Positions 1 through 64,000 of a stretch of DNA of 64,000 nucleotides are shown here, piece after piece. Within the stretch, counting starts at the first letter, position 1; each line of letters opens with the position of its first letter. Source of the DNA: Saturnia japonica (taxonomy: Eukaryota > Arthropoda > Insecta > Lepidoptera > Saturniidae); contig CM065323.1 in the NCBI GenBank assembly GCA_033032175.1, positions 1 to 64,000 of the forward strand, in the 5' to 3' direction. Below the pieces are notes generated by a model, which searched no databases, was not told where the DNA came from, and saw only the letters and a list, made by a program, of their open reading frames with translations. Both the position numbers and the translations under genes were made by a program.

Positions 1-973
1 CCCGCAAGGCTGCGGGTGGCTTTAGGGGGACCTTCTTGCCGGGCCCCTCCACCCTGGGGAACCCTCCGGCCCGGTTCCCGGCCTCACCCGGTCCCCGAAA
101 CCACCTTTCCCGGCCCTCTTTTGGCCCAGAAGGGGCCGGGGCCTGGTGATCCCGAATTGGGCCGACGGATTCCTGCCCCGCCACCCGGTCCCAATGTCCC
201 CTCGTTTCACCACGGGACCTTGGCCCTTACCTCAACGCCTCCATCCCGGAGGCCCCTCCAAATTTTCCTTAAACGTTCCAAAGGGCAAATACAAAACCGT
301 TTTTTGGTTTCCGCTCATGTTCCCGAAGGGGGGAAAGAACGGGGACCCAGGGTGGCCCCCTGTACTGGGAAGCCTGCGTCCCTTCGGAATTGGGCCTTTT
401 CGGGGGCCGCCAGGCCGAACCCCATACCGTCCCCTCCGGGCGGCCGCAGGATTTGGGGTAATTAAGAGGGTTCCCCCGGTTCCGGGCGGTAAAGCCAAGA
501 CCCTCGGTCCCATAGAAGCGGAGCCGTGCCAAGCCTCGAAGGGAACGGTCGAGGGGAAGGCCGGAAACTTCAACCTTCCGCCCGAGGCAGGTCCCACGGA
601 AACCCGGGAACCAAGGCCGGCCTTCCAGCCCTGAGGACAGAGAGAAAACGAGGCCCCCCTTCCAGGGCCCGTCGGCCGGAACCCCCGTTGGCCCGGGACA
701 CCCGCATTCCTGCTCGCCCCCCTAACCCTTTTTTCGGGGAAACCACGGACACCCCCGGCCGGAGTCGAGAGGGGGCCAACCTACCCTAAAACCCCAAGGT
801 CCCCACCCTTTTGGCACGGGGTTCGACTCCTAGATCCCCGACTTGAGGTAACGGCACTCCAGGGCCGGAGGTTCATGACCGGGAATTTAAACTTGGGAGC
901 AAGAACACTGACCCTCGCCCGGCTTGTCCTTCTGAGGCAAGGCCTCCTCTCCTAACCTCCCTCTTAACCAAAA

Positions 974-975
<2 letters not shown>
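1..975 (-). other. Degenerate TRAS-like 5'UTR remnant, GC-rich, non-coding
   Basis: This is GC-rich sequence with no convincing protein; every open frame here is a compositional shadow. Around 440-545 it resembles the 5'UTR of element A1 at about 15780-15870, sharing a stretch that reads GCCAAGACCCTCGGTCCCAT and the order of the surrounding motifs. I take it as the old or divergent 5' end of another minus-strand element whose body lies left of the window. Similarity outside the core is weak, and the 700-975 part has no clear match. It ends in a poor CCTAACC-like stretch before the poly(T) of G1. Poor base quality at a contig end is an alternative explanation. Confidence 0.45.
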
Positions 976-1038
<63 letters not shown>

Positions 1039-1039
<1 letters not shown>

Positions 1040-1119
1040 GTGGAGAAACCCGTCATGGGTACACACCCGCCCGGGGGGACGAGTGGTTATGTGAGACTCC
1101 TACTCACTAAAACTCCACG
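1039..1119 (-). promoter_or_regulatory. Conserved 3'UTR RNA fold, class CGTGGAG
   Basis: In the minus-strand RNA a closing stem pairs CGTGGAG with CTCCACG (plus-strand 1113-1119 and 1039-1045). Inside it lies a hairpin with stem GTGAG/CTCAC (1091-1107) and a second hairpin around CACTCG. The fold ends one or two bases before the poly(A) tail, a plausible site for reverse-transcriptase recognition in target-primed reverse transcription. Equivalent folds lie at 7592-7672, 9112-9192, 16156-16236, 33236-33316, 54981-55060 and 55526-55606. Confidence 0.7.
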
Positions 1120-1375
1120 GTGTACCATCGGCCGCCATAGTGGGACGCCGCGGGCACTGCGGATGCAATCTGCCGCGACGCCCCGGCGGCCGGCCCCAGT
1201 CGGGCCCCGGCGCTAAAGAGAAACAGTCTGGTACAACCCCAACTGTCTCCCAGACGGCTGAACCAGTGCAATGGGAAGACGGGCCCCCCGACCCGTCTCC
1301 CCTTGGTCCAGCAAGGGCGGAAGAAGGAGGCGAGTGAACCGCCCCCTCCTACCACCCAACGTCTACGCAACCCCC

Positions 1376-3057
1376 CTACAGAGGTGGTGGAGCAGGCGGT
1401 GCCTTTCCTCTCTTTTCAGGGGGCCTACATTGGGCGCCCCCCATGTAATGCTCCGCCGGCCTTCCGGCGTCGGCACACAAGGCACAGTGCAGCTTCTCAG
1501 CAACGCATTCTTGTGCCTTGTGGCCAGCATGCCCACAGCGGAAGCATAGTGCTCCCCTATCAATTTCCGACGAGCAGAAGGGCCGTGCATGGCCCACCTC
1601 CAGGCACCTAAAGCACCTGAACGCTTTGTTTTTCAGAAGCTTCACGCGTACCGTACTCCACCCGATGAGGAGTCTTTTTGCCACCACTAGTGCTCTGGCA
1701 GCGGCTACAGGGAGCGCCAGATGGATGGTTCCACTGCCTCTCCCATAAGTGCGTATTACTCCGGCCTTTATTAGGGCCGCCTCACACCCACCTTTCGCAG
1801 CCGCCGCCAATACCACCTCATTAACTGTCACCGATTCCTCCAGCCCGACAAGGCGCACTCCAACTCTTTTAATAGGCGTCGTCACAGAGGCCCCTTCTCC
1901 TAAAGCCTCCTGAAGTTGCCGAGCCAATCCAGCGGCCTTCTCCGCACCCCTGTCACCAGGTATCTCTAGGCTTCTAGATCCAGTAGCTGTGGGCTTCAAG
2001 GCTAGGTTCTCTATGCCCAATTCCTCCAGATTAACCCGGTCCTTTGCTCTCATAAGAACCGCTAAATAGCTATCTCCCCCCGCCAAAGCCTCAGGCTGCA
2101 GTGTAATGAGCACTGCAGCCGAGCGCGGAGCCGTGGGGAGCTTTACTTTCGGCTTGGTCCCAGGTACTCTTCCAGGATGGATAGCAGCCTCATTCTTATT
2201 AACTGTTGGATCCACAGAAGAGGGCTTCTTTTTGCCTTTCCGGCGACGTGTCACAGTTGACCACTCCGCGTCAGCCATTGTCAAGTCCGGAGCTGGGGCT
2301 GAGGAAAGGAGTGAGACCCGTTCTATGCCCAAAGGTTGCTCGGCTGTCCTTGTATCCTTAGCCTGAGGCTTAGTTATAGGCACTACTGACTTCGGTCCTG
2401 CGGTTTTAGATCTTGCTGGCCTGGATGGCACTGGACCAGAAGCAAATTTTTTGTCCGCGGCTAAAGCGGGACGGACCACCGGAGCGGGAAGAAGGCGATC
2501 CTCTATGGCCTCCAGGCGGGCGGATATAACCTCCCCAAGGGAGACCCGGAGCGAACGTTCCATAAGTTCCATCTTGCCCACCATCGCTTCTAGCAACACC
2601 TGCTGCAGATCCTGTGGCAGAGTCTCCTGCTGCCGACTTGAAGGTTTCAATTGTGGCTGTGTCTTGGATGGTAGAGGTGCAGTCTGCGATCCACCACGCA
2701 ATGTAGCAATGTCCGCCTTAAGTTCGGCTACCTCCTCGCGGAGTTTCCGCGTCTCTCTTCGGAGAAGGAGTGTTTCCTCCGTCACTGTGCGTGTAAGTGC
2801 AGTTGCAGTGACCTCCTGAAGGGTCCTCGCAGCCTCCTTGAGCTCCTTCACACATGTACCCTTGAGGTTGGTAGACTTTTTACAAACCTCAAGTATTTTT
2901 GAAACCTTATCAGATGCCAAAGCCTTCAACCTTTCTGGGTCAAGGGTCTCAATGTCCTCAATAATCTCTAAAACACCTGTTTCAATTGTGGAACCAGCTT
3001 GTGACTTGGGTAGGGGAGAATCCTGTGACGTATCACCAGATACTCTCGCATGCGTCA
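1376..3057 (-). pseudogene. Gag-like ORF1 protein of G1, N-terminus missing
   Basis: About 560 residues of a non-LTR Gag (ORF1) protein. A coiled-coil-prone N-terminal half, rich in E, K, L and R, is followed by a conserved Gag core and three C-terminal zinc knuckles: CFRC-x4-GH-x4-C, a second C-x2-C-x4-H-x4-C, and a C-x2-C-x7-H type. Such proteins bind the element RNA and form RNPs. The frame is open to the stop at 1376 and runs upstream into S1 sequence, so the ATG at 3085 belongs to the junction and is not the native start. The native N-terminus is absent when compared with G4. Confidence 0.75.
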
Positions 3058-6000
3058 ATCCCGTTTGCGCTGCTCCAGGAGCCATATGTCGGAGGGATCG
3101 GTAGGATGAGATCATACCAGGGCGTCAGGATCTACCAGCACACCAGCACGGGGGAAGACAGCACAAAAGCGGCAATTGCCGTTTTCGACCCAACGTTGCA
3201 TGTCACCCCCTGCCCAATGTACACAAGTAGCAACATTGTTGTTGTTAAGATCGGGAAGGGTGATAGCGCCTGGGTGGTGGTCTCATTCTATTTTGAGCCC
3301 AATGAAGACCTTCATGACTACCTGGAGCAGCTGAGAGCTGTTGTCAGAGGGGTCGGAACCAGGAGAGTAGTGATGGGCGGCGACGCTAACTCGAAAGTAT
3401 TTGGTGGGGCAGTCCTACAGAGGACACGCGAGGGGCGCTCGTGGCCGGCACTCTCGAGGAACTGGGCATGCAGGTGCTGAACGACGGCGACACCCCACGT
3501 TCGACACAGTTCGGGGGGGTAGAACGTTGACAAGCTTTGTGGACGTGACTGCCTGCGCAGCGGAGATACTCGACTTGGTGGACGGATGGACCGTTGACAA
3601 GGGCGTGACGAGTTCGGACCACAACACAATCTTCTTCCGAATTCTTTTAAAGACAGATAGGGGCCTCAATATACACAGAACTACAAGAACCTACAACAGC
3701 AGAAAAGCAAATGGCACCACTTTCATGAAAAGTGGACAGTTTGTTAGGCGCCAAAAATTTTGATAGTCTTGTAAAGATAAAATTGAGGACCCTAGCCTGT
3801 TGGAAGAAAAAGTCGAGGAGTTTATTGGTATAATAATACAAGCTTGTGATAAATCTATACCTAAATTAAAAAAATCAAGAAACCGAACTTTCCTTGGTGG
3901 TCCAACGAACTCGCCACGATGAAGGAGGAGGTCGTCCGTTGAAGAGGAGGCTCCGCTGTGCAGCGCCGGCCCGCAGACAGAACGCCGTCGAGAGGTACCT
4001 CGAGAAGAAAGAGGAATATGGAAAGGAAGCCAAGAAAGCCCAGATAGCCAGTTGGAAGGCCTTCTGCGGAAAGCAGGACAAAGAAGGCCTCTGGGAGGGA
4101 ATTTATAGAGTGATCGGCAGGACAAAGAGAAGGGGCGAAGATGCATTGCTCATGCGGGGGAGCATGGTGCTGGACCCGAGGGAGTCCGCAGAGTATCTGG
4201 CGGAAGTGTTTTACCCGGAGGATGACCCGAAGACCGACGAACCTATCCACTCAAAAATCAGAGCGCAGGCCGAGGGCCTAAATGTTCAGGGCCATCATAA
4301 CGATGAACCGCCATTTACGCACGTTGAACTTAGGCCGCAGTGGATAGGTTCAATCCTAAGAAGGCGCCTGGGTCAGATGGACTCACGGCGGATATTTGTG
4401 CACGCGCCATAAACTGCGCTCCGGAGGCTTGCCTATCACTGGTCAACAAGTGCCTAGAGTTGGGGTACTTTCCCGTGGCTTGGAAGCAGGCTACAGTTGT
4501 AGTCCTGAGGAAGCCCGGGAAGGAAGACCACTCAAGTCCAAAGTCTTACAGGCCAATAGGACTGTTGCCAGTGATGGGCAAAATCCTCGAACGAATGGTA
4601 ATCGAGAGAGCTAAGTGGCACATCCCCCCACGCTGTCCAACCGTCAGTACGGATTCATGCCCCAAAAAAGCACCGAGGACGCCCTCTATGATCTGATGAC
4701 ACACATCCGCGTCAAACTTGACGAAAAGCGGATCGTCGTACTTGTATCCTTAGACATAGAGGGCGCTTTCGACAATGCTTGGTGGCCGCAGATAAGGGTC
4801 CGGCTGATGGAGGTGGGCTGCTCTGTGGGTATACAGAACATCCTGGGCAGTTACCTCAGGGACAGGGTAGTCCACCTGGGATATGCGGGGGAGAATGTCA
4901 CAAGAAAAACCACTAAAGGCTGCGTGCAGGGCTCGATCGGGGGTCCTATATTGTGGGACCTTTTGCTGGATCCGCTATTGTGGGGACTGGAAGAACGGGG
5001 AGTCCACGTGCAGGCGTACGCGGACGACGTTGTCCTCATTTTCGACGGGGATTGCGCGACAGAAATAGAACGGCAGGCCAACCCAGTGTTGGAATACGTG
5101 CGGGAGTGGGGTGTCTGCAACAAGTTAAGGTTTGCTCCTCAGAAAACCAGCTCCCTAGTTATCACTAGGAAGCTAAAAATACGACACCCCACGCCTCACA
5201 ATGGGTGGCGCAGATGTCGTGGTGTCGCCTCGGATGAAGATCCTAGGATTGACCATTGACAGCAGTCTAACTTTTAGCGAGCACGTGGGCGGCGCCTGCA
5301 GCAGGGCATTGGCGTTGTACAGACAGCTGTCCCGTGCTGCCAAGGTCTCCTGGGGACTTCATCCCGAGGTGATTAGAACCATCTATACGGCGGTTGTGGA
5401 GCCGACAATCATGTACGCGGCGAGTGCCTGGGCGCCAGTGTGCAGCAGGATTGGAGTGCAAAAGCGCTTAAACGTCGTTCAACGTGGCTTCGCGCAGAAG
5501 CTCTGCAAGTCCTACCGGACCGCTTCTCTGAACTCGGTTTTGGTGCTGGCGGGGCTGCTCCCCCTTGATCTGCGTATACGGGAGGCAGCTTTATTGTACG
5601 AGGTCAAGAGAGGGAGGCGCCTGCCGGCGCTTGGAGACAGAGAGGTAGAAAGGATGGCAGCTTTTACATGCACCCCACATCCGGCACGACATGTGGACCT
5701 CGAGCTCAAGGGCCTGGTGGACCAGGATCAGGTCAACTGCAGTAGCGAGCACGATCTACGCATTTTCACCGACGGCAGCAAGATTGAGGACCAGGTGGGG
5801 GCATCATTGTCCGTTTGGTGCAATGATGCGGAGACACACCGTAGGAAACTCAAGCTGTCGTCGTACTGCACAGTCTTCCAGGCCGAGCTCCTGGCCATAT
5901 GTGAAGCCACGGGGGAAATCCTGCGCAGCACTGGCCGTAGCAATGGCATCTATAGCGATTCGTTGTCGGCCCTACAGGCAACGCAAACTGGCGCACTGTT

Positions 6001-6614
6001 CACCCTCTAGCGGTGAGGGCGAGAGGGAACATTATTGAGTGCCAAAGCACGGAAAACAGGTACACCTGTAGTGGGTCAAGGCCCATGTTGGCATCGGAGG
6101 AAACGAGCGTGCGGACCAATTGGCCAAGGAGGCGGCCCTAACGATAAAAACCAAGCCACATTACGACAAGTGCCCATTGTCGTATGTGAGGAGAATAATC
6201 CGTATGGGCACCATTGAAACCTGGGGAGAAAGGTACTCAATGGGAGGGACCGCCTCCGTCACCAAGTTCTTCTTCCCTGATGTAGCCTCCGCTTTCAAGA
6301 TTGTAAAAAAGATCGGAGTGGACCAACTCCACACACAGCTCTTCACAGGACACGGGGGCTTTGCGCAGTACCTGGCACGGTTTAAGTGTAGGGACAGCCC
6401 CTTGTGCGCCTGCGAGACAAATAGTGAAGAGACTGTCTACCACATCCTATTTGACTGTGATATTCATGCTAGGGACAGATTTGACTTGGAGACGGAACTG
6501 AACATTGGAATAACGCCTGACAATATTGCCCATTTAATGAACAATACAAATCGTGAGATTTTCTTAAAATTCTGTGTTAAAATAGTCAAGGTAGTCAAAA
6601 CTAGAAATAAATAA
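3058..6614 (+). pseudogene. ORF2 (endonuclease-RT-RNase H) of S1, frameshifted
   Basis: Remnant of the polyprotein that nicks target DNA and copies the RNA. Successive open segments in different frames give parts of one protein: endonuclease (3058-3480, with LLQEPYVGG and GGDANSKV), the end of the endonuclease with an SDHNT motif (to about 3650), a linker (3894-4412), RT (4340-5259, including EGAFDNAWW and YADDV), thumb (5201-5760), RNase H (5758-6190, FTDGSK, FQAEL and a displaced HVG...NERAD) and a C-terminal Cys/His segment (6350-6470). At least six frame changes, plus a stop at 6007-6009, make it non-functional. Confidence 0.85.
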
Positions 6615-6804
6615 TTAATATGTTGTTAATTTTTCCTGTGATTGTTTGTCTTTGTCTCTTGTCATCTGTTTTCGGACTGAATGCTCCAAATTTAAAATCT
6701 GCCTGTCATTTGGTAAATCTCTGCCTTTAGTAACAAGCTGTCTGCATTATATTGTAGAGTTACTTTGAATTAGAACCTTTTACACTGTATATTGGTGAAC
6801 TCCA

Positions 6805-7455
6805 CCCCTGATATTATAAGTCCACTGTTAATTTTTAACCTAGAATTAGAATTTATAGTACATTTATTTGCTTTTAATATTATAAGTTGACAGATTTTAC
6901 ATCTTCAATGTGGAATTAATTGCGTCAAATTGCATTAGAAAATTTTTACTTTAATATTATAAATTGTTTTAAAATTTTATTTTTAAATTACCTAGAATTA
7001 GAATATTAAATTGTATTAACCCTTGATATTATAAGTCCACTGTTACATTTTAACCTAAAATTAGAATTTATTGTACATTGATTATTTGCTTTTAATATTA
7101 TAAGTTGACAGATTTTACATCTTCAATGTGGAATTAATTGCGTCAAATTGCATTAGAAAATTTTTACTTTAATATTAAAAATTGTTTAAAATTTTATTTT
7201 AAATTACCTAGAATTAGAATATTAAATTGTATTAACCCTTGATATTATAAGTCCACTGTTACATTTTAACCTAAAACTAGAATTTATTGTACATTGATTA
7301 TTTGCTTTTAATACTTTAAGTTGACTGATTTTACATCTTTAATGTGGAATTAACTGCGTCAAATTGCATTAGAAAATGTTTACTTTAATACTATAAATTG
7401 TTTTAAAATTTTATTTTTAAATTACCTAGAATTAAAATATTAAATTGTATTAAAT
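6805..7455 (+). repeat. About 216-bp tandem repeat, three copies, in S1 3'UTR
   Basis: The phrase GATATTATAAGTCCACTG recurs at about 6810, 7025 and 7241, spacing 215-216 bp, with the intervening AT-rich sequence repeated almost unchanged, including a TTGACAG or TTGACTG block and TGCGTCAAATTGCATTAG. The last copy degenerates near 7455. It is non-coding. Tandem repeats in 3'UTRs occur in several telomeric non-LTR elements. Confidence 0.9.
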
Positions 7456-7530
7456 TTAGAAGTATTAAAAAAGTTCCAGACTCATCCGTGTCTGGAGAGT
7501 TGTATTATAAAAAAAAAAAAAAAAAAAAAA

Positions 7531-7562
7531 CCTAACCTAACCTAACCTAACCTAACCTAACC
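7531..7562 (+). repeat. Telomeric CCTAA repeat tract
   Basis: Six perfect CCTAA units plus CC (TTAGG on the minus strand), lying exactly between the poly(A) tail of S1 and the poly(T) of G2. This is the canonical insect telomere repeat and the target of both element groups. Confidence 0.97.
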
Positions 7563-9070
7563 TTTTTTTTTTTTTTTTTTTTTTTTTTAAACGTGGAGAA
7601 ACCCGTCATGGGTACACACTCGCCCGGGGGGACGAGTGGTTATGTGAGACTCCTACTCACTAAAACTCCACGGTGTACCATCGGCCGCCATAGTGGGACG
7701 CGCGGGCACTGCGGATGCAATCTGCCGCGACGCCCCGGCGGCCGGCCCCAGTCGGGCCCCGGCGCTATAGAGAGACAGTCTGGTACAACCCCAACTGTCT
7801 CCCAGATGGCTGAGCCAGTGCAATGGGAAGACGGGCCCCCCGACCCGTCTCCCCTTGGTTCAGCAATGGTGAAGGAAGGAGGCGAAAAACACTCCCTCCT
7901 AACACCCAACGTCTACGCTACCCCCCCTACGGATGTGGTGGTGCAGGCGGTGCCCTTCCTCTCTTTTCAGGGGGCCTACATTGGGCGCCCCCCCATGTAG
8001 TGCCCCGCCGGCCTTCCGGCGTCGGCACACAAGGCGCAGTGCAGCTTTTCAGCAGTGCACGCTTGCGCCTTGTGGCCAGGCTCTCCGCATCGGAAGCACA
8101 GTGCTCCTCTATTGACCGCCGTTGATGGGCAGAGCGGACGCGTGTGGCCTACCTCCATGCAGCGGTAACACCGCATGGGCCCACCCTCCAGGAGGCGCAC
8201 ACGAGCCGCACTCCACCCGACCAGGAGGCGACCCGCCTCCACCACCACCTTGGCAGCGGCTACAGGTAACGCAAGATGGACTGCGCTTCTGCCCCTGCCA
8301 TAGGTGTTAATAGAGCCAGCCCTGATAAGAGCTGGCTCACAACTCCCCTTAGTCGCTGCAGCCGCAACGACTTCCTCCACCGAGACGGATTCATCCAGTC
8401 CTATGACTCGGATATGGGCCCTTTTAACGGGCCGAGCCACCACAGCCAACCCCGACAACTCTTCCTGGAGGCGCTCCGCCAGCCTATCGGCCTGCTCCGA
8501 ACTTTGATCCCCCCGAATCTCTATGATCCTGGATCCAGTGGCAGAGGGGCGCCACGAGAAATCCTCTATACCGAGCTCTGCCATACTCACTCGGTCCCTC
8601 GCTTCTAAAAGAGCGTCCTTATAGCTAAATCCCTCCGCCACAGCTCCCGGCTGCAGCGTAATAACAACCGCAGCCGAGCGCGGTGCCGAAGGAAGTTTCG
8701 CTTTGGGCTTAGGCTTAGACCTAGGCCCACCTCCAGTCAGGGCAGTAGCTGCAGTCCTCGGAGCCTTAGCGGGCTTCTTGGCGGGCTTTTTATGCCGACG
8801 TCGACGACGAACCACAGTGGTCCACTGCTCCTCAGGCGCTACCACAGGAGCAGAAGCAGGGGTGGAAGCAGGCAGTGGGACCCAGTCCACTCCCATAGGA
8901 CTGTCAGACACAGCAGAGGTAGGCCTAGGCGTCTTGGGTCCCGCAGTTTTAGCCTTTGCAGGCTTAGATTTTGTAGGCCCGGTAGTCACCTTACGGTCTG
9001 CTGCCAAAGGCGGGCGGACTACCCTGGCGGGCAGAAGGCGATCTTCTATCGCCTCTATCTGGGCAGACAT
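7563..9070 (-). mobile_element. Gag-only TRAS-like element G2, 5'-truncated
   Basis: Poly(T) 7563-7588 is followed by the 3'UTR with the conserved fold (7592-7672) and by the 3' two thirds of a gag ORF, with no ORF2. The 3'UTR also has hairpins AGACAGT/ACTGTCT (about 7772-7802) and AGACGGG/CCCGTCT (about 7830-7855). Its 5' end is cut inside Gag at about 9070, next to a degenerate telomeric stretch that became the target of G3. G5 is its closest relative in the window. Confidence 0.8.
7976..9070 (-). pseudogene. Gag fragment of G2, frameshifted at the C-terminus
   Basis: About 360 residues of Gag: the central conserved region and zinc knuckles (CYRC-x4-GH-x4-C, then CFRC-x4-GH-x4-C, then CALC). 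The expected C-terminal tail after the third knuckle is lost because a C-run near 7987-7994 has one or two more C than the same site in G5, which moves the frame to an early stop at 7976. The N-terminus is missing; the open frame continues into the poly(T) of G3 as a run of lysines, which is not part of the gene. Confidence 0.75.
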
Positions 9071-9083
9071 AGCCTTACCAACC
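9071..9083. repeat. 13-bp target duplication of G3, left copy
   Basis: AGCCTTACCAACC here matches 9909-9921 exactly and brackets G3. It contains the end of G2 plus a variant telomeric unit, so G3 inserted into the G2/telomere junction. Confidence 0.8.
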
Positions 9084-9908
9084 TTTTTTTTTTTTTTTTT
9101 TTTTTTTTTAACGTGGAGAAACCCGTCATGGGTACACACCCGCCCGGGGGGACGAGTGGTTATGTGAGACTCCTACTCACTAAAACTCCACGGTGTACCA
9201 TCGGCCGCCATAGTGGGGCGCGCGGGCACTGCGGTTGCAATCTGCCGCAACGCCCCGGCGGCCGGCCCCAGTCGGGCCCCGGCGCTAAAGAGAGACAGTC
9301 TGGTACAACCCCAACTGTCTCCCAGACGGCTGAGCCAGTGCAATGGGAAGACGGGCCCCCCGACCCGTCTCCCCTGGTCCAGCAAGGGCAGAGGAAGGAG
9401 GCGAGTGAACCACCCCCTCCTACCACCCAACGTCTACGCAACCCGCCTACAAAGGTGGTGGAGCAGGCGGTGCCCTTCCTCTCTTTTCAGGAGGCCTACA
9501 TTGGGCGCCCCCCATATAGTGCCCCGCGGGCCTTCCGGCGTCGGCACACAAAGCGCAGTGCAGCTTCTCAGCTGTGCACGCTTGCGCCTTGTGGCCAGGC
9601 TCTCCGCATCGGAAGCACAGTGCTCCTCTATCGACTGCCGTCGATGGGCAAAGTGGACGCGTGTGGCCCACCTCCATGCAGCGAAAACACCGCATGGGCC
9701 CACTCTGCAGGAGGTGCACACGCGCCGCGCTCCATCCGACCAGCAAGCGTTTGGCGTCCACCAACACCTTGGCAGCGGACACAGGCAGTGCAAGATGGAC
9801 AGATCCACAGCCCCTGCCAGACATGTTTATGGATCCAGCCCTGATAAGAGCTGGCTCACATCCCCCCTTTGCCGCTGCAGCTGCAATAACTTCCTCCACC
9901 GAGACGGA
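9084..9908 (-). mobile_element. Gag-only TRAS-like element G3, strongly 5'-truncated
   Basis: Poly(T) 9084-9109, 3'UTR with the conserved fold (9112-9192), then only the C-terminal part of gag. No ORF2. It is flanked by 13-bp direct repeats (9071-9083, 9909-9921), which gives exact ends and shows that truncation at the 5' end happened during integration. Confidence 0.85.
9447..9908 (-). pseudogene. C-terminal Gag fragment of G3
   Basis: About 150 residues in frame to a stop at 9447. It begins at the conserved SVSVEEV region and carries all zinc knuckles (CFRC-x4-GH-x4-C twice, then CALC...GHYMGG) and a proline-rich tail. The N-terminal two thirds are absent by 5' truncation, so it can make at most an RNA-binding stub if expressed. 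Confidence 0.75.
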
Positions 9909-9924
9909 AGCCTTACCAACCTAA

Positions 9925-9956
<32 letters not shown>

Positions 9957-9957
<1 letters not shown>

Positions 9958-10041
9958 GTGGGGAAATCCTGCATGGATCCGCCTCCCGAGCCGGGCAGCT
10001 CGAGAGGGGTATGTCAGACTCTTACTGACTAAAACCCCACG
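9957..10041 (-). promoter_or_regulatory. Conserved 3'UTR RNA fold, class CGTGGGG
   Basis: The closing stem pairs plus-strand CGTGGGG (9957-9963) with CCCCACG (10035-10041). The inner hairpin is GTCAG/CTGAC (10013-10017, 10025-10029). A further 10-bp stem lies at about 9981-10006 with one G-U pair in the RNA. Compared with G1/B1, both stems differ on both arms in a compensatory way. Copies in A2 (26313-26397) and A3 (57630-57714) match; A2 has one unpaired base at the foot of the stem. Confidence 0.75.
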
Positions 10042-10184
10042 GTGTTCCTCCTTCACCCATTTGGCCGGGGAGTAGGGACAGCTTACGCATTACTTCTACT
10101 CGCCCGACGGGTGTAGGCCCCTCATAAGGGGCCACCTTCAGCGGTCTGAGGGGTCGAGGTGTGTGACACCCTCCGACGAAGCTA

Positions 10185-10220
10185 CGAGGGGCGCATCGAA
10201 CACTGATGCGCCACGCCTCG
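10185..10220 (-). promoter_or_regulatory. Family A 3'UTR hairpin GGCGCATC/GATGCGCC
   Basis: An 8-bp perfect inverted repeat with a 7-nt loop, kept in all three family A 3'UTRs (here, about 26550-26575 and 57863-57890). Position and conservation suggest an RNA structure in the 3'UTR; its role is unknown. It is absent from families B, G and N. Confidence 0.6.
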
Positions 10221-10281
10221 GGCCTGTGCATTAGCTGCAAGGGCGAAGGACGTGCCCGCGTCCGACACCCGCAGGCCGTTT

Positions 10282-13200
10282 TTACGGCGGCAGGAGGTCA
10301 TTCCTGACCCTGCGCCGCCGGGTTCGTCGACCGCGGGAGGGGAGCTCTGACGTCTGCTCCCTCTCCCTCTCCGCCGCCTCCTTTGCGAGCATGACGTCCT
10401 CGCAGAATGAGGCGACGGAGTTCCACCCGCTCTCACTCGCAACCATGGACGAAACGACGGTCGGGAGTGAGAGATCGGGCCCTATAGCCGCGATGAGGTC
10501 GCGGCGTGACGAGTCCCATGCGGGACAGGCGGCCAGTGTGTGCTGCGCGTTATCGACCGCGCAGCCACAATGATGGCACCCAGTCGTTGGCTCTCGGCCT
10601 ATGCGACACAGGTAACTCCCGAAACATCCGTGTCCCGAGAGCACCTGCGTCAGCCGGAAGGTTAAGGTGCCGTGCCGCCTCCGTACCCATGCCGTCAAAT
10701 GAGGCCTCACGGCCTCGACGGTCGTCACGCCGGCGCTGGGGTGCTCCAGTCGTCGGTCCCACTCCGCCATGACCAGGATCTGGTGCAGCTCTGCCCTTCG
10801 CGCCTCGATCTCACGAGGCGCATGTCGTATTCCTCTCTTTAACGCCTCGCCGCGCCACCTGTAGAGCGACGCGAGGGCTTCCGCCTCCAGATCCCATGGC
10901 GGAGATCCGGCCAGTAGGGAGGCCGCCTCGAAGGAGATCGTGCGATATCCCCGGGCTGCTCTGACGGTCATCGCTCTCTGCGGTTTGCGCAGAGCGGCGA
11001 TATTAAGGGCCGCCAGGTTCTCAGCCCACACCGGGGCCCCGTAAAGGGCCATGGACCGCACGATCCCCATGTAGAGCCTTCGGCACGCGGAATTTGGACC
11101 CCCCAGGTTGGGCAACAGCCGCGCTAACGCGGCCGCAGCGCCCATAAGACGAGGGGTCAGCTGCCTGAAGTGCTCTACAAAGTCCCATCGGCTATCCAGA
11201 ACGAGTCCAAGATATTTCATATTGGACTAGATGCCGATTGGGACGCCTCCCACGATGATCTGGGACCCTCTCGGTGGCGCATTCCGAGGCCCATGGAAAC
11301 ACAGAGCCTCAGATTTTTGCAGCGCCACATTTAGTCCCAGACGCCGGATCCTACCGACGACGTGTGCCACCCCAGCGGTTGCCAATATCGCGGCTTCGCG
11401 GTGCGACTTAGCTCTCGACGTGACCAGTGTGTCGTCGGCATAACACACGACACTGAGGCCACGGAGGAGCGCACCGCGCAACACCCAGTCGTATCCGATG
11501 TTCCAGAGAAGAGGGCCCAAAACTGACCCCTGGGGAACACCGGATACGACGTCTCGCCGACACATTCCACTCCGACCCGGGAAGACTACATACCTCTCGG
11601 AGAGGTACGCCCCGACTATGCGGCGGAGGTAGGACGGCACTCCGTGAAATCGGAGCGCCTCTCTAATTGTGGCCCAGGGCAAGGTGTTAAAGGCATTTGC
11701 GATGTCTAAAGACACCGCTATCACCACCTCGCCCCGAGCAATGGCCTCCTCCGCCAGACTCCTCACTTGCGCGATCGCGTCAATCGTGGAGCGCCCTCTG
11801 CGGAAACCGAACTGGTTCGCCGCCAAATCCGGCCCCACGTGCGTTAAATGGCCGACGAGGCGGTTTGCAATCACTCTCTCGAAGAGTTTGCCCACCTCGT
11901 CGAGCAGCACAATGGGGCGGTACGCGGACGGCGAGTCCGCCGGGCGCCCCGGCTTTTGGAGCAGGACTAGACGGCCGGTTTTCCACTTCGACGGAAACCG
12001 GCCCTGCTCCAGACACACGCTGAGGAGTCCCAATAGTCGGGGCTCGAGGACCTCTTGGGCCAGGACCCACGCTCGACCAGGCAGGCCGTCGGGCCCTGGG
12101 GCGGTGTTTTTGGCCGCGAGGCGTTTCACCGCCGCCCTCAATTCTTCCCGGGTCACGTCGGGCACGTCGTCTCGGTCCACGTCGGGCTCGGCCGCGGGCG
12201 GAGCCATGTGGGGAGGTGAAAACTCCTCCCTGGAGGGAAACAGAGCGCTCACCACCTCCTCGAGGAACTCTGACTGGAGACTCTGGGTTATCGGGGGGGC
12301 CCATTGGCGAAATTTGCCGCGTACCATCCTGTACGGGCGGCCCCACGGATCCCGATTGAGCGTCTCCAGGAATTCCTCTCTGGCCAGAGCTTTTGCGCGC
12401 TCAATGGCCCGTCGGAGCGTGAGCTTAGCTGCTCTGTAACCCTCATGCAGCTCCACCTCTCCGGGGCTTGCGACCTGCGAATGACGTCGTCTGCGCCTTA
12501 TCCTGGTGTACTGGCGGCGCGCTGCTACGCAAAGTGCACGCAGCTGCGCGATTTCAGCGTTCCACCAGTACACCTGGCGCTTAGCTGGACGACGCCCAAC
12601 TCTCGGCATCGCCGCGTCACATATATGCGACACTGCGGCTCGCAGTCGCTCCGCCCCATCTTCGACATCGGCAGGCCTCTCGGGTGTTCCATCCATCACC
12701 CAGGCTTGCACGATGGCGGCCTCGACGAACACCTCGCGATCGAGGCGTCCCAGAGCCCAACGTGGACTGTCCTCTTCCAGGGCTCTCGGGACCGGTCGTC
12801 CCGAGGTCTGGGCGGACACTTCAAACTGTATGTAAAGATGGTCCGAAAGTGTCTCTACCCCCTCCAGGACTCTCCAGTCCCGAACACGGCGTGCTATTGC
12901 AGGGCTACCGAACGATAGGTCCACTATGGATTCGCCCTGCGGTCGCACACACGTGTTTATTGAGCCCCTGTTAAGGACGAGTAGGCCTGATGTTACGGCC
13001 CACTCTTCCAGCGCCTCACCCCTATTGTCCGTGGATGGGGAACCCCAAGCCGTAGATTTGGCGTTGAAGTCCCCGAGGACTAGGACAGGGTGAGGGTGGC
13101 TGCCCGAGACGACAGTGCCCAACTCCACCAAAAGTGCCTCGAAGTCGGCGAGACTCCATCGAGGGGGTGCGTACACCCCCACCACCACGATGTCGCCGAG

Positions 13201-13440
13201 ACGCGCCGCCACGTATCCCTGGCCCTCCTTGATGTTAGCGAAGGGCGGGGAACCGGCGGCGGGTCGGGAAATGATGGCCACCGAGCCATCTCGATCTCCC
13301 GCCCAGTTATCTCGAGGCGGCACGAAGTATGGCTCGGCTATCACGGCGACGCTGATTGACCACTGTGCCATGCTTTGGACTAGCATGTCCTGCGCACTGG
13401 CACAGTGGTTCAGATTCCCTTGGAGAATACGAATAGACAT
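10282..13440 (-). pseudogene. ORF2 (endonuclease-reverse transcriptase) of A1, one stop codon
   Basis: Polyprotein of about 1050 codons. The N-terminal apurinic-like endonuclease shows NLNHC, AEPYFVPP, VLGDFNAKS and a late SDHLYIQF motif; in TRAS-type elements this domain gives telomere-repeat specificity. RT motifs follow (APGPDG, DIANAFNTLPW, CYADDTLV), then a C-terminal Cys/His motif (CHHCGCA...H...C). The ATG at 13440 lies two bases after the ORF1 stop (TAATAATG), an arrangement suited to termination-reinitiation. An in-frame TAG at 11227-11229 replaces a codon that is GAG in A2 and A3, cutting the protein within the thumb region; the frame stays open on both sides. Confidence 0.88.
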
Positions 13441-13442
13441 TA

Positions 13443-15617
13443 TTAATTGGCTTCTTCCATCTCCTCCGTCTGGACCGTCGTCGGCGCTTTAGGAACAGCC
13501 GACGAGGTCAGGGGCTGTGTCGGGGTTTTTCCCCTCTTCCCCCTCCTTCTTTTCTTGGGTGGCGACGACGCAACGCATGTCTTGCCGCCCACCCGGTGCC
13601 CAGCAGGTTTACCCGCACCTGCACATATTAAACAATGCGGGTCCGCTGTACAGCCTGCCGCCTTATGGCCGGGTTGACTGCAGCGATAGCAGAGTGCACT
13701 GCAGTCAACTTCTGAGGAGCATTTTGCCCCCAGATGACCGGCCTGAAGGCAGCGGAAACACCTCTGTGAGCGGGGCTGCAAGACTTTTACTCGCGCCGAC
13801 ACCCAACCCACCAATAGCTTACGGCCGTCGCCGAGTTTTTTGGCCACCGTCACTGGGAACGAAACCACGGCCGTTCCAGCCCCATCAAAGCTGGGGCGTG
13901 GATCAGTTGCCTTAACGTGCTCTGGGGGGCATTCCCCAGCACGTGCAACGGCGGCAATTAGCTTCTCCACTGTAACGGAGTCATCAAGGCCTGAGATGCG
14001 CACGTCTGCACACCTCATCGGCCTGGTTACTCGTATATCCTCAGCTGGAAAGGACGCCCTAATTTTTTCTGCAAGGGCGTCTGCTTGCAGACCACTCGTG
14101 GCACCTGGAACCTCTAAGAGGGCAGCCCCTGTTGCCGCCCTTCTATAGTTGACGCCCTCAATGCCTAGAGCGCCAAGGTCGACCTGCTCCCATGTTTTCG
14201 TTAGCACCTCCCTGTAGGTGATGCCCCTCTTCGCAGCCTCAGGTTGAAGTGTTATAACCACCGCAGTGGATTTGGAGGTGCGAAGTTTGGGGGCTCTGTT
14301 CCTTTTTGGAGGTGCTTTTGTAGCCGCCTTTTTCTTATTCTTCTTTGTGGCCTTACCCCCCTTACCTACTAACACCCACTCCCCTTGAGTGGGTTTAGGA
14401 GTGGCCACCTTCTCGCTGTAGGAAGCTTGAGGGGCGGGTGTAGTCGTCGACTTGGAACCGGCTTTCCCCGCTTTTTCTCTGCCATTCTTCTCAGCTGCTT
14501 GCCGGGATTCAGGCTGCCGCGGAGGACCACTTTTAGGTGCTCTCGTTTTCGCAATCTGCGCAGCCTTTCTATCCGCCGCCAATGGAGGGCGGAGTTGTCT
14601 TTCTGGGAGAAGCCTATCCTCCAAGGCCTCGAAGCGAGCACTCATTATGTTGAGTATGCGCTCGAACTTCTGGTCAATGTCAGAATTCTCGCTCCGAGGC
14701 CTCCCTGGCAACGGCGGAAACTCCTCCCTCCTCCTTGGAGCCGGAGAAGTTGAAGAGTCCAGTCCTGTCTCTGTCGCTGTGACTAGAGAGACTTCAGCTC
14801 CTGGCGATGGCTGGCGGACCTTATTCAGGTCTGCTCTCATTAACGTGAGCTCCTTCCGAAGCTCTGCCAGTTCTTCCGCTTGTCTGGTGTTCGTCTCCTC
14901 TAGCCTTGCGTACGCTGCTTGGACCCTCGCCAACTCCTCGGTGGTGGTCCGACTGCGGTATTGTTCCACTGCATCCTTAATGGACACAGCCGCATCCTTG
15001 AGGGCCTTCTGGAAAGTGCCTTTTAGGTTCGCCGATTTTTTGGCGACTTTGAGGATCACCTCCACGTCGCCCAGCACCCTTTCACTTAATTGGGAGGAGA
15101 GCTCTTCCTCCGGAGCAGTGGCAATCTCTTTAGCGGACCTGTTGTATCGTGCCCGCGATGCCTCCTCCGCCAACTCTTCTTCAGCTGTTAAGCGAAGCAA
15201 CTCCTCTTTCTTCCGGATATAATCTTCCTTCACCTTTGCCAACCCCACATATTCTCCTGTAGTTGGGGGCCGCCCCCTACCCTTTTTGGGGATAGAAACT
15301 GGCGTTTGCGTCTGGTCAGCACCTTCGACCTTCCTTTTCCGCCAGAAGGAGCTTGGCGGAGCGTCCTCAGCGCCAGACAGAGGGTTTTCAGAAGACCCTA
15401 CCGTCACCATAGAGGCCTCGCTTGACTCGCTACACACTGACAACCTGTCTAGTGAAGGGTCCCTTACGATAGCCACAACGGGGTTGAATTCACCTTCGCG
15501 ACCATCCACTTTTCTCTCCTCGCACGTAACTCCACTAGTGGAGCCACCGTCCTCGTCCTTCTTAAAACTAGGTATATTTACAATATTTACAGAGGTTTTT
15601 TTAAAAGGTTTGCTCAT
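13443..15617 (-). CDS. Gag-like ORF1 protein of A1
   Basis: 724 residues from the ATG at 15617; upstream codons in the same frame belong to the 5'UTR shared with G4. It is an RNA-binding Gag. An AT-hook-like motif, KKGRGRPP, sits at residues 111-118. A coiled-coil-prone segment follows (about 140-290), then a K/P-rich linker, the Gag core with TAVVITLQPEA, and three zinc knuckles near the C-terminus (CFRCLQAGHLGAKC, CYRC-x4-GH-x4-C, CLIC...GHRVGG). The stop is two bases ahead of the ORF2 start. The frame is intact. Confidence 0.85.
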   Translation of the reverse strand: MSKPFKKTSVNIVNIPSFKKDEDGGSTSGVTCEERKVDGREGEFNPVVAIVRDPSLDRLSVCSESSEASMVTVGSSENPLSGAEDAPPSSFWRKRKVEGADQTQTPVSIPKKGRGRPPTTGEYVGLAKVKEDYIRKKEELLRLTAEEELAEEASRARYNRSAKEIATAPEEELSSQLSERVLGDVEVILKVAKKSANLKGTFQKALKDAAVSIKDAVEQYRSRTTTEELARVQAAYARLEETNTRQAEELAELRKELTLMRADLNKVRQPSPGAEVSLVTATETGLDSSTSPAPRRREEFPPLPGRPRSENSDIDQKFERILNIMSARFEALEDRLLPERQLRPPLAADRKAAQIAKTRAPKSGPPRQPESRQAAEKNGREKAGKAGSKSTTTPAPQASYSEKVATPKPTQGEWVLVGKGGKATKKNKKKAATKAPPKRNRAPKLRTSKSTAVVITLQPEAAKRGITYREVLTKTWEQVDLGALGIEGVNYRRAATGAALLEVPGATSGLQADALAEKIRASFPAEDIRVTRPMRCADVRISGLDDSVTVEKLIAAVARAGECPPEHVKATDPRPSFDGAGTAVVSFPVTVAKKLGDGRKLLVGWVSARVKVLQPRSQRCFRCLQAGHLGAKCSSEVDCSALCYRCSQPGHKAAGCTADPHCLICAGAGKPAGHRVGGKTCVASSPPKKRRRGKRGKTPTQPLTSSAVPKAPTTVQTEEMEEAN

Positions 15618-16116
15618 TTTTGTTCCCACGATTGTGGGGGAAGTAACGGTCCACCCAGGCAGTGCCCCCTGTGCCTGGGTAAGCCTAGCGTAACCCGTCA
15701 AGAGAGTCGGCCGGTTCTCTGACGGGGGTCGCACTCGTGACTGGTCTCCCACCAGCCACGCATCCCCTCGCGGTGCGCCGCCGCTTGGGATTAGGGTAAT
15801 TTTTTATAGAGGTTTTCTTCCTCGCGGTCCGGGCGGTGAAGCCAAGACCCTCGGTCCCATGCGAAGCCGCGAGACGTGACCACGTCACTCCCGATGGGAT
15901 TACGAGATCGTCGGCGACAAGCCGAACAAGTTGTCCAACCTGCCCGCCCGACGGCAGTGTGAGTGCACGCCGAGCCCGCCAACACGCTACGTCTTCGAAC
16001 CCTCTAAATAGAAGATGAACGGTAAACGTCGCCCCCCCGTCAGGTATTAGCCGTCGGCCGAGAAGCGGCCGCCGTTGCCCGGGATGCACCACGCGGAGGT
16101 TCCTGACTCGCACCCC
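15618..16116 (-). promoter_or_regulatory. Structured 5'UTR of A1 (type I)
   Basis: Non-coding leader rich in inverted repeats: CCCAC/GTGGG (about 15626-15640), an 8-bp stem CCCAGGCA/TGCCTGGG (about 15654-15680), AGAGA/TCTCT near 15702-15720 and a GAGG/CCTC hairpin (15808-15824) of the kind arrayed in N elements. The inner part is almost the same in G4, where the first hairpin keeps its stem while its loop changes. Internal promoters are usual in this clade; I cannot identify one. Confidence 0.6.
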
Positions 16117-16130
16117 CTACCAACCTAACC
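16117..16130. repeat. 14-bp target duplication of G4, left copy
   Basis: CTACCAACCTAACC, exactly repeated at 18500-18513 on the other side of G4. It contains the telomeric CCTAACC and overlaps the A1 duplication, showing that G4 inserted at the A1 boundary. Confidence 0.85.
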
Positions 16131-18499
16131 TTTTTTTTTTTTTTTTTTTTTTTTACGTGGAGAAACCCATCATGGGTACACACCCGCCCGGGGGGACGAG
16201 TGGTTATGTGAGACTCCTACTCACTAAAACTCCACGGTGTACCATCAGCCGCCATAGTGGGGCGCGCGGGCACTGCGGTTGCAATCGGCCGCGACGCCCC
16301 GGCGGCCGGCCCCAGTCGGGCCCCGGCGCTAAAGGGAGACAGTCTGGTACAACCCCAACTGTCTCCCAGACGGCTGAACCAGTGCAATGGGAAGACGGGC
16401 CCCCCGACCCGTCTCCCCTTGGTCCAGCAAGGACAGAGGAGAGAGGCGTGTAAGCACCCCCCACCTACTGCCCAACGTCTACGCTAATGTCCAGCGGAGA
16501 ACTAAGCACTGGCTGAACCCGCCCTTTTACGGAAGGTGGCCGACAGCTGACGCCCCCCATGTAATGGCCTGCTGGCCTCCCGCTATCGGCACAGTAGGCG
16601 CAATGAAGCGCCTCAGCCTCACACTCTTGCGCTCTGTGACCCGGCTTCCCGCACCGGAAACACAGCCCCCCCCTATCAACCGTCGATGGGCAAGTAGGCC
16701 GCGTATGACCCAAGCCCAAACACCTGAAGCACCTCAGAGGCTTTTGCTCCAGGAGATGGACTCGGGCCGAACTCCATCCTACCAGGAGGCGTCCCCCCTC
16801 AACGAGTACTTTCGCCGCGGTGACAGGGAGGGACATATGGACTCTTCCCAAGGTTCTCCCCGAGGTCTGGATTTCCCCCACCCTAATTTCATCTGTCGCG
16901 CACCCTCCCTTGGTCGCGACAGCTGCCACCACCTCTTCCTTCGACACCGAGTCATCCAGGCCAACGATGCGGACGTCCACACGCTTCATTGGCCTGCCTA
17001 TAGTGGCCACGCCCTCTAATGCCATCCGGAGGCAATGTGCCAACTTATCGGCCTGTGTCGCGCCTTGGGCTCCGGGGATCTCAATGACCCTGGCGCCCGT
17101 AGCGGTCTCTCTGACCGATAAATCCTCGATGCCCAGGGCGGGCAAGTCAGACGCCAATCGTGCCCTCAGAAAGGCCTCCTTGTAGCTCACCCCCTGAGCC
17201 ACTGCCTCAGGCTGCAGCGTTATAAGCACTGCAGCTGAGCGTGGGGGCGAGGGGAGCTTAGGCTTCGGCTTTTGCCCAGGCGTACCCTTCTGGAGAGCAG
17301 GAGCAACCGGCGCAGCCACCGCTGGCACCGAATGTGTCGCCACCTTCTTCTTCTTTTTGCGACGAGCCACAACCGTGGTCCACGCCGCATCGGAATCCGT
17401 CGGTGCCGGAAGGCGTGCCCATTCCATACCCAGGACAGGCACTTGAGAGGACGCCGTCAGCCCGGCATCGCAGAGCGAAGGCATCGCGCGAGGCACAGGC
17501 TTGGGACCTGAAGTCTTTGTTCCAGTGGTGCTGGCAGCCGTCGGTCTCTTGTCTGCGGCCAAAGGAGGACGAGGACGAGTCACTGGGACTAAGCGGTCCT
17601 CTAACACCACCAGGCGGGCGTTCATCTCACCAAAAGACTTCTGAAATGTACGCTCCAGGCCCTGGATAGCAACCGCTATGGACTCCTGCCCCTGAGGCCC
17701 TGACAGAGACTCAGGAGATGGTGGAGGAACCTCCTTTCTCGCGTCGGCCTCCTGACGCATATCCAGAATCTCTGCCTTAACCTGCACGAGCTCTCGGCGG
17801 AGCCTCGATATCATGCGCCGAAGGCAAAGCGTCTCCTCGGTCACAGTGCGTGTCAACGCCGTGGACACAATCTCTTGTAGGACACTGGCCGATCCCTTCA
17901 GGTCTTTAATAGACGTCCTTTTTAGATTGCCAGACTTCTTGCAGACGTCGTATATCTTGGCAATCTTTTCGCCAGCCAGAGCTCTTAGCATATCGGGGTC
18001 AAGGGTTTCGATGGCCTGTTCCTCCTCAACCCAGAGCTCCTCACTAGCTCCCTTCTCCTCATCAACCTCTGGCCCTTTCCAGGAAGCTGCATCGCCAGTA
18101 TCTGCATGCCTCTGACCCGCCGAAGACCCTAGGTCATGTGCCCTACCCCTCTGGGCCGTTGTTACTTTCGGGGCTATTACTGGATCTAATGTAAGCGGTT
18201 CCCCTACCCGCTTTAGACCCCCCGCACTTCCCTCGTCACTCACCACATTTCCACGACATTCCTTAAACCTAAGTGTTAAAATTTTTGGGTTAGTTTCACT
18301 CATTGTTGTTCCCACGAGAGTGGGGGAAGAGAAGGTCCACCCAGGCAGTGCCCCCTGTGCCTGGGTAAGCCTAACGTAACCCGTCAGAGAGTCGGCCGGT
18401 TCTCTGACGGGGGTCGCACTCGTGACTGGACTCCCCCCAGCCACGCATCCCCTCGTGGTGCGCCGCCACTTGGGATTGGGGTGATTTTTTATAGAGGTT
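16131..18499 (-). mobile_element. Gag-only TRAS-like element G4, best-preserved copy
   Basis: 2369 bp bounded by an exact 14-bp target duplication. It consists of a type I 5'UTR (18304-18499), one intact Gag ORF, a 3'UTR of about 310 bp and a 24-nt poly(A) tail (poly(T) 16131-16154). There is no room and no trace of ORF2: the Gag stop is followed by the same 3'UTR that follows the ORF2 stop in B1. The 5' end stops inside a hairpin present in the A1 leader, so a short 5' loss is possible. It is a non-autonomous element needing an RT in trans (inference). Confidence 0.85.
16465..18303 (-). CDS. Gag-like protein of gag-only element G4
   Basis: 612 residues from the ATG at 18303, chosen because upstream in-frame codons lie in the leader shared with A1. 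An acidic N-terminus is followed by a coiled-coil-prone region (IETLDPDMLRAL and following, about residues 95-250), a basic linker with KKKKK, the core with SAAVLITLQPEAV and three zinc knuckles near the C-terminus (CFRCLGLGHTRPTC, CFRCGKPGHRAQEC, CAYC...GHYMGG). The frame is fully open, unlike the other G copies. The protein should bind its own RNA; by analogy with HeT-A Gag it could direct RNPs to telomeres, which is inference only. Confidence 0.85.
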   Translation of the reverse strand: MSETNPKILTLRFKECRGNVVSDEGSAGGLKRVGEPLTLDPVIAPKVTTAQRGRAHDLGSSAGQRHADTGDAASWKGPEVDEEKGASEELWVEEEQAIETLDPDMLRALAGEKIAKIYDVCKKSGNLKRTSIKDLKGSASVLQEIVSTALTRTVTEETLCLRRMISRLRRELVQVKAEILDMRQEADARKEVPPPSPESLSGPQGQESIAVAIQGLERTFQKSFGEMNARLVVLEDRLVPVTRPRPPLAADKRPTAASTTGTKTSGPKPVPRAMPSLCDAGLTASSQVPVLGMEWARLPAPTDSDAAWTTVVARRKKKKKVATHSVPAVAAPVAPALQKGTPGQKPKPKLPSPPRSAAVLITLQPEAVAQGVSYKEAFLRARLASDLPALGIEDLSVRETATGARVIEIPGAQGATQADKLAHCLRMALEGVATIGRPMKRVDVRIVGLDDSVSKEEVVAAVATKGGCATDEIRVGEIQTSGRTLGRVHMSLPVTAAKVLVEGGRLLVGWSSARVHLLEQKPLRCFRCLGLGHTRPTCPSTVDRGGLCFRCGKPGHRAQECEAEALHCAYCADSGRPAGHYMGGVSCRPPSVKGRVQPVLSSPLDISVDVGQ

Positions 18500-18513
18500 C
18501 TACCAACCTAACC
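18500..18513. repeat. 14-bp target duplication of G4, right copy
   Basis: CTACCAACCTAACC, identical to 16117-16130; it ends at the poly(T) of N1. Confidence 0.85.
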
Positions 18514-18541
18514 TTTTTTTTTTTTTTTTTTTTTTTTTTCA

Positions 18542-18627
18542 GTTTGGGAAAACCCATCATGGGTACCCGCCCGCCGCGGAGGACAGCAGACGGGTTATGT
18601 GGGACTGTACCCACTAAAAACCCAAAC
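18542..18627 (-). promoter_or_regulatory. Conserved 3'UTR RNA fold, class GTTTGGG
   Basis: Closing stem GTTTGGG (18542-18548) with CCCAAAC (18621-18627); inner hairpin GTGGG/CCCAC (18599-18614). Both stems differ from families A, B and G on both arms yet still pair, and the tail follows directly. N2 has the same at 19448-19533. Confidence 0.75.
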
Positions 18628-18778
18628 ATCGCCTCCGGAGCGCTTGGCGTCGGGGGCACAGGAATCGCTTGCGCATTACCTCTGTGCCCACCGACAAGCG
18701 CTGCCCCCCCGAAGAGAGGCTCTCCCCACTGGAACGCCCATCACCGACCGCAGCCCCAGCCTCCGTTCAATTTTTTCA

Positions 18779-19012
18779 CGAGGTTTTATTCCTCGGTGAT
18801 TTTTTAAGGAGGTTTTCTTCCTCCGGGTTCAGGCCCACACGTCCACCAGAACCCGACGCCTGGTGATTTTTTAACGAGGTTGTCTTCCTCGGTGATTTTT
18901 TAACGAGGTTTTCTTCCTCCAGGCTCCGGCCCCGCAGGACCAGAACCCCGCCCTTGTGATTTTTTAAAGAGGTTGTCTTCCTCTCAATTTTTTAGCGAGG
19001 TTTTCTTCCTCA
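18779..19012 (-). repeat. Array of six short hairpins in N1
   Basis: Six units of the form xGAGG-7 nt-CCTCx', the loop reading TTTTCTT or near on the plus strand, usually preceded by ATTTTTTA. Stems: CGAGG/CCTCG at 18779, GGAGG/CCTCC at 18808, CGAGG/CCTCG at 18875, GAGG/CCTC at 18905, AGAGG/CCTCT at 18968, GAGG/CCTC at 18997. The outer pair changes between units but stays complementary in four of six, which points to a selected RNA structure. Confidence 0.75.
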
Positions 19013-19411
19013 CGGTCGCAGAGGACAGGGAGAGCGGCACAACGAAACACCGACACGCCTCTTCCCCTGCGACCCCACCGCGTCCGCCATCTTTTAGCGA
19101 CGGTGGCGACCCCGTCGAGGCCGCGGAAGGTAGGGTGAGCGGCACAACGAAACACCGACACACCTCTCCCGCCGCGGCCTGTCTCCTTCAGCCGCGGTGC
19201 CTCCCATACGACACCGCGGCTCGCCTCAGCGGCGGTGGCGCCCATACACCACCGCAACCTACTGTTGGCCGCTTCTTCTGGGCTCTTATGCCCAAAGCCC
19301 TGACTAGCAGCCTCGCCTGTGGGTTCCTCTTGGCTTCACCGTGGGGGACCAAGCCACGGTTACTAAGCCCCCCGCCACGACAAGGCGGGAACCCTCCGGG
19401 GGGTCTACCAA

Positions 19412-19413
<2 letters not shown>

Positions 19414-19445
<32 letters not shown>

Positions 19446-20281
19446 CAGTTTGGGAAAACCCATCATGGGTACCCGCCCGCCGCGGAGGACAGCAGACGGG
19501 TTATGTGGGACTGTACCCACTAAAAACCCAAACATCGCCTCCGGAGCGCTTGGCGTCGGGGGCACAGGAATCGCTTGCGCATTACCTCTGTGCCCACCGA
19601 CAAGCGCTGCCCCCCCGAAGAGAGGCTCTCCCCACTGGGACGCCCATCACCGACCGCAGCCCCAGCCTCCGTTCAATTTTTCACGAGGTTTTATTCCTCG
19701 GTGATTTTTTAAGGAGGTTTTCTTCCTCCGGGTTCAGGCCCACACGTCCACCAGAACCCGACGCCTGGTGATTTTTTAACGAGGTTTTCTTCCTCCAGGC
19801 TCCGGCCCCGCAAGACCAGAACCTCGCCCTTGTTATTTTTTAAAGAGGTTTTCTTCCTCTCAATTTTTTAGCGAGGTTTTCTTCCTCACGGTCGCAGAGG
19901 ATAGGGAGAGCGGCACAACGAAACACCGATACGCCTCTTCCCCTGCGACCCCACCGCGTCCGCCATCTTTTAGCGACGGTGGCGACCCCGTCGAGGCCGC
20001 GGAAGGTAGGGTGAGCGGCACAACGAAACACCGACACACCTCTCCCGCCGCGGCCTGTCTCCTTCAGCCGCGGTGCCTCCCATACGACACCGCGGCTCGC
20101 CTCAGCGGCGGTGGCGCCCATACACCACCGCAACCTACTGTTGGCCGCTTCGTCTGGGCTCTTATGCCCAAAGCCCTGACTAGCAGCCTCGCCTGTGGGT
20201 TCCTCTTGGCTTCACCGTGGGGGACCAAGCCACGGTTACTAAGCCCCCCCCGCCACGACAAGGCGGGAACCCTCCGGGGGG

Positions 20282-20283
<2 letters not shown>
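19414..20283 (-). mobile_element. Non-coding TRAS-associated element N2
   Basis: 870 bp, nearly identical to N1: poly(T) 19414-19445, shared 3' fold (19448-19533), hairpin array with five units (about 19684-19888) and the same 5' end in a G-run (about 20276-20283). One hairpin unit present in N1 near 18875-18891 is missing. It abuts the poly(T) of B1 with no telomeric bases between, so the junction may reflect a deletion or an assembly gap. Confidence 0.75.
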
Positions 20284-20346
<63 letters not shown>

Positions 20347-20347
<1 letters not shown>

Positions 20348-20427
20348 GTGGAGAAACCCATCATGGGTACACACCCGCCCGGGGGGACGAGTGGTTATGT
20401 GAGACTCCTACTCACTAAAACTCCACG
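20347..20427 (-). promoter_or_regulatory. Conserved 3'UTR RNA fold of B1
   Basis: Closing stem CGTGGAG (20347-20353) with CTCCACG (20421-20427) and inner hairpin GTGAG/CTCAC (20399-20415). It is the same class as in the gag-only elements, which makes B-type reverse transcriptase the natural candidate to mobilise them. Confidence 0.7.
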
Positions 20428-20622
20428 GTGTACCATCCGCCGCCATACTGGGGCGACGCGGGCACTGCGCTGGCATTCTGCCGCGCCGCCCCGGCGGCCG
20501 GCCCGGCTGAACCGGGCCCCGGCCTAAATAGGAGACGGCTCAGTACACCCTAGCCGTCTCCTCCGTCCGCCGAGCCTGTGCAATGAGAAGACGGGCCCCC
20601 CGACCCGTCTCCTCTGGCTCGG

Positions 20623-23600
20623 CTAGGGTGGCGGGAGTTGGCGCATGAACCGCCTCCTCCTGCCACCCGTTCTTCTTTGTCGGAGAGGGCCGCTCAGGGG
20701 ATCCCCCTCGCGTGCCCTCTCCGCAGCCTCCTTCTGCGAGATGACTTCCTCGCAGAAGGAGGCCATCTCCATCCATGCATTCTCGCTGCCGAGCATGGCT
20801 CTCACCACACTCGGCAGCGAGAGGTCTCCTCCAACAGCTACGGCCAGAGCGCGGCGCTGCCCCACCCACGCAGCACACTCGGAGAGAGTGTGCTGCGCCG
20901 TGTCTTCTGCAGCCCCGCACTCGTGGCACGTAGTGTTCGGTTCCCTCCTGGCAATCTTGTGCAGGTACCATCCGAAGCAACCATGTCCGGATAGTACCTG
21001 CACAAGCCTAAAGCTCAGGGAGCCACGCTCCCTCGTACACCACTGTCGGAGGACCGGGCGGACGGCGTCTATGGTATAACGCCCATAGCGCGCGTCCGCC
21101 AGGTCCTCCTCCCACTTCCTAATAATCACCTCCCGGGCCTCACGTCGGACCCTGTCCACCTCCGTGGGAGCCAGAGGCTCCCCTAACTCTCTCCTCGCCG
21201 CCGTGAATTTATACACGGCGGCGAGCACCTCCGCCTCCAGCTCCCACGGCGGGGAGCCGGCAAGAACTAAGGCCGCCCCCGCGGACACCGATCGGTACCC
21301 GCGAATTACCCTCAGCGCCACAACACGCTGCGTAGCACGCAGTATGCGTCTGTTCGTGGCGCTGAGAGCATCCGACCAGATCGGTGCCCCGTAGACGGCC
21401 ATGCTCCGCACGACCCCCGCGAACAAACGGCGACAGCTCGCGCCCGGCCCCCCCGAATTCGGAAGCAGCCGACCGAGAGCTGCCGCCGCTCCCACTATCC
21501 GCGGTTCGAGTCCCTTAAAGTGGGACTCGAACCGCCAACGTCCGTCCAGGATGAGGCCCAGATATTTCATCTGGGCCCCAACCCGGACCCTCACTCCCTC
21601 CACATTTATGTGGGCCCCAGGAGGCGGCCCACACCGAGGCCCATGAAATAGTATGGCCTCGGTCTTATTCGCCGCCACCCTGAGGCCCAACGCCTTTATG
21701 CGCCCGACCACAAGGGCAGTGCCCTCTGTGGCCAGGCGCGCCACCTCCTCAAAACTTCCCCCCCGGGCTACGACTAGGGTGTCGTCCGCGTAGCATAGCA
21801 CTCGCACCCCCGAAGGGAGAGCTACGCGGAGCACCCAGTCGTAGCCCATGTTCCACAGGAGCGGCCCCAACACCGACCCCTGTGGAACCCCACACCCAGT
21901 GTGGCGCCGGACCATAGCCCCCCTTCCGTCCACGAAGGCGACCTCCCTGCCTTGGAGGTAGTCCCCCAACAGCCGCCGCAGGTACGAGGGCACTCCGAAA
22001 AACCGGAGCGCCTCCCGTATAACACTGTGCGGCAGACTGTTGAAGGCGTTGGCGATGTCGATCGACACCGCCAACAACCTACCTCCCCCCTCGGTCGCCT
22101 CCGCGGACCATTCCTTCAGGGTGGAGAGGGCGTCCAGCGTTGAACGCCCTCTCCGGAAACCGAACTGCCGGTCCGAAAGTACCGGCCCAACTTCCGCCAT
22201 GTGCCGGACGACACGAGACGCCAGAATACGCTCCAGCATCTTCCCCGTGTCGTCCAGCAGCACAAGGGGCCGGTACGAGGACGGGCAGTCCGGGGGGCGA
22301 CCCTCCTTCCCCAGAAGGCAGAGTCGCCCCATCTTCCAGAGCTTCGGGAACCGTCCAACCGACAAACATCGGTTGAACAGCTCCCGAAGCTCTATCCCCA
22401 TGTGGTTCAGCGCCACACTTAAAACCTGGCCCGGAACTCCGTCCGGGCCTGGCGCCCTCCGCTTGTTGCGGAGGCGCTCCACCACCGACCCCATCTCCTC
22501 CTCAGTGACGGGGGGGGTGGCAACAGCTCCTCCGCAACACTCCCATCTAACATGGGGGGCGGGAGGAGCTCCGGAGGGTCGGGCAGCAACGTGGCCACGA
22601 CCCTCGCCAGGACCTCTGAGTCCAGGGACTCCGTTAAAGGGGGCGCCTGCCCCCGGAACTTCTTCCGGGCAACCCGGTACGGGCGCCCCCACGGGTCCCT
22701 GTCCAGGGTCCTGAGGAGCTCCTCCCACTTTTCATCCTTTGCCCGGCTGATGGCCACCTGCAGGGACTTCCTAGCTTCCCTGTAGTGGCCAAGCAACCGG
22801 GCCTCCTCCCCCTCTATCAGAGTTTGCCGCCGGCGGCAGCGTTGGAGCTGCCGCCGCGCCGCGGAGCAGGCCACCCGGAGATCGGCAATCTCCGGGGTCC
22901 ACCAATACACCGCCCGCCTGCCTTGCGGGCGGTTGTTGCCCCGCGGCATCGACGCGTCGCAGACCGCCGTAATGGCCCTACGGAAACGGCCCGCGATCGC
23001 GTCGATCTCTACGTCATCATGAGCCGGCGCGAGCCAGCTCTGGACGATGGCCGCCTCTTCAGCAAGCTGCCGATTGAGGCGGCTCACCACCCATCGGGGG
23101 AAGTTAACCCCCCCCGGAGCACGGCGCGCCGGCACCTCTGAGGAGGTGGAGACCCCGAACCGGATATACCGGTGGTCTGACAAGGTCTCCACCTCCTCCA
23201 GCACCCTCCAGTCCTGCACACGGCGTGCGACAGACGGCGTGGCGAAGGAGACGTCCACCACGGACCCTCCGTTCTGTCGCACGCACGTGTGCACCGCCCC
23301 ACGGTTGAGGAGGGACAGCCCAGCCTGGACTGCCCACTCCTCCACCGCTGCCCCTCTTGGGTCCGTGGCCACCCCTCCCCATGCCCGCGACTTGGCGTTA
23401 AGGTCGCCAAGCAGGACGATGGGGAGAGGCGACAGCCGCCTAACCACCGGCCCCAGGGAGTCGAGAAACGACTCGAACTCCCTCAGAGGCCGGTTTGGGG
23501 AGAAGTACACACCTACTACTCCGTACCCTCCCCAGGCGGCCGCCACGAACCCTGACCCCCTCTCCTTGATGGAGAGGGGGGACCCCGTACTATAGATAGC

Positions 23601-23771
23601 TACGGAGCCGTCAATGTCACCCGCCCAATAAGGTTGGGCGGGGACACAGTACGGCTCCGCAGCCACCGCGACATTAATGCTCCACTCCGCCACTGATTGC
23701 ACAAATAGGTCTTGTGCAGTGGCGGAGTGGTTTAAATTCGACTGGAGGTAGCTGGTACGATTGTGCTGCAT
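20623..23771 (-). pseudogene. ORF2 (endonuclease-reverse transcriptase) of B1, one frameshift
   Basis: Endonuclease segment from the ATG at 23771 (NLNHSATAQDLF, AEPYCVPA, LLGDLNAKSRAWGG, SDHRYIRF), RT segment to 20623 (APGPDGVPG, DIANAFNSLP, CYADDTLVV) and a C-terminal Cys/His motif (CHECGAAEDTAQHTLSEC). The ATG overlaps the ORF1 stop as TAATG. The two halves are in different frames; the change falls at a run of eight C (minus strand) near 22510, where a ninth C would join them. A sequencing or assembly error in the homopolymer is as likely as a real mutation. Confidence 0.85.
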
Positions 23772-25954
23772 TACTGGGTCGTACCAACTACCTCCGACCT
23801 AGGCCTAACCAGGCGAGCCCCAGGGGGCCTCCTCTTGGCAGAGGGGGGCTTGCAGTTTGCCCCCCCCATATAGTGGTCCGCTGAAACGCCAGCGGCGGCA
23901 CATACATCGCAATGCAGTTTGATTGCTGCACACTCTGCCGCCGCATGGCCGGACCCCCCGCACCTGTAGCACAGAGCGCTCCTGTCCTCCATCGCCACAC
24001 ACGTTGGGCGAGTGTGGCCCAGGCCCATACATTTGAAACACCGCATGGGTTTCTCCTGCAGCGGATGGACCCGGGCCACACTCCATCCAATCAGGAGGCG
24101 CCCCATCTCTACCAGTTTTCTGGCCTCAGCCACGGGGAGTGATATCTTGACCACTCCCCCCCTCCATTCTTGCCGGATGGGACCAACCTTCACCATGGAA
24201 GGCTCACATCCGGTCTTAGCGGCCACAGTGCAGACCACCTCCATCTGGTCGATCGTCTCATCGAGGCCAGTGAGCCGAAGCTCCGCACGCTTAATCGGTC
24301 TGGCGACAACAGCCACCCCTTCAAGCACTGACGTGAGCTGTGCAGCCAGACCCATCGCCTTGATCTCGCTCTCGGAGCCAGGTATCTCAATTAACCTGGC
24401 TCCTGTAGCCGTCGTGCGGAGCTTCAGCTCTTCTATCCCTAGGTCCGCCAACTTGACCGCTTCCCGCGCCTTTAGCACCGCAGCCGAGTAAGTCACCCCC
24501 TTCGCCACAGCCTCCGGCTGCAGCGTTAGAAGTACCGCAGCCGAGCGTGGCACAGAGGGCAACTTCGGCCCAGCCTTCTTTTTCGCCGCAGGAGTGGCTG
24601 CAGGCTTGGACGCAGATGCAGGCGCAGCTGGGGCCTTCTTCTTTTTTGGCCGCCGCGTTACAGTCGCCCAGGTTTCTTCTCCTGCCTCAGAAGGATCCTG
24701 GGAACTGGTGGTGCCTGGGAGCGCAGCCGACTCCACGCCCAGCGGCGTCGGTGTCGGAGGTGGAGGTGGCCCCGATGTGTCCGCCCTACTGGAACCAACC
24801 TTCAAAACCGATCGGGGCCCTTTGGCCACCACCGACTTAGACCCCGCACGAGGGCCAGCAAGTCTGGAGGGCCCAGGTGCATCATCAGACCTGGTTTCCT
24901 CGCCACGCCTTTTATCGCCCGCTAACGGTGGGCGGATGATCTTTTTGGGAAGGAGGCGGCCATCCACCTCCAGGCTGTCAAACCTTGCGTCCAACACCTT
25001 CCCCATCGTGGAGTGGATGGCCTGAATCGACCCTTCCAACCTCCCTACTGCTTCCGCCAGCGCCTTCTCCCATCCTCGGGAAGGTACCTCATCCTGCACC
25101 GGTTGAGGAGGAGGTGGAGGAGGCCGCATGATCTGCCTTGCTCCGGCTTCCCGTCGCCACGCGAGGACCTCTTTCTTGAGGTCTTCGACTTGCTGCCGGA
25201 GCACCCTCGTCTCTCTCCCAAGACGAGCCGTCTCTCCACTCACGGTGCGCTCCATGAGCGCATCGACCACCTCCTTAAGCTCCTTTGCCGCACCCTTGAG
25301 TGCTTTGATAGCGGATCCCTTCAAATTCCCCGAGGTGCGACAAACCTCCAGGATGGTGCCCACACCACCCTCCGTGCGGGACTTCAGCGCCTCGGCGTCA
25401 AGGTTCTCCACACTAATGCACCCCTCAGGGACACCCTCACCCCCCACAAAAACAATTTCATCATCCGCGAAGCTTGCAACCTCAGTTCTTTCCTTAAGAA
25501 AGGAACCTTCGGGCGCACTTTTCTTCAAAATAGAACGACCTGCGCTTCTTGAGCGACCCAAACCACGGGCAGCTCCCCTTCTCGCCGTGTTTTGCTTTGG
25601 AGGCTCGAGATCAGGATTCAGGTATTCCTCACCCAGATGCGTCCGCTTTCTGCCGTCAGCAGACCAGTTCTGAACGATCAATCCTTCCAGGGCCGGATCC
25701 TTTTCCAGCACTACGATTGGTCCCTCAATTGTCCGTTTTGTATTTGCCTGAGTCGTCCTTTCACTGGCATCAACAGTCCTTATTCTCGCCATGGTCGTCG
25801 TACTTTCATCAGAACGCAAAATTGTGCCCCCCCCAGAAAACGTGGGGCAGCCCGAGCCAGGCTCGGGGAGGGATTCTCCAGCTCTTGAGGAGCTGGTACC
25901 CTCCTGGGGTAATTCTTTTTGAAACTTTGCCTTCATTTCTCCATTTTTCTCCAC
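23771..25954 (-). CDS. Gag-like ORF1 protein of B1
   Basis: 727 residues from the ATG at 25954 (an in-frame ATG at 25936 aligns better with the start in A2). The N-terminus has one module LPQEGT...GESL...GCPTFSGGG that is tripled in A2. A coiled-coil-prone middle, basic linker, core SAAVLLTLQPEAV and three zinc knuckles (CFKCMGLGHTRPTC, CYRC-x4-GH-x4-C, CDVC...DHYMGG) follow. No AT-hook is seen, unlike family A. Its stop overlaps the ORF2 start. Confidence 0.85.
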   Translation of the reverse strand: MEKNGEMKAKFQKELPQEGTSSSRAGESLPEPGSGCPTFSGGGTILRSDESTTTMARIRTVDASERTTQANTKRTIEGPIVVLEKDPALEGLIVQNWSADGRKRTHLGEEYLNPDLEPPKQNTARRGAARGLGRSRSAGRSILKKSAPEGSFLKERTEVASFADDEIVFVGGEGVPEGCISVENLDAEALKSRTEGGVGTILEVCRTSGNLKGSAIKALKGAAKELKEVVDALMERTVSGETARLGRETRVLRQQVEDLKKEVLAWRREAGARQIMRPPPPPPQPVQDEVPSRGWEKALAEAVGRLEGSIQAIHSTMGKVLDARFDSLEVDGRLLPKKIIRPPLAGDKRRGEETRSDDAPGPSRLAGPRAGSKSVVAKGPRSVLKVGSSRADTSGPPPPPTPTPLGVESAALPGTTSSQDPSEAGEETWATVTRRPKKKKAPAAPASASKPAATPAAKKKAGPKLPSVPRSAAVLLTLQPEAVAKGVTYSAAVLKAREAVKLADLGIEELKLRTTATGARLIEIPGSESEIKAMGLAAQLTSVLEGVAVVARPIKRAELRLTGLDETIDQMEVVCTVAAKTGCEPSMVKVGPIRQEWRGGVVKISLPVAEARKLVEMGRLLIGWSVARVHPLQEKPMRCFKCMGLGHTRPTCVAMEDRSALCYRCGGSGHAAAECAAIKLHCDVCAAAGVSADHYMGGANCKPPSAKRRPPGARLVRPRSEVVGTTQ

Positions 25955-26291
25955 GTCCAGTTCGCAGTACGCCTGCCGGGATCAGTAAGAAACAACCGAT
26001 CCCGCCAGCCGCTACCCGGAACTGGGCCCTTGGGACTCAAAGTGAGTCCTCATCGGCCCCAGCCCGGTACTGGGTGTGCTGCTCACACGCCACACCCAGG
26101 AGTATTTATCGGCTCTCCAGCCTAGATCCGTAGTGTTCAGCGAGACAGGGTCACCTCGAGAAGGATGTGGCTCTTCACCACGCACTACGGTCTTGAGGTG
26201 GCAGGCTAAGGCTGTCTCCGAAAGGAAAGAGCTGTATTGCGCCTGTGGGTCCACCCCCTGCAGATCAGAGATACAAGTACCTCATCACGCC
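25955..26291 (-). promoter_or_regulatory. 5'UTR of B1 (type II)
   Basis: Leader of about 340 bp, clearly homologous along its length to the A2 leader (32527-32889) although the ORFs belong to different families. It ends at the A2 poly(T); the missing last 11 bases are found after the A2 target duplication. Confidence 0.7.
26279..26291. repeat. 13-bp target duplication of A2, left copy
   Basis: ACCTCATCACGCC, repeated exactly at 32890-32902. The right copy is followed by TGCTCGACCCC, the rest of the B1 leader, then telomeric repeat. This fixes A2 as a later insertion into B1 only 11 bp from its 5' end. Confidence 0.85.
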
Positions 26292-26641
26292 TTTTTTTTT
26301 TTTTTTTTTTAATGTGGGGAAATCCTGCATGGATCCGCCTCCCGAGCCGGGCAGCTCGAGAGGGGTATGTCAGACTCTTACTGACTAAAACCCCACGGTG
26401 TTCTTCTCGCACCTATGTGGCCGGGGAGAAGGAACTGCTGTAGCAAAACTTCTACTCAACCCGGCAGGTGTCGTCAGCCCCTCATGAGGGGCCTCTTCTT
26501 GCGGTCTGAGGGGTCGGATAATTGGACACCCTCTGACGAACCGTCGAGGGGCGCATCGAACACTGATGCGCCTCACCTCGGGCTTGTGCATTGACTGCAA
26601 GGGCGAAGGACGTGCCCGCGTCCAACGCCCGCAGGCCTTAT

Positions 26642-29600
26642 TTACGGCGGCTGTAGGTCATCCCTGACTCGTCGCCGCCGTACGGTTCGTCGACCGCGGG
26701 AGGGGAGCTGTGATGCCTGCTCCCTCTCCCTCTCCGCCGCCTCCTTCGCGAGCATAACTTCCTCGCAATATGAGACGACGGAGTTCCACCCGTTCTCGCT
26801 CTCGGCCATGGACTTCACAACGGCCGAGAGCGAGAGATCGGAGCCAATCTCCGCGACGAGCTCGCGGCGTGGCGTTTCCCAGGCGGGACATTCTTCGAAA
26901 GTGTGCTGTGCGGTGTCCCTCGCACAGCCACAATGGTGGCACCCTGCTGTCGGTTCCCGGCCTATACGACACAGGTAACTCCCGAAACAGCCGTGTCCCG
27001 AGAGCACCTGTGTCAGCCGGAATGTCAGGGTGCCGTGCCGCCTGGTTAGCCATTCGGCCAATACGGGCCGAACGGCTTCCACTGTTGCCACTCCCGAGCT
27101 CGGTCGCTCAAGTCGTCGGCGCCACTCGTCCACCACTAGGACCTGGTGGAGCTGTGACCTCAGCGCCTCGATTTCCCGAGGCGCGAGTCGTAAACATTGC
27201 TCCAGCGCCTCCACGCGTCGAAGATACAGAGACGCGTGGGCTCTCGCCTCCAGGTCCCAGGGTGGGGATCCGGCTAATAGGGAGGCCGCCTCGAAAGAAA
27301 TCGTGCGGTACCCTCGGACGGCTCTGATGGCCATCGCCCGCTGCGGTTTCCGCAATTGGGCGATATTTTTAGCCGTCAAGCTATACGCCCACACGGGGGC
27401 CCCATACAGGGCTATGGACCGCACGATCCCTAAATACAGCTTCCGGCAAGTGGAATTAGGCCCCCCCAGGTTGGGTAGCAGACGAGCTAATGCACCCGCT
27501 GCTCCCATGAGACGGGGGGCCAAGTGCCGGAAGTGCTCTTCGAAGGTCCATCGGCTGTCGAGGACGAGGCCGAGATACCTCATTGTCGACTCGACACCGA
27601 TGGACACGCCTCCCACGACTATTTGAGCTCCTTGAGGCGGCGCATTCCGAGGTCCATGGAAAAACAGGGCCTCGGATTTACGGAGCGCCACCTCCAGCCC
27701 CAGACGCCGAATCCTACCGACGACTTGAGCGACGCCGGCCGTAGCCAGCATCGTCGCATTGCGGTGCGTCTTCCCCCGGGCTAACACTAGCGTGTCGTCA
27801 GCGTAACAGACAACGCTGACGCCTCGGAGGAGCGCACCGCGCAACACCCAGTCGTATCCGATGTTCCAGAGAAGGGGCCCTAACACTGACCCCTGGGGAA
27901 CACCGGATACGACATCTCGCCGACTCATCCCTCGCTGACCCGGGAAGGTCACGTACCTCTCACTGAGGTACGCCCCGACTATGCGGCGGAGGTAGGACGG
28001 CACTCCATGAAACCGGAGTGCCTCTCTAATTGTAGCCCAGGGCAAGGTGTTAAAAGCGTTGGCGATGTCAAGAGACACCGCCAGAACCACCTCGCCCCGA
28101 GCAATTGCTTCCTCCGCCTGGATCTTCACACGCATTATGGCGTCAATCGTGGAGCGCCCCTGGCGGAAACCAAACTGGTTATCCGCCAGATCCGGCCCTA
28201 TCGTTGTTAAGTGTCGGACGAGGCGGACTGCGATTATTCGCTCGCAGAGCTTCGCCACATCGTCCAACAACACTATGGGCCGGTATGCGGACGGAGAGTC
28301 CGCAGGGCGCCCCTCTTTCTTCAGCAGGACTAGTTTGCCGGTTTTCCATACACGCGGAAACCGGCCCTGTTGAAGACACGCTGTGAAGATCCCCAAAAGT
28401 CGGGGCTCGAGGGCCTCTAGAGCCAGGACCCATGCACGACCAGGTATGCCGTCCGGTCCTGGGGCGGTGTTTTTTGCATGCATGCGTTTCACCGCCGCCC
28501 TCAGCTCTTCCCGGGTCACCTCGGGTGCATCGTCGTCGCCCTCCGCGTTGGGCATGGCTGCGAACGGAGCCATCGTGGGAGGTGTATGCTCTGCCCCCGA
28601 AGGAAACAGAGCGGCCACTACATCTTGGAGGAGCTCTGGCTGGAGACTCTTTGTTATCGGGGGAGCCCATTGGCGTAATTTGCCACGTACCATTCGGTAC
28701 GGGCGCCCCCATGGATTCCGGTTGAGCGTCTCCAGCTGCTCCTCCCTGGCCAGAGCTTTCGCCTGCTCAATGGCCTTTTTGAGCGCCAACTTGGCCGCTC
28801 TGTACCCTTCGTAGAGTTCTATCTCTCTGGCGGACGCGTCCTGCGTGCGACCCCGCCTGCGCCGCTCTCTGGTGTACTGGCGCCGAACCGCCACACACGC
28901 GGCACGCAATTGCGCGATTTCGGCGGTCCACCAGTACACTTGACGCCTGGCTGGCATCGGCCCCTTTATTCGGGGCATCGCCGCGTCGCAGACACGCGTC
29001 ATATCTGCGCGCAGTGACTCCGCCTCTTCGTTGACATCAGCAAGCCTGTCGGGCGGTTCACCGGAAACCCAGGCCTGCATGACGGCAGCTTCCAGAAGTA
29101 CCTCACGGTCTAGGCGCTTCAATGCCCAACGCGGACCGTCCTCTACGGAGGTCCTACGGGCCGGTACATCCGAGGCCCGGGTGGAGATGTCGAACCGTAT
29201 ATATCGGTGGTCCGACAACGTCTCCACTCCCTCAAGGACTGTCCAGCCCCGAACTCGGCGTGCTAAAGCAGGGCTTGCAAACGTAATATCCACTATAGAA
29301 CCGCCCTGCTGTCGCACGCACGTGTTAACGGACCCCCGATTGAGGACAAGTAGGCCCATTAATATAGCCCACTCCTCCAGAGCCTCACCCCTAGCGTCCG
29401 TTGACGGGGAACCCCAAGCTGTTGATTTAGCGTTAAAGTCCCCGAGGACCAGGACGGGGTGAGGATGGATACGACCGACAACGATTTGCATCTCCCCGAG
29501 GAATCCCTCAAAGTCAGCGAGACTTCTACTTGGGGGCATATACACCCCTACTACGACCATGTCACCGAGATGTGCTGCTACGTACCCCCGACCCCTCGAG

Positions 29601-29809
29601 ATGTTGGAGAAAGGCGGGGCACCAGCAGCGGCCTGGGACACTAAGGCCACCGAACCGTCCAAGTCACCCACCCAGTTATCTGCCGGTGGAACATAGTACG
29701 GCTCGGCCATCACGGCGATGTGGATCAACCACTGCGCCATGCTCTGGAACAAGAGGTCTTGAGCTCTGGCACAGTGGTTGAGATTACCTTGTAAGAAATT
29801 GAGTGCCAT
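26642..29809 (-). CDS. ORF2 endonuclease-reverse transcriptase of A2
   Basis: 1055 residues from the ATG at 29809, two bases after the ORF1 stop (TAATAATG); an ATG five codons upstream overlaps ORF1 and is less likely. The N-terminal apurinic-like endonuclease has LQGNLNHC, AEPYYVPP, VLGDFNAKSTAWGS and SDHRYIRF. RT motifs are APGPDGIPG, DIANAFNTLPW, GVPQGSVLGP and CYADDTLV. A Cys/His motif (CHHCGCARDTAQH...C) lies near the C-terminus. The enzyme should nick TTAGG repeats and prime cDNA from its own 3'UTR, as known for TRAS relatives. All key motifs are present. Confidence 0.92.
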   Translation of the reverse strand: MALNFLQGNLNHCARAQDLLFQSMAQWLIHIAVMAEPYYVPPADNWVGDLDGSVALVSQAAAGAPPFSNISRGRGYVAAHLGDMVVVGVYMPPSRSLADFEGFLGEMQIVVGRIHPHPVLVLGDFNAKSTAWGSPSTDARGEALEEWAILMGLLVLNRGSVNTCVRQQGGSIVDITFASPALARRVRGWTVLEGVETLSDHRYIRFDISTRASDVPARRTSVEDGPRWALKRLDREVLLEAAVMQAWVSGEPPDRLADVNEEAESLRADMTRVCDAAMPRIKGPMPARRQVYWWTAEIAQLRAACVAVRRQYTRERRRRGRTQDASAREIELYEGYRAAKLALKKAIEQAKALAREEQLETLNRNPWGRPYRMVRGKLRQWAPPITKSLQPELLQDVVAALFPSGAEHTPPTMAPFAAMPNAEGDDDAPEVTREELRAAVKRMHAKNTAPGPDGIPGRAWVLALEALEPRLLGIFTACLQQGRFPRVWKTGKLVLLKKEGRPADSPSAYRPIVLLDDVAKLCERIIAVRLVRHLTTIGPDLADNQFGFRQGRSTIDAIMRVKIQAEEAIARGEVVLAVSLDIANAFNTLPWATIREALRFHGVPSYLRRIVGAYLSERYVTFPGQRGMSRRDVVSGVPQGSVLGPLLWNIGYDWVLRGALLRGVSVVCYADDTLVLARGKTHRNATMLATAGVAQVVGRIRRLGLEVALRKSEALFFHGPRNAPPQGAQIVVGGVSIGVESTMRYLGLVLDSRWTFEEHFRHLAPRLMGAAGALARLLPNLGGPNSTCRKLYLGIVRSIALYGAPVWAYSLTAKNIAQLRKPQRAMAIRAVRGYRTISFEAASLLAGSPPWDLEARAHASLYLRRVEALEQCLRLAPREIEALRSQLHQVLVVDEWRRRLERPSSGVATVEAVRPVLAEWLTRRHGTLTFRLTQVLSGHGCFGSYLCRIGREPTAGCHHCGCARDTAQHTFEECPAWETPRRELVAEIGSDLSLSAVVKSMAESENGWNSVVSYCEEVMLAKEAAEREREQASQLPSRGRRTVRRRRVRDDLQPP

Positions 29810-29811
29810 TA

Positions 29812-32526
29812 TTATTGATGACACTCCATTTCGCCTTCATGGGAAGTCGCCGGCGTCTCAGTGACAACCGATGACGTCGAGGGCTGGGCCGGGTTCTTAC
29901 CCCTGCTCCTGCCCCTATTCTTCTTCGCCCCGTTTTTGGTTGAGGGCGCAGGCTTACCACAATCCCTGCTACCCACTCGATGGGCAGCAGGACTGCCTGA
30001 AGCTGCGCAAACCGCACAGTGTGGCTCCGCACTGCACTCAACGGCTTTATGCCCCGGTTGACTGCACCGGAAGCATAGCTGACTACAGTCAACCTGGCAG
30101 GTGCATTTATTGCCCAGATGTCCGGCTTGTAAGCATCTAAAGCATTTTCGAGACCGAGGCTCCAAGAGCTTAATTTGTGCCGACACCCACCCAATCAGAA
30201 GTCGTCGGCCGTCCGTGACTTTTTTCGCTGCCGCCACAGGACAAGAAACTACAGCCGTACAGAGCCCCCTTAGCCCTGGACGTACTCCATTCGTTTTCAC
30301 CTGCTCCCGGGGACATCCGCCAGTCTCGGCCACAGCAGCGATAACTTCATCTGCTGTGACGGATTCGTCTAGGCCCGAGATACGAATGTCTGCACACCTC
30401 ATGGGCCTGGATATTTTAATGCCCTCTGCTGGAAGCACCTCTTTAAATCTGGCTGCCAGGGCATCTGCTTTATCTCCACTGGCGGCACCAGGAATCTGGA
30501 CAAGGTAACCACCGTTCGCTGCTCTCCTCCAACGGATCCCTTCAATACCCAGGTCAGCCAGCTTGACGTTGGTTTTTATTCCTTGGAGCACCTGCAAGTA
30601 GGAAAAACCCTTCTTCTCCGCCTCCGGCTGCAGAGTAACTGACACCGCAGTTGTTCTTGGTGCTCGGAGTTTACGGCCCTTCTCCTTCTTAGGAGTTGAC
30701 TTCTTCGATTTAGCTGGCTTTTTAGGGCGACCGTTCTTACCAACTAGCACCCATTCCCCTTCTACGGGTTTAGGCACTACCGGCTGCTCCCTATTTGTGG
30801 AAGGAGCTAACGAAGCTGGAATTGCCGTAGCATTGTTAGCCTTCTCCTTGGTTCCTCTTTTTACGTTTTTGACGGCTGACAACGGAGGAGTTGGAAGTTT
30901 AGAGGACCGTTCTTCAGGTACGAGTACTGCTTTTGCATTAGCATTCCTACGATCTGCGGCCAATGGAGGTCGCATCCGCTCCTCCGGCGGGAGCCTGTTC
31001 TCCATAGCCTCTAGCCGAGCGAACATTATGTTTTCCATTCGGAGCATCGCCTGCTCGAATCTTTCAGCAGAGACTACTTGAGGCGGCTCCATCTGAATCC
31101 TCGACTCGCGCGGCTGCGGCAGGGGAGGAAATTCCTCCCTCGCCGCCTTCTTGCGAGGTGGCACAATCTGCTGCCCGGGCACCGTAATGGGCTGTGACGC
31201 CTGTGCTTGAGGGTGCAGCTGGCTTATTTGCACTCTCATATCAGCTAGCTCCTTTCGAAGCTCCGCCATCTCCGTCTGTTGACGGAGTAAGTCCTCTTTT
31301 AGGTGGTCATTGTCCGCTTTTAAGCGAGCCGTTTCACTATTTGTGGTCCGGCATTGGAGCACTTCCAAGATCTCTTTTAAAGAGTCTGCAGCATGGTTTA
31401 AGGCTTTTTGGAAAGTCCCCTTCAGATTGCCGGATTTCTTGGCTACTTTTAGAACCACCTCTACGCTCTTTTTAGCCAATTCGTTCAGGTCAAGAGTAGC
31501 CTCCGGTTGATTTGTACCATGCGCCCTAGTGGCAACTCGGAGTTGCCTGGCTTCCTCATCCAGGTCTGCCACCTCTTGCTCCGCACGGAGACGGAGCTCT
31601 TCCTGCTCAAGGCGGATTAATTCCTTTTGTGCCACATACTGACCCACATATTTACCTGTGGTCGGAGGGCGACCCCTGCCTTTCTTCGCGGGAGTTATAC
31701 GAGCATCCTTCGTGATATTGTCCGGCTCAACGTCAGAACCCGCCTCTGGGGCAGAACCTTCATCCAAGTTTTTCCCTTTCCGCTTACGGAAAAACTTACT
31801 TAAGCAAGGATACTCACTCCCCTCAATGGATTCAACGGTCTCAAAGGTGTCCGCACTGCAGTTACTACTGTCTGAGAGACATTCAACAGACGCCATTCTT
31901 TCAAGAGCCGGCAGCCTTTCCAGTACAACAATTGGTGAAGCAACAGAAGTCCTTGAGCAAGCCAAAGTCGTCGGAGTAGTTGAGTCTCGCAACAATTCGC
32001 CCCCCCCAGAAAACGCGGGGCAGCCCGGGCCAAGCCCGGAGAGGGATTCTCCAGCACGAGTAGTGCTGGTACCCTCCTGGGGTAGTTTACTATTTACTGT
32101 TGCACTGTCCATCATGTTTTCTTCATCGGATACCCATTTTCGCGCCAAAGTCATCGTGTTTAAATCCAACTCATGCAAAATTTTGCCCCCCCCAGAAAAC
32201 GTGGGGCAGCCCGGGACAAGCCCGGGGAGGGATTCTCCGGTTAAGGTACCCTCCTGGGGTAGTTCAAATTGTAATTTTGCACTATCCATGTTAAACGATC
32301 GATCAGTAGTCCATTTTCGTGCCATAGTCGTCGGTTTATCCATCAGTTCGACATCCAAATCGTTTCCATCAAGAGTCCTTGTACTCGCCAAAGTAGTCGT
32401 TGTGTGTAAATTTCGCAAAGCTTTGCCCCCCCCAGAAAACGTGGGGCAGCCCGAGACGTGCTCGGAGAGGGATTCTCCCGTTAGGGTACCCTCCTGGGGT
32501 AGTCGATTTTTCAACTTTGCGTCCAT
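29812..32526 (-). CDS. Gag-like ORF1 protein of A2 with tripled N-terminal module
   Basis: 904 residues, about 180 longer than A1 Gag. The first 190 or so residues contain three modules LPQEGT...GESL...GCPxFSGGG, underlain by repeated RNA hairpins. An AT-hook-like KKGRGRPP lies at about residue 280, a coiled-coil-prone segment at about 300-450, a basic linker, the core TAVSVTLQPEA and three zinc knuckles near the C-terminus (CFRCLQAGHLGNKC, CFRC-x4-GH-x4-C, CAVC...AHRVGS). The frame is intact. Confidence 0.88.
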   Translation of the reverse strand: MDAKLKNRLPQEGTLTGESLSEHVSGCPTFSGGGKALRNLHTTTTLASTRTLDGNDLDVELMDKPTTMARKWTTDRSFNMDSAKLQFELPQEGTLTGESLPGLVPGCPTFSGGGKILHELDLNTMTLARKWVSDEENMMDSATVNSKLPQEGTSTTRAGESLSGLGPGCPAFSGGGELLRDSTTPTTLACSRTSVASPIVVLERLPALERMASVECLSDSSNCSADTFETVESIEGSEYPCLSKFFRKRKGKNLDEGSAPEAGSDVEPDNITKDARITPAKKGRGRPPTTGKYVGQYVAQKELIRLEQEELRLRAEQEVADLDEEARQLRVATRAHGTNQPEATLDLNELAKKSVEVVLKVAKKSGNLKGTFQKALNHAADSLKEILEVLQCRTTNSETARLKADNDHLKEDLLRQQTEMAELRKELADMRVQISQLHPQAQASQPITVPGQQIVPPRKKAAREEFPPLPQPRESRIQMEPPQVVSAERFEQAMLRMENIMFARLEAMENRLPPEERMRPPLAADRRNANAKAVLVPEERSSKLPTPPLSAVKNVKRGTKEKANNATAIPASLAPSTNREQPVVPKPVEGEWVLVGKNGRPKKPAKSKKSTPKKEKGRKLRAPRTTAVSVTLQPEAEKKGFSYLQVLQGIKTNVKLADLGIEGIRWRRAANGGYLVQIPGAASGDKADALAARFKEVLPAEGIKISRPMRCADIRISGLDESVTADEVIAAVAETGGCPREQVKTNGVRPGLRGLCTAVVSCPVAAAKKVTDGRRLLIGWVSAQIKLLEPRSRKCFRCLQAGHLGNKCTCQVDCSQLCFRCSQPGHKAVECSAEPHCAVCAASGSPAAHRVGSRDCGKPAPSTKNGAKKNRGRSRGKNPAQPSTSSVVTETPATSHEGEMECHQ
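31996..32526 (-). repeat. Three diverged hairpin-bearing repeats at the start of A2 gag
   Basis: Blocks beginning near 31996, 32180 and 32420 each contain GCCCCCCCCAGAAAAC, a CCGGGC-type hairpin, GGGATTCTCC and TACCCTCCTGGGGTA-like sequence on one strand or the other. Each block encodes the same peptide module and the same RNA stems. B1 has a single equivalent at about 25825-25915. Confidence 0.75.
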
Positions 32527-32889
32527 ACTTCCTTACTCCTCTTCCAGTTCGCAGTACGCCTGCCGGGCCGGTATGAAAACCACCAGTCCCGCCAGACGCT
32601 GTCCGGAAATGGGCCCTTGGGACTCAACTTGAGCCCTCATCGGCCCCAACCCGGTACTGAGTGCGCTGCTCACACGCCACACCCAGGAGTATTTATCGGC
32701 TCTCCAGCCTAGATCCGTAGTGTTCAGCGTGACAGGGTCACCTCGAGAAGGATGTGGTTCTTCACCACGCACTACGGTCTTGAGGTGGCAGGCTAAGGCT
32801 CTCTCCGAAAGGAAAGAGCTGTATTGCGCCTGTGAGTCCACCCCCTGCAGATCAGAGATACAAGTACCTCATCACGCCTGCTCGACCCC
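32527..32889 (-). promoter_or_regulatory. 5'UTR of A2 (type II)
   Basis: Complete leader ending in TGCTCGACCCC. It is homologous to the B1 leader and unlike the A1 leader, although A1 and A2 share ORF and 3'UTR families. Confidence 0.7.
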
Positions 32890-32902
32890 ACCTCATCACG
32901 CC
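32890..32902. repeat. 13-bp target duplication of A2, right copy
   Basis: ACCTCATCACGCC, identical to 26279-26291; the following TGCTCGACCCC (32903-32913) is the displaced 5' tip of B1. Confidence 0.85.
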
Positions 32903-32913
32903 TGCTCGACCCC

Positions 32914-32945
32914 AACCTAACCTAACCTAACCTAACCGAACCTAA

Positions 32946-32947
<2 letters not shown>
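32914..32947 (+). repeat. Telomeric CCTAA repeat tract with one variant unit
   Basis: About six CCTAA units, one of them CCGAA near 32935-32939, between the B1 tip and the poly(T) of element E. Confidence 0.95.
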
Positions 32948-33007
<60 letters not shown>

Positions 33008-33155
33008 TTATCGCGGAGTGGCAAACCCGTCATGGGTACACACTCGAAATGGGGGGTCGAGTGGTCATGTGAGAGTCCTACTCACTAAAAAAACTCCGCG
33101 GTGTACAGCCGCCCCATATTGGGGCGACGCGGGCACTGCGCTGGCATTCTGCCGC
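32948..33155 (-). mobile_element. 3'UTR-only TRAS-like fragment E
   Basis: Poly(T) 32948-33006 followed by about 150 bp of 3'UTR resembling B1 but diverged, truncated within the 3'UTR. Its shared fold (33012-33100) pairs CGCGGAGT with ACTCCGCG, a fourth version of the closing stem, and CACTCGA with TCGAGTG (33041-33063). It represents a further, otherwise unseen family. Confidence 0.75.
33012..33100 (-). promoter_or_regulatory. Conserved 3'UTR RNA fold, class CGCGGAG
   Basis: Closing stem CGCGGAGT (33012-33019) with ACTCCGCG (33093-33100). The changed pair is compensated on both arms relative to CGTGGAG/CTCCACG. The hairpin GTGAG/CTCAC is kept. Confidence 0.75.
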
Positions 33156-33172
33156 GCCACCCCGGTACCTAA

Positions 33173-33174
<2 letters not shown>
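33156..33174. repeat. About 19-bp target duplication of G5, left copy
   Basis: GCCACCCCGGTACCTAACC is repeated at 33825-33843. It spans the end of E and the start of telomeric repeat; one or two of its outer bases may be chance microhomology. Confidence 0.75.
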
Positions 33175-33236
<62 letters not shown>

Positions 33237-33824
33237 GTGGAGAAACCCGTCATGGGTACACACCCGCCCGGGGGGACGAGTGGTTATGTGAGACTCCTAC
33301 TCACTAAAACTCCACGGTGTACCATCGGCCGCCATAGTGGGACGCGCGGGCACTGCGGATGCAATCTGCCGCGACGCCCCGGCGGCCGGCCCCAGTCGGG
33401 CCCCGGCGCTAAAGAGAGACAGTCTGGTACAACCCCAACTGTCTCCCAGACGGCTGAGCCAGTGCAATGGGAAGACGGGCCCCCCGACCCGTCTCCCCTT
33501 GGTTCAGCAATGGTGACGGAAGGAGGCGAAAAACACTCCCTCCTAACACCCAACGTCTACGCTACCCCCCCTACGGAGGTGGTGGTGGTGCAGGCGGTGC
33601 CCTTCCTCTCTTTTCAGGGGGCCTACATTGGGCGCCCCCCATGTAGTGCCCCGCCGGCCTTCCGGCGTCGGCACACAAGGCGCAGTGCAGCTTTTCAGCA
33701 GTGCACGCTTGCGCCTTGTGGCCAGGCTCTCCGCATCGGAAGCACAGTGCTCCTCTATTGACCGCCGTTGATGGGCAGAACGGACGCGTGTGGCCTACCT
33801 CCATGCAGCGGTAACACCGCATGG
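33175..33824 (-). mobile_element. Gag-only TRAS-like element G5, strongly 5'-truncated
   Basis: Poly(T) 33175-33233, 3'UTR with the shared fold (33236-33316), then the C-terminal end of gag, cut in the first zinc knuckle region. It is very similar to G2 and carries the uninterrupted C-run that is lengthened in G2. Flanked by a direct repeat of about 19 bp. Confidence 0.8.
33571..33824 (-). pseudogene. C-terminal Gag fragment of G5
   Basis: About 84 residues with the zinc knuckles CYRCMEVGHTRPFC, CFRCGEPGHKAQAC and CALC...GHYMGG, then a proline-rich tail to the stop at 33571. The rest of Gag is missing through 5' truncation. Confidence 0.75.
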
Positions 33825-33836
33825 GCCACCCCGGTA

Positions 33837-33864
33837 CCTAACCTAACCTAACCTAACCTAACCC
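33837..33864 (+). repeat. Telomeric CCTAA repeat tract
   Basis: Five CCTAA units followed by CCC, at the 5' boundary of S2; the first units overlap the G5 target duplication. Confidence 0.95.
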
Positions 33865-35361
33865 AGTCCCACTCGAGCGCTGGCTAACGCCGGACGCACG
33901 CCCGATCGCTCCGCGCCGTTTTTAAGCGGGAAAAAACGAAAATTGTGCATTTTTCAGTGATAAATACAAGTGTGATACATCAAAAAACGCGTCACAACAC
34001 CAGTAACAAAGTGTAGTACTCAGTTTTTGGATAACTCAAAAAACCAGTGAGTAATTCACAAAAAACCAAAATTTAGAAACTTTGACCGCATGCGCTGTCA
34101 GATTAAGATCGATGACACTACCGTTTTAAATTGTGAAAAGGTGAAGAAAAATATTACCTAACATCTAACGGAAGTTTCGGATTTTTAGCATGGGTAAAAC
34201 TCAAACTATAACAAATATAAAAAATCATAAAAATTGAAGTTTAGTCCCTAGGGAACCTGTTCCCAAGGTGCGTTTGAAACCGTAGAAATAAAAAATCTAA
34301 CAAATATAGAACTCTTAATAAACCGTTTTGAATTTTAACAAAACCAGTGTTAAAAATCCAGGATTAGTGTCCTACAGGATCAAAAGTGATACCAAATTAT
34401 AGAGGAATGGAATGTCAATCAGAAAAGGTGGGTGAAAAGTGCACTAATTTTTAGGAACTATTTTAAAATATCAAAAAAACAACTTTTAGGAAATTTTAAC
34501 TTTAAATAATTCAGAAACTGGACATTTTAAAAATTAATATTTTATAACATTCATTACATCCTACTGGCTACTATTTTTAATAAAAAATTTAGAATTTTTA
34601 CATAAATACTTTAGGAGAAACTAATATTTAAAATTTTTAACAACAAAAAACAGTGTTAACCCTGACAAGTGCGCACATGGAATGGTGCTAGTTTTGTGGG
34701 CAAACTAATCCCCTATCGAATGGACTTTTCTCCAGGGAGCTACGACGTCAGGATCCAGAGATATTTAGAAATATATACTCAATTTTGGACAAAAATATAA
34801 GGAATGTGAACATTACATAATAGTTATACCGTGGGAAACCAGAAACTTTAAGTTTACGGCCCGCAACAAATAATTATAAAAATAAATATTAAATTAGACA
34901 AGTACCTGACTAGATTTGTTTAGATTTAGTTTATTGTTTTAAATATATTCACATTAAATTAAATAAGACAAAGTTATAATATAATAAAATATAATAATAA
35001 TAAAAACATTGCGACCCCCGATTGGGATGTGCGGCGGCCTGTAGTGGTGTAAAGATTGTAACGGTTAATAACAAACGGTTGAAACAAGAACAATTAACCA
35101 TTTAGTGTTGGGTCAGTTTAACCACGAACTTTACATCAACCAGAACGACATCAAGGGGCGGTTACCTTTCGCAGTGTGGGAGGAGCCACATCGGAGGCGG
35201 AGCTTGGGCTCGGACATAGCCCGCCCAAGGGCTTCGAGGGATTATTAGCTTAGACACATTTTTGACATTGACGATTATTTAGACTTTATTTTATATTATT
35301 GTTATTAATTTATAAATTTTAATTTACATTAACTTTTCGACTTCTATATTTTTACAACAAT
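33865..35361 (+). promoter_or_regulatory. Long 5'UTR of S2
   Basis: About 1.5 kb, GC-rich only in the first 60 bases and near 35020-35230, otherwise strongly AT-rich, with no ORF of note on either strand. It is presumed to hold the internal promoter. I see no clear repeats or recognisable motif. Confidence 0.5.
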
Positions 35362-37485
35362 ATGGATAAACAAACTAAAAGCGATACTGAGACACAAAAA
35401 CGGGCTCCAGTAAAACAATTAAAAATAAGAAAGAGTGGAGAGGCTGAAGACATATTAAGAAAAAATGTCCTAATAAAAGCCACAAAAGAGACTTCAAGGA
35501 AAATTACTGTAGCAAAACAGACTTTAAGTGAAAATCAGAGAGATCAAAGGAATCCTATAACTGGAGCCCCAGTACAACAAAACCCGACACCAGCAGGTGC
35601 AACACCACCGGCGCTTTTAGCGCCAGATACCAATGAACAAGATATGGGGGCGTGCTCAGAGGGCGGCATGGGTGATTTGTCCTCTGACGCTGAGACGGCA
35701 TCTAGACCTAGGGTCAGCATGCTGCCGTCTTACAGGAAGAGGGCCGGGATGGCTATGGATATGGCCAGCATCAGGGTCAATGACTTCTTTCAGTCCGGGA
35801 AAGCTGCCCTGGAGCAGTCGGGGAATTTAAAGAAGGAGATCAAGGTGGAGGTCTTCGAGTGTCTCGAGGGCCTTTACCTCACGGCCTTGGAGCTTCTCGA
35901 CTCCCAGGCCCGCCACAAGCTCCAGGAGGAGAGGGCGCGCTCTGAGGGAGCTAGACAGCTCGCAAACTCAGAGCGTGCCCATTCAAAAGAACTAGCTGCC
36001 TTGGCGTCCGGCCACGAGCGCGCAATAAGCAGATTAACTTCTCAAATAGAGAAACTGGTCAGAGAAACCGAATCGCTGCGCTCGTGGTTGGATTATGAGG
36101 TAGCGGAACCGTTGAAGGCCGTGGGTGGGATACGCGAGGCGGTCGAAGACCTCCGCCGGCGCCCATCTCCAAAGTTCCCCGAAAACATCAAATTAGAAAA
36201 AGGGGAACTTGACCAAATTGTAGGGGGGAACTTAAGACTGCAGGGATCTGTAACCAGGGTGGAGGAAGAAGTCATGAGGCTGCCACAGAAGGTGGCTGCT
36301 GGAATAGTCATTCCGCCCATGCCGCAGCAACCACAAAACAGTGAGGATACCGAGATCGGGGCCCAGCTCGTAAACATACATAGCCAAGTGGAAAATTTGC
36401 AGAAAGCAATAGAGATAAACAATGAAGAACCAATACTAAAAACCATTAATACAGACCTCAGACAAATTGTGGCACCAGTTGCAGCTAAAATAGATACGGT
36501 GCTCCACGAAATCAGGGAAATGGGAGTAGGAGTCGTGGGAGCACCGTCGCAACGGCTGCACATAGAGCACTTTCCATCGTTGGCGGAGGAGCTGGGTTCC
36601 GGGGGTAAAGCACGGCCCCCAGCCGTTGCCGGACACGAGGACGGGCATACCCACCAACAGTTGCGTGTTCAGAGACGTGAGGAGACCTACGCTCACGTCT
36701 CGGCCCTGCCGAAAAGGCCTCCACCGGCGGCGACGCTGGTGGTGTCGTCCAAAGACCCACGGGCGACTAGCGACACGGTCCTTAGGACCATCCAGCGCGT
36801 CGCCGATACCACAAGGACTGGGGTGAGGGTCGACGCAGTGAGGAGGGCGAGGAACCAGAAGGTGGTTCTACGCTGTCACGGGGAGGGTGACGCCAAAGCC
36901 TTGGCAGGACAGCTAAGAACCGCCTCCGCCGACCTCACTGTCGAGACACCAAAAAACAGAAATCCCCTGGTGGAGGTGCGAGGAGTCCTCTCCGAGTACA
37001 AGGATAATGAAATCCTGGAGGGACTCAGGGCCCAGAATAAGTCGGTATTTGATGGGCTCACCAAACCCGAGCAAACCATGGTGGTGAGATACCGTAAGAA
37101 GGCACGCAGCGCGTTGGAGTGCCATCCGGTGATAGAGGTCGGGCCAAAGTTGTGGCAGCGATTTATGGACGCAGGTAGAGTCCATGTGGGCCTCTTGTAT
37201 CGCCCAGTCCTGGACCAGTCCCCCCTTTCGCGGTGCTCGATGTGCCTCGGGTACGGGCACGGTCGGAGGACGTGCCCGGAGAAAGAGGAGGCGTGTGCAT
37301 ATTGCACCAGTAAGCACCGGAGGGGGGAGTGCGAGAGACGGGCGAACAAGGAGGCCCCAATCTGCGTCAACTGCCACAGGGCACACCGACCTCGGCTTGA
37401 GTTAAACCACGGTGCACTGGACAGAGAGTGTCCAGAGATGCAGAAGTGGGACTCCATTGCCAGATCCCGGGTGGTATACTGTTAA
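35362..37485 (+). CDS. Gag-like ORF1 protein of S2
   Basis: 707 residues from the ATG at 35362. A basic N-terminus (about 1-60) precedes a long coiled-coil-prone stretch rich in E, L, R and S (about 160-260), a middle region of unknown fold, a Gag core (about 450-600) and three Cys/His motifs at the C-terminus (CSMCLGYGHGRRTC, CAYC-x4-HRRGEC, CVNC...H...C). It is an RNA-binding Gag by family analogy. The frame is intact and overlaps ORF2 by 74 nt. Confidence 0.85.
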   Translation: MDKQTKSDTETQKRAPVKQLKIRKSGEAEDILRKNVLIKATKETSRKITVAKQTLSENQRDQRNPITGAPVQQNPTPAGATPPALLAPDTNEQDMGACSEGGMGDLSSDAETASRPRVSMLPSYRKRAGMAMDMASIRVNDFFQSGKAALEQSGNLKKEIKVEVFECLEGLYLTALELLDSQARHKLQEERARSEGARQLANSERAHSKELAALASGHERAISRLTSQIEKLVRETESLRSWLDYEVAEPLKAVGGIREAVEDLRRRPSPKFPENIKLEKGELDQIVGGNLRLQGSVTRVEEEVMRLPQKVAAGIVIPPMPQQPQNSEDTEIGAQLVNIHSQVENLQKAIEINNEEPILKTINTDLRQIVAPVAAKIDTVLHEIREMGVGVVGAPSQRLHIEHFPSLAEELGSGGKARPPAVAGHEDGHTHQQLRVQRREETYAHVSALPKRPPPAATLVVSSKDPRATSDTVLRTIQRVADTTRTGVRVDAVRRARNQKVVLRCHGEGDAKALAGQLRTASADLTVETPKNRNPLVEVRGVLSEYKDNEILEGLRAQNKSVFDGLTKPEQTMVVRYRKKARSALECHPVIEVGPKLWQRFMDAGRVHVGLLYRPVLDQSPLSRCSMCLGYGHGRRTCPEKEEACAYCTSKHRRGECERRANKEAPICVNCHRAHRPRLELNHGALDRECPEMQKWDSIARSRVVYC

Positions 37486-40400
37486 GGGCACCTCACCGAA
37501 TAATATTTCGGATGCTACTGAGCGGGTTACGGAGTCGCCCCGGATAGCGGTAGTGCAGGCCAATCTGCAGAGGTCGAAATTGGCCCTGGCTGAGCTACAG
37601 TGCTGGGCCTCTCGTGGGGAGGCTGCTATCGCCCTGGTCCAAGAGCCTTATACAGGCACGACCGGGCGACTGAAGCAGATCCCGAACACGAGAGTGATCC
37701 AGAACACGAGCGGAGCCGGGCCGGTGAAGGCAGCAGTTGTCGTGTTTGGGGATAAGGTTAAGGTAACCGTCAATCCCCAACTTATAGACGACAACATGGC
37801 TGCCGTGACCCTGCAAGCGGGCAACCTATCGCTAGGGGTGATCTCCGTCTACTTCGAGCCTAACGAGCCTATAGAGCCGTACATTGGAAAACTCGAGGGA
37901 GTCTGTGCCCAATTGGGGGTACAGAACCTGGTAGTCGGCGGCGACGTCAATGCCAAAAGCGTATGGTGGGGGTGTCGTACCTTCGACCATCGGGGTGAGG
38001 CCTACTGCTCTTTTCTAGACGCGGCGGGGCTGGAGATCCTTAATGTGGGCGAAAAACCTACCTTTCAGGTTGTCAGGGGGGGCAGCTTGTGTACAAGCAT
38101 TGTGGACGTTACAGTCTGCAGCCCCACCCTTCTTGGCAGGATCGATGATTGGAAAGTTGACGAGAACTTAATAACTTCTGACCACAATGCTATCACCTTC
38201 ACGATCCGGGTGGATGGGAAGCTTCAATGCTTTAAACCGTCCACTACCCGGATCTATAATACCAAGAAGGTGATATGGTCGGAGTTCTCGTCAACTCTAC
38301 AGGAGAGACTGTCCGAGAAGGGCCTGACGGCAGGGAGGGTAGAGTGTGTAGCCGACATTGGGGATTTGGAGTCAGCCGTGTCCGAATACCTCTCCTGCAT
38401 CAAGGACACCTGTGAACAGGTGATCCCGAAGGTAGGCGGGGTGAAAAGGGTGGCTCGCCCCCCCTGGTGGACGGGGGACTTGGATGCCCTCAAACGGGAG
38501 GTTGCGCGGAGGAAGAGGAGGATCCGTTGCGCCGCCCCACGCAGGAGGCCTTACGTTGTTGCCGACTATCTTGATGCCCTTGAGGACTTCAAGAGAGAGG
38601 TAGCGAGCGCTCAAACCAGGAGTTGGAAGGAGTTTTGTTCGACGCAAGAGCACGAGAGCATGTGGGACGGCGTCTACAGAGTCTTGCGGAGGACTGAGCG
38701 GAGGCGAGAGAAGGTCCTTTTGGCGGGCCCCAGCGGAGCCATTTTAAACCCGCAAGGGTCGGCCGACCTCCTAGCCAGTACGCTGTTCCCAGCAGATGAT
38801 GTGGGCGCTGATACCGAAGCTCAGAGGGCAATTAGGACAGCGACTGAGGGGCGCCTCCCTGGCTGGCCACGGGGACTGTCGGCTGCGGACCCACCCTTTA
38901 CCCAGGAGGAGATAGAGCGGGTGTGTAAAGAGATTCACCCGCGAAAAGCTCCTGGGGGGGATGGTTTCACAGCTGACATATGTACGCATGCGGTTTTGGG
39001 GGAGGGGAGAATGGCGCTTTTTCAGGCACTGGTTAACAAGTGCCTGGAATTGGGCCATTTTCCCCATCCCTGGAAGATCGCAACTGTGTGCATTCTCCGG
39101 AAGCCAGCTAGGGAGGATTACACATCGCCGAAATCCTACCGTCCTATTGGCCTCTTGCCGGTGTTGGGCAAGATTCTGGAAAAGCTCTTGGTTCGACGTT
39201 TACGCTGGCACTTGTTACCAAAACTCAGCGTGCGGCAATATGGGTTCATGCCACAACGCAGCACGGAAGATGCTCTCTATGATCTGGTGGCGTACGTACG
39301 ATCGAAGGTAGAGGCGAAGGAGATCGTGGTGTCGCTGGACATAGAGGGTGCGTTCGATAACGCGTGGTGGCCTGCGCTGAAGTCCCAGCTCGTGGCCAAA
39401 GGGTGCCCTGAGAATTTGTACGATATGGTTCTGTCATATCTTGAGGGTCGACGTATAGAGCTAAGTTATGCCGGTTGTCAGGTGAGTCGAGAGTCTTCAA
39501 GGGGTTGTGTCCAGGGATCCATCGCTGGGCCGACCTTTTGGAACCTTATACTCGATTCCCTGTTGGTGGAGCTCGAGGTCGCGGGAGTGTACTGCCAGGC
39601 TTTTGCAGACGACGTCGTCCTGGTTTTCTCCGGAGTGAGGTCGGGCCCATGCAGGAAATCGGGTGCCGGACCCTGCAGACCGTGATGGACTGGGGCGTCA
39701 AAAATAAGTTATCCTTCGCTCCGCACAAAACAAAGGCGATGTTGCTAACAAGGAAACTTAAGTTTGACGCTCCAGCCCTGTTCATGGGAGGTGTCCGGAT
39801 ACCGCTGGAGAAGGAGTTCCGCCTGCTGGGCCTGATCTTGGACAATAAGCTCACCTTTGAGGCACACGCCGCTGCTGCCTGTAAGAAGGCCGCTGACATT
39901 TATAAGCAGCTGGCGTGTGCAGCTCGGGTGAGCTGGGGCCTGAACTCGGATATTGTCAGGACGATATATAAGGCGGTCATCGAACCTTTAGTATTGTATG
40001 CAGCAAATGTGTGGGGCCCCTCTGCAGAGAAGATCTCAATCAGGAACAGGCTTAACTCTCTGCAGAGGGGTTTCGCAATAAAGATTTGTAGGTCGTACAG
40101 AACGGTTTCATTAACATCAGCAATAGTCTTGGCAGACTTGCTCCCGCTGGATCTCCGCGCCCAAGAGGTATATAGACTGTATCGCGCAAAGCGGAAAATT
40201 GGGCTGGACGAGATTGTGGTTGGCCGTGTGTTGGAGCGGCCAGTAAAATTCGTCAACTATCCGCATCCAGTGCATTGTGTTGGCGAAGCGTACGAGAGCT
40301 TGGAAGTCCCTCCTGAGTCCGGCGGCTCCGGGATCTTCACCGACGGTAGTAAGATCGACGGTGGAGTGGGAGCTGCTGTGACTTGGTTTAAAGAGGGACG

Positions 40401-41187
40401 TGAAACCAAGTTCTCCACGTTTCGTCTAGAGCCCTTCTGCTCTGTCTTTCAGGCCGAGTTGTATGCGTTGCATAGGGCGGTACAGATGGTGCATAAAGCT
40501 GGTGACGGGGAGGTTAGTATTTACAGTGACTCTAAGTCGTCACTGGAGATGCTGGCCAATCCAGTCCCGCCTCACCGTCTGGCTCTCGCAACGCAGAAGA
40601 CAATTCGTGCCATTAGAGCGGAGGGGCGAGAGGTGCACTTACACTGGGTGCGTGCTCACGTTGGCACGGCCGGCAACGAACGTGCCGACGTGTTGGCGAA
40701 GAAGGCCGCCCACAAGAAGACCGTGGCTGATTACGATCGGTTTCCGGTGTCATATGCAAAGAAAATCATACGGGAGGAGACTGTCCTTAAGTGGCAGGCG
40801 CGCTACGAGTCCTCAGACACGGGTGGGGTGACGCGGGCCTTCTTCCCCAATGTGGCAGACGCCCATCGGATGTTGAGGAAGGTCGACTTGTTACCCGCCC
40901 ATGTCCAAGCCTTCACAGGCCATGGGGGATTTGCGGCGTACCTGTACCGCTTCAAGATCAAGGACAGTCCCACGTGTGAATGCGACCCGGAAATTGCCGA
41001 GACAATTCTACATCTCATCATAGATTGTCCACGCTTCGGCTCGTCCAGGTTCGATCTCGAGTCCAGGCTCGGCCGTAAGGTGGTGCTTGAAAACTTGGGA
41101 TTGTTGGTGTCGGAAGAGGATACTAGAAATTATTTCATGGGATTCTTGGAAAAAATAGTTAAAGTTGCTAACAAAAGAAATAAATAA
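37412..41187 (+). pseudogene. ORF2 (endonuclease-RT-RNase H) of S2, one frameshift
   Basis: Polyprotein in two frames. 37412-39685 holds the endonuclease (QANLQRSKLA, VQEPYTG, VGGDVNAKSVWWG, SDHNAITF) and most of RT (DIEGAFDNAWW, GCVQGSIAGP, FADDVVLVFSG). A frame change near 39630-39650, just after FADD, leads into 39475-41187 with the thumb, RNase H (FTDGSK, FQAEL, YSDSK, WVRAHVG...NERAD) and a C-terminal Cys/His motif (CECD...H...C). A single-base indel would rejoin them. RNase H is absent from the TRAS-like ORF2s here. Confidence 0.88.
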
Positions 41188-41190
41188 TAT
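41186..41190. repeat. 5-bp target duplication of the BEL element, left copy
   Basis: AATAT directly before the 5' LTR, matched by 46969-46973 after the 3' LTR. Confidence 0.9.
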
Positions 41191-41305
41191 TGTTTAGTTA
41201 AGAATTGTATTGTCGTCTAACCAGTGTCCAATAAACTATTAACGAGAGTGCACGCGTTTTATTTAAAGTTATTGATACAAGTAAAACTAAGCTTTAACGC
41301 CAACA
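41191..41305 (+). repeat. BEL 5' LTR
   Basis: 115 bp, TG...CA ends, short for a BEL/Pao LTR. Contains AATAAA at about 41231-41236, a possible polyadenylation signal. Confidence 0.93.
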
Positions 41306-41310
41306 TATTA

Positions 41311-41327
41311 TGGTCCAAATTCGAACC
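41311..41327 (+). promoter_or_regulatory. BEL primer-binding site
   Basis: TGGTCCAAATTCGAACC begins with TGG, the complement of the tRNA CCA end, and contains the complement of a T-arm (TTCGAA). The tRNA identity was not determined. Confidence 0.7.
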
Positions 41328-41481
41328 AGATACCAGTGACGAAGATTTAACCCATCGGCCGTCCGAGAACAATAGATCGAGATAAGAAGTCGATGACTCA
41401 AGTTGTTTACGCTTAATATTGGAGTTTTAAATAGATTCATTTCATTACTTTGCAAAGGATTGTAGTTTTTTGTGATTTACA

Positions 41482-44400
41482 ATGGCTACAGAAGTGGAAA
41501 AAGCGTTGAACATTGTAGAAAATGTGGCTCGTGCGTTAAAGAAGACCCAAGAGAACTTCAAAAAGTGTTCGAAAAGTAGATTAACGAGAAATTACGTTGA
41601 ATCACGTCTAGCATGCGTCGAAGAATATTGGAGTGAATATAGGCAAGCCTATGGTGAAATAATACGCAATACTACGAAAGAAAAAAAAGCTTTAATGCCA
41701 TACATCACCAAGGACGAATATTATGAACACGAAGAACTATATATAAGCTTCAAAACTGAATTGAAAGATTTATTGACATCACTGTCAGTTAATATCAGCG
41801 AATCGTTACCCATATCCAATGAGGCACAATGTACACAGGTAGTTCTACCGAAGATACAACTACCGACTTATAGCGGGAATTATGAAGAATGGTTATCGTT
41901 TCACGATTTATTTGTAACATTGGTACATAACAACGCAACCTTGAGTAATGTACAGAAACTACACTATTTAAAAACTAGCTTTACCGGGGAAGCTGCATCC
42001 ATTCTTAAACACATTCAAGTCACGGAGACAAACTACAAACAAGCATGGGACATATTAAAAAGAAGGTATGGGAACAAACGCATAGCTATCAACGCCATTA
42101 TGAAGAGGTTCTTTTCACAAAAGAAGATAACATTTAGTTCAAGTTTAATTAAGAATTTGCTAGACACAACATTTGAATGTTTACATCATCTCAACAATAT
42201 GAAGGTTAGTACAGAGAATTGGGATCCACTTATAATATTCGTAGTAGTACAGAAACTAGACTCAGAGACGCATAAAGACTGGGAAGATCATGTCAGCAAC
42301 AATCTACAGGACTCTGACAGTCTTCCATCGCTAGATATGTTTCGTAAATTCCTTGAATGTCGATTCCGTACATTAGAGCTAACAGAAACAACAAAACCAA
42401 AGACAAGTTCTGTTTATCTACGAGAGAAAACATTTCACATTGCAACTAACATTGATAAGATCAAAAGGTGTCAACTGTGTAAAGAAAGCCACACACTGAG
42501 TCATTGTAAGGAATTCGGAAAACAAACACCAAGTCAAAGAAGTGAATTTATTAAAACAAACAGTCGATGTTTTAACTGCCTTGCATCTGGACACTCTGCA
42601 AGGCAGTGTCGTATACCTACATGCTGTCGATTATGCGGAAGGCGTCATCATTCCCTGCTTCACGAAAATAAGGAGAATAATACAAGTCATTTTACGGGCA
42701 ATATAGAGAGCAAACATAAACACCAACCCGAAGTGGCCTTACATGCAAGCGTGGAGAAGGTAGATGAAGAAGAAAACGATACAACAATGGTGGCGTCACA
42801 CATCTCAATTAGACAAAGTACAACATTATTAGCAACAGCATTAGTACACGTGAGCAGCGAACATAATTATAATATTACACTTCGAGCTTTGATTGATCAA
42901 GGCTCGCAAGCAAGTTTTATTAGTGAACGAGCTGCACAATTACTCAAAACCAAACGATATCCAATGAGGGGAAAGGTAGTCGGTGTGGGATCAATTACAG
43001 AAGATATCAAACAAGTAGTTCAAATTAACATAGAATCAAGATGCGAAGTTTTCAGTCTGAATATTAAAGCATATGTTATGTCAAAACAATTAAGTACCAA
43101 AATACCGTCTCATACAATCAATATAAGAGAGTGGCCTCACCTAGATGGGCTAGCGCTGGCAGATCCAAATTATTGTACGCCAGGGTCGATTGATTTACTT
43201 TTGGGTGTAGACGTGTATGCACAAATCATACAAAGTGAAATAATCAAAGGTCCGCCAGGTTCTCCATGTGCACATAAAACCAACCTTGGCTGGATTCTAT
43301 TCGCGGAAATAGAAAACAAAATACAACAACCGAATTGCGTCCTTGTTATGCATCATCAGATTATAGCAGAAGATTTCTTAAAAACACTTTGGGAGATAGA
43401 ACAGGATTCAAAGAGGAAACACACGAGAGAAGAAAGGCTTTGTGAAGAATTTTATGAAAATAATCACACCAGGACCAGCAGTGGAATATATGTCGTGAGA
43501 TTACCATTCAATACTAATAATCCAATATCACCGAATGGAAATACACGAGAAATAGCGATGAAACGATTGAACCACCAAGAAAAAAAACTACAAAAAACAC
43601 CTGATTTAAAAGAAGAATATGTTAAAGTGCTGGAAGAGTATTTAGCAATGGGGCATATGGGAGAAGTTCCAAAAGATGAATTAAAAAATCGTTCTGTTTA
43701 CTTACCGCATCATGCAGTTATTAAAAAGGAAAAGAAACAACGAAAATCAGAGTCGTGTTTGATGCTTCATGCAAGAATGATAATGGTACATCTTTATCTT
43801 TAAATGATGAGCTCATGACTGGACCATTACTACAAGAAGATATGCGAAGCATAATAATGAGATGGCGTATGCATAAAATATGTTTAACAAGTGATATTGT
43901 GAAGATGTATAGAATGATTCTTTTAGATAAAAGGGACATAAACTATCACAGATTTCTCTGGTGTGGTAGTAACAAAAATAAAGCCACTACCGGGCCATCA
44001 GATATTATGGACTATAGATTGAAAACCGTTACATTTGACACAGCATCAGCACCGTACCTTGCCATAAAAACTTTGATGCAATTAGCAGATGACGAGGGTG
44101 AACAATATCCTGAAGCTGCCAAAATTATTCGCGAAGACTTTTATGTCGACGATTTGGCATCAGGTTGCGATTCCACTGAACAGGCGATCCAACTAAGTAA
44201 GGAAATCATGATTATACTGCAACGAGGTGGTTTTGAACTTCAAAAATGGGCATCCAATGACACCGAGTTTCTTAAATCGATAGACATCGAGAAAATCACT
44301 ACAAAGGCAAATATTGATTTGAAACTAGATGGTACTATAAAGGCTCTGGGATTGTCTTGGAATTTTGGAGATGATGAGTTTAATTACCAACTGCAACTGG

Positions 44401-46700
44401 AACCCATATCATCGAATATCACGAAAAGAACGATACTATCAGATTTACAAAGATTATTTGACCCATTAGGTTGGATAGCACCAACCATTGTAACAGCTAA
44501 AATTTTAGTACAACAATTATGGTTAGAAGGATTTTCTTGGGACCAAGAAATCAGCGAAGATCTGGCAAAGAAATGGAAGTTCATCAGATATGATTTAGAG
44601 AATGTTAAGGAAATAAGAATTAAACGTTGGTTAAACACCCTAAACACTGAAAATGATAGAATTACGTTACACGGATTCTGTGACGCTTCTATAAAGGCAT
44701 ATGCTGCTGCAGTTTATTGTCGTGTACTAACTAAAGATGGAAATATAAAAACGCACCTTATCGTCTCTAGAACTAAAGTAGCTCCTGTCAAGACAATTTC
44801 ACTGCCGAGACTCGAACTCAACGGAGCAGTACTATTAGCCAAATTACTACATAAAGTAAGTCAAGCTATGAGAATCCCGCCACAAAATGTATTTGCGTGG
44901 ACTGATTCTAAGATTGTCCTAGCGTGGCTTTTAGGAGATCCAAGTAGATGGAAGACATTTGTCGCAAATAGAGTGGTAGAATGTTTGGAATATATAAACA
45001 ACAGTAACTGGCATCATGTAAGATCAGAACATAACCCAGCTGATGTTGCTTCAAGAGGTAGTACAATCGCAGACTTACAGATGAACAAATTATGGTGGCA
45101 AGGCCCACATTGGCTTTTAGAAAAAGAGATAGAATTAACAAGACCTGAGAACAATACTACAGAGTTAGAGAAAAGAAAGATAACACAAATTAATTTTCAC
45201 CTTACAGAAGATCATGAAAGAGACAGAACAGGAATTATTTATGAAAATTTTAACTCACTTACCGAATTGAAGAATGTTATTGCATATTGTAGAAGATTTC
45301 TTTACTATAAAAAATGGGATAAAATAGATAAAGCATTAACTACAGATGAATTGGATAAAGCACTAAAAATATGTATAAAGAAAGCACAACTAGAAAGTTT
45401 TGAAGAAGATATAGATAGAATTAAGAAACAAAATACAGTCAAGCAGAGAAGTCATTTAAAATCATTAAACCCTTACCTGGATGAAGACGGTTTACTCAGG
45501 GTGGGCGGTAGATTAAGACATGCAAACATAAGTACAGAAAATAAAAATCCTATAATACTAAATAATAAGAATCCACTTACCTTGCTCATTATCGCTGACG
45601 CTCATCAGAAGACGCTGCATGGAGGAATCCAGATGATGTTGTCGTTCCTACGGTCTCGATACTGGATTATAAGGGCAAAGGGGTCCGTTAAATCATGTAT
45701 CTATAAATGCCTGATATGCGCTAAGTTGCGCGCCAAGTGCAGAACACAACTCATGGGTGATCTTCCTAAAGAAAGAGTTAACCCTGCACGACCCTTTCTA
45801 CATAGTGGTGTAGACTTTGCTGGGCCTGTTGACGTACTCATGTCAAGAGCGAGAGGAGTCAGAACTACGAAGACATATATTGCTATCTTCATTTGTATGT
45901 GTACCAAGGCCATTCATATTGAGTTAGTTGGTGATCTCACATCACAAGCATTTATCGGAGCTTTTAAACGATTTGTGGCACGGAGAGGTCGATGCGCACA
46001 TCTATGGAGTGACCAAGGCAGAAATTTCATAGGAGCTAACAAAGAGTTAGTAGATGCATGGGCCGAAGCTCGCTTAAACTTCCAAGATGATGTTGCAAAT
46101 TCTCTAGCGCAGGATGGAACACAGTGGCACTTTATCCCACCCTACAGCCCAAATATGGGCGGTCTGTGGGAAGCAGCCGTAAAATCAATGAAATATCACT
46201 TGAAGCGGATATTGAATACTATCTTAACTTACGAAGAATTAACGACACTTTTGTGTCAAATTGAATCTTGCCTAAATACACGACCATTGGTTCCAATCGA
46301 TGACACAGATGTTGATAACATAAACCCGCTGACACCTGGACATTTTCTGATTGGTGAAGCACCAGTTATTGTGCCAGCACCAGACCTTAGAGAAGTGAAT
46401 GTGAACCATCTAGCTAGATGGCAATATATACAGAAATTATTAAGTGATTTTTGGCAAAGATGGAACAAAGAATATCTCACAAGACTACAACAGCGACCAA
46501 AATGGATGAAGCAAAGGGCCGAATTCAATGTCGGTGACATTGTGCTTATAAAACATAGCAACATCCCTCCAGGCAAATGGATGTTAGGGCGAATCGTCGC
46601 AAAACACCCCGGAGAAGACAATTGTACTCGCGTATATAGCGTTAAGAGTGGAAGTACTGTAACTAAAAGATGTATAAGTAAACTTTGCCCATTACTTTAA
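41482..46700 (+). pseudogene. BEL Gag-Pol polyprotein, one frameshift
   Basis: 41482-43803 encodes Gag (about residues 1-330), zinc knuckles (CQLCKESHTLSHC, CFNCLASGHSARQC, CRLCGRRHH), a retropepsin-like protease (LIDQGSQ at about 474) and the start of RT (YLPHHAVIKK). 43755-46700 continues in another frame with FDASCK, RT YVDD, RNase H-like segments, integrase zinc finger and D,D,E core (GVDFAG, WSDQGRNFIG, GGLWEAAVKSMK), then a C-terminal domain. The change falls between about 43725 and 43752 in an A-rich stretch. BEL elements normally have one ORF, so this is damage or a sequence error. Confidence 0.9.
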
Positions 46701-46853
46701 CAATTGTATTTGTCACTCACTATCTTGGTAATATTTAGATACTTAAAATAATCAATTTCCATTTTTGTGTTTAACTAGTAACCTCATTCAATATTATATT
46801 GTAAGATTTATTTGTCGATGGAAAAGGTTTTAATGACCTTTTGGTGGGCGGCA

Positions 46854-46968
46854 TGTTTAGTTAAGAATTGTATTGTCGTCTAACCAGTGTCCAATAAACT
46901 ATTAACGAGAGTGCACGCGTTTTATTTAAAGTTATTGATACAAGTAAAACTAAGCTTTAACGCCAACA
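46854..46968 (+). repeat. BEL 3' LTR
   Basis: 115 bp, identical to the 5' LTR by eye; preceded by a short G-rich stretch (GGTGGGCGGC) that may act as the polypurine tract. Confidence 0.93.
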
Positions 46969-46973
46969 AATAT
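46969..46973. repeat. 5-bp target duplication of the BEL element, right copy
   Basis: AATAT, matching 41186-41190; S2 3'UTR resumes after it. Confidence 0.9.
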
Positions 46974-47598
46974 TATGTCTCCATTTTTAAAGATGATTAT
47001 ATTTATTATTATTCTAGTCATATAGGATAATTGTTGAATCATTAAATTGTTATTTTAAATCATTGTGTTGTGTATTGTTGGGTATTGTTAGGTATTTATT
47101 GACATGAAAGAAATTTTTTATTATATTAATTGACAATTACACTTATTTAATTTATTATGTTATTGGTTCCTTTTCGGTTTTTTATTGCCTTTAGATTTAT
47201 TTATTGACATAGACTTATTATATTTAAGGAAATTGTATTGTTGTATATGTTGTTAGTCTTATATTTTTCGGTTTTTTATTGCTGTTAGATTATTTATCGA
47301 CATTAATTAAATTAGATGACAATTGTATTTATTAATCGACAATTAGATTTACTTAAATTAAGGAAATTGTAAATGGTAGTCATTAAGAATGTTACTTTTC
47401 GAATAAATAAACAAATAAAAGGGGGAAGCATAGTTTAGGAGAGTTTAAGTCGGATTTTAAAAAATTGTGTGGGTATTGAAAAATTTATTTAACCCAAAAA
47501 ATTTGAAACCTTTATCTCTGATAATGTTAGAGGTAAAATTAGGGGGTGGGGGTAAATACCTCACCAATATAAAAAAAAAAAAAAAAAAAAAAACCTAA

Positions 47599-47602
47599 CC
47601 TA
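47599..47602. repeat. 4-bp target duplication CCTA of the Gypsy element, left copy
   Basis: CCTA within the telomeric tract after the S2 poly(A); the other copy is 54952-54955. Confidence 0.85.
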
Positions 47603-47821
47603 AGTTATGATAGGCGGTACGAGTTTAAATTAAAAAAAGATTTATTTTAAAAGAATTATAATAGGTGTTTACACTTATGGTTCTTAAACAAGACTAACTT
47701 AAAATTAATTAAAGTAATAATCAAGTTGGAGTCACGCCGTCGTTTCCCACGATCGCAATCTGCATGGTCAGCGATCCCACGGTCTGTATCCGCCGGTCCC
47801 AAGGCTTATGACGTGGTAACT
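47603..47821 (-). repeat. Gypsy 3' LTR
   Basis: 219 bp, identical to 54733-54951. The env-like ORF ends 16 bases inside it. Confidence 0.93.
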
Positions 47822-49458
47822 CCTCCCTCCTTAAAAGGGAAGCGTATCCTGGAGCAGCTTCCGGTAGTGTCCTCACTACCTTTAATTTTCATCTGCATTT
47901 TCTTCGCCTGTTTCCACGTATATACTTTCCATGCACCAACGCTGACCAGTATGATGTACAGTAACAGTGTTGTCCAACTAGGGACCGCCATCATAATATG
48001 CCAACTAGGGGTTTCTCTGAGATACAAGTTGTCAGCTTTGTTGAGTAATTCATGGATACTGTCTAATTGAATATCTTCGATGTTCAGTCTATACTTCACA
48101 GCTTCCTCGGGTATAACTGGTTCTTTGAGCAGCGGAATAATTTCATTGGTGATAATAGTACGTGTGTGAGCTTGGAGTGTCCTATTCATAACGGTGACCT
48201 CGCATCCCTCAGGTAGTGTGAGTAGAAATGTGCCGGAGATTTTTCTATATTCGTTTTTAGATTTGCAGTTACTTCGCAGGATTTCTTCATCCTGAAGTAT
48301 AAGCAGCCAGCTGTTTTCGTTGATCTTTTGTATTTTTCCTATGTTAATATTCATTTTGACCTGGGTACAATTCGCTTTCCTATGATGTATAAGCGATGTG
48401 ACGCAGTCTTCCGCATCTTGAAATCTTCTCATCTCCAGCGTTTTACAGATATGTAAATTGTCGGATATCAGCGAGCATTCCTCGTCTAGGTAGGTATACT
48501 CATCGTTTCCAAGTATCAGGTATTTGGATTTCGGAACAATGGTTAAATTATTTTGGTCGGGAATGGAATAGAGGTGTATAAGATCATATATGTTTTTATC
48601 AATAGCGGGTATTTCTAATATAAATGTTAAAGTGTGTTCTGTACTGTAAGCTCTAACCTTAATTGACTTTTGGATCAAATGTATGTTACCTATGTCTATT
48701 TTGGCTACTGGTGCAAAAGAGTATAATTTCTGTAAATTTCTAATTTCTTCTAGGAGACTTTGCGGGTTGATAATAGAAGGATGCATTACTCCTAATTGAG
48801 AGAATGTCATTGCGTCTTCCAAAATCATTAATCGATCTAAAACTAACTGTAAACTAAAATTTATCTGTACGTATAACTCTAAGAAATGTAACTTATTGAT
48901 TATCGAATTTGTACTACGAGTAATGTTTTGCAAAAATTGTTCTAAATTCTTTTGATTCTTGTTAATTTTATCTAAATGACGACTAAACTCGTTAATTGAA
49001 CTACGTGCTAACACGAGGCTTTGTCTTTGTGCGCTTTGTGTGTTATCTACTTTATTTCTAATATCAGAGATTTGTTTCTCAAACTCTATTGCGTCCTCGT
49101 AGTCTAAATTCCCGGTAATTGCCTTAACTATAGATCCTAAGCCATTAATTATACCACGCCTAATTCTAGTTTTCGGTATGATAGTCATTATTTTCCTACT
49201 AATTTTTGATAGTGACAATTCAATTTGCTCTTTGTAAGTTTTATGTAGTTCTACGGAAACGGTGCTACTTTCGACGACCTTAGTATTTGCGTATAAATCC
49301 ATAAGTCTTACCGAAGTTGTATATAAATCAGTGATGTTGTAAATGCAAGCAAGGTTAAAGTAATCTATCATTTTGAGAATTTCTCCTTGTTTGAGCAAAA
49401 GGATGCCGTTATTTTTATCAATGGGTTGAATTATTATGTCTGCGGTTGCGTTGAGCAC
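47806..49458 (-). CDS. Envelope-like glycoprotein of the Gypsy element
   Basis: 550 residues from the first ATG in the frame. Features fit insect errantivirus envelope proteins: several N-x-S/T sites, a basic cleavage-like motif followed by a glycine-rich segment (RRGIINGLGSIVKAI, about residues 98-112), coiled-coil-prone heptads after it, and one membrane-spanning helix near the C-terminus (about 508-530) with a short basic tail. No signal peptide is visible at this ATG; in relatives env is made from a spliced mRNA, so the real N-terminus may come from an upstream exon. It overlaps the end of pol by 25 nt. Confidence 0.82.
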   Translation of the reverse strand: MLNATADIIIQPIDKNNGILLLKQGEILKMIDYFNLACIYNITDLYTTSVRLMDLYANTKVVESSTVSVELHKTYKEQIELSLSKISRKIMTIIPKTRIRRGIINGLGSIVKAITGNLDYEDAIEFEKQISDIRNKVDNTQSAQRQSLVLARSSINEFSRHLDKINKNQKNLEQFLQNITRSTNSIINKLHFLELYVQINFSLQLVLDRLMILEDAMTFSQLGVMHPSIINPQSLLEEIRNLQKLYSFAPVAKIDIGNIHLIQKSIKVRAYSTEHTLTFILEIPAIDKNIYDLIHLYSIPDQNNLTIVPKSKYLILGNDEYTYLDEECSLISDNLHICKTLEMRRFQDAEDCVTSLIHHRKANCTQVKMNINIGKIQKINENSWLLILQDEEILRSNCKSKNEYRKISGTFLLTLPEGCEVTVMNRTLQAHTRTIITNEIIPLLKEPVIPEEAVKYRLNIEDIQLDSIHELLNKADNLYLRETPSWHIMMAVPSWTTLLLYIILVSVGAWKVYTWKQAKKMQMKIKGSEDTTGSCSRIRFPFKEGGVTTS

Positions 49459-52400
49459 GAGGGCTCCTGCGATGATGATCCTGGAACAAGATGAGGCCTA
49501 CGTAGTAGTTTAAAATGCACTCTAATAGATTTGGAATTTGGATGATTTCCTATTATTTCAGCAACACTATTGGGGTGTAAATGAATTATCTTATACGGAC
49601 CTTTAAATACTGGCTTCTTTTTATCGCTGCGCGCCGTTTTCGCCACCTGTTTATAAACAACTTCACCTATTTTAAACATTATGTCCTGTGCTTCCTGGTT
49701 TCGCTTGGCTATAATCTGCTCCTTATTTTTGGACATATGTGCGGCAACACATTCTTGTACAGCCTCAGCGTTCCTACGATGTCTTATAACATAATCTTGA
49801 TAAAATTCTTTAGGATAAATAAGTTCTAAAGGATTTCTAGACGCTGTATGGCCAAATAATAGCTCGTGTGGTGTATATCCTGTTGTAGTATGTATTGTAT
49901 TATTGTATGCTATAACGGAATATTTCATGATGGTTTGTATAGGGTCTTCTTTATTGGTTATCCTTTGTATTCGTATAATTTCACCTATAGTGGAATGGAA
50001 TCGTTCTATAGGAGAGTTAGAATTTGGGTTGTAGGGCGTTGTAAAGTGTATGTTGATGTCATGTAATGCGCATATGTCTTTTATGACATCATTATCAAAT
50101 TTGCTATCAGAATCTGTCGTAATTTTTGTAGGTAATCCTAGTGTAGAAAAAGCTTGAATTAATGCATCTGCTACATGAATACTACTAGAGGCATTTAAAG
50201 GTATTACTTGAACGTATTTAGAAAAATTATCTATAATGGTCAAAAATGTGGCACCACCTGTGGAATATAGATCCATAAACATATGTTGCATAGGTTTTGT
50301 AGGTGTTTCAGTAAGAGCTAACGGGGGTTTTAATGGATTTCTCTCGTATTTACTTTTAAGACAGGTATCACATTGGTTAATAAATCGTTGTATTGTAAGC
50401 AGCATATTAGGCCAGTGGTAATTTCTATGTATTTGCTTGTATGTTTCCTGAATGCCGCGATGCATAGTCTTACCTTCATGATACTTCTTAATTAATTCCT
50501 GTTGCTCTACTTTATTTTCGATAACTGTAATACGCGATGTACATCTGAATAATTTTGGACCTCTTTCATTAAAAATAGTTGTATATACTCGAGAGAAAGC
50601 GAGATACAGATTTTCATCGTAAAAGTAGCAGTGAAAAGTACGATCAGCAATAGTGTGTTCCTTTAAGAACTGAACTATTTCTGATTCTGTGTTATTAATA
50701 GGAATAAATACATCTTTTATGACTGTTCTTGTATTTGTTGACCTATCATCTACTCTGTATTTTGTGCCGGGGCTAGACCTTATGTGAAATTGTTTTAGTT
50801 GTCTATCTATGGCATCATTTACGATTGGTATACCTTTATTCTCATTATCTGCTTGTGTGTGGTTTGTGGAAGTTAATAGCTCGGGGTCATCTATAGTGGC
50901 GTTTTCTGATACCTCATCTCGTTGGGGTGAGAGGATTAGTCCTGATACAATTTCACTGTCTATGTCCATATCACTGCACGAGATCTTGTCCGTCTCAGGT
51001 CTGTTGTCAGTATTCGTTGCCGTACGTGTATTGTCAAATATCCTATTTATCATCTCGTCATCTTCATTATCGTCAAGGTTAACAGCTAAAGAATCTATAC
51101 TATTATGAAAAATTTTTGCTCTTGAAAGGGCGTCAGCGTTGGTATTTTGTTTGCCTTTTTTATAAATTATCTTATAATCATATTCCGCGAGCCTAAGTCT
51201 CCAACGCGTTAATTTCGAGTTCGGATCTTTTAATGACATAAGCCATGTTAAAGGTCTGTGGTCGGTGTAAATAGTGAATTTCTGTCCATACAAATATGGT
51301 CGAAAGTATTTTATAGCCCATACAATTGCCAATAACTCTTTCTCAATCGTAGAGTATCGGCTTTCGGTATCCGACAAAGTCCTAGAAGCGTAAGCTACAG
51401 GTTTATCTGAACCGATGTCTCCTTGAGAAAGAACTGCACCGAGAGCAACGTCTGAGGCGTCGGTTGTCAGAACAAAAGGCTTATCAAAGTCGGGGTACTG
51501 TAATATCGGGGAATTTGTTAATATTTCTTTACATCTATTAAAAGCGTCTAAAAATTCCGGTGAATGTACTACTTTACGATTCTTTTTAAGACAAAGTGTC
51601 AAAGGTTTAGTCAGTTTTGCAAAGTCTTTTATAAATTTTCTATAGTATCCGATTAGGCCTAAAAAGGATTTTACGTCTTTGTGAGTACACGGTAAGGGAT
51701 AGTTAAGTACGGCTTTAATTTTGTCCTTATTCGGTTTTAGTCCTTGGTCCGTTAGTTCGTGTCCTAGAAACTCAACTTGTTTTTGTAAAAATCGAGACTT
51801 TTCTAGTTTAATTTTTAAATTGTGGGTTTTAAATCTTTCAAATACTTGTTTTAATTTCTCAACGTGCTCTTGTAGTGACGTAGAAATCACGATGACGTCA
51901 TCTAAATATGTGAAAACATTTTCAATTCCTCTTAAGATGTGATCCATTAACCTTTGAAATGTACTGGGGGCATTTTTGAGGCCAAATGGCATTCTCAAAA
52001 ATTCGTAATGCCCGCGTTCCGTTGTAAACGCCGTTTTTTCGATATCGTTAGGGTGCATCTCTAGTTGGTGGTAACCACTAGCTAAGTCAAGGGTCGTAAA
52101 GTATTGTGCCCTTCCTAGTCTGTCGAGTATGTCATGGATATTCGGTAAAGGGTATTTGTCCTCAATAATCCTGTCATTTAATCTTCTGAAGTCAATAACA
52201 AGTCTCCACGTTACGTTACCAGATGTATCAGGTTTCTTTGGTACTATATGCACTGGGCACGCCCAAGGTGAAATACTTTCCCTAATAATTCCCTGCTTTA
52301 ACAGATTTTCTACTTGATTTTGAATTTCTTTGCGTTGTTTGGGTGGTTGCCTATAACTTCTTACAAAAATTGGTGTTTCATCATTAAGTCTTAATTCATG

Positions 52401-53153
52401 CTTTACAGAATGTGTAAATGACAATGGAATATTATCAGAAAAAAATATCTCTCTGTATTGATAACAAATCCTCATTATTTCTCGCCTTTCTTCTTCATTC
52501 ATGTGATCATTATGAATATTTTTTAAATTTTCACAAAGTTCCTTATCTAAATCTAAATCTGTCCTTAAAAAATTTACTTCGCTATGCTGATTAATCATAT
52601 TTTCAAAAAATGGTTTAAGCTTATTCGGATATTTATTTAAAATTATTTTCTTTTCATCAGTAAAATTTATAACAGTTGTCTGAAATGCCCCATTCATCAC
52701 GTCCACTATTGCTGCTGGAGATCTTAACCCCTCAGACCAATAGTGATCATCACATAAATACTGTCCATCAGCGTAGTTAGTTTTAACCACAATAACCTTT
52801 TCACACTTTGGTTCTATTCTAATGTTTCTAACTGGGTAGTTTAAGTAAATTGGTATATTTGCATTTGGTGTATGTAATAATCTGTCGCTTAAATTAATTG
52901 TGCAGTTAAGCTCTTTTAATAAATCCATACCTATTAAGCCCCTATATTTAGGATCGAAATCGAATAATAAAAATGTGTGTGTTTTATTAATGTTAAATTC
53001 CACCGGAAGGGGAAGTGACGCTACAAGGTCGTGTTGAGTGACTGCATGAGCGCTCCTTACCTGAAATGGTTCATGTTCAATGTAATTTTCAAATTCCGTG
53101 TTTTTTATAACAGCTGGTGAGATCATGCACCGAGAGGCACCTGTATCCAACAA
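49434..53153 (-). CDS. Pol polyprotein of the Gypsy element
   Basis: 1239 residues counted from the ATG at 53153, but the same frame is open upstream to about 53230, so it is probably made by a frameshift from gag. Protease with LLDTGA at the start, RT with LVIDFRRLND and YLDDVIV, RNase H (LTTDASDVALGA, YTDHRPL), an integrase HHCC finger (about residues 880-930) and a D,D,E core (FMDLYSTGG, TTDSDSKFDN, NSPIERFHS), then a C-terminal chromatin- or DNA-binding tail. All catalytic motifs are present. Confidence 0.92.
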   Translation of the reverse strand: MLDTGASRCMISPAVIKNTEFENYIEHEPFQVRSAHAVTQHDLVASLPLPVEFNINKTHTFLLFDFDPKYRGLIGMDLLKELNCTINLSDRLLHTPNANIPIYLNYPVRNIRIEPKCEKVIVVKTNYADGQYLCDDHYWSEGLRSPAAIVDVMNGAFQTTVINFTDEKKIILNKYPNKLKPFFENMINQHSEVNFLRTDLDLDKELCENLKNIHNDHMNEEERREIMRICYQYREIFFSDNIPLSFTHSVKHELRLNDETPIFVRSYRQPPKQRKEIQNQVENLLKQGIIRESISPWACPVHIVPKKPDTSGNVTWRLVIDFRRLNDRIIEDKYPLPNIHDILDRLGRAQYFTTLDLASGYHQLEMHPNDIEKTAFTTERGHYEFLRMPFGLKNAPSTFQRLMDHILRGIENVFTYLDDVIVISTSLQEHVEKLKQVFERFKTHNLKIKLEKSRFLQKQVEFLGHELTDQGLKPNKDKIKAVLNYPLPCTHKDVKSFLGLIGYYRKFIKDFAKLTKPLTLCLKKNRKVVHSPEFLDAFNRCKEILTNSPILQYPDFDKPFVLTTDASDVALGAVLSQGDIGSDKPVAYASRTLSDTESRYSTIEKELLAIVWAIKYFRPYLYGQKFTIYTDHRPLTWLMSLKDPNSKLTRWRLRLAEYDYKIIYKKGKQNTNADALSRAKIFHNSIDSLAVNLDDNEDDEMINRIFDNTRTATNTDNRPETDKISCSDMDIDSEIVSGLILSPQRDEVSENATIDDPELLTSTNHTQADNENKGIPIVNDAIDRQLKQFHIRSSPGTKYRVDDRSTNTRTVIKDVFIPINNTESEIVQFLKEHTIADRTFHCYFYDENLYLAFSRVYTTIFNERGPKLFRCTSRITVIENKVEQQELIKKYHEGKTMHRGIQETYKQIHRNYHWPNMLLTIQRFINQCDTCLKSKYERNPLKPPLALTETPTKPMQHMFMDLYSTGGATFLTIIDNFSKYVQVIPLNASSSIHVADALIQAFSTLGLPTKITTDSDSKFDNDVIKDICALHDINIHFTTPYNPNSNSPIERFHSTIGEIIRIQRITNKEDPIQTIMKYSVIAYNNTIHTTTGYTPHELLFGHTASRNPLELIYPKEFYQDYVIRHRRNAEAVQECVAAHMSKNKEQIIAKRNQEAQDIMFKIGEVVYKQVAKTARSDKKKPVFKGPYKIIHLHPNSVAEIIGNHPNSKSIRVHFKLLRRPHLVPGSSSQEPSCSTQPQT

Positions 53154-53230
53154 AAATTTGCCTCCAAATTCATTTAAAATTATATAGGGCAGATGGTCCT
53201 TACCGTAATGGTTTACGTTGATTGTTTTAG

Positions 53231-54304
53231 CTAAGTCTGTTGGTCGTCTTCGACGTCCTGGGTAAAATCCTCCTGGTACGTTTCTTCGTCCACCAAGGCT
53301 GGGAGTGACACTTCGTGTTCCTCTGTGCTATTGTTTTCATAATACTCACCTTGCGTGTAGTAGGGTTGCTCGCTAGACGAATAAAACAGTTGTTGTGCAT
53401 ACTGCGGCTTTTCCGGCTTATTCACTGACCTCATAGTGACGTCAGATGTGTCTTTTGGAAAGTTTACCTGTTGATGTGGTATATTCTGTTGTTGGCGTCT
53501 AAAGTTTCCAGAAGTCCTAAAGTTTCCTGAACCACTAGGTCTAGAATTCGGCTGACTATTGCCGGGTGATACTTGTTTTCCTGGTGTGTTATATTGTGTT
53601 TGTGTATTAAAATGTGTTGGAATTGGTTGATATAGCTGTGGTCCAAAATTATGCGGGTTTGTATTAAAATGTGTCGGAGTTGTTTGGTATAGTTGTGGTC
53701 TAATATTAGGCTGATTTATCTTTGACTTTGCTTGCGAATAAAACTGATTTTGTTTTTTATAATTTATTTTGGCTTCTTCTTGCCGTGCTATTACTATGGC
53801 CGACTCAAGTGTCTCCGGTTTCATTATTCTAACGCCTAAAGATACCTGAAAGTCTAAATGGTTCGTATATTGTTCTATCACCATCTCTTCATAATAAGTT
53901 TTATCAGTGTGTTTACCTACTGAGTTTAAAGTATCGAGCAACGCCCGAAGTCTCCTACCAAATGTTTCTGCGTCCTCATTTTTAAAACGAAACGTTCGAG
54001 TCAGTTCTTGCATTACTTGAATTTCATTTCTAGGTTCCCCTAATCGTTTTTTTAAAGTATCTTTAATAGCAGCCCACGAGGTCAAGGAGTCCTCATATGC
54101 AATTGCGTCAGTTGCAGCTCCAGCTAGTCTGGATTTTATTAAACATACTAACGTGGGATGTGCTTGCACATTAATCTCGAAAAGCGTTAATATATTATCT
54201 ACTTGCCTAATATAATAGTTTAATAATCGGGGATTGCCATCGTATTTGGGTAGTAGTTCCCCAATTACTTTTATCAATTGTGCCGACTCCGTAAGCGACA
54301 TCAT
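53231..54304 (-). CDS. Gag of the Gypsy element
   Basis: 357 residues from the ATG at 54304. The N-terminal two thirds match a Gypsy-type capsid region (YDGNPRLLNYYIRQVD, then FRFKNEDAETFGRRLRALLD). The C-terminal third is rich in Q, N, P and T and has no CCHC knuckle, as in several errantiviruses. It ends at 53231 in a frame different from pol, so pol expression needs a -1 shift or similar near the stop; I did not find a convincing slippery site. Confidence 0.85.
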   Translation of the reverse strand: MMSLTESAQLIKVIGELLPKYDGNPRLLNYYIRQVDNILTLFEINVQAHPTLVCLIKSRLAGAATDAIAYEDSLTSWAAIKDTLKKRLGEPRNEIQVMQELTRTFRFKNEDAETFGRRLRALLDTLNSVGKHTDKTYYEEMVIEQYTNHLDFQVSLGVRIMKPETLESAIVIARQEEAKINYKKQNQFYSQAKSKINQPNIRPQLYQTTPTHFNTNPHNFGPQLYQPIPTHFNTQTQYNTPGKQVSPGNSQPNSRPSGSGNFRTSGNFRRQQQNIPHQQVNFPKDTSDVTMRSVNKPEKPQYAQQLFYSSSEQPYYTQGEYYENNSTEEHEVSLPALVDEETYQEDFTQDVEDDQQT

Positions 54305-54732
54305 AGCGTGAAGTTTTATATTTTACAAGAATCAAAAGACAATAGCTCGGATATCGGATGACCGCGCTTATCTGTTATGATTCACTGTACGGTGTACGTC
54401 TATAGCAATTTTAGCTTACGACAGAAACACTTTAACACAATATGATATATATATTTAAAAAAAAAATACACAATATAGACAGGAAATATGACAAAAGGAA
54501 CTTGGATAAACGAGAGTACTCACCAAGCCAGCATTCTGCCTCTCCTGCCGAGTCTTGTTGTAGGTACACCAATTCACCCACACAGGATCTTCAATTTTCA
54601 GAAAGTCCTTTCAAAGAGTTCGTACACGCACTTTAAGTTCTTATTATGATCGCGGTAGTAACGACTTAGAAACCGTTCACTTTGCCGAAAATTTTATCCG
54701 ACGAAAAGTGCCGCGATCCTACCGACTGCGCC
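54305..54732 (-). promoter_or_regulatory. Gypsy 5' leader with primer-binding site
   Basis: Non-coding leader. Directly next to the LTR, minus-strand TGGCGCAGTCGGTAGGATC (54715-54733) has the TGG start expected of a tRNA-complementary primer site, sharing its T with the LTR end. Nothing else is recognisable. Confidence 0.7.
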
Positions 54733-54951
54733 AGTTATGATAGGCGGTACGAGTTTAAATTAAAAAAAGATTTATTTTAAAAGAATTATAATAGGTGTTT
54801 ACACTTATGGTTCTTAAACAAGACTAACTTAAAATTAATTAAAGTAATAATCAAGTTGGAGTCACGCCGTCGTTTCCCACGATCGCAATCTGCATGGTCA
54901 GCGATCCCACGGTCTGTATCCGCCGGTCCCAAGGCTTATGACGTGGTAACT
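54733..54951 (-). repeat. Gypsy 5' LTR
   Basis: 219 bp, identical to the 3' LTR by eye, followed by CCTA (54952-54955) and the telomeric CCTAACC. Confidence 0.93.
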
Positions 54952-54958
54952 CCTAACC

Positions 54959-55488
54959 TTTTTTTTTTTTTTTTTTTTTACGTGGAGAAACCCGTCATGG
55001 GTACACACTCGCCCGGGGGGACGGTGGTTATGTGAGACTCCTACTCACTAAAACTCCACGGTGTACCATCGGCCGCCATAGCGGGACGCCGCGGGCAATG
55101 CGGTTGCAATCGTCCGCGTCGCCCCGGCGGCTGGCCCCAATCGGGCCCCGGCGCTAAAGAGAGACAGTCTGGTACAACCCCGACTATCTCCCAGACGGCT
55201 GAACCAGTGCAATGGGAAGACGGGCCCCCTACCCGTCTCCCCTTGGTTCGGCTAGGGCAGAGGAGAGGCGTGGAAGCGCCCCATCCTACTACCCATCGTC
55301 TACGCATATGTCCGGTGATGGACTTGTCGCTGGTATTGGCGCAAAAGGTGGCGTCCCCTTAACGGGAGGCGGCCGGCAGCCAGCGCCCCCCATATAATGT
55401 CCTGCTGGCTGTCCAGCGTCTGCGCAGTATCCACAGTGCAGCGTCACCGCCTCACATTCCAAGGCCTTATGGCCTGGTTTCCCACAAA
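54959..55488 (-). mobile_element. Gag-only TRAS-like element G6, strongly 5'-truncated
   Basis: Poly(T) 54959-54979, 3'UTR with the shared fold (54981-55060), then the last 66 codons or so of gag. In the 3'UTR the stem AGACAGT pairs with ACTATCT through a G-U pair in the minus-strand RNA. It is flanked by CCTAACC on both sides. Confidence 0.75.
55290..55488 (-). pseudogene. C-terminal Gag fragment of G6
   Basis: About 65 residues from the second zinc knuckle (VCGKPGHKALEC) through CGYC...GHYMGG to a TAG at 55290-55292. It has no start codon of its own; the N-terminal part was lost at insertion. It was found by translating the region on the minus strand. Confidence 0.7.
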
Positions 55489-55500
55489 CCTAACCTAACC
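55486..55500 (+). repeat. Short telomeric CCTAA tract
   Basis: AAACCTAACCTAACC between the truncated 5' end of G6 and the poly(T) of G7. Confidence 0.9.
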
Positions 55501-57595
55501 TTTTTTTTTTTTTTTTTTTTTTTTACGTGGAGAAACCCGTCATGGGTACACACTCGCCCGGGGGGACGAGTGGTTATGTGAGACTCCTACTCACTAAAAC
55601 TCCACGGTGTACCATCGGCCGCCATAGTTGGACGCGCGGGCACTGCGGTTGCAATCGGCCGCAACGCCCCGGCGGCCGGCCCCAGTCGGGCCCCGGCGCT
55701 AAAGAGAGACAGTCTGGTACAACCCCAACTGTCTCCCAGACGGCTGAACCAGTGCAATGGGAAGACAGGCCCCCCGACCCGTCTCCCCTTGGTCCAGCAA
55801 GGACAGAGGAGAGAGGCGTGTAAGCACCCCCCACCTACTGCCCAACGTCTGCGCTAATGTCCAGCGGAGGACTCAGCACTGGCTGAACCCGCCCTTTTAC
55901 GGGAGGTGGCCGACAGCTGACGCCCCCCATGTAATGGCCTGCTGGCCTCCCGCTATCGGCACAGTAGGCGCAATGAAGCGCCTCAGCCTCACACTCTTGC
56001 GCTCTGTGACCCGGCTTCCCGCACCGGAAACACAGCCCCCCCCTATCAACCGTCGACGGGCAAGTAGGCCGCGTATGACCCAAGCCCAAACACCTGAAGC
56101 ACCTCAGAGGCTTTTGCTCCAGGAGATGGACTCGGGCCGAACTCCATCCTACCAGGAGGCGTCCCCCCTCAACTAGTACTTTCGCCGCGGTGACAGGGAG
56201 GGACATATGGACTCTTCCCAAGGTCCTCCCCGAGGTCTGGATTTCCCCCACCCTAATTTCATCTGTCGCGCACCCTCCCTTGGTCGCGACAGCTGCCACC
56301 ACCTCTTCCTTCGACACCGAGTCATCCAGGCCAACGATGCGGACGTTCACACGCTTCATTGGCCTGCCTATAGTGGCCACGCCCTCTAATGCTGTCCGGA
56401 GGCAATGTGCCAACTTATCGGCCTGTGCCGCGCCTTGGGCTCCGGGGATCTCAATGACCCTGGCTCCCGTAGCGGTCTCTCTGACCGATAAATCCTCGAT
56501 GCCCAGGGCGGGCAAGTCAGACGCCAATCGTGCCCTCAGAAAGGCCTCCTTGTAGCTCACCCCCTGAGCCACTGCCTCAGGCTGCAGCGTTATAAGCACT
56601 GCAGCTGAGCGTGGGGGCGAGGGGAGCTTAGGCTTCGGCTTTTGCCCAGGTGTACCCTTCTGGAGAGCAGGAGCAGCCGGCGTAGCCACCGCTGGCACCG
56701 AATGTGTCGCCACCTTCTTCTTCTTTTTGCGACGAGCCACAACCGTGGTCCACGCCGCATCGGAATCCGTTGGTGCCGGAAGGCGTGCCCATTCCATCCC
56801 CAGGACAGGCACTTGAGAGGACGCCGTCAGCCCGGCATCGCAGAGCGAAGGCATCGTGCGAGGCACAGGCTTGGGACCTGAAGTCTTTGTTCCAGTGGTG
56901 CTGGCAGCCGTCGGTCTCTTGTCTGCGGCCAAAGGAGGACGAGGACGAGTCACTGGGACTAAGCGGTCCTCTAACACCACCAGGCGGGCGTTCATCTCAC
57001 CAAAAGACTTCTGAAATGTACGCTCCAGGCCCTGGATAGCAACCGCTATGGACTCCTGCCCCTGAGGCCCTGACAGAGGCTCAGGAGATGGTGGAGGAAC
57101 CTCCTTTCTCGCGTCGGCCTCCTGACGCATATCCAGAATCTCTGCCTTAACCTGCACGAGCTCTCGGCGGAGCCTCGATATCATGCGCCGAAGGCAAAGC
57201 GTCTCCTCGGTCACAGTGCGTGTCAACGCCGTGGACACAATCTCTTGTAGGACACTGGCCGATCCCTTCAGGTCTTTAATAGACGTCCCTTTTAGATTGC
57301 CAGACTTCTTGCAGACGTCGTATATCTTGGCAATCTTTTCGCCAGCCAGAGCTCTTAGCATATCTGGGTCAAGGGTTTCGATCGCCTGTTCCTCCTCAAC
57401 CCAGAGCTCCTCACTAGCTCCCTTCTCCTCATCAACCTCTGGCCCTTTCCAGGAAGCTGCATCGCCAGAATCTGCATGCCTCTGACCTCTGACCTCTGAA
57501 AAAAAAAAAAACACCCCCCTGTCACGTATTCGCCGCCGACCGTGAAGCGGTCGACGTTGCCCGGGACACACCACGCGGAGGTTCCTGACTCGTGC

Positions 57596-57598
<3 letters not shown>
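55501..57598 (-). mobile_element. Gag-only TRAS-like element G7 with internal 5' deletion
   Basis: Poly(T) 55501-55524, 3'UTR with the shared fold (55526-55606), a nearly complete gag very close to G4, then an abrupt junction at about 57485-57512 to the outermost 90 bp of the type I leader. The junction has a threefold CTCTGAC-like heptamer and a run of 13 A. No ORF2. It ends at the poly(T) of A3. Confidence 0.8.
55835..57485 (-). pseudogene. Gag-like protein of G7, N-terminus deleted
   Basis: About 550 residues nearly identical to G4 Gag from the RHADxGD region (about G4 residue 64) to the stop at 55835, including the coiled-coil region and all three zinc knuckles. The first 60 or so native residues and the leader are replaced by the deletion junction. 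The open frame reaches an ATG at 57574 in leader sequence, which is unlikely to be a native start. Confidence 0.78.
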
Positions 57599-57629
<31 letters not shown>

Positions 57630-57955
57630 CGTGGGGAAATCCTACATGGATCCGCCTCCCGAGCCAGGCAGCTCGAGAGGGGTATGTCAGACTCTTACTG
57701 ACGAAAACCCCACGGTGTTCTCCACACACCTATGTGGCCGGGGAGCAGGAAATGCTGAAGCAATAACTTCCACTCAACCCGGCAGGTGTCAGCCCCTCAT
57801 GAGGGGCCTCTTCCTTCGGTCTGAGGGGTCGGATGATTGGACACCCTCTGACGAACCGTCGAGGGGCGCATCGAACACAGATGCGCCTCGCCTCGGGCCT
57901 GTGCACTAACTGCAAGGGCGAAGGACGTGCCCGCGTCCACGCCCGCAGGCCTTAT

Positions 57956-60900
57956 TTACGGCGGCTGTAGGTCATCCCTGACCCGTCGCCGCCATACCGT
58001 TCGTCGACCGCGGGAGGGGAGCTGTGATGTCTGCTCCCTCTCCCTCTCCGCCGCCTCCTTAGTGAGCATAACGTCCTCGCAGAATGAGGCGACGGAGTTC
58101 CATCCGGTCTCGCTCTCGACCATGGACTTCACAACAGTCGAGAGCGAGAGATCCAGACCAATCCCCGCGACGAGCTTTCGGCGTGGCGTTTCCCAGGCGG
58201 GACATTCTTCGAGGGTGTGCTGCGCGGTGTCCCTCGCACAGCCACAATGGTGGCACCCTGCTGTCGGTTCCCGGCCTATACGACACAGGTAGCTCCCGAA
58301 ACAGCCGTGTCCCGAGAGCACCTGCGTTAGCCGGAATGTCAGGGTGCCGTGCCGCCTGGTTAGCCATTCGGCCAATACGGGCCGAACGGCATCCACTGTT
58401 GCCACGCCCGAGCTCGGTCGCTCAAGTCGTCGGCGCCACTCGTCCACCACTAGGACCTGGTGGAACTGTGACCTCAGCGCCTCGATTTCCCGAGGCGCGA
58501 GTCGTAAACCTTGCTCCAGCGCCTCCACGCGTCGAAGATACAGAGACGCGTGGGCTCTCGCCTCCAGGTCCCAGAGTGGGGATCCGGCTAGAAGGGAGGC
58601 CGCCTCGAAAGAGATCGTGCGGTACCCACGGGTGGCCCTTATAGACATCGCCCGCTGCGGTCTTCGCAATTGGGCAATGTTCGTGGCCGTCAGGCCGTAC
58701 GCCCATACGGGTGCCCCGTACAAGGCCATAGACCGCACGATTCCTAGGTACAGCTTCCGGCAAGAGGAATTAGGCCCCCCCATGTTCGGCAGCAGTCGGG
58801 CTAACGCACCCGCTGCGCTCATGAGACGGGGAGCCAGTTGCCGGAAGTGCTCTTCGAAGGTCCATCGGCTGTCGAGGACGAGGCCGAGATACTTCATGGA
58901 TGACTCGACACCGATGGACACACCTCCCACGACAATCTGGGATCCTTGAGGTGGCGCATTCCGAGGCCCATGGAAAAACAGAGCCTCGGATTTACGCATC
59001 GCCACCTCCAGCCCCAGTCGCCGGATCCTTCCAACGACTTGAGCGACACACGCTGTCGCTAACATCATTGCATCGCGGTGCGTCTTTCCCCGAGCTAACA
59101 CCAGCGTGTCATCAGCGTAGCACACGACGCTAGCGCCTCGGAGGAGCGCACCGCGCAACACCCAGTCGTATCCGATGTTCCAGAGTAGAGGCCCTAACAC
59201 TGACCCCTGGGGAACACCGGATACGACGTCTCGCCGACCAATCCCTTCTTGATCCGGGAAGGTTACGTACCTCTCACTGAGGTACGCCCCGACCATGCGG
59301 CGGAGGTAGGATGGCACTCCATGAAAACGGAGTGCCTCTCTAATTGTAGCCCAGGGCAAGGTGTTAAAAGCGTTGGCGATGTCAAGAGACACTGCCAGAA
59401 CCACCTCGCCCCGAGCAGTTGCTTCCTCCGCCTGGATCTTCACACGCATTATGGCGTCGATTGTGGAGCGCCCCTGGCGGAAGCCATACTGGTTATCCGC
59501 CAGATCCGGCCCTATTGTTGTTAAGTGCTGGACGAGGCGGACTGCGATTATCCGCTCGCAGAGCTTCGCCACCTCGTCCAACAGCACTATGGGCCGGTAT
59601 GCGGACGGAGAGTCCGCAGGGCGCCCCGCTTTCCTGAGCAGGACCAGCTTGCCGGTTTTCCATAAACGTGGAAACCGGCCCTGCTGAAGACACGCCGTGA
59701 AGATTCCCAAAAGCCGGGGCTCGAGGGCCTCTTGAGCCAGGACCCATGCACGACCAGGTATGCCGTCAGGTCCTGGGGCGGTGTTTTTCGCTTGCATGCG
59801 TTTCACCGCCGCCCTCAACTCTTCCCGGGTCACCTCGGGGACCTCGTTGTCGTCGCCAGAGTGGTCCGAGTTGGGCGCAGCCATAGGCGGAGCCATCTGC
59901 GGTGGCGTGTGCTCCGCCCTTGAGGGGAACAGAGCGGCCACCACCTCTTGGAGGAGCTGTGGCTCAAGACTCTGGGTTACCGGGGGGGCCCACTGACGTA
60001 ACTTGCCACGTACCATTCGGTACGGGCGCCCCCACGGGTCCCGATTGAGCGTCTCCAGCAGCTCCTCTCTGGCTAGAGCCTTCGATTGCTCGATAGCCTT
60101 ACGGAGGGCCAGTTTGGCCGCTCTGTACTCCTCGTAGAGCTCCTCCTCCGTAGAAGACGTGGACTGCACGCGGCCTCGCCTGCGTCGCTCCCTGGTGTAC
60201 CGGCGTCGGACAGCCACACACGCTACGCGCAATTGCGCGATTTCATCAGTCCACCAGTACACTTGACGCCTGGCGGGTATCGGCCCCTTAATTCGGGGCA
60301 TTGCCGCGTCGCAGACCCGTGTCATTTCCACTCGCAGCTGCTCCGCCTCTTCGTCGACGTCTGCAGCCTGGTCGGATGGTTCGTCAGTCACCCAGGCCTG
60401 CAAGACTGATGCCTCCAGAAGTGCCTCACGATCGAGGCGCTTCAACGCCCAACGCGGACCCTGCTCTGCGGGGGTCCTCCGGACTGGTCCGCCCGAAGTT
60501 TGGGTGGAGATGTCGAACCGTATATATCGGTGGTCCGACAACGTCTCCACCCCCTCAAGGACTTTCCAGCCCGAAACACGGCGCACTAAAGCAGGACTAG
60601 CGAACGTGAGGTCCACTATTGAACCGCCCTGCTGTCGCACGCACGTGTTGACAGACCCCCGATTAAGAAGAAGCAGGCCCGTTTCGATGGCCCACTCCTC
60701 CAGAGCCCCGCCCCTGGCGTCCGTGGACGGGGAACTCCAAACCGTTGACTTTGCGTTGAAGTCCCCGAGAACTAGGATGGGGCGAGGATTACTGCGACCG
60801 ACAACGCTGCCTAACTCCCCGAGGAGACCCTCGAAGTCGGCGAGACTTCTACTTGGGGGTGCATACACCCCCACTACCACCACGTCACCGAAATGTGCTA

Positions 60901-61132
60901 CTGCGTACCCCCGACCCCTCGAGATGTTAGAGAAGGGCAGGGCACCAGCAGCGGCCTGGGACACTAAGGCCACCGAGCCGTCCAGATCGCTCACCCAGTT
61001 ATCGGCGGGTGGGACAAAGTACGGCTCAGCCATCACGGCGACGTGGATCAATCCCTGCGCCATACTCTGGAACATGAGGTCCTGAGCTCTGGCACAGTGG
61101 TTAAGATTACCTTGCAGAAAATGGAGTGCCAT
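57956..61132 (-). CDS. ORF2 endonuclease-reverse transcriptase of A3
   Basis: 1058 residues from the ATG at 61132, which overlaps the ORF1 stop by one base (TAATG). Endonuclease motifs NLNHC, AEPYFVPP, VLGDFNAKS and SDHRYIRF; RT motifs APGPDGIPG, DIANAFNTLPW and CYADDTLV; C-terminal CHHCGCARDTAQH...C. The frame is intact, very close to A2. It could still supply enzyme in trans if transcribed, although the element itself is truncated. Confidence 0.9.
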   Translation of the reverse strand: MALHFLQGNLNHCARAQDLMFQSMAQGLIHVAVMAEPYFVPPADNWVSDLDGSVALVSQAAAGALPFSNISRGRGYAVAHFGDVVVVGVYAPPSRSLADFEGLLGELGSVVGRSNPRPILVLGDFNAKSTVWSSPSTDARGGALEEWAIETGLLLLNRGSVNTCVRQQGGSIVDLTFASPALVRRVSGWKVLEGVETLSDHRYIRFDISTQTSGGPVRRTPAEQGPRWALKRLDREALLEASVLQAWVTDEPSDQAADVDEEAEQLRVEMTRVCDAAMPRIKGPIPARRQVYWWTDEIAQLRVACVAVRRRYTRERRRRGRVQSTSSTEEELYEEYRAAKLALRKAIEQSKALAREELLETLNRDPWGRPYRMVRGKLRQWAPPVTQSLEPQLLQEVVAALFPSRAEHTPPQMAPPMAAPNSDHSGDDNEVPEVTREELRAAVKRMQAKNTAPGPDGIPGRAWVLAQEALEPRLLGIFTACLQQGRFPRLWKTGKLVLLRKAGRPADSPSAYRPIVLLDEVAKLCERIIAVRLVQHLTTIGPDLADNQYGFRQGRSTIDAIMRVKIQAEEATARGEVVLAVSLDIANAFNTLPWATIREALRFHGVPSYLRRMVGAYLSERYVTFPDQEGIGRRDVVSGVPQGSVLGPLLWNIGYDWVLRGALLRGASVVCYADDTLVLARGKTHRDAMMLATACVAQVVGRIRRLGLEVAMRKSEALFFHGPRNAPPQGSQIVVGGVSIGVESSMKYLGLVLDSRWTFEEHFRQLAPRLMSAAGALARLLPNMGGPNSSCRKLYLGIVRSMALYGAPVWAYGLTATNIAQLRRPQRAMSIRATRGYRTISFEAASLLAGSPLWDLEARAHASLYLRRVEALEQGLRLAPREIEALRSQFHQVLVVDEWRRRLERPSSGVATVDAVRPVLAEWLTRRHGTLTFRLTQVLSGHGCFGSYLCRIGREPTAGCHHCGCARDTAQHTLEECPAWETPRRKLVAGIGLDLSLSTVVKSMVESETGWNSVASFCEDVMLTKEAAEREREQTSQLPSRGRRTVWRRRVRDDLQPP

Positions 61133-63027
61133 TATAATTGATGACATTCCATTTCTGCCTCCTGGGACATTGCCGGCGTCTCAGTATCCACCGGCAACGT
61201 TACGGGCTGAGAGGGACCCTTGCCCCTCTTCCTGCCTCTTCTCCTGGCCACCTTACTGGGTTGCGGCGTAGGCTTCCCGCAAGCCCTGCTGCCCACTCGA
61301 TGATCGGAGGGCTTGTTAGTGGCTGCACATACCGCACAATGCGGAGCAGCTTCACACCCACTGGCTTTGTGCCCCGGTTGACTACAGCGGAAACACAATT
61401 CACTGCAGTCAACCTTACATATGCACTTGACCCCTAGGTGCCCACCTTGGAGGCACCTGAAGCACCTTGTAGGCCGGGGTGGCAGGACTTTCAATTGCGC
61501 CGAAACCCACCCAATAAAGAGGCGGCGGCCATCGCCCAACCTTTTTGCCACGTCCACCGGACAAGACACCACGGACGTCCACAGTCCCCTTAACCCGGGA
61601 CGGACGCCATTCGTTTTGACCTGGTCCGGTGAACACCCTGCAGTTTCAGCGACCGCAGCGACCACTTCTTCCGCCGTAACAGACTCGTCCAAGCCCGTGA
61701 TGCGCACGTCAGCACACCTCATGGGCCTGGAGACTTTGACGCCTTCGGCGGGGACGGCTTCTCTTATCTTGGCCGCCAATACATCCGCCTTTTCGCTACT
61801 TGCAGCGCCAGGTATCGTCAGGAGGTAGCCTCCAGTTGCTGCTTTTCGCCACCGGATACCGGAAATACCGATGTCAGCCATCCTTACATCAGCCTTGATT
61901 TTCTTGAGGACCTCCAAGTAGGAGAGTCCTCTTTTCTGCGCCTCCGGCTGCACTGTGACCGACACTGCAGTAGTTTTCGGTGACCGGAGTTTAGTAGGCT
62001 TCTCCCTCTTCGAGGTCGACTTTTTCTTCTTTTTCTTCGGCTTCTCAGGCCGGCCGTTCTTTCCAACCAGCACCCATTCCCCCTCCGCAGGTTTAGATGC
62101 CGATGTTTCTTTTCTGCTCGTAGAAGGGGCTTGTGTTGCTGGCTTGGCTGCAACCTTAACTCCCTTTTTCCCTGCTGACTTTTGAGGAACAGGGACCTCA
62201 GACGGCCGCACTTCCAGAGCAGCTACAGTTTTGGCCGCTATTTGTTCGGCTTTTCTGTCTGCAGCCAGAGGTGGTCGGAGCCGTTTCTCTGGCTGGAGCC
62301 TATCTTGGAAAGAATCCAGGCGAGCAGTCATGATATTCATCATTCTCTGCACCGCCTGGTTTAACACCTCTACTGTAACCACTGCCGTAGAGTCATTTAG
62401 AGGCCCCACTTGGCGAGGCTTTGGCAGTGGGGGAAAATCCTCCCGTGCCACAGCCAACCTTTTAGGAACTGGAAGAGAGGCAGACTCCGAAGATGTGGCA
62501 GTTGCAGGTCTGGGCACCTCTCTCATCACAGGCTCCGGACAGCGGTCCTTTGCCATCTCAGCCCTTACGCCCGCGAGCTCTTTACGGAGCTCTGCCAATT
62601 CTTCCGCCTGTTTGGAGTACCTCTCCTCTAAACTTGTGTAGGCAGCCTGGACCCTCACCAACTCTTCCGAGGTAGTCCGGCTGCTAAATTCTTGTATCGC
62701 CACTGTGATAGACGCCGCTGCATCCTTCAGGGCCTTCTGAAATGTGCCCTTGAGGTTATGGGATTTTTGGGCAACTTTCAGAATAACCTCTATGTCACCC
62801 AGAACCCTCTTATTCAATTGACAGGCTAGTTCCTCCACGGGGGCAGGGGCAGCATTTCCCTTCGCGGCACGCTCAAGCTGCGCCCGTGAGGCTAGCTCCG
62901 CCACCTCCTCCTCGGCTGAGAGGCGAAGTTCCTCCTCCTTGAGTTTTAGGTATCGCTCCTTTGCTGCTGCCATACCCGCATACTCTCCAGTGGTGATGGG
63001 ACGCCCTCTGCCTCGCTTTGGAGACAT
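61132..63027 (-). pseudogene. Gag-like ORF1 protein of A3, N-terminus missing
   Basis: 631 residues open from the ATG at 63027, which lies at the truncation point immediately before the AT-hook-like KRGRGRP; compared with A1 about 108 N-terminal residues are absent. The coiled-coil region, basic KKKKKK linker, core TAVSVTVQPEA and zinc knuckles (CFRCLQGGHLGVKC, CFRC-x4-GH-x4-C, CAVC...DHRVGS) remain. The stop overlaps ORF2. Confidence 0.8.
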
Positions 63028-63035
63028 AACACCCT

Positions 63036-63836
63036 ACGGGCCCTACGGAAACGGTCCGCGATCGCGTCGATATCTTCACTCGCCGGAGCCGGCGCTCGCC
63101 AGCTCTGCACAATGGCCGCCTCCTCCGCCACCTCTCGGTCGAGGCGGCCAAGAACCCAACTGGGGAACGCCGACCCCCCACGACTACGACGCACCAGCTC
63201 CCCCAGGGAGGTGGAGACCTCAAACCGAATGTAGCGGTGATCAGAAAAGGTCTCCACCTCCTCCAGAACCCTCCAGTTCTCCACACGGCGCACGACAGAC
63301 GGCGTGGCAAATGAGACATCCACCACGGACCCTCCGTTCTGCCGCACGCACGTGTGCACAGCTCCTCGGTTGAGGAGGGACAGCCCAACCTGGACTGCCC
63401 ACTCCTCCACCACTGCCCCTCGAGGGTCCGTGGCCACCGCTCCCCATGTCCGCGACTTGGCGTTAAGGTCACCAAGCAGGACAATGGGGAGCGGCGACAG
63501 CCGCCTGACCACCGGCCCCAAAGAGTCGAGGAACGTCTCGAACTCCCTCAGGGGCCGGTTGGGGGAGAAATAGACTCCCACAACACCAAATCCTCCCCAG
63601 GCGGCCGCCACGAACCCTGACCCCCTCTCCTTAATGGAGGGGGGGGAGCCCGTACTGTAAATCGCTACGGAGCCGTCAAGGTCACCCGCCCAATAAGGTT
63701 GGGCGGGGACACAGTACGGCTCCGCAGCCACCGCAACACTGATGCTCCACTCCGCCACTGATTGCACAAACAAGTCTTGTGCAGTGGCGGAGTGGTTCAG
63801 ATTCGACTGGAGGTAGCTGGTACGGCTGTAGTACAT
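63036..63836 (-). pseudogene. Endonuclease part of ORF2 of B2
   Basis: About 265 residues of endonuclease from the ATG at 63836: NLNHSATAQDLF, AEPYCVPAQ, LLGDLNAKSRTWG, SDHRYIRF. Family similarity to B1 stops after DRFRRA; the remaining codons to 62946 are A3 sequence in a foreign frame. Confidence 0.8.
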
Positions 63837-64000
63837 TACTGAGCCATACCAACTACCTCCGACCTAGGTCTCACCAGGCGAGCCCCGGGGAACCTCCTCT
63901 TGGCGGTGGGGGGCTTGCAACTTGCCCCTCCCATATAGTGGGCCGCGGCAATGCCAGCGGCGGCACATACAGCACAGTGCAGCTTTGTAGATACACATTC
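63836..64000 (-). CDS. C-terminus of family B Gag (ORF1) of B2, partial
   Basis: Minus-strand reading gives ECVSTKLHCAVCAAAG, then HYMGGASCKPP and a basic tail, ending in a TAA that overlaps the ORF2 ATG (TAATG). It matches the end of B1 ORF1. The N-terminal part is outside the window. Confidence 0.75.
   Translation of the reverse strand, partial: ECVSTKLHCAVCAAAGIAAAHYMGGASCKPPTAKRRFPGARLVRPRSEVVGMAQ

Follow-up and report, generated by a model that had tools for sequence, protein, structure and literature searches.

A four-way-junction 3' fold common to autonomous, gag-only and noncoding telomeric retrotransposons of Saturnia japonica, a probable handle for their copying enzyme

The window, that is, the whole stretch of 64 kb of Saturnia japonica DNA that was analyzed, carries retrotransposon units of several classes, and the genes, units and folds located in it below lie on the minus strand. 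The gag gene (ORF1, with a CCHC zinc knuckle) at 16465..18444 belongs to a gag-only unit, and no EN/RT match follows it; a second copy of this family, 96% identical, is found at 55835..57574, and the gag at 1376..3115 represents a different gag-only lineage with 49% identity. An autonomous-type class-B unit includes ORF1 (23771..25954) and an EN/RT region in two overlapping frames (20623..23771). One class-A unit carries ORF1 (29812..32526) and an ORF2 encoding EN and RT (26642..29824, 1060 aa), and a second one carries an equivalent ORF2 of 1063 aa at 57956..61147. Class N is a noncoding unit of approximately 0.87 kb, present at 18542..19413, with internal repeats of about 92 nt, and at 19448..20281. 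Classes A, B and M each have their own pol. The autonomous units comprise classes A and M and 4 of the 36 class-B units; 21 of these 36 have gag but no RT match, and 12 of the 21 are full length. No ORF2 match was obtained in gag-only or N units, and no gag match in N units.

A small RNA fold next to the poly(A) tail had been predicted in 13 copies plus one at 57630..57714, and all 14 were found at those positions with the predicted stems. Class-B cloverleaves close gag-only units at 1039..1119 (a unit split further up by a plus-strand element), 16156..16236 and 55526..55606, short gag-only units at 7592..7672 and 9112..9192, and an autonomous-type unit at 20347..20427; the class-B copy at 33236..33316 has a gag fragment upstream, and that at 54981..55060 lacks one base in helix P3. 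Class-A cloverleaves belong to autonomous-type units at 9957..10041, 26313..26397 (outermost P1 pair broken) and 57630..57714, class-N cloverleaves to noncoding units at 18542..18627 and 19448..19533, and the class-E cloverleaf at 33012..33100 to a very short unit. The fold lies 1-3 nt from the end of the T run in 13 of the 14 copies, and 5 nt from it in the class-E copy. A covariance model generated from seven class-B copies recovered all 14 copies at 55-116 bits, and the next-best place in the window reached 14.9 bits.

These elements had been described as TRAS-like, a label that is probably wrong. Their sense strand reads fold-A(n)-GG(TTAGG)n, the order of the SART orientation (PMC12036569): the A run is followed by GG in 71 of 73 tailed copies, 45 of them with GGTTAGG, and since the tails join TTAGG the elements are of SART orientation. 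The fold-bearing tails do not show the CCTAA joined to the sense-strand poly(A) that TRAS membership implies; CCTAA-joined tails occur at four other places (7509 and 47571 in the window, C1:30245 and C1:190946). The TRAS-orientation elements present here share with the fold-bearing ones the telomeric repeat, a related pol (~27-35% identity) and the same arrays, but they lie on the other strand in the opposite orientation and have RNase H in ORF2, and within the regions searched the models detected no cloverleaf in them. Orientation alone is not a proof, given that an oppositely oriented SART lineage has been reported in Bombyx (PMC10088271). The RT comparison involved 356 proteins; the top named relatives within the 120 listed were from Helicoverpa armigera (64%) and from Papilio xuthus (59%), and these carry neither a SART nor a TRAS label. 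Class-A units show the SART features of zinc knuckles in ORF1 and an AP-type endonuclease and RT in ORF2. The best explanation is that the fold-bearing elements are telomere-inserted non-LTR elements of the R1 clade with SART orientation.

In the minus-strand RNA the fold is a four-way junction formed by P1 (7 bp), P2 (5 bp), P3 (long and variable) and P4 (4 bp). P4 is a helix absent from the earlier description. Individual folding of eight of the 14 window copies, with each of the four classes in the window represented, gave the identical four-helix MFE shape on the minus strand (z between -3.3 and -5.1). The bases at the junction and in the loops (UUUUA, AUA, AUG and UU) are nearly invariant across copies, and the stems differ among A, B, M and N. 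The proposal that G-U pairs of P3 are specific to the minus-strand RNA was correct for the pairs, which become A-C mismatches on the opposite strand, but the plus strand of the same eight copies still folds (z -1.7 to -4.5). Plus-strand folding would also be displayed by an element acting as a DNA cruciform at the chromosome end and not as RNA, a reading that we find barely credible in view of the P3 mismatches, of the lower minus-strand energy in 8/8 copies (the gap being only 0.3 kcal/mol for class E), and of the class-B model, which at class-B copies scores no more than 12.4 bits on the reverse strand versus 105-116 bits on the minus strand. A second, less certain structure is a rod hairpin directly upstream of the cloverleaf, located at 20428..20502 in class B (z -2.75), 10042..10116 in class A (z -3.33) and 18628..18702 in class N (z -3.23). 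Support for the rod comes from nine representatives, drawn from five classes and each folded separately (z between -1.56 and -4.07); class A' entered the alignment only, and RNAalifold on its MAFFT alignment gave a weak value of -3.24 kcal/mol. The fold was identified neither as a tRNA (0 tRNAs with ARAGORN) nor as a known RNA (0 Rfam matches at gathering thresholds).

Compensatory changes common to the classes, as originally predicted, were confirmed at class level. Among six sequence classes, one of them a composite, 96/96 cells pair, a value reached by 0 of 100000 shuffles in a control that ignores relatedness, and the 9/9 varying pairs change on both sides. The copy-level alignment contains 96 matches (62 distinct) from the window, C1:1-200000 and 16 loci picked for mutation in P2 (those with a pyrimidine at position 4, described below), which were retained; two of its rows are halves of one copy split at a chunk edge. 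With this alignment, fitted beforehand to the structure, 94.9% of the cells paired versus 82.1% in shuffles, and 192 cells showed double changes versus 58.7 +/- 7.3 (0/500 shuffles). Further pair types showed no excess over shuffles at copy level (194/500 reach the observed value), and slid versions of the structure gave only 27-58% pairing. The alignment of P3 is poor. As the independent classes are few, the covariation represents about a dozen events and not thousands of copies. A plain sequence repeat without structure was rejected at both levels. With the B/E pair set aside, identity between classes is 57-77% in the fold versus 46-55% in the upstream 180 nt, a level taken without separate calibration; for B and E the values are 81-83% and 75-87%, respectively.

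On C1, 12 full-length gag-only units of 2.57-3.0 kb without an EN/RT match were found (8 without the duplicate block); 10 of the 12 start with GGGGTGC..GTCAG, and two, one unit and its duplicate, with GGGGGTGCG. In the sample, these units compare with units joining ORF1 and class-B pol as 12 versus 4, or 8 versus 3 when the duplicated block copy is omitted. In the gag tree (10 rows) the gag-only rows form one clade (95/97), sister to the ORF1 of autonomous class B, and dN/dS between gag-only lineages is 0.18-0.38, which indicates purifying selection, with dS often above 1 and therefore near saturation. As in a HeT-A-like element, the full-length unit encodes only Gag, and selection has maintained gag throughout a long gag-only history. 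The N unit resembles the noncoding partner of a SINE/LINE pair, its likeness to LINEs being confined to the 3' end: among the best 40 blastn rows, N copies aside, the matches to other units are limited to nt 795-864, which lie inside the fold.

The 3' ends of these units are much more alike than the rest. From gag to the last 75 nt, identity among nine gag-only units (36 pairs) rises through 52.4, 67.8, 87.3 and 91.9 to 96.5%; autonomous and gag-only class-B units are 98-100% identical in the fold (four representatives) and on average 93.8% in the last 75 nt (18 comparisons). Recombination or template switching could have contributed to this, given that mean identity in gag-only units is 87% for the 160 nt preceding the rod versus 52% for mid-gag, a rise steeper than expected from slow divergence alone, and that some units are chimeric: at C1:59578 and C1:75310, pieces of class-A ORF1/pol are linked to a gag end with the class-B fold, and C1:43192 is also a mixed unit. 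That the likeness is only a by-product of such exchange, the fold having no function of its own, is very unlikely and already largely refuted by the covariation in these sequences; exchange cannot yield matched two-sided stem changes among B, A, E, M and N, nor near-fixed loop letters beside flanks at 46-55%.

We consider it likely that the fold is a tag by which the template is recognized for target-primed reverse transcription, both in cis and in trans. In the sense RNA, the final ~85 nt would fold into the cloverleaf, with the rod hairpin before it; the RT of the element, perhaps together with the ORF1 protein, would bind the fold and be held beside the poly(A) tail, where target-primed reverse transcription would start. 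Autonomous units would use their own RT, whereas the gag-only class-B units, which do not have an RT gene, may be copied in trans by the autonomous class-B RT, as the nearly identical fold suggests, and N units may likewise borrow some RT. The original prediction of an RT recognition element was upheld in that a common covarying fold sits where such an element should be placed; the RT role is what we infer. The idea of one RT serving several families gained support within class B, in which autonomous and gag-only units have nearly the same fold. If a protein recognizes the shape together with the unpaired bases, one expects just this pattern of stems diverging through paired changes and of nearly constant junctions and loops. 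Such a protein might instead be Gag/ORF1, acting in packaging and telomere targeting, or the fold might be an element for 3'-end formation or RNA stability. We judge this unlikely, even though, among 73 tailed copies, the fold lies 0-3 nt from poly(A) in the 55 that were measured (the P1 arm of the remaining 18 is inexact), AATAAA/ATTAAA occurs inside the fold in 0/73, and a bond between Gag and the RNA is plausible because purifying selection maintains gag in the gag-only units. Families that differ in pol would not need matched changes in a stability element, N units carry the fold with no gag match, and the SART1Bm 3'UTR is required for retrotransposition and has a bearing on the place where reverse transcription begins (PMC7265360).

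The preferred reading, a tag recognized by the RT, is in agreement with what has been reported for SART1 of Bombyx mori, a telomere-specific R1-clade element. Its proteins need their own 3'UTR and recognize it in trans (PMC7265360), and SART1 is listed among the LINEs with stringent recognition (PMC3747384). The elements studied here share with SART1 the TTAGG orientation, two ORFs with EN and RT, and a long poly(A) tail; a required 3'UTR recognized in trans would be a further common trait. Gag-only and noncoding partners with a common end, present here, were not encountered for SART1 in the literature searched, as far as its available text goes. In Drosophila, HeT-A is an abundant gag-only telomere element that relies on an RT supplied by a different element (PMC4700185). 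The resemblance to HeT-A/TAHRE/TART lies in the gag-only units, which as full-length copies outnumber autonomous B in our sample; the differences are the TTAGG-repeat telomere, the insertion into repeats, the R1-clade affiliation, and the nature of the shared part, here a small 3' fold with covarying pairs. SINE/LINE tails contain a stem kept by compensatory changes and fixed loop letters (PMC3747384), and, as in the eel UnaL2/UnaSINE-type stringent-recognition pairs, N shares just its 3' end with autonomous elements; here a four-way junction plus rod replaces the single hairpin, a gag-coding class is among the partners, and the system is telomere-specific.

The need of R1-clade telomere retrotransposons for the 3'UTR in template recognition was already known (PMC7265360), and no covariation-supported structure for this step was described in the available text of the literature searched. 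A 3' fold common to autonomous, RT-less and noncoding telomere families is probably a handle for the copying enzyme, and the cloverleaf is a compact, testable structure with natural compensatory variants for swap tests. These results suggest a counterpart at TTAGG telomeres of the Drosophila division of labour, in which a gag-only element uses the RT of another. There is about an even chance, in our estimation, that in this TTAGG insect a HeT-A-like gag-only lineage arose once from SART-orientation elements and radiated, and that it is copied in trans, with a noncoding unit, through the four-way-junction tag, whose stem drift in each family may make the tags family-specific keys to RTs.

No insect element of a second species was found within the viral and genome contigs scanned; pattern matches in two viral contigs (L045 and L046) were due to chance, as the covariance model sees no fold there. 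A single-pol search yielded no insect relatives, and further searches gave ten RTs that are only distantly related (20-29%) and a fragment of 49 residues at 51%, none from an insect element. Within the genome, the P2 motif occurs 3752 times, and its reversed control 0 times. A base other than T occupies P2 position 2 in 279 copies; of 100 of these listed and counted by eye, 78 carry the double change GCCGG/CCGGC, and the other 22 lie mostly deep inside contigs. A pyrimidine at P2 position 4 was found at 16 places, 10 of them located over 1 Mb from the ends of large contigs; these are one-sided mutants or worse and show no covariation, as expected for decaying copies.

The original prediction placed 14 copies of one small 3'UTR fold in the window, and all 14 were found at those positions. 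Next to each of them the plus strand carries a poly(T) run, at a distance of 1-3 nt (13 copies) or 5 nt (the class-E copy), so the sense strand of the RNA is the minus strand. This RNA is predicted to form a four-way junction, or cloverleaf: a closing helix of 7 bp (P1), a 5-bp helix with a loop of 6-7 (P2), a long and variable helix with a one-base bulge close to its foot in classes B, A and E (P3), and a 4-bp helix, ACCC/GGGT or ATCC/GGAT, enclosing an AUG-bearing loop (P4). Single-sequence folding of eight of the 14 copies, representing all four window classes, gave minus-strand z values of -3.3 to -5.1, and in all eight the minus-strand energy was below that of the plus strand. A model built from seven class-B copies recovered all 14 window copies with at least 55 bits, the next place in the window reaching 14.9; with a model built from 96 matches these values were at least 73 and 17.2. 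Neither an Rfam family (gathering threshold) nor a tRNA was recognised at the fold. Where the P1 arm is exact, in 55 of the 73 tailed copies, the tail begins 0-3 nt from the cloverleaf end; in the other 18 the arm is inexact.

Searching the genome with a P2-region pattern gave 3752 matches, against none in the reversed control. Since the copies belong to a few classes, it is independent events that count and not copy number. Among 62 distinct rows, 94.9% of the cells pair (82.1 in shuffles), two-sided changes occupy 192 cells (58.7 in shuffles), registers slid along the alignment pair at 27-58%, and further pair types are no more numerous than shuffling yields. The compensatory changes that had been predicted were borne out at class level, where P1, P2 and P4 were compared among B, E, A, A' (a composite), M and N: 96 of 96 cells pair, nine of the 16 pairs vary, and in all nine both sides change, a result reached by none of 100000 shuffles in a control that ignores relatedness. 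P2 occurs as GTGAG/CTCAC, GTCAG/CTGAC, GTGGG/CCCAC, GTCGG/CCGAC and GCCGG/CCGGC. The genome has 279 places with a letter other than T at P2 position 2, and among the 100 listed the double-changed GCCGG/CCGGC accounts for 78 and others for 22, counted by eye. The junction and loop letters UUUUA, AUA, AUG and UU are almost invariant, with few exceptions. The N arms pair poorly with those of other classes (2-4 of 7 in P1), so that an exchange within the fold would break it. Copies are also numerous far from contig ends, from C1:666859 onward (C1 being another contig of this genome) and on other contigs, some with one-sided stem mutations, which indicates that insertion or transfer outside telomeres happens.

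Directly 5' of the cloverleaf a second hairpin, the rod, is predicted in nine representatives of five classes (all except A'). It comprises an outer helix, with a 3-5-nt bulge on the 3' side in most representatives, inner helices and a small apical stem-loop around UGC....GC. Its single-sequence z values range from -1.56 (E) to -4.07, and the consensus from the alignment is weak. A second stem-loop is mentioned for the SART1 3'UTR (PMC7265360).

The telomeres are of the TTAGG type, a 30-nt TTAGG run having 6374 overlapping matches in the 580-Mb genome, of which the window forms the first 64 kb of contig C20. The tail junction reads A(n)GG in 71 of the 73 tailed copies and extends to A(n)GGTTAGG in 45 of these; A(n)CCTAACC stands at four tails on the plus strand. 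According to a figure legend, tails are An/Tn in TRAS and Tn/An in SART (PMC12036569); by this convention the fold-bearing elements are SART-oriented, and the label TRAS-like originally given to them is probably wrong. A reversed SART orientation has been reported in one Bombyx lineage (PMC10088271), so orientation alone is no final proof of membership. An RNase-H-bearing element at 35362-41187 lies on the plus strand, which would group it with the A(n)CCTAACC tails; neither of the two covariance-type models scanned found the cloverleaf in it. Plus-strand elements in TRAS orientation at window 7449-7530 and C1:30245 show a different possible small hairpin before the poly(A), seen by eye around CCAGAC...GTCTGG in both ends.

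The window and C1:1-200000 contain 74 annotated folds (36 B, 24 A, 8 N, 3 E and 3 M), whose units were tested for ORF1 and pol matches; the unit counts are affected by two tandem duplications in C1, ~115-135 kb vs ~140-160 kb (99.9% over the 20 kb compared) and ~43-58 kb vs ~59-75 kb (99.99% over 15 kb). These near-exact blocks of telomeric units (C1:115000-160000 and C1:43000-75000), with copies ~25 and ~16 kb apart, reflect either unequal exchange or the assembly. Class A has pol inside the unit in 21 of 24 cases, one 415-nt unit being without a match and two without a measured limit, and its units of ~6.1 kb carry ORF1 and EN/RT. Two class-M units of ~6.1 kb, duplicates of each other, have ORF1 and pol, and the third (C1:30390) has a pol ~57% identical to that of A. 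Class E consists of two duplicate units with a pol ~90% like that of B and of an 84-nt unit in the window. Relatives of the telomeric elements' pol include Helicoverpa and Papilio proteins, among the matches listed, which points to a moth or butterfly as the probable host. In class B, ORF1 with a class-B pol occurs in four of the 36 units (5.7-5.9 kb, one a duplicate) and gag/ORF1 without pol in 21; the others are two chimeras, five short units without a match and four without a usable limit. In the chimeras, C1:59578 and C1:75310, class-A ORF1/pol pieces lead into a gag end bearing a class-B fold, which indicates that families have swapped 3' ends. Twelve of the 21 units without pol, all in C1, are full-length (2.57-3.0 kb), or eight when the duplicated block is counted once; the mixed unit C1:43192 (3.0 kb) was left out of this count. 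Ten of the twelve start with GGGGTGC..GTCAG, as do some class A units. The noncoding N units (nine copies by blastn, one a duplicate, ~0.87 kb) contain ~92-nt internal repeats and gave no ORF1 or pol match; among the blastn matches listed, the fold is all that they have in common with other units.

The gag-only units have nine stop-free frames of 584-768 residues, and among the eight non-duplicate C1 units a broken gag was found only in C1:132005 (at 466). Between gag-only lineages pairwise dN/dS lies at 0.18-0.38, and dS frequently exceeds 1; two close pairs gave 0.65 (dS 0.076) and 0.32 (dS 0.084). In a midpoint-rooted IQ-TREE phylogeny of 19 ORF1 proteins the gag-only rows form one clade of 10 (95/97), placed beside three autonomous class-B rows (100/97). 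The simplest reading is a single loss of ORF2 and a lineage that has persisted without it. In the 36 pairs of nine gag-only units identity climbs towards the 3' end, from 52% in mid-gag and 68% in the 3' part of gag to 87, 92 and 96.5%; against two autonomous B units (18 comparisons) mean identity is 93.8% over the last 75 nt and falls to 83.3 and 69.7% in the segments preceding these. Several gag-only units show near the 5' end a weak match to a short peptide of class-A and class-B ORF1, LPQEGT..GESL....GCPTFSGGG.

SART1Bm proteins are reported to mobilise a reporter RNA only when it carries the SART1 3'UTR, and in that system an accurate start is set by a long poly(A) (PMC7265360). The simplest account would have the RT dock on the cloverleaf, its putative binding site, and start on the adjoining tail, acting in cis in autonomous units and putatively in trans on gag-only and N units. 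A review counts both SART and TRAS among the autonomous elements and names HeT-A as the one with gag only (PMC4700185); in a search of largely open-access literature we found no paper whose listing describes gag-only or non-autonomous SART/TRAS elements.

Two elements of other kinds lie inside the telomeric array of the window: a Pao/BEL-type element at 41482-46700 (DUF1759, A17 peptidase, integrase), and at 47571-54954 a retrovirus-like element that carries RT, integrase and a baculovirus F-type envelope gene, and whose stretch 47603-47824 recurs exactly at 54733-54954.
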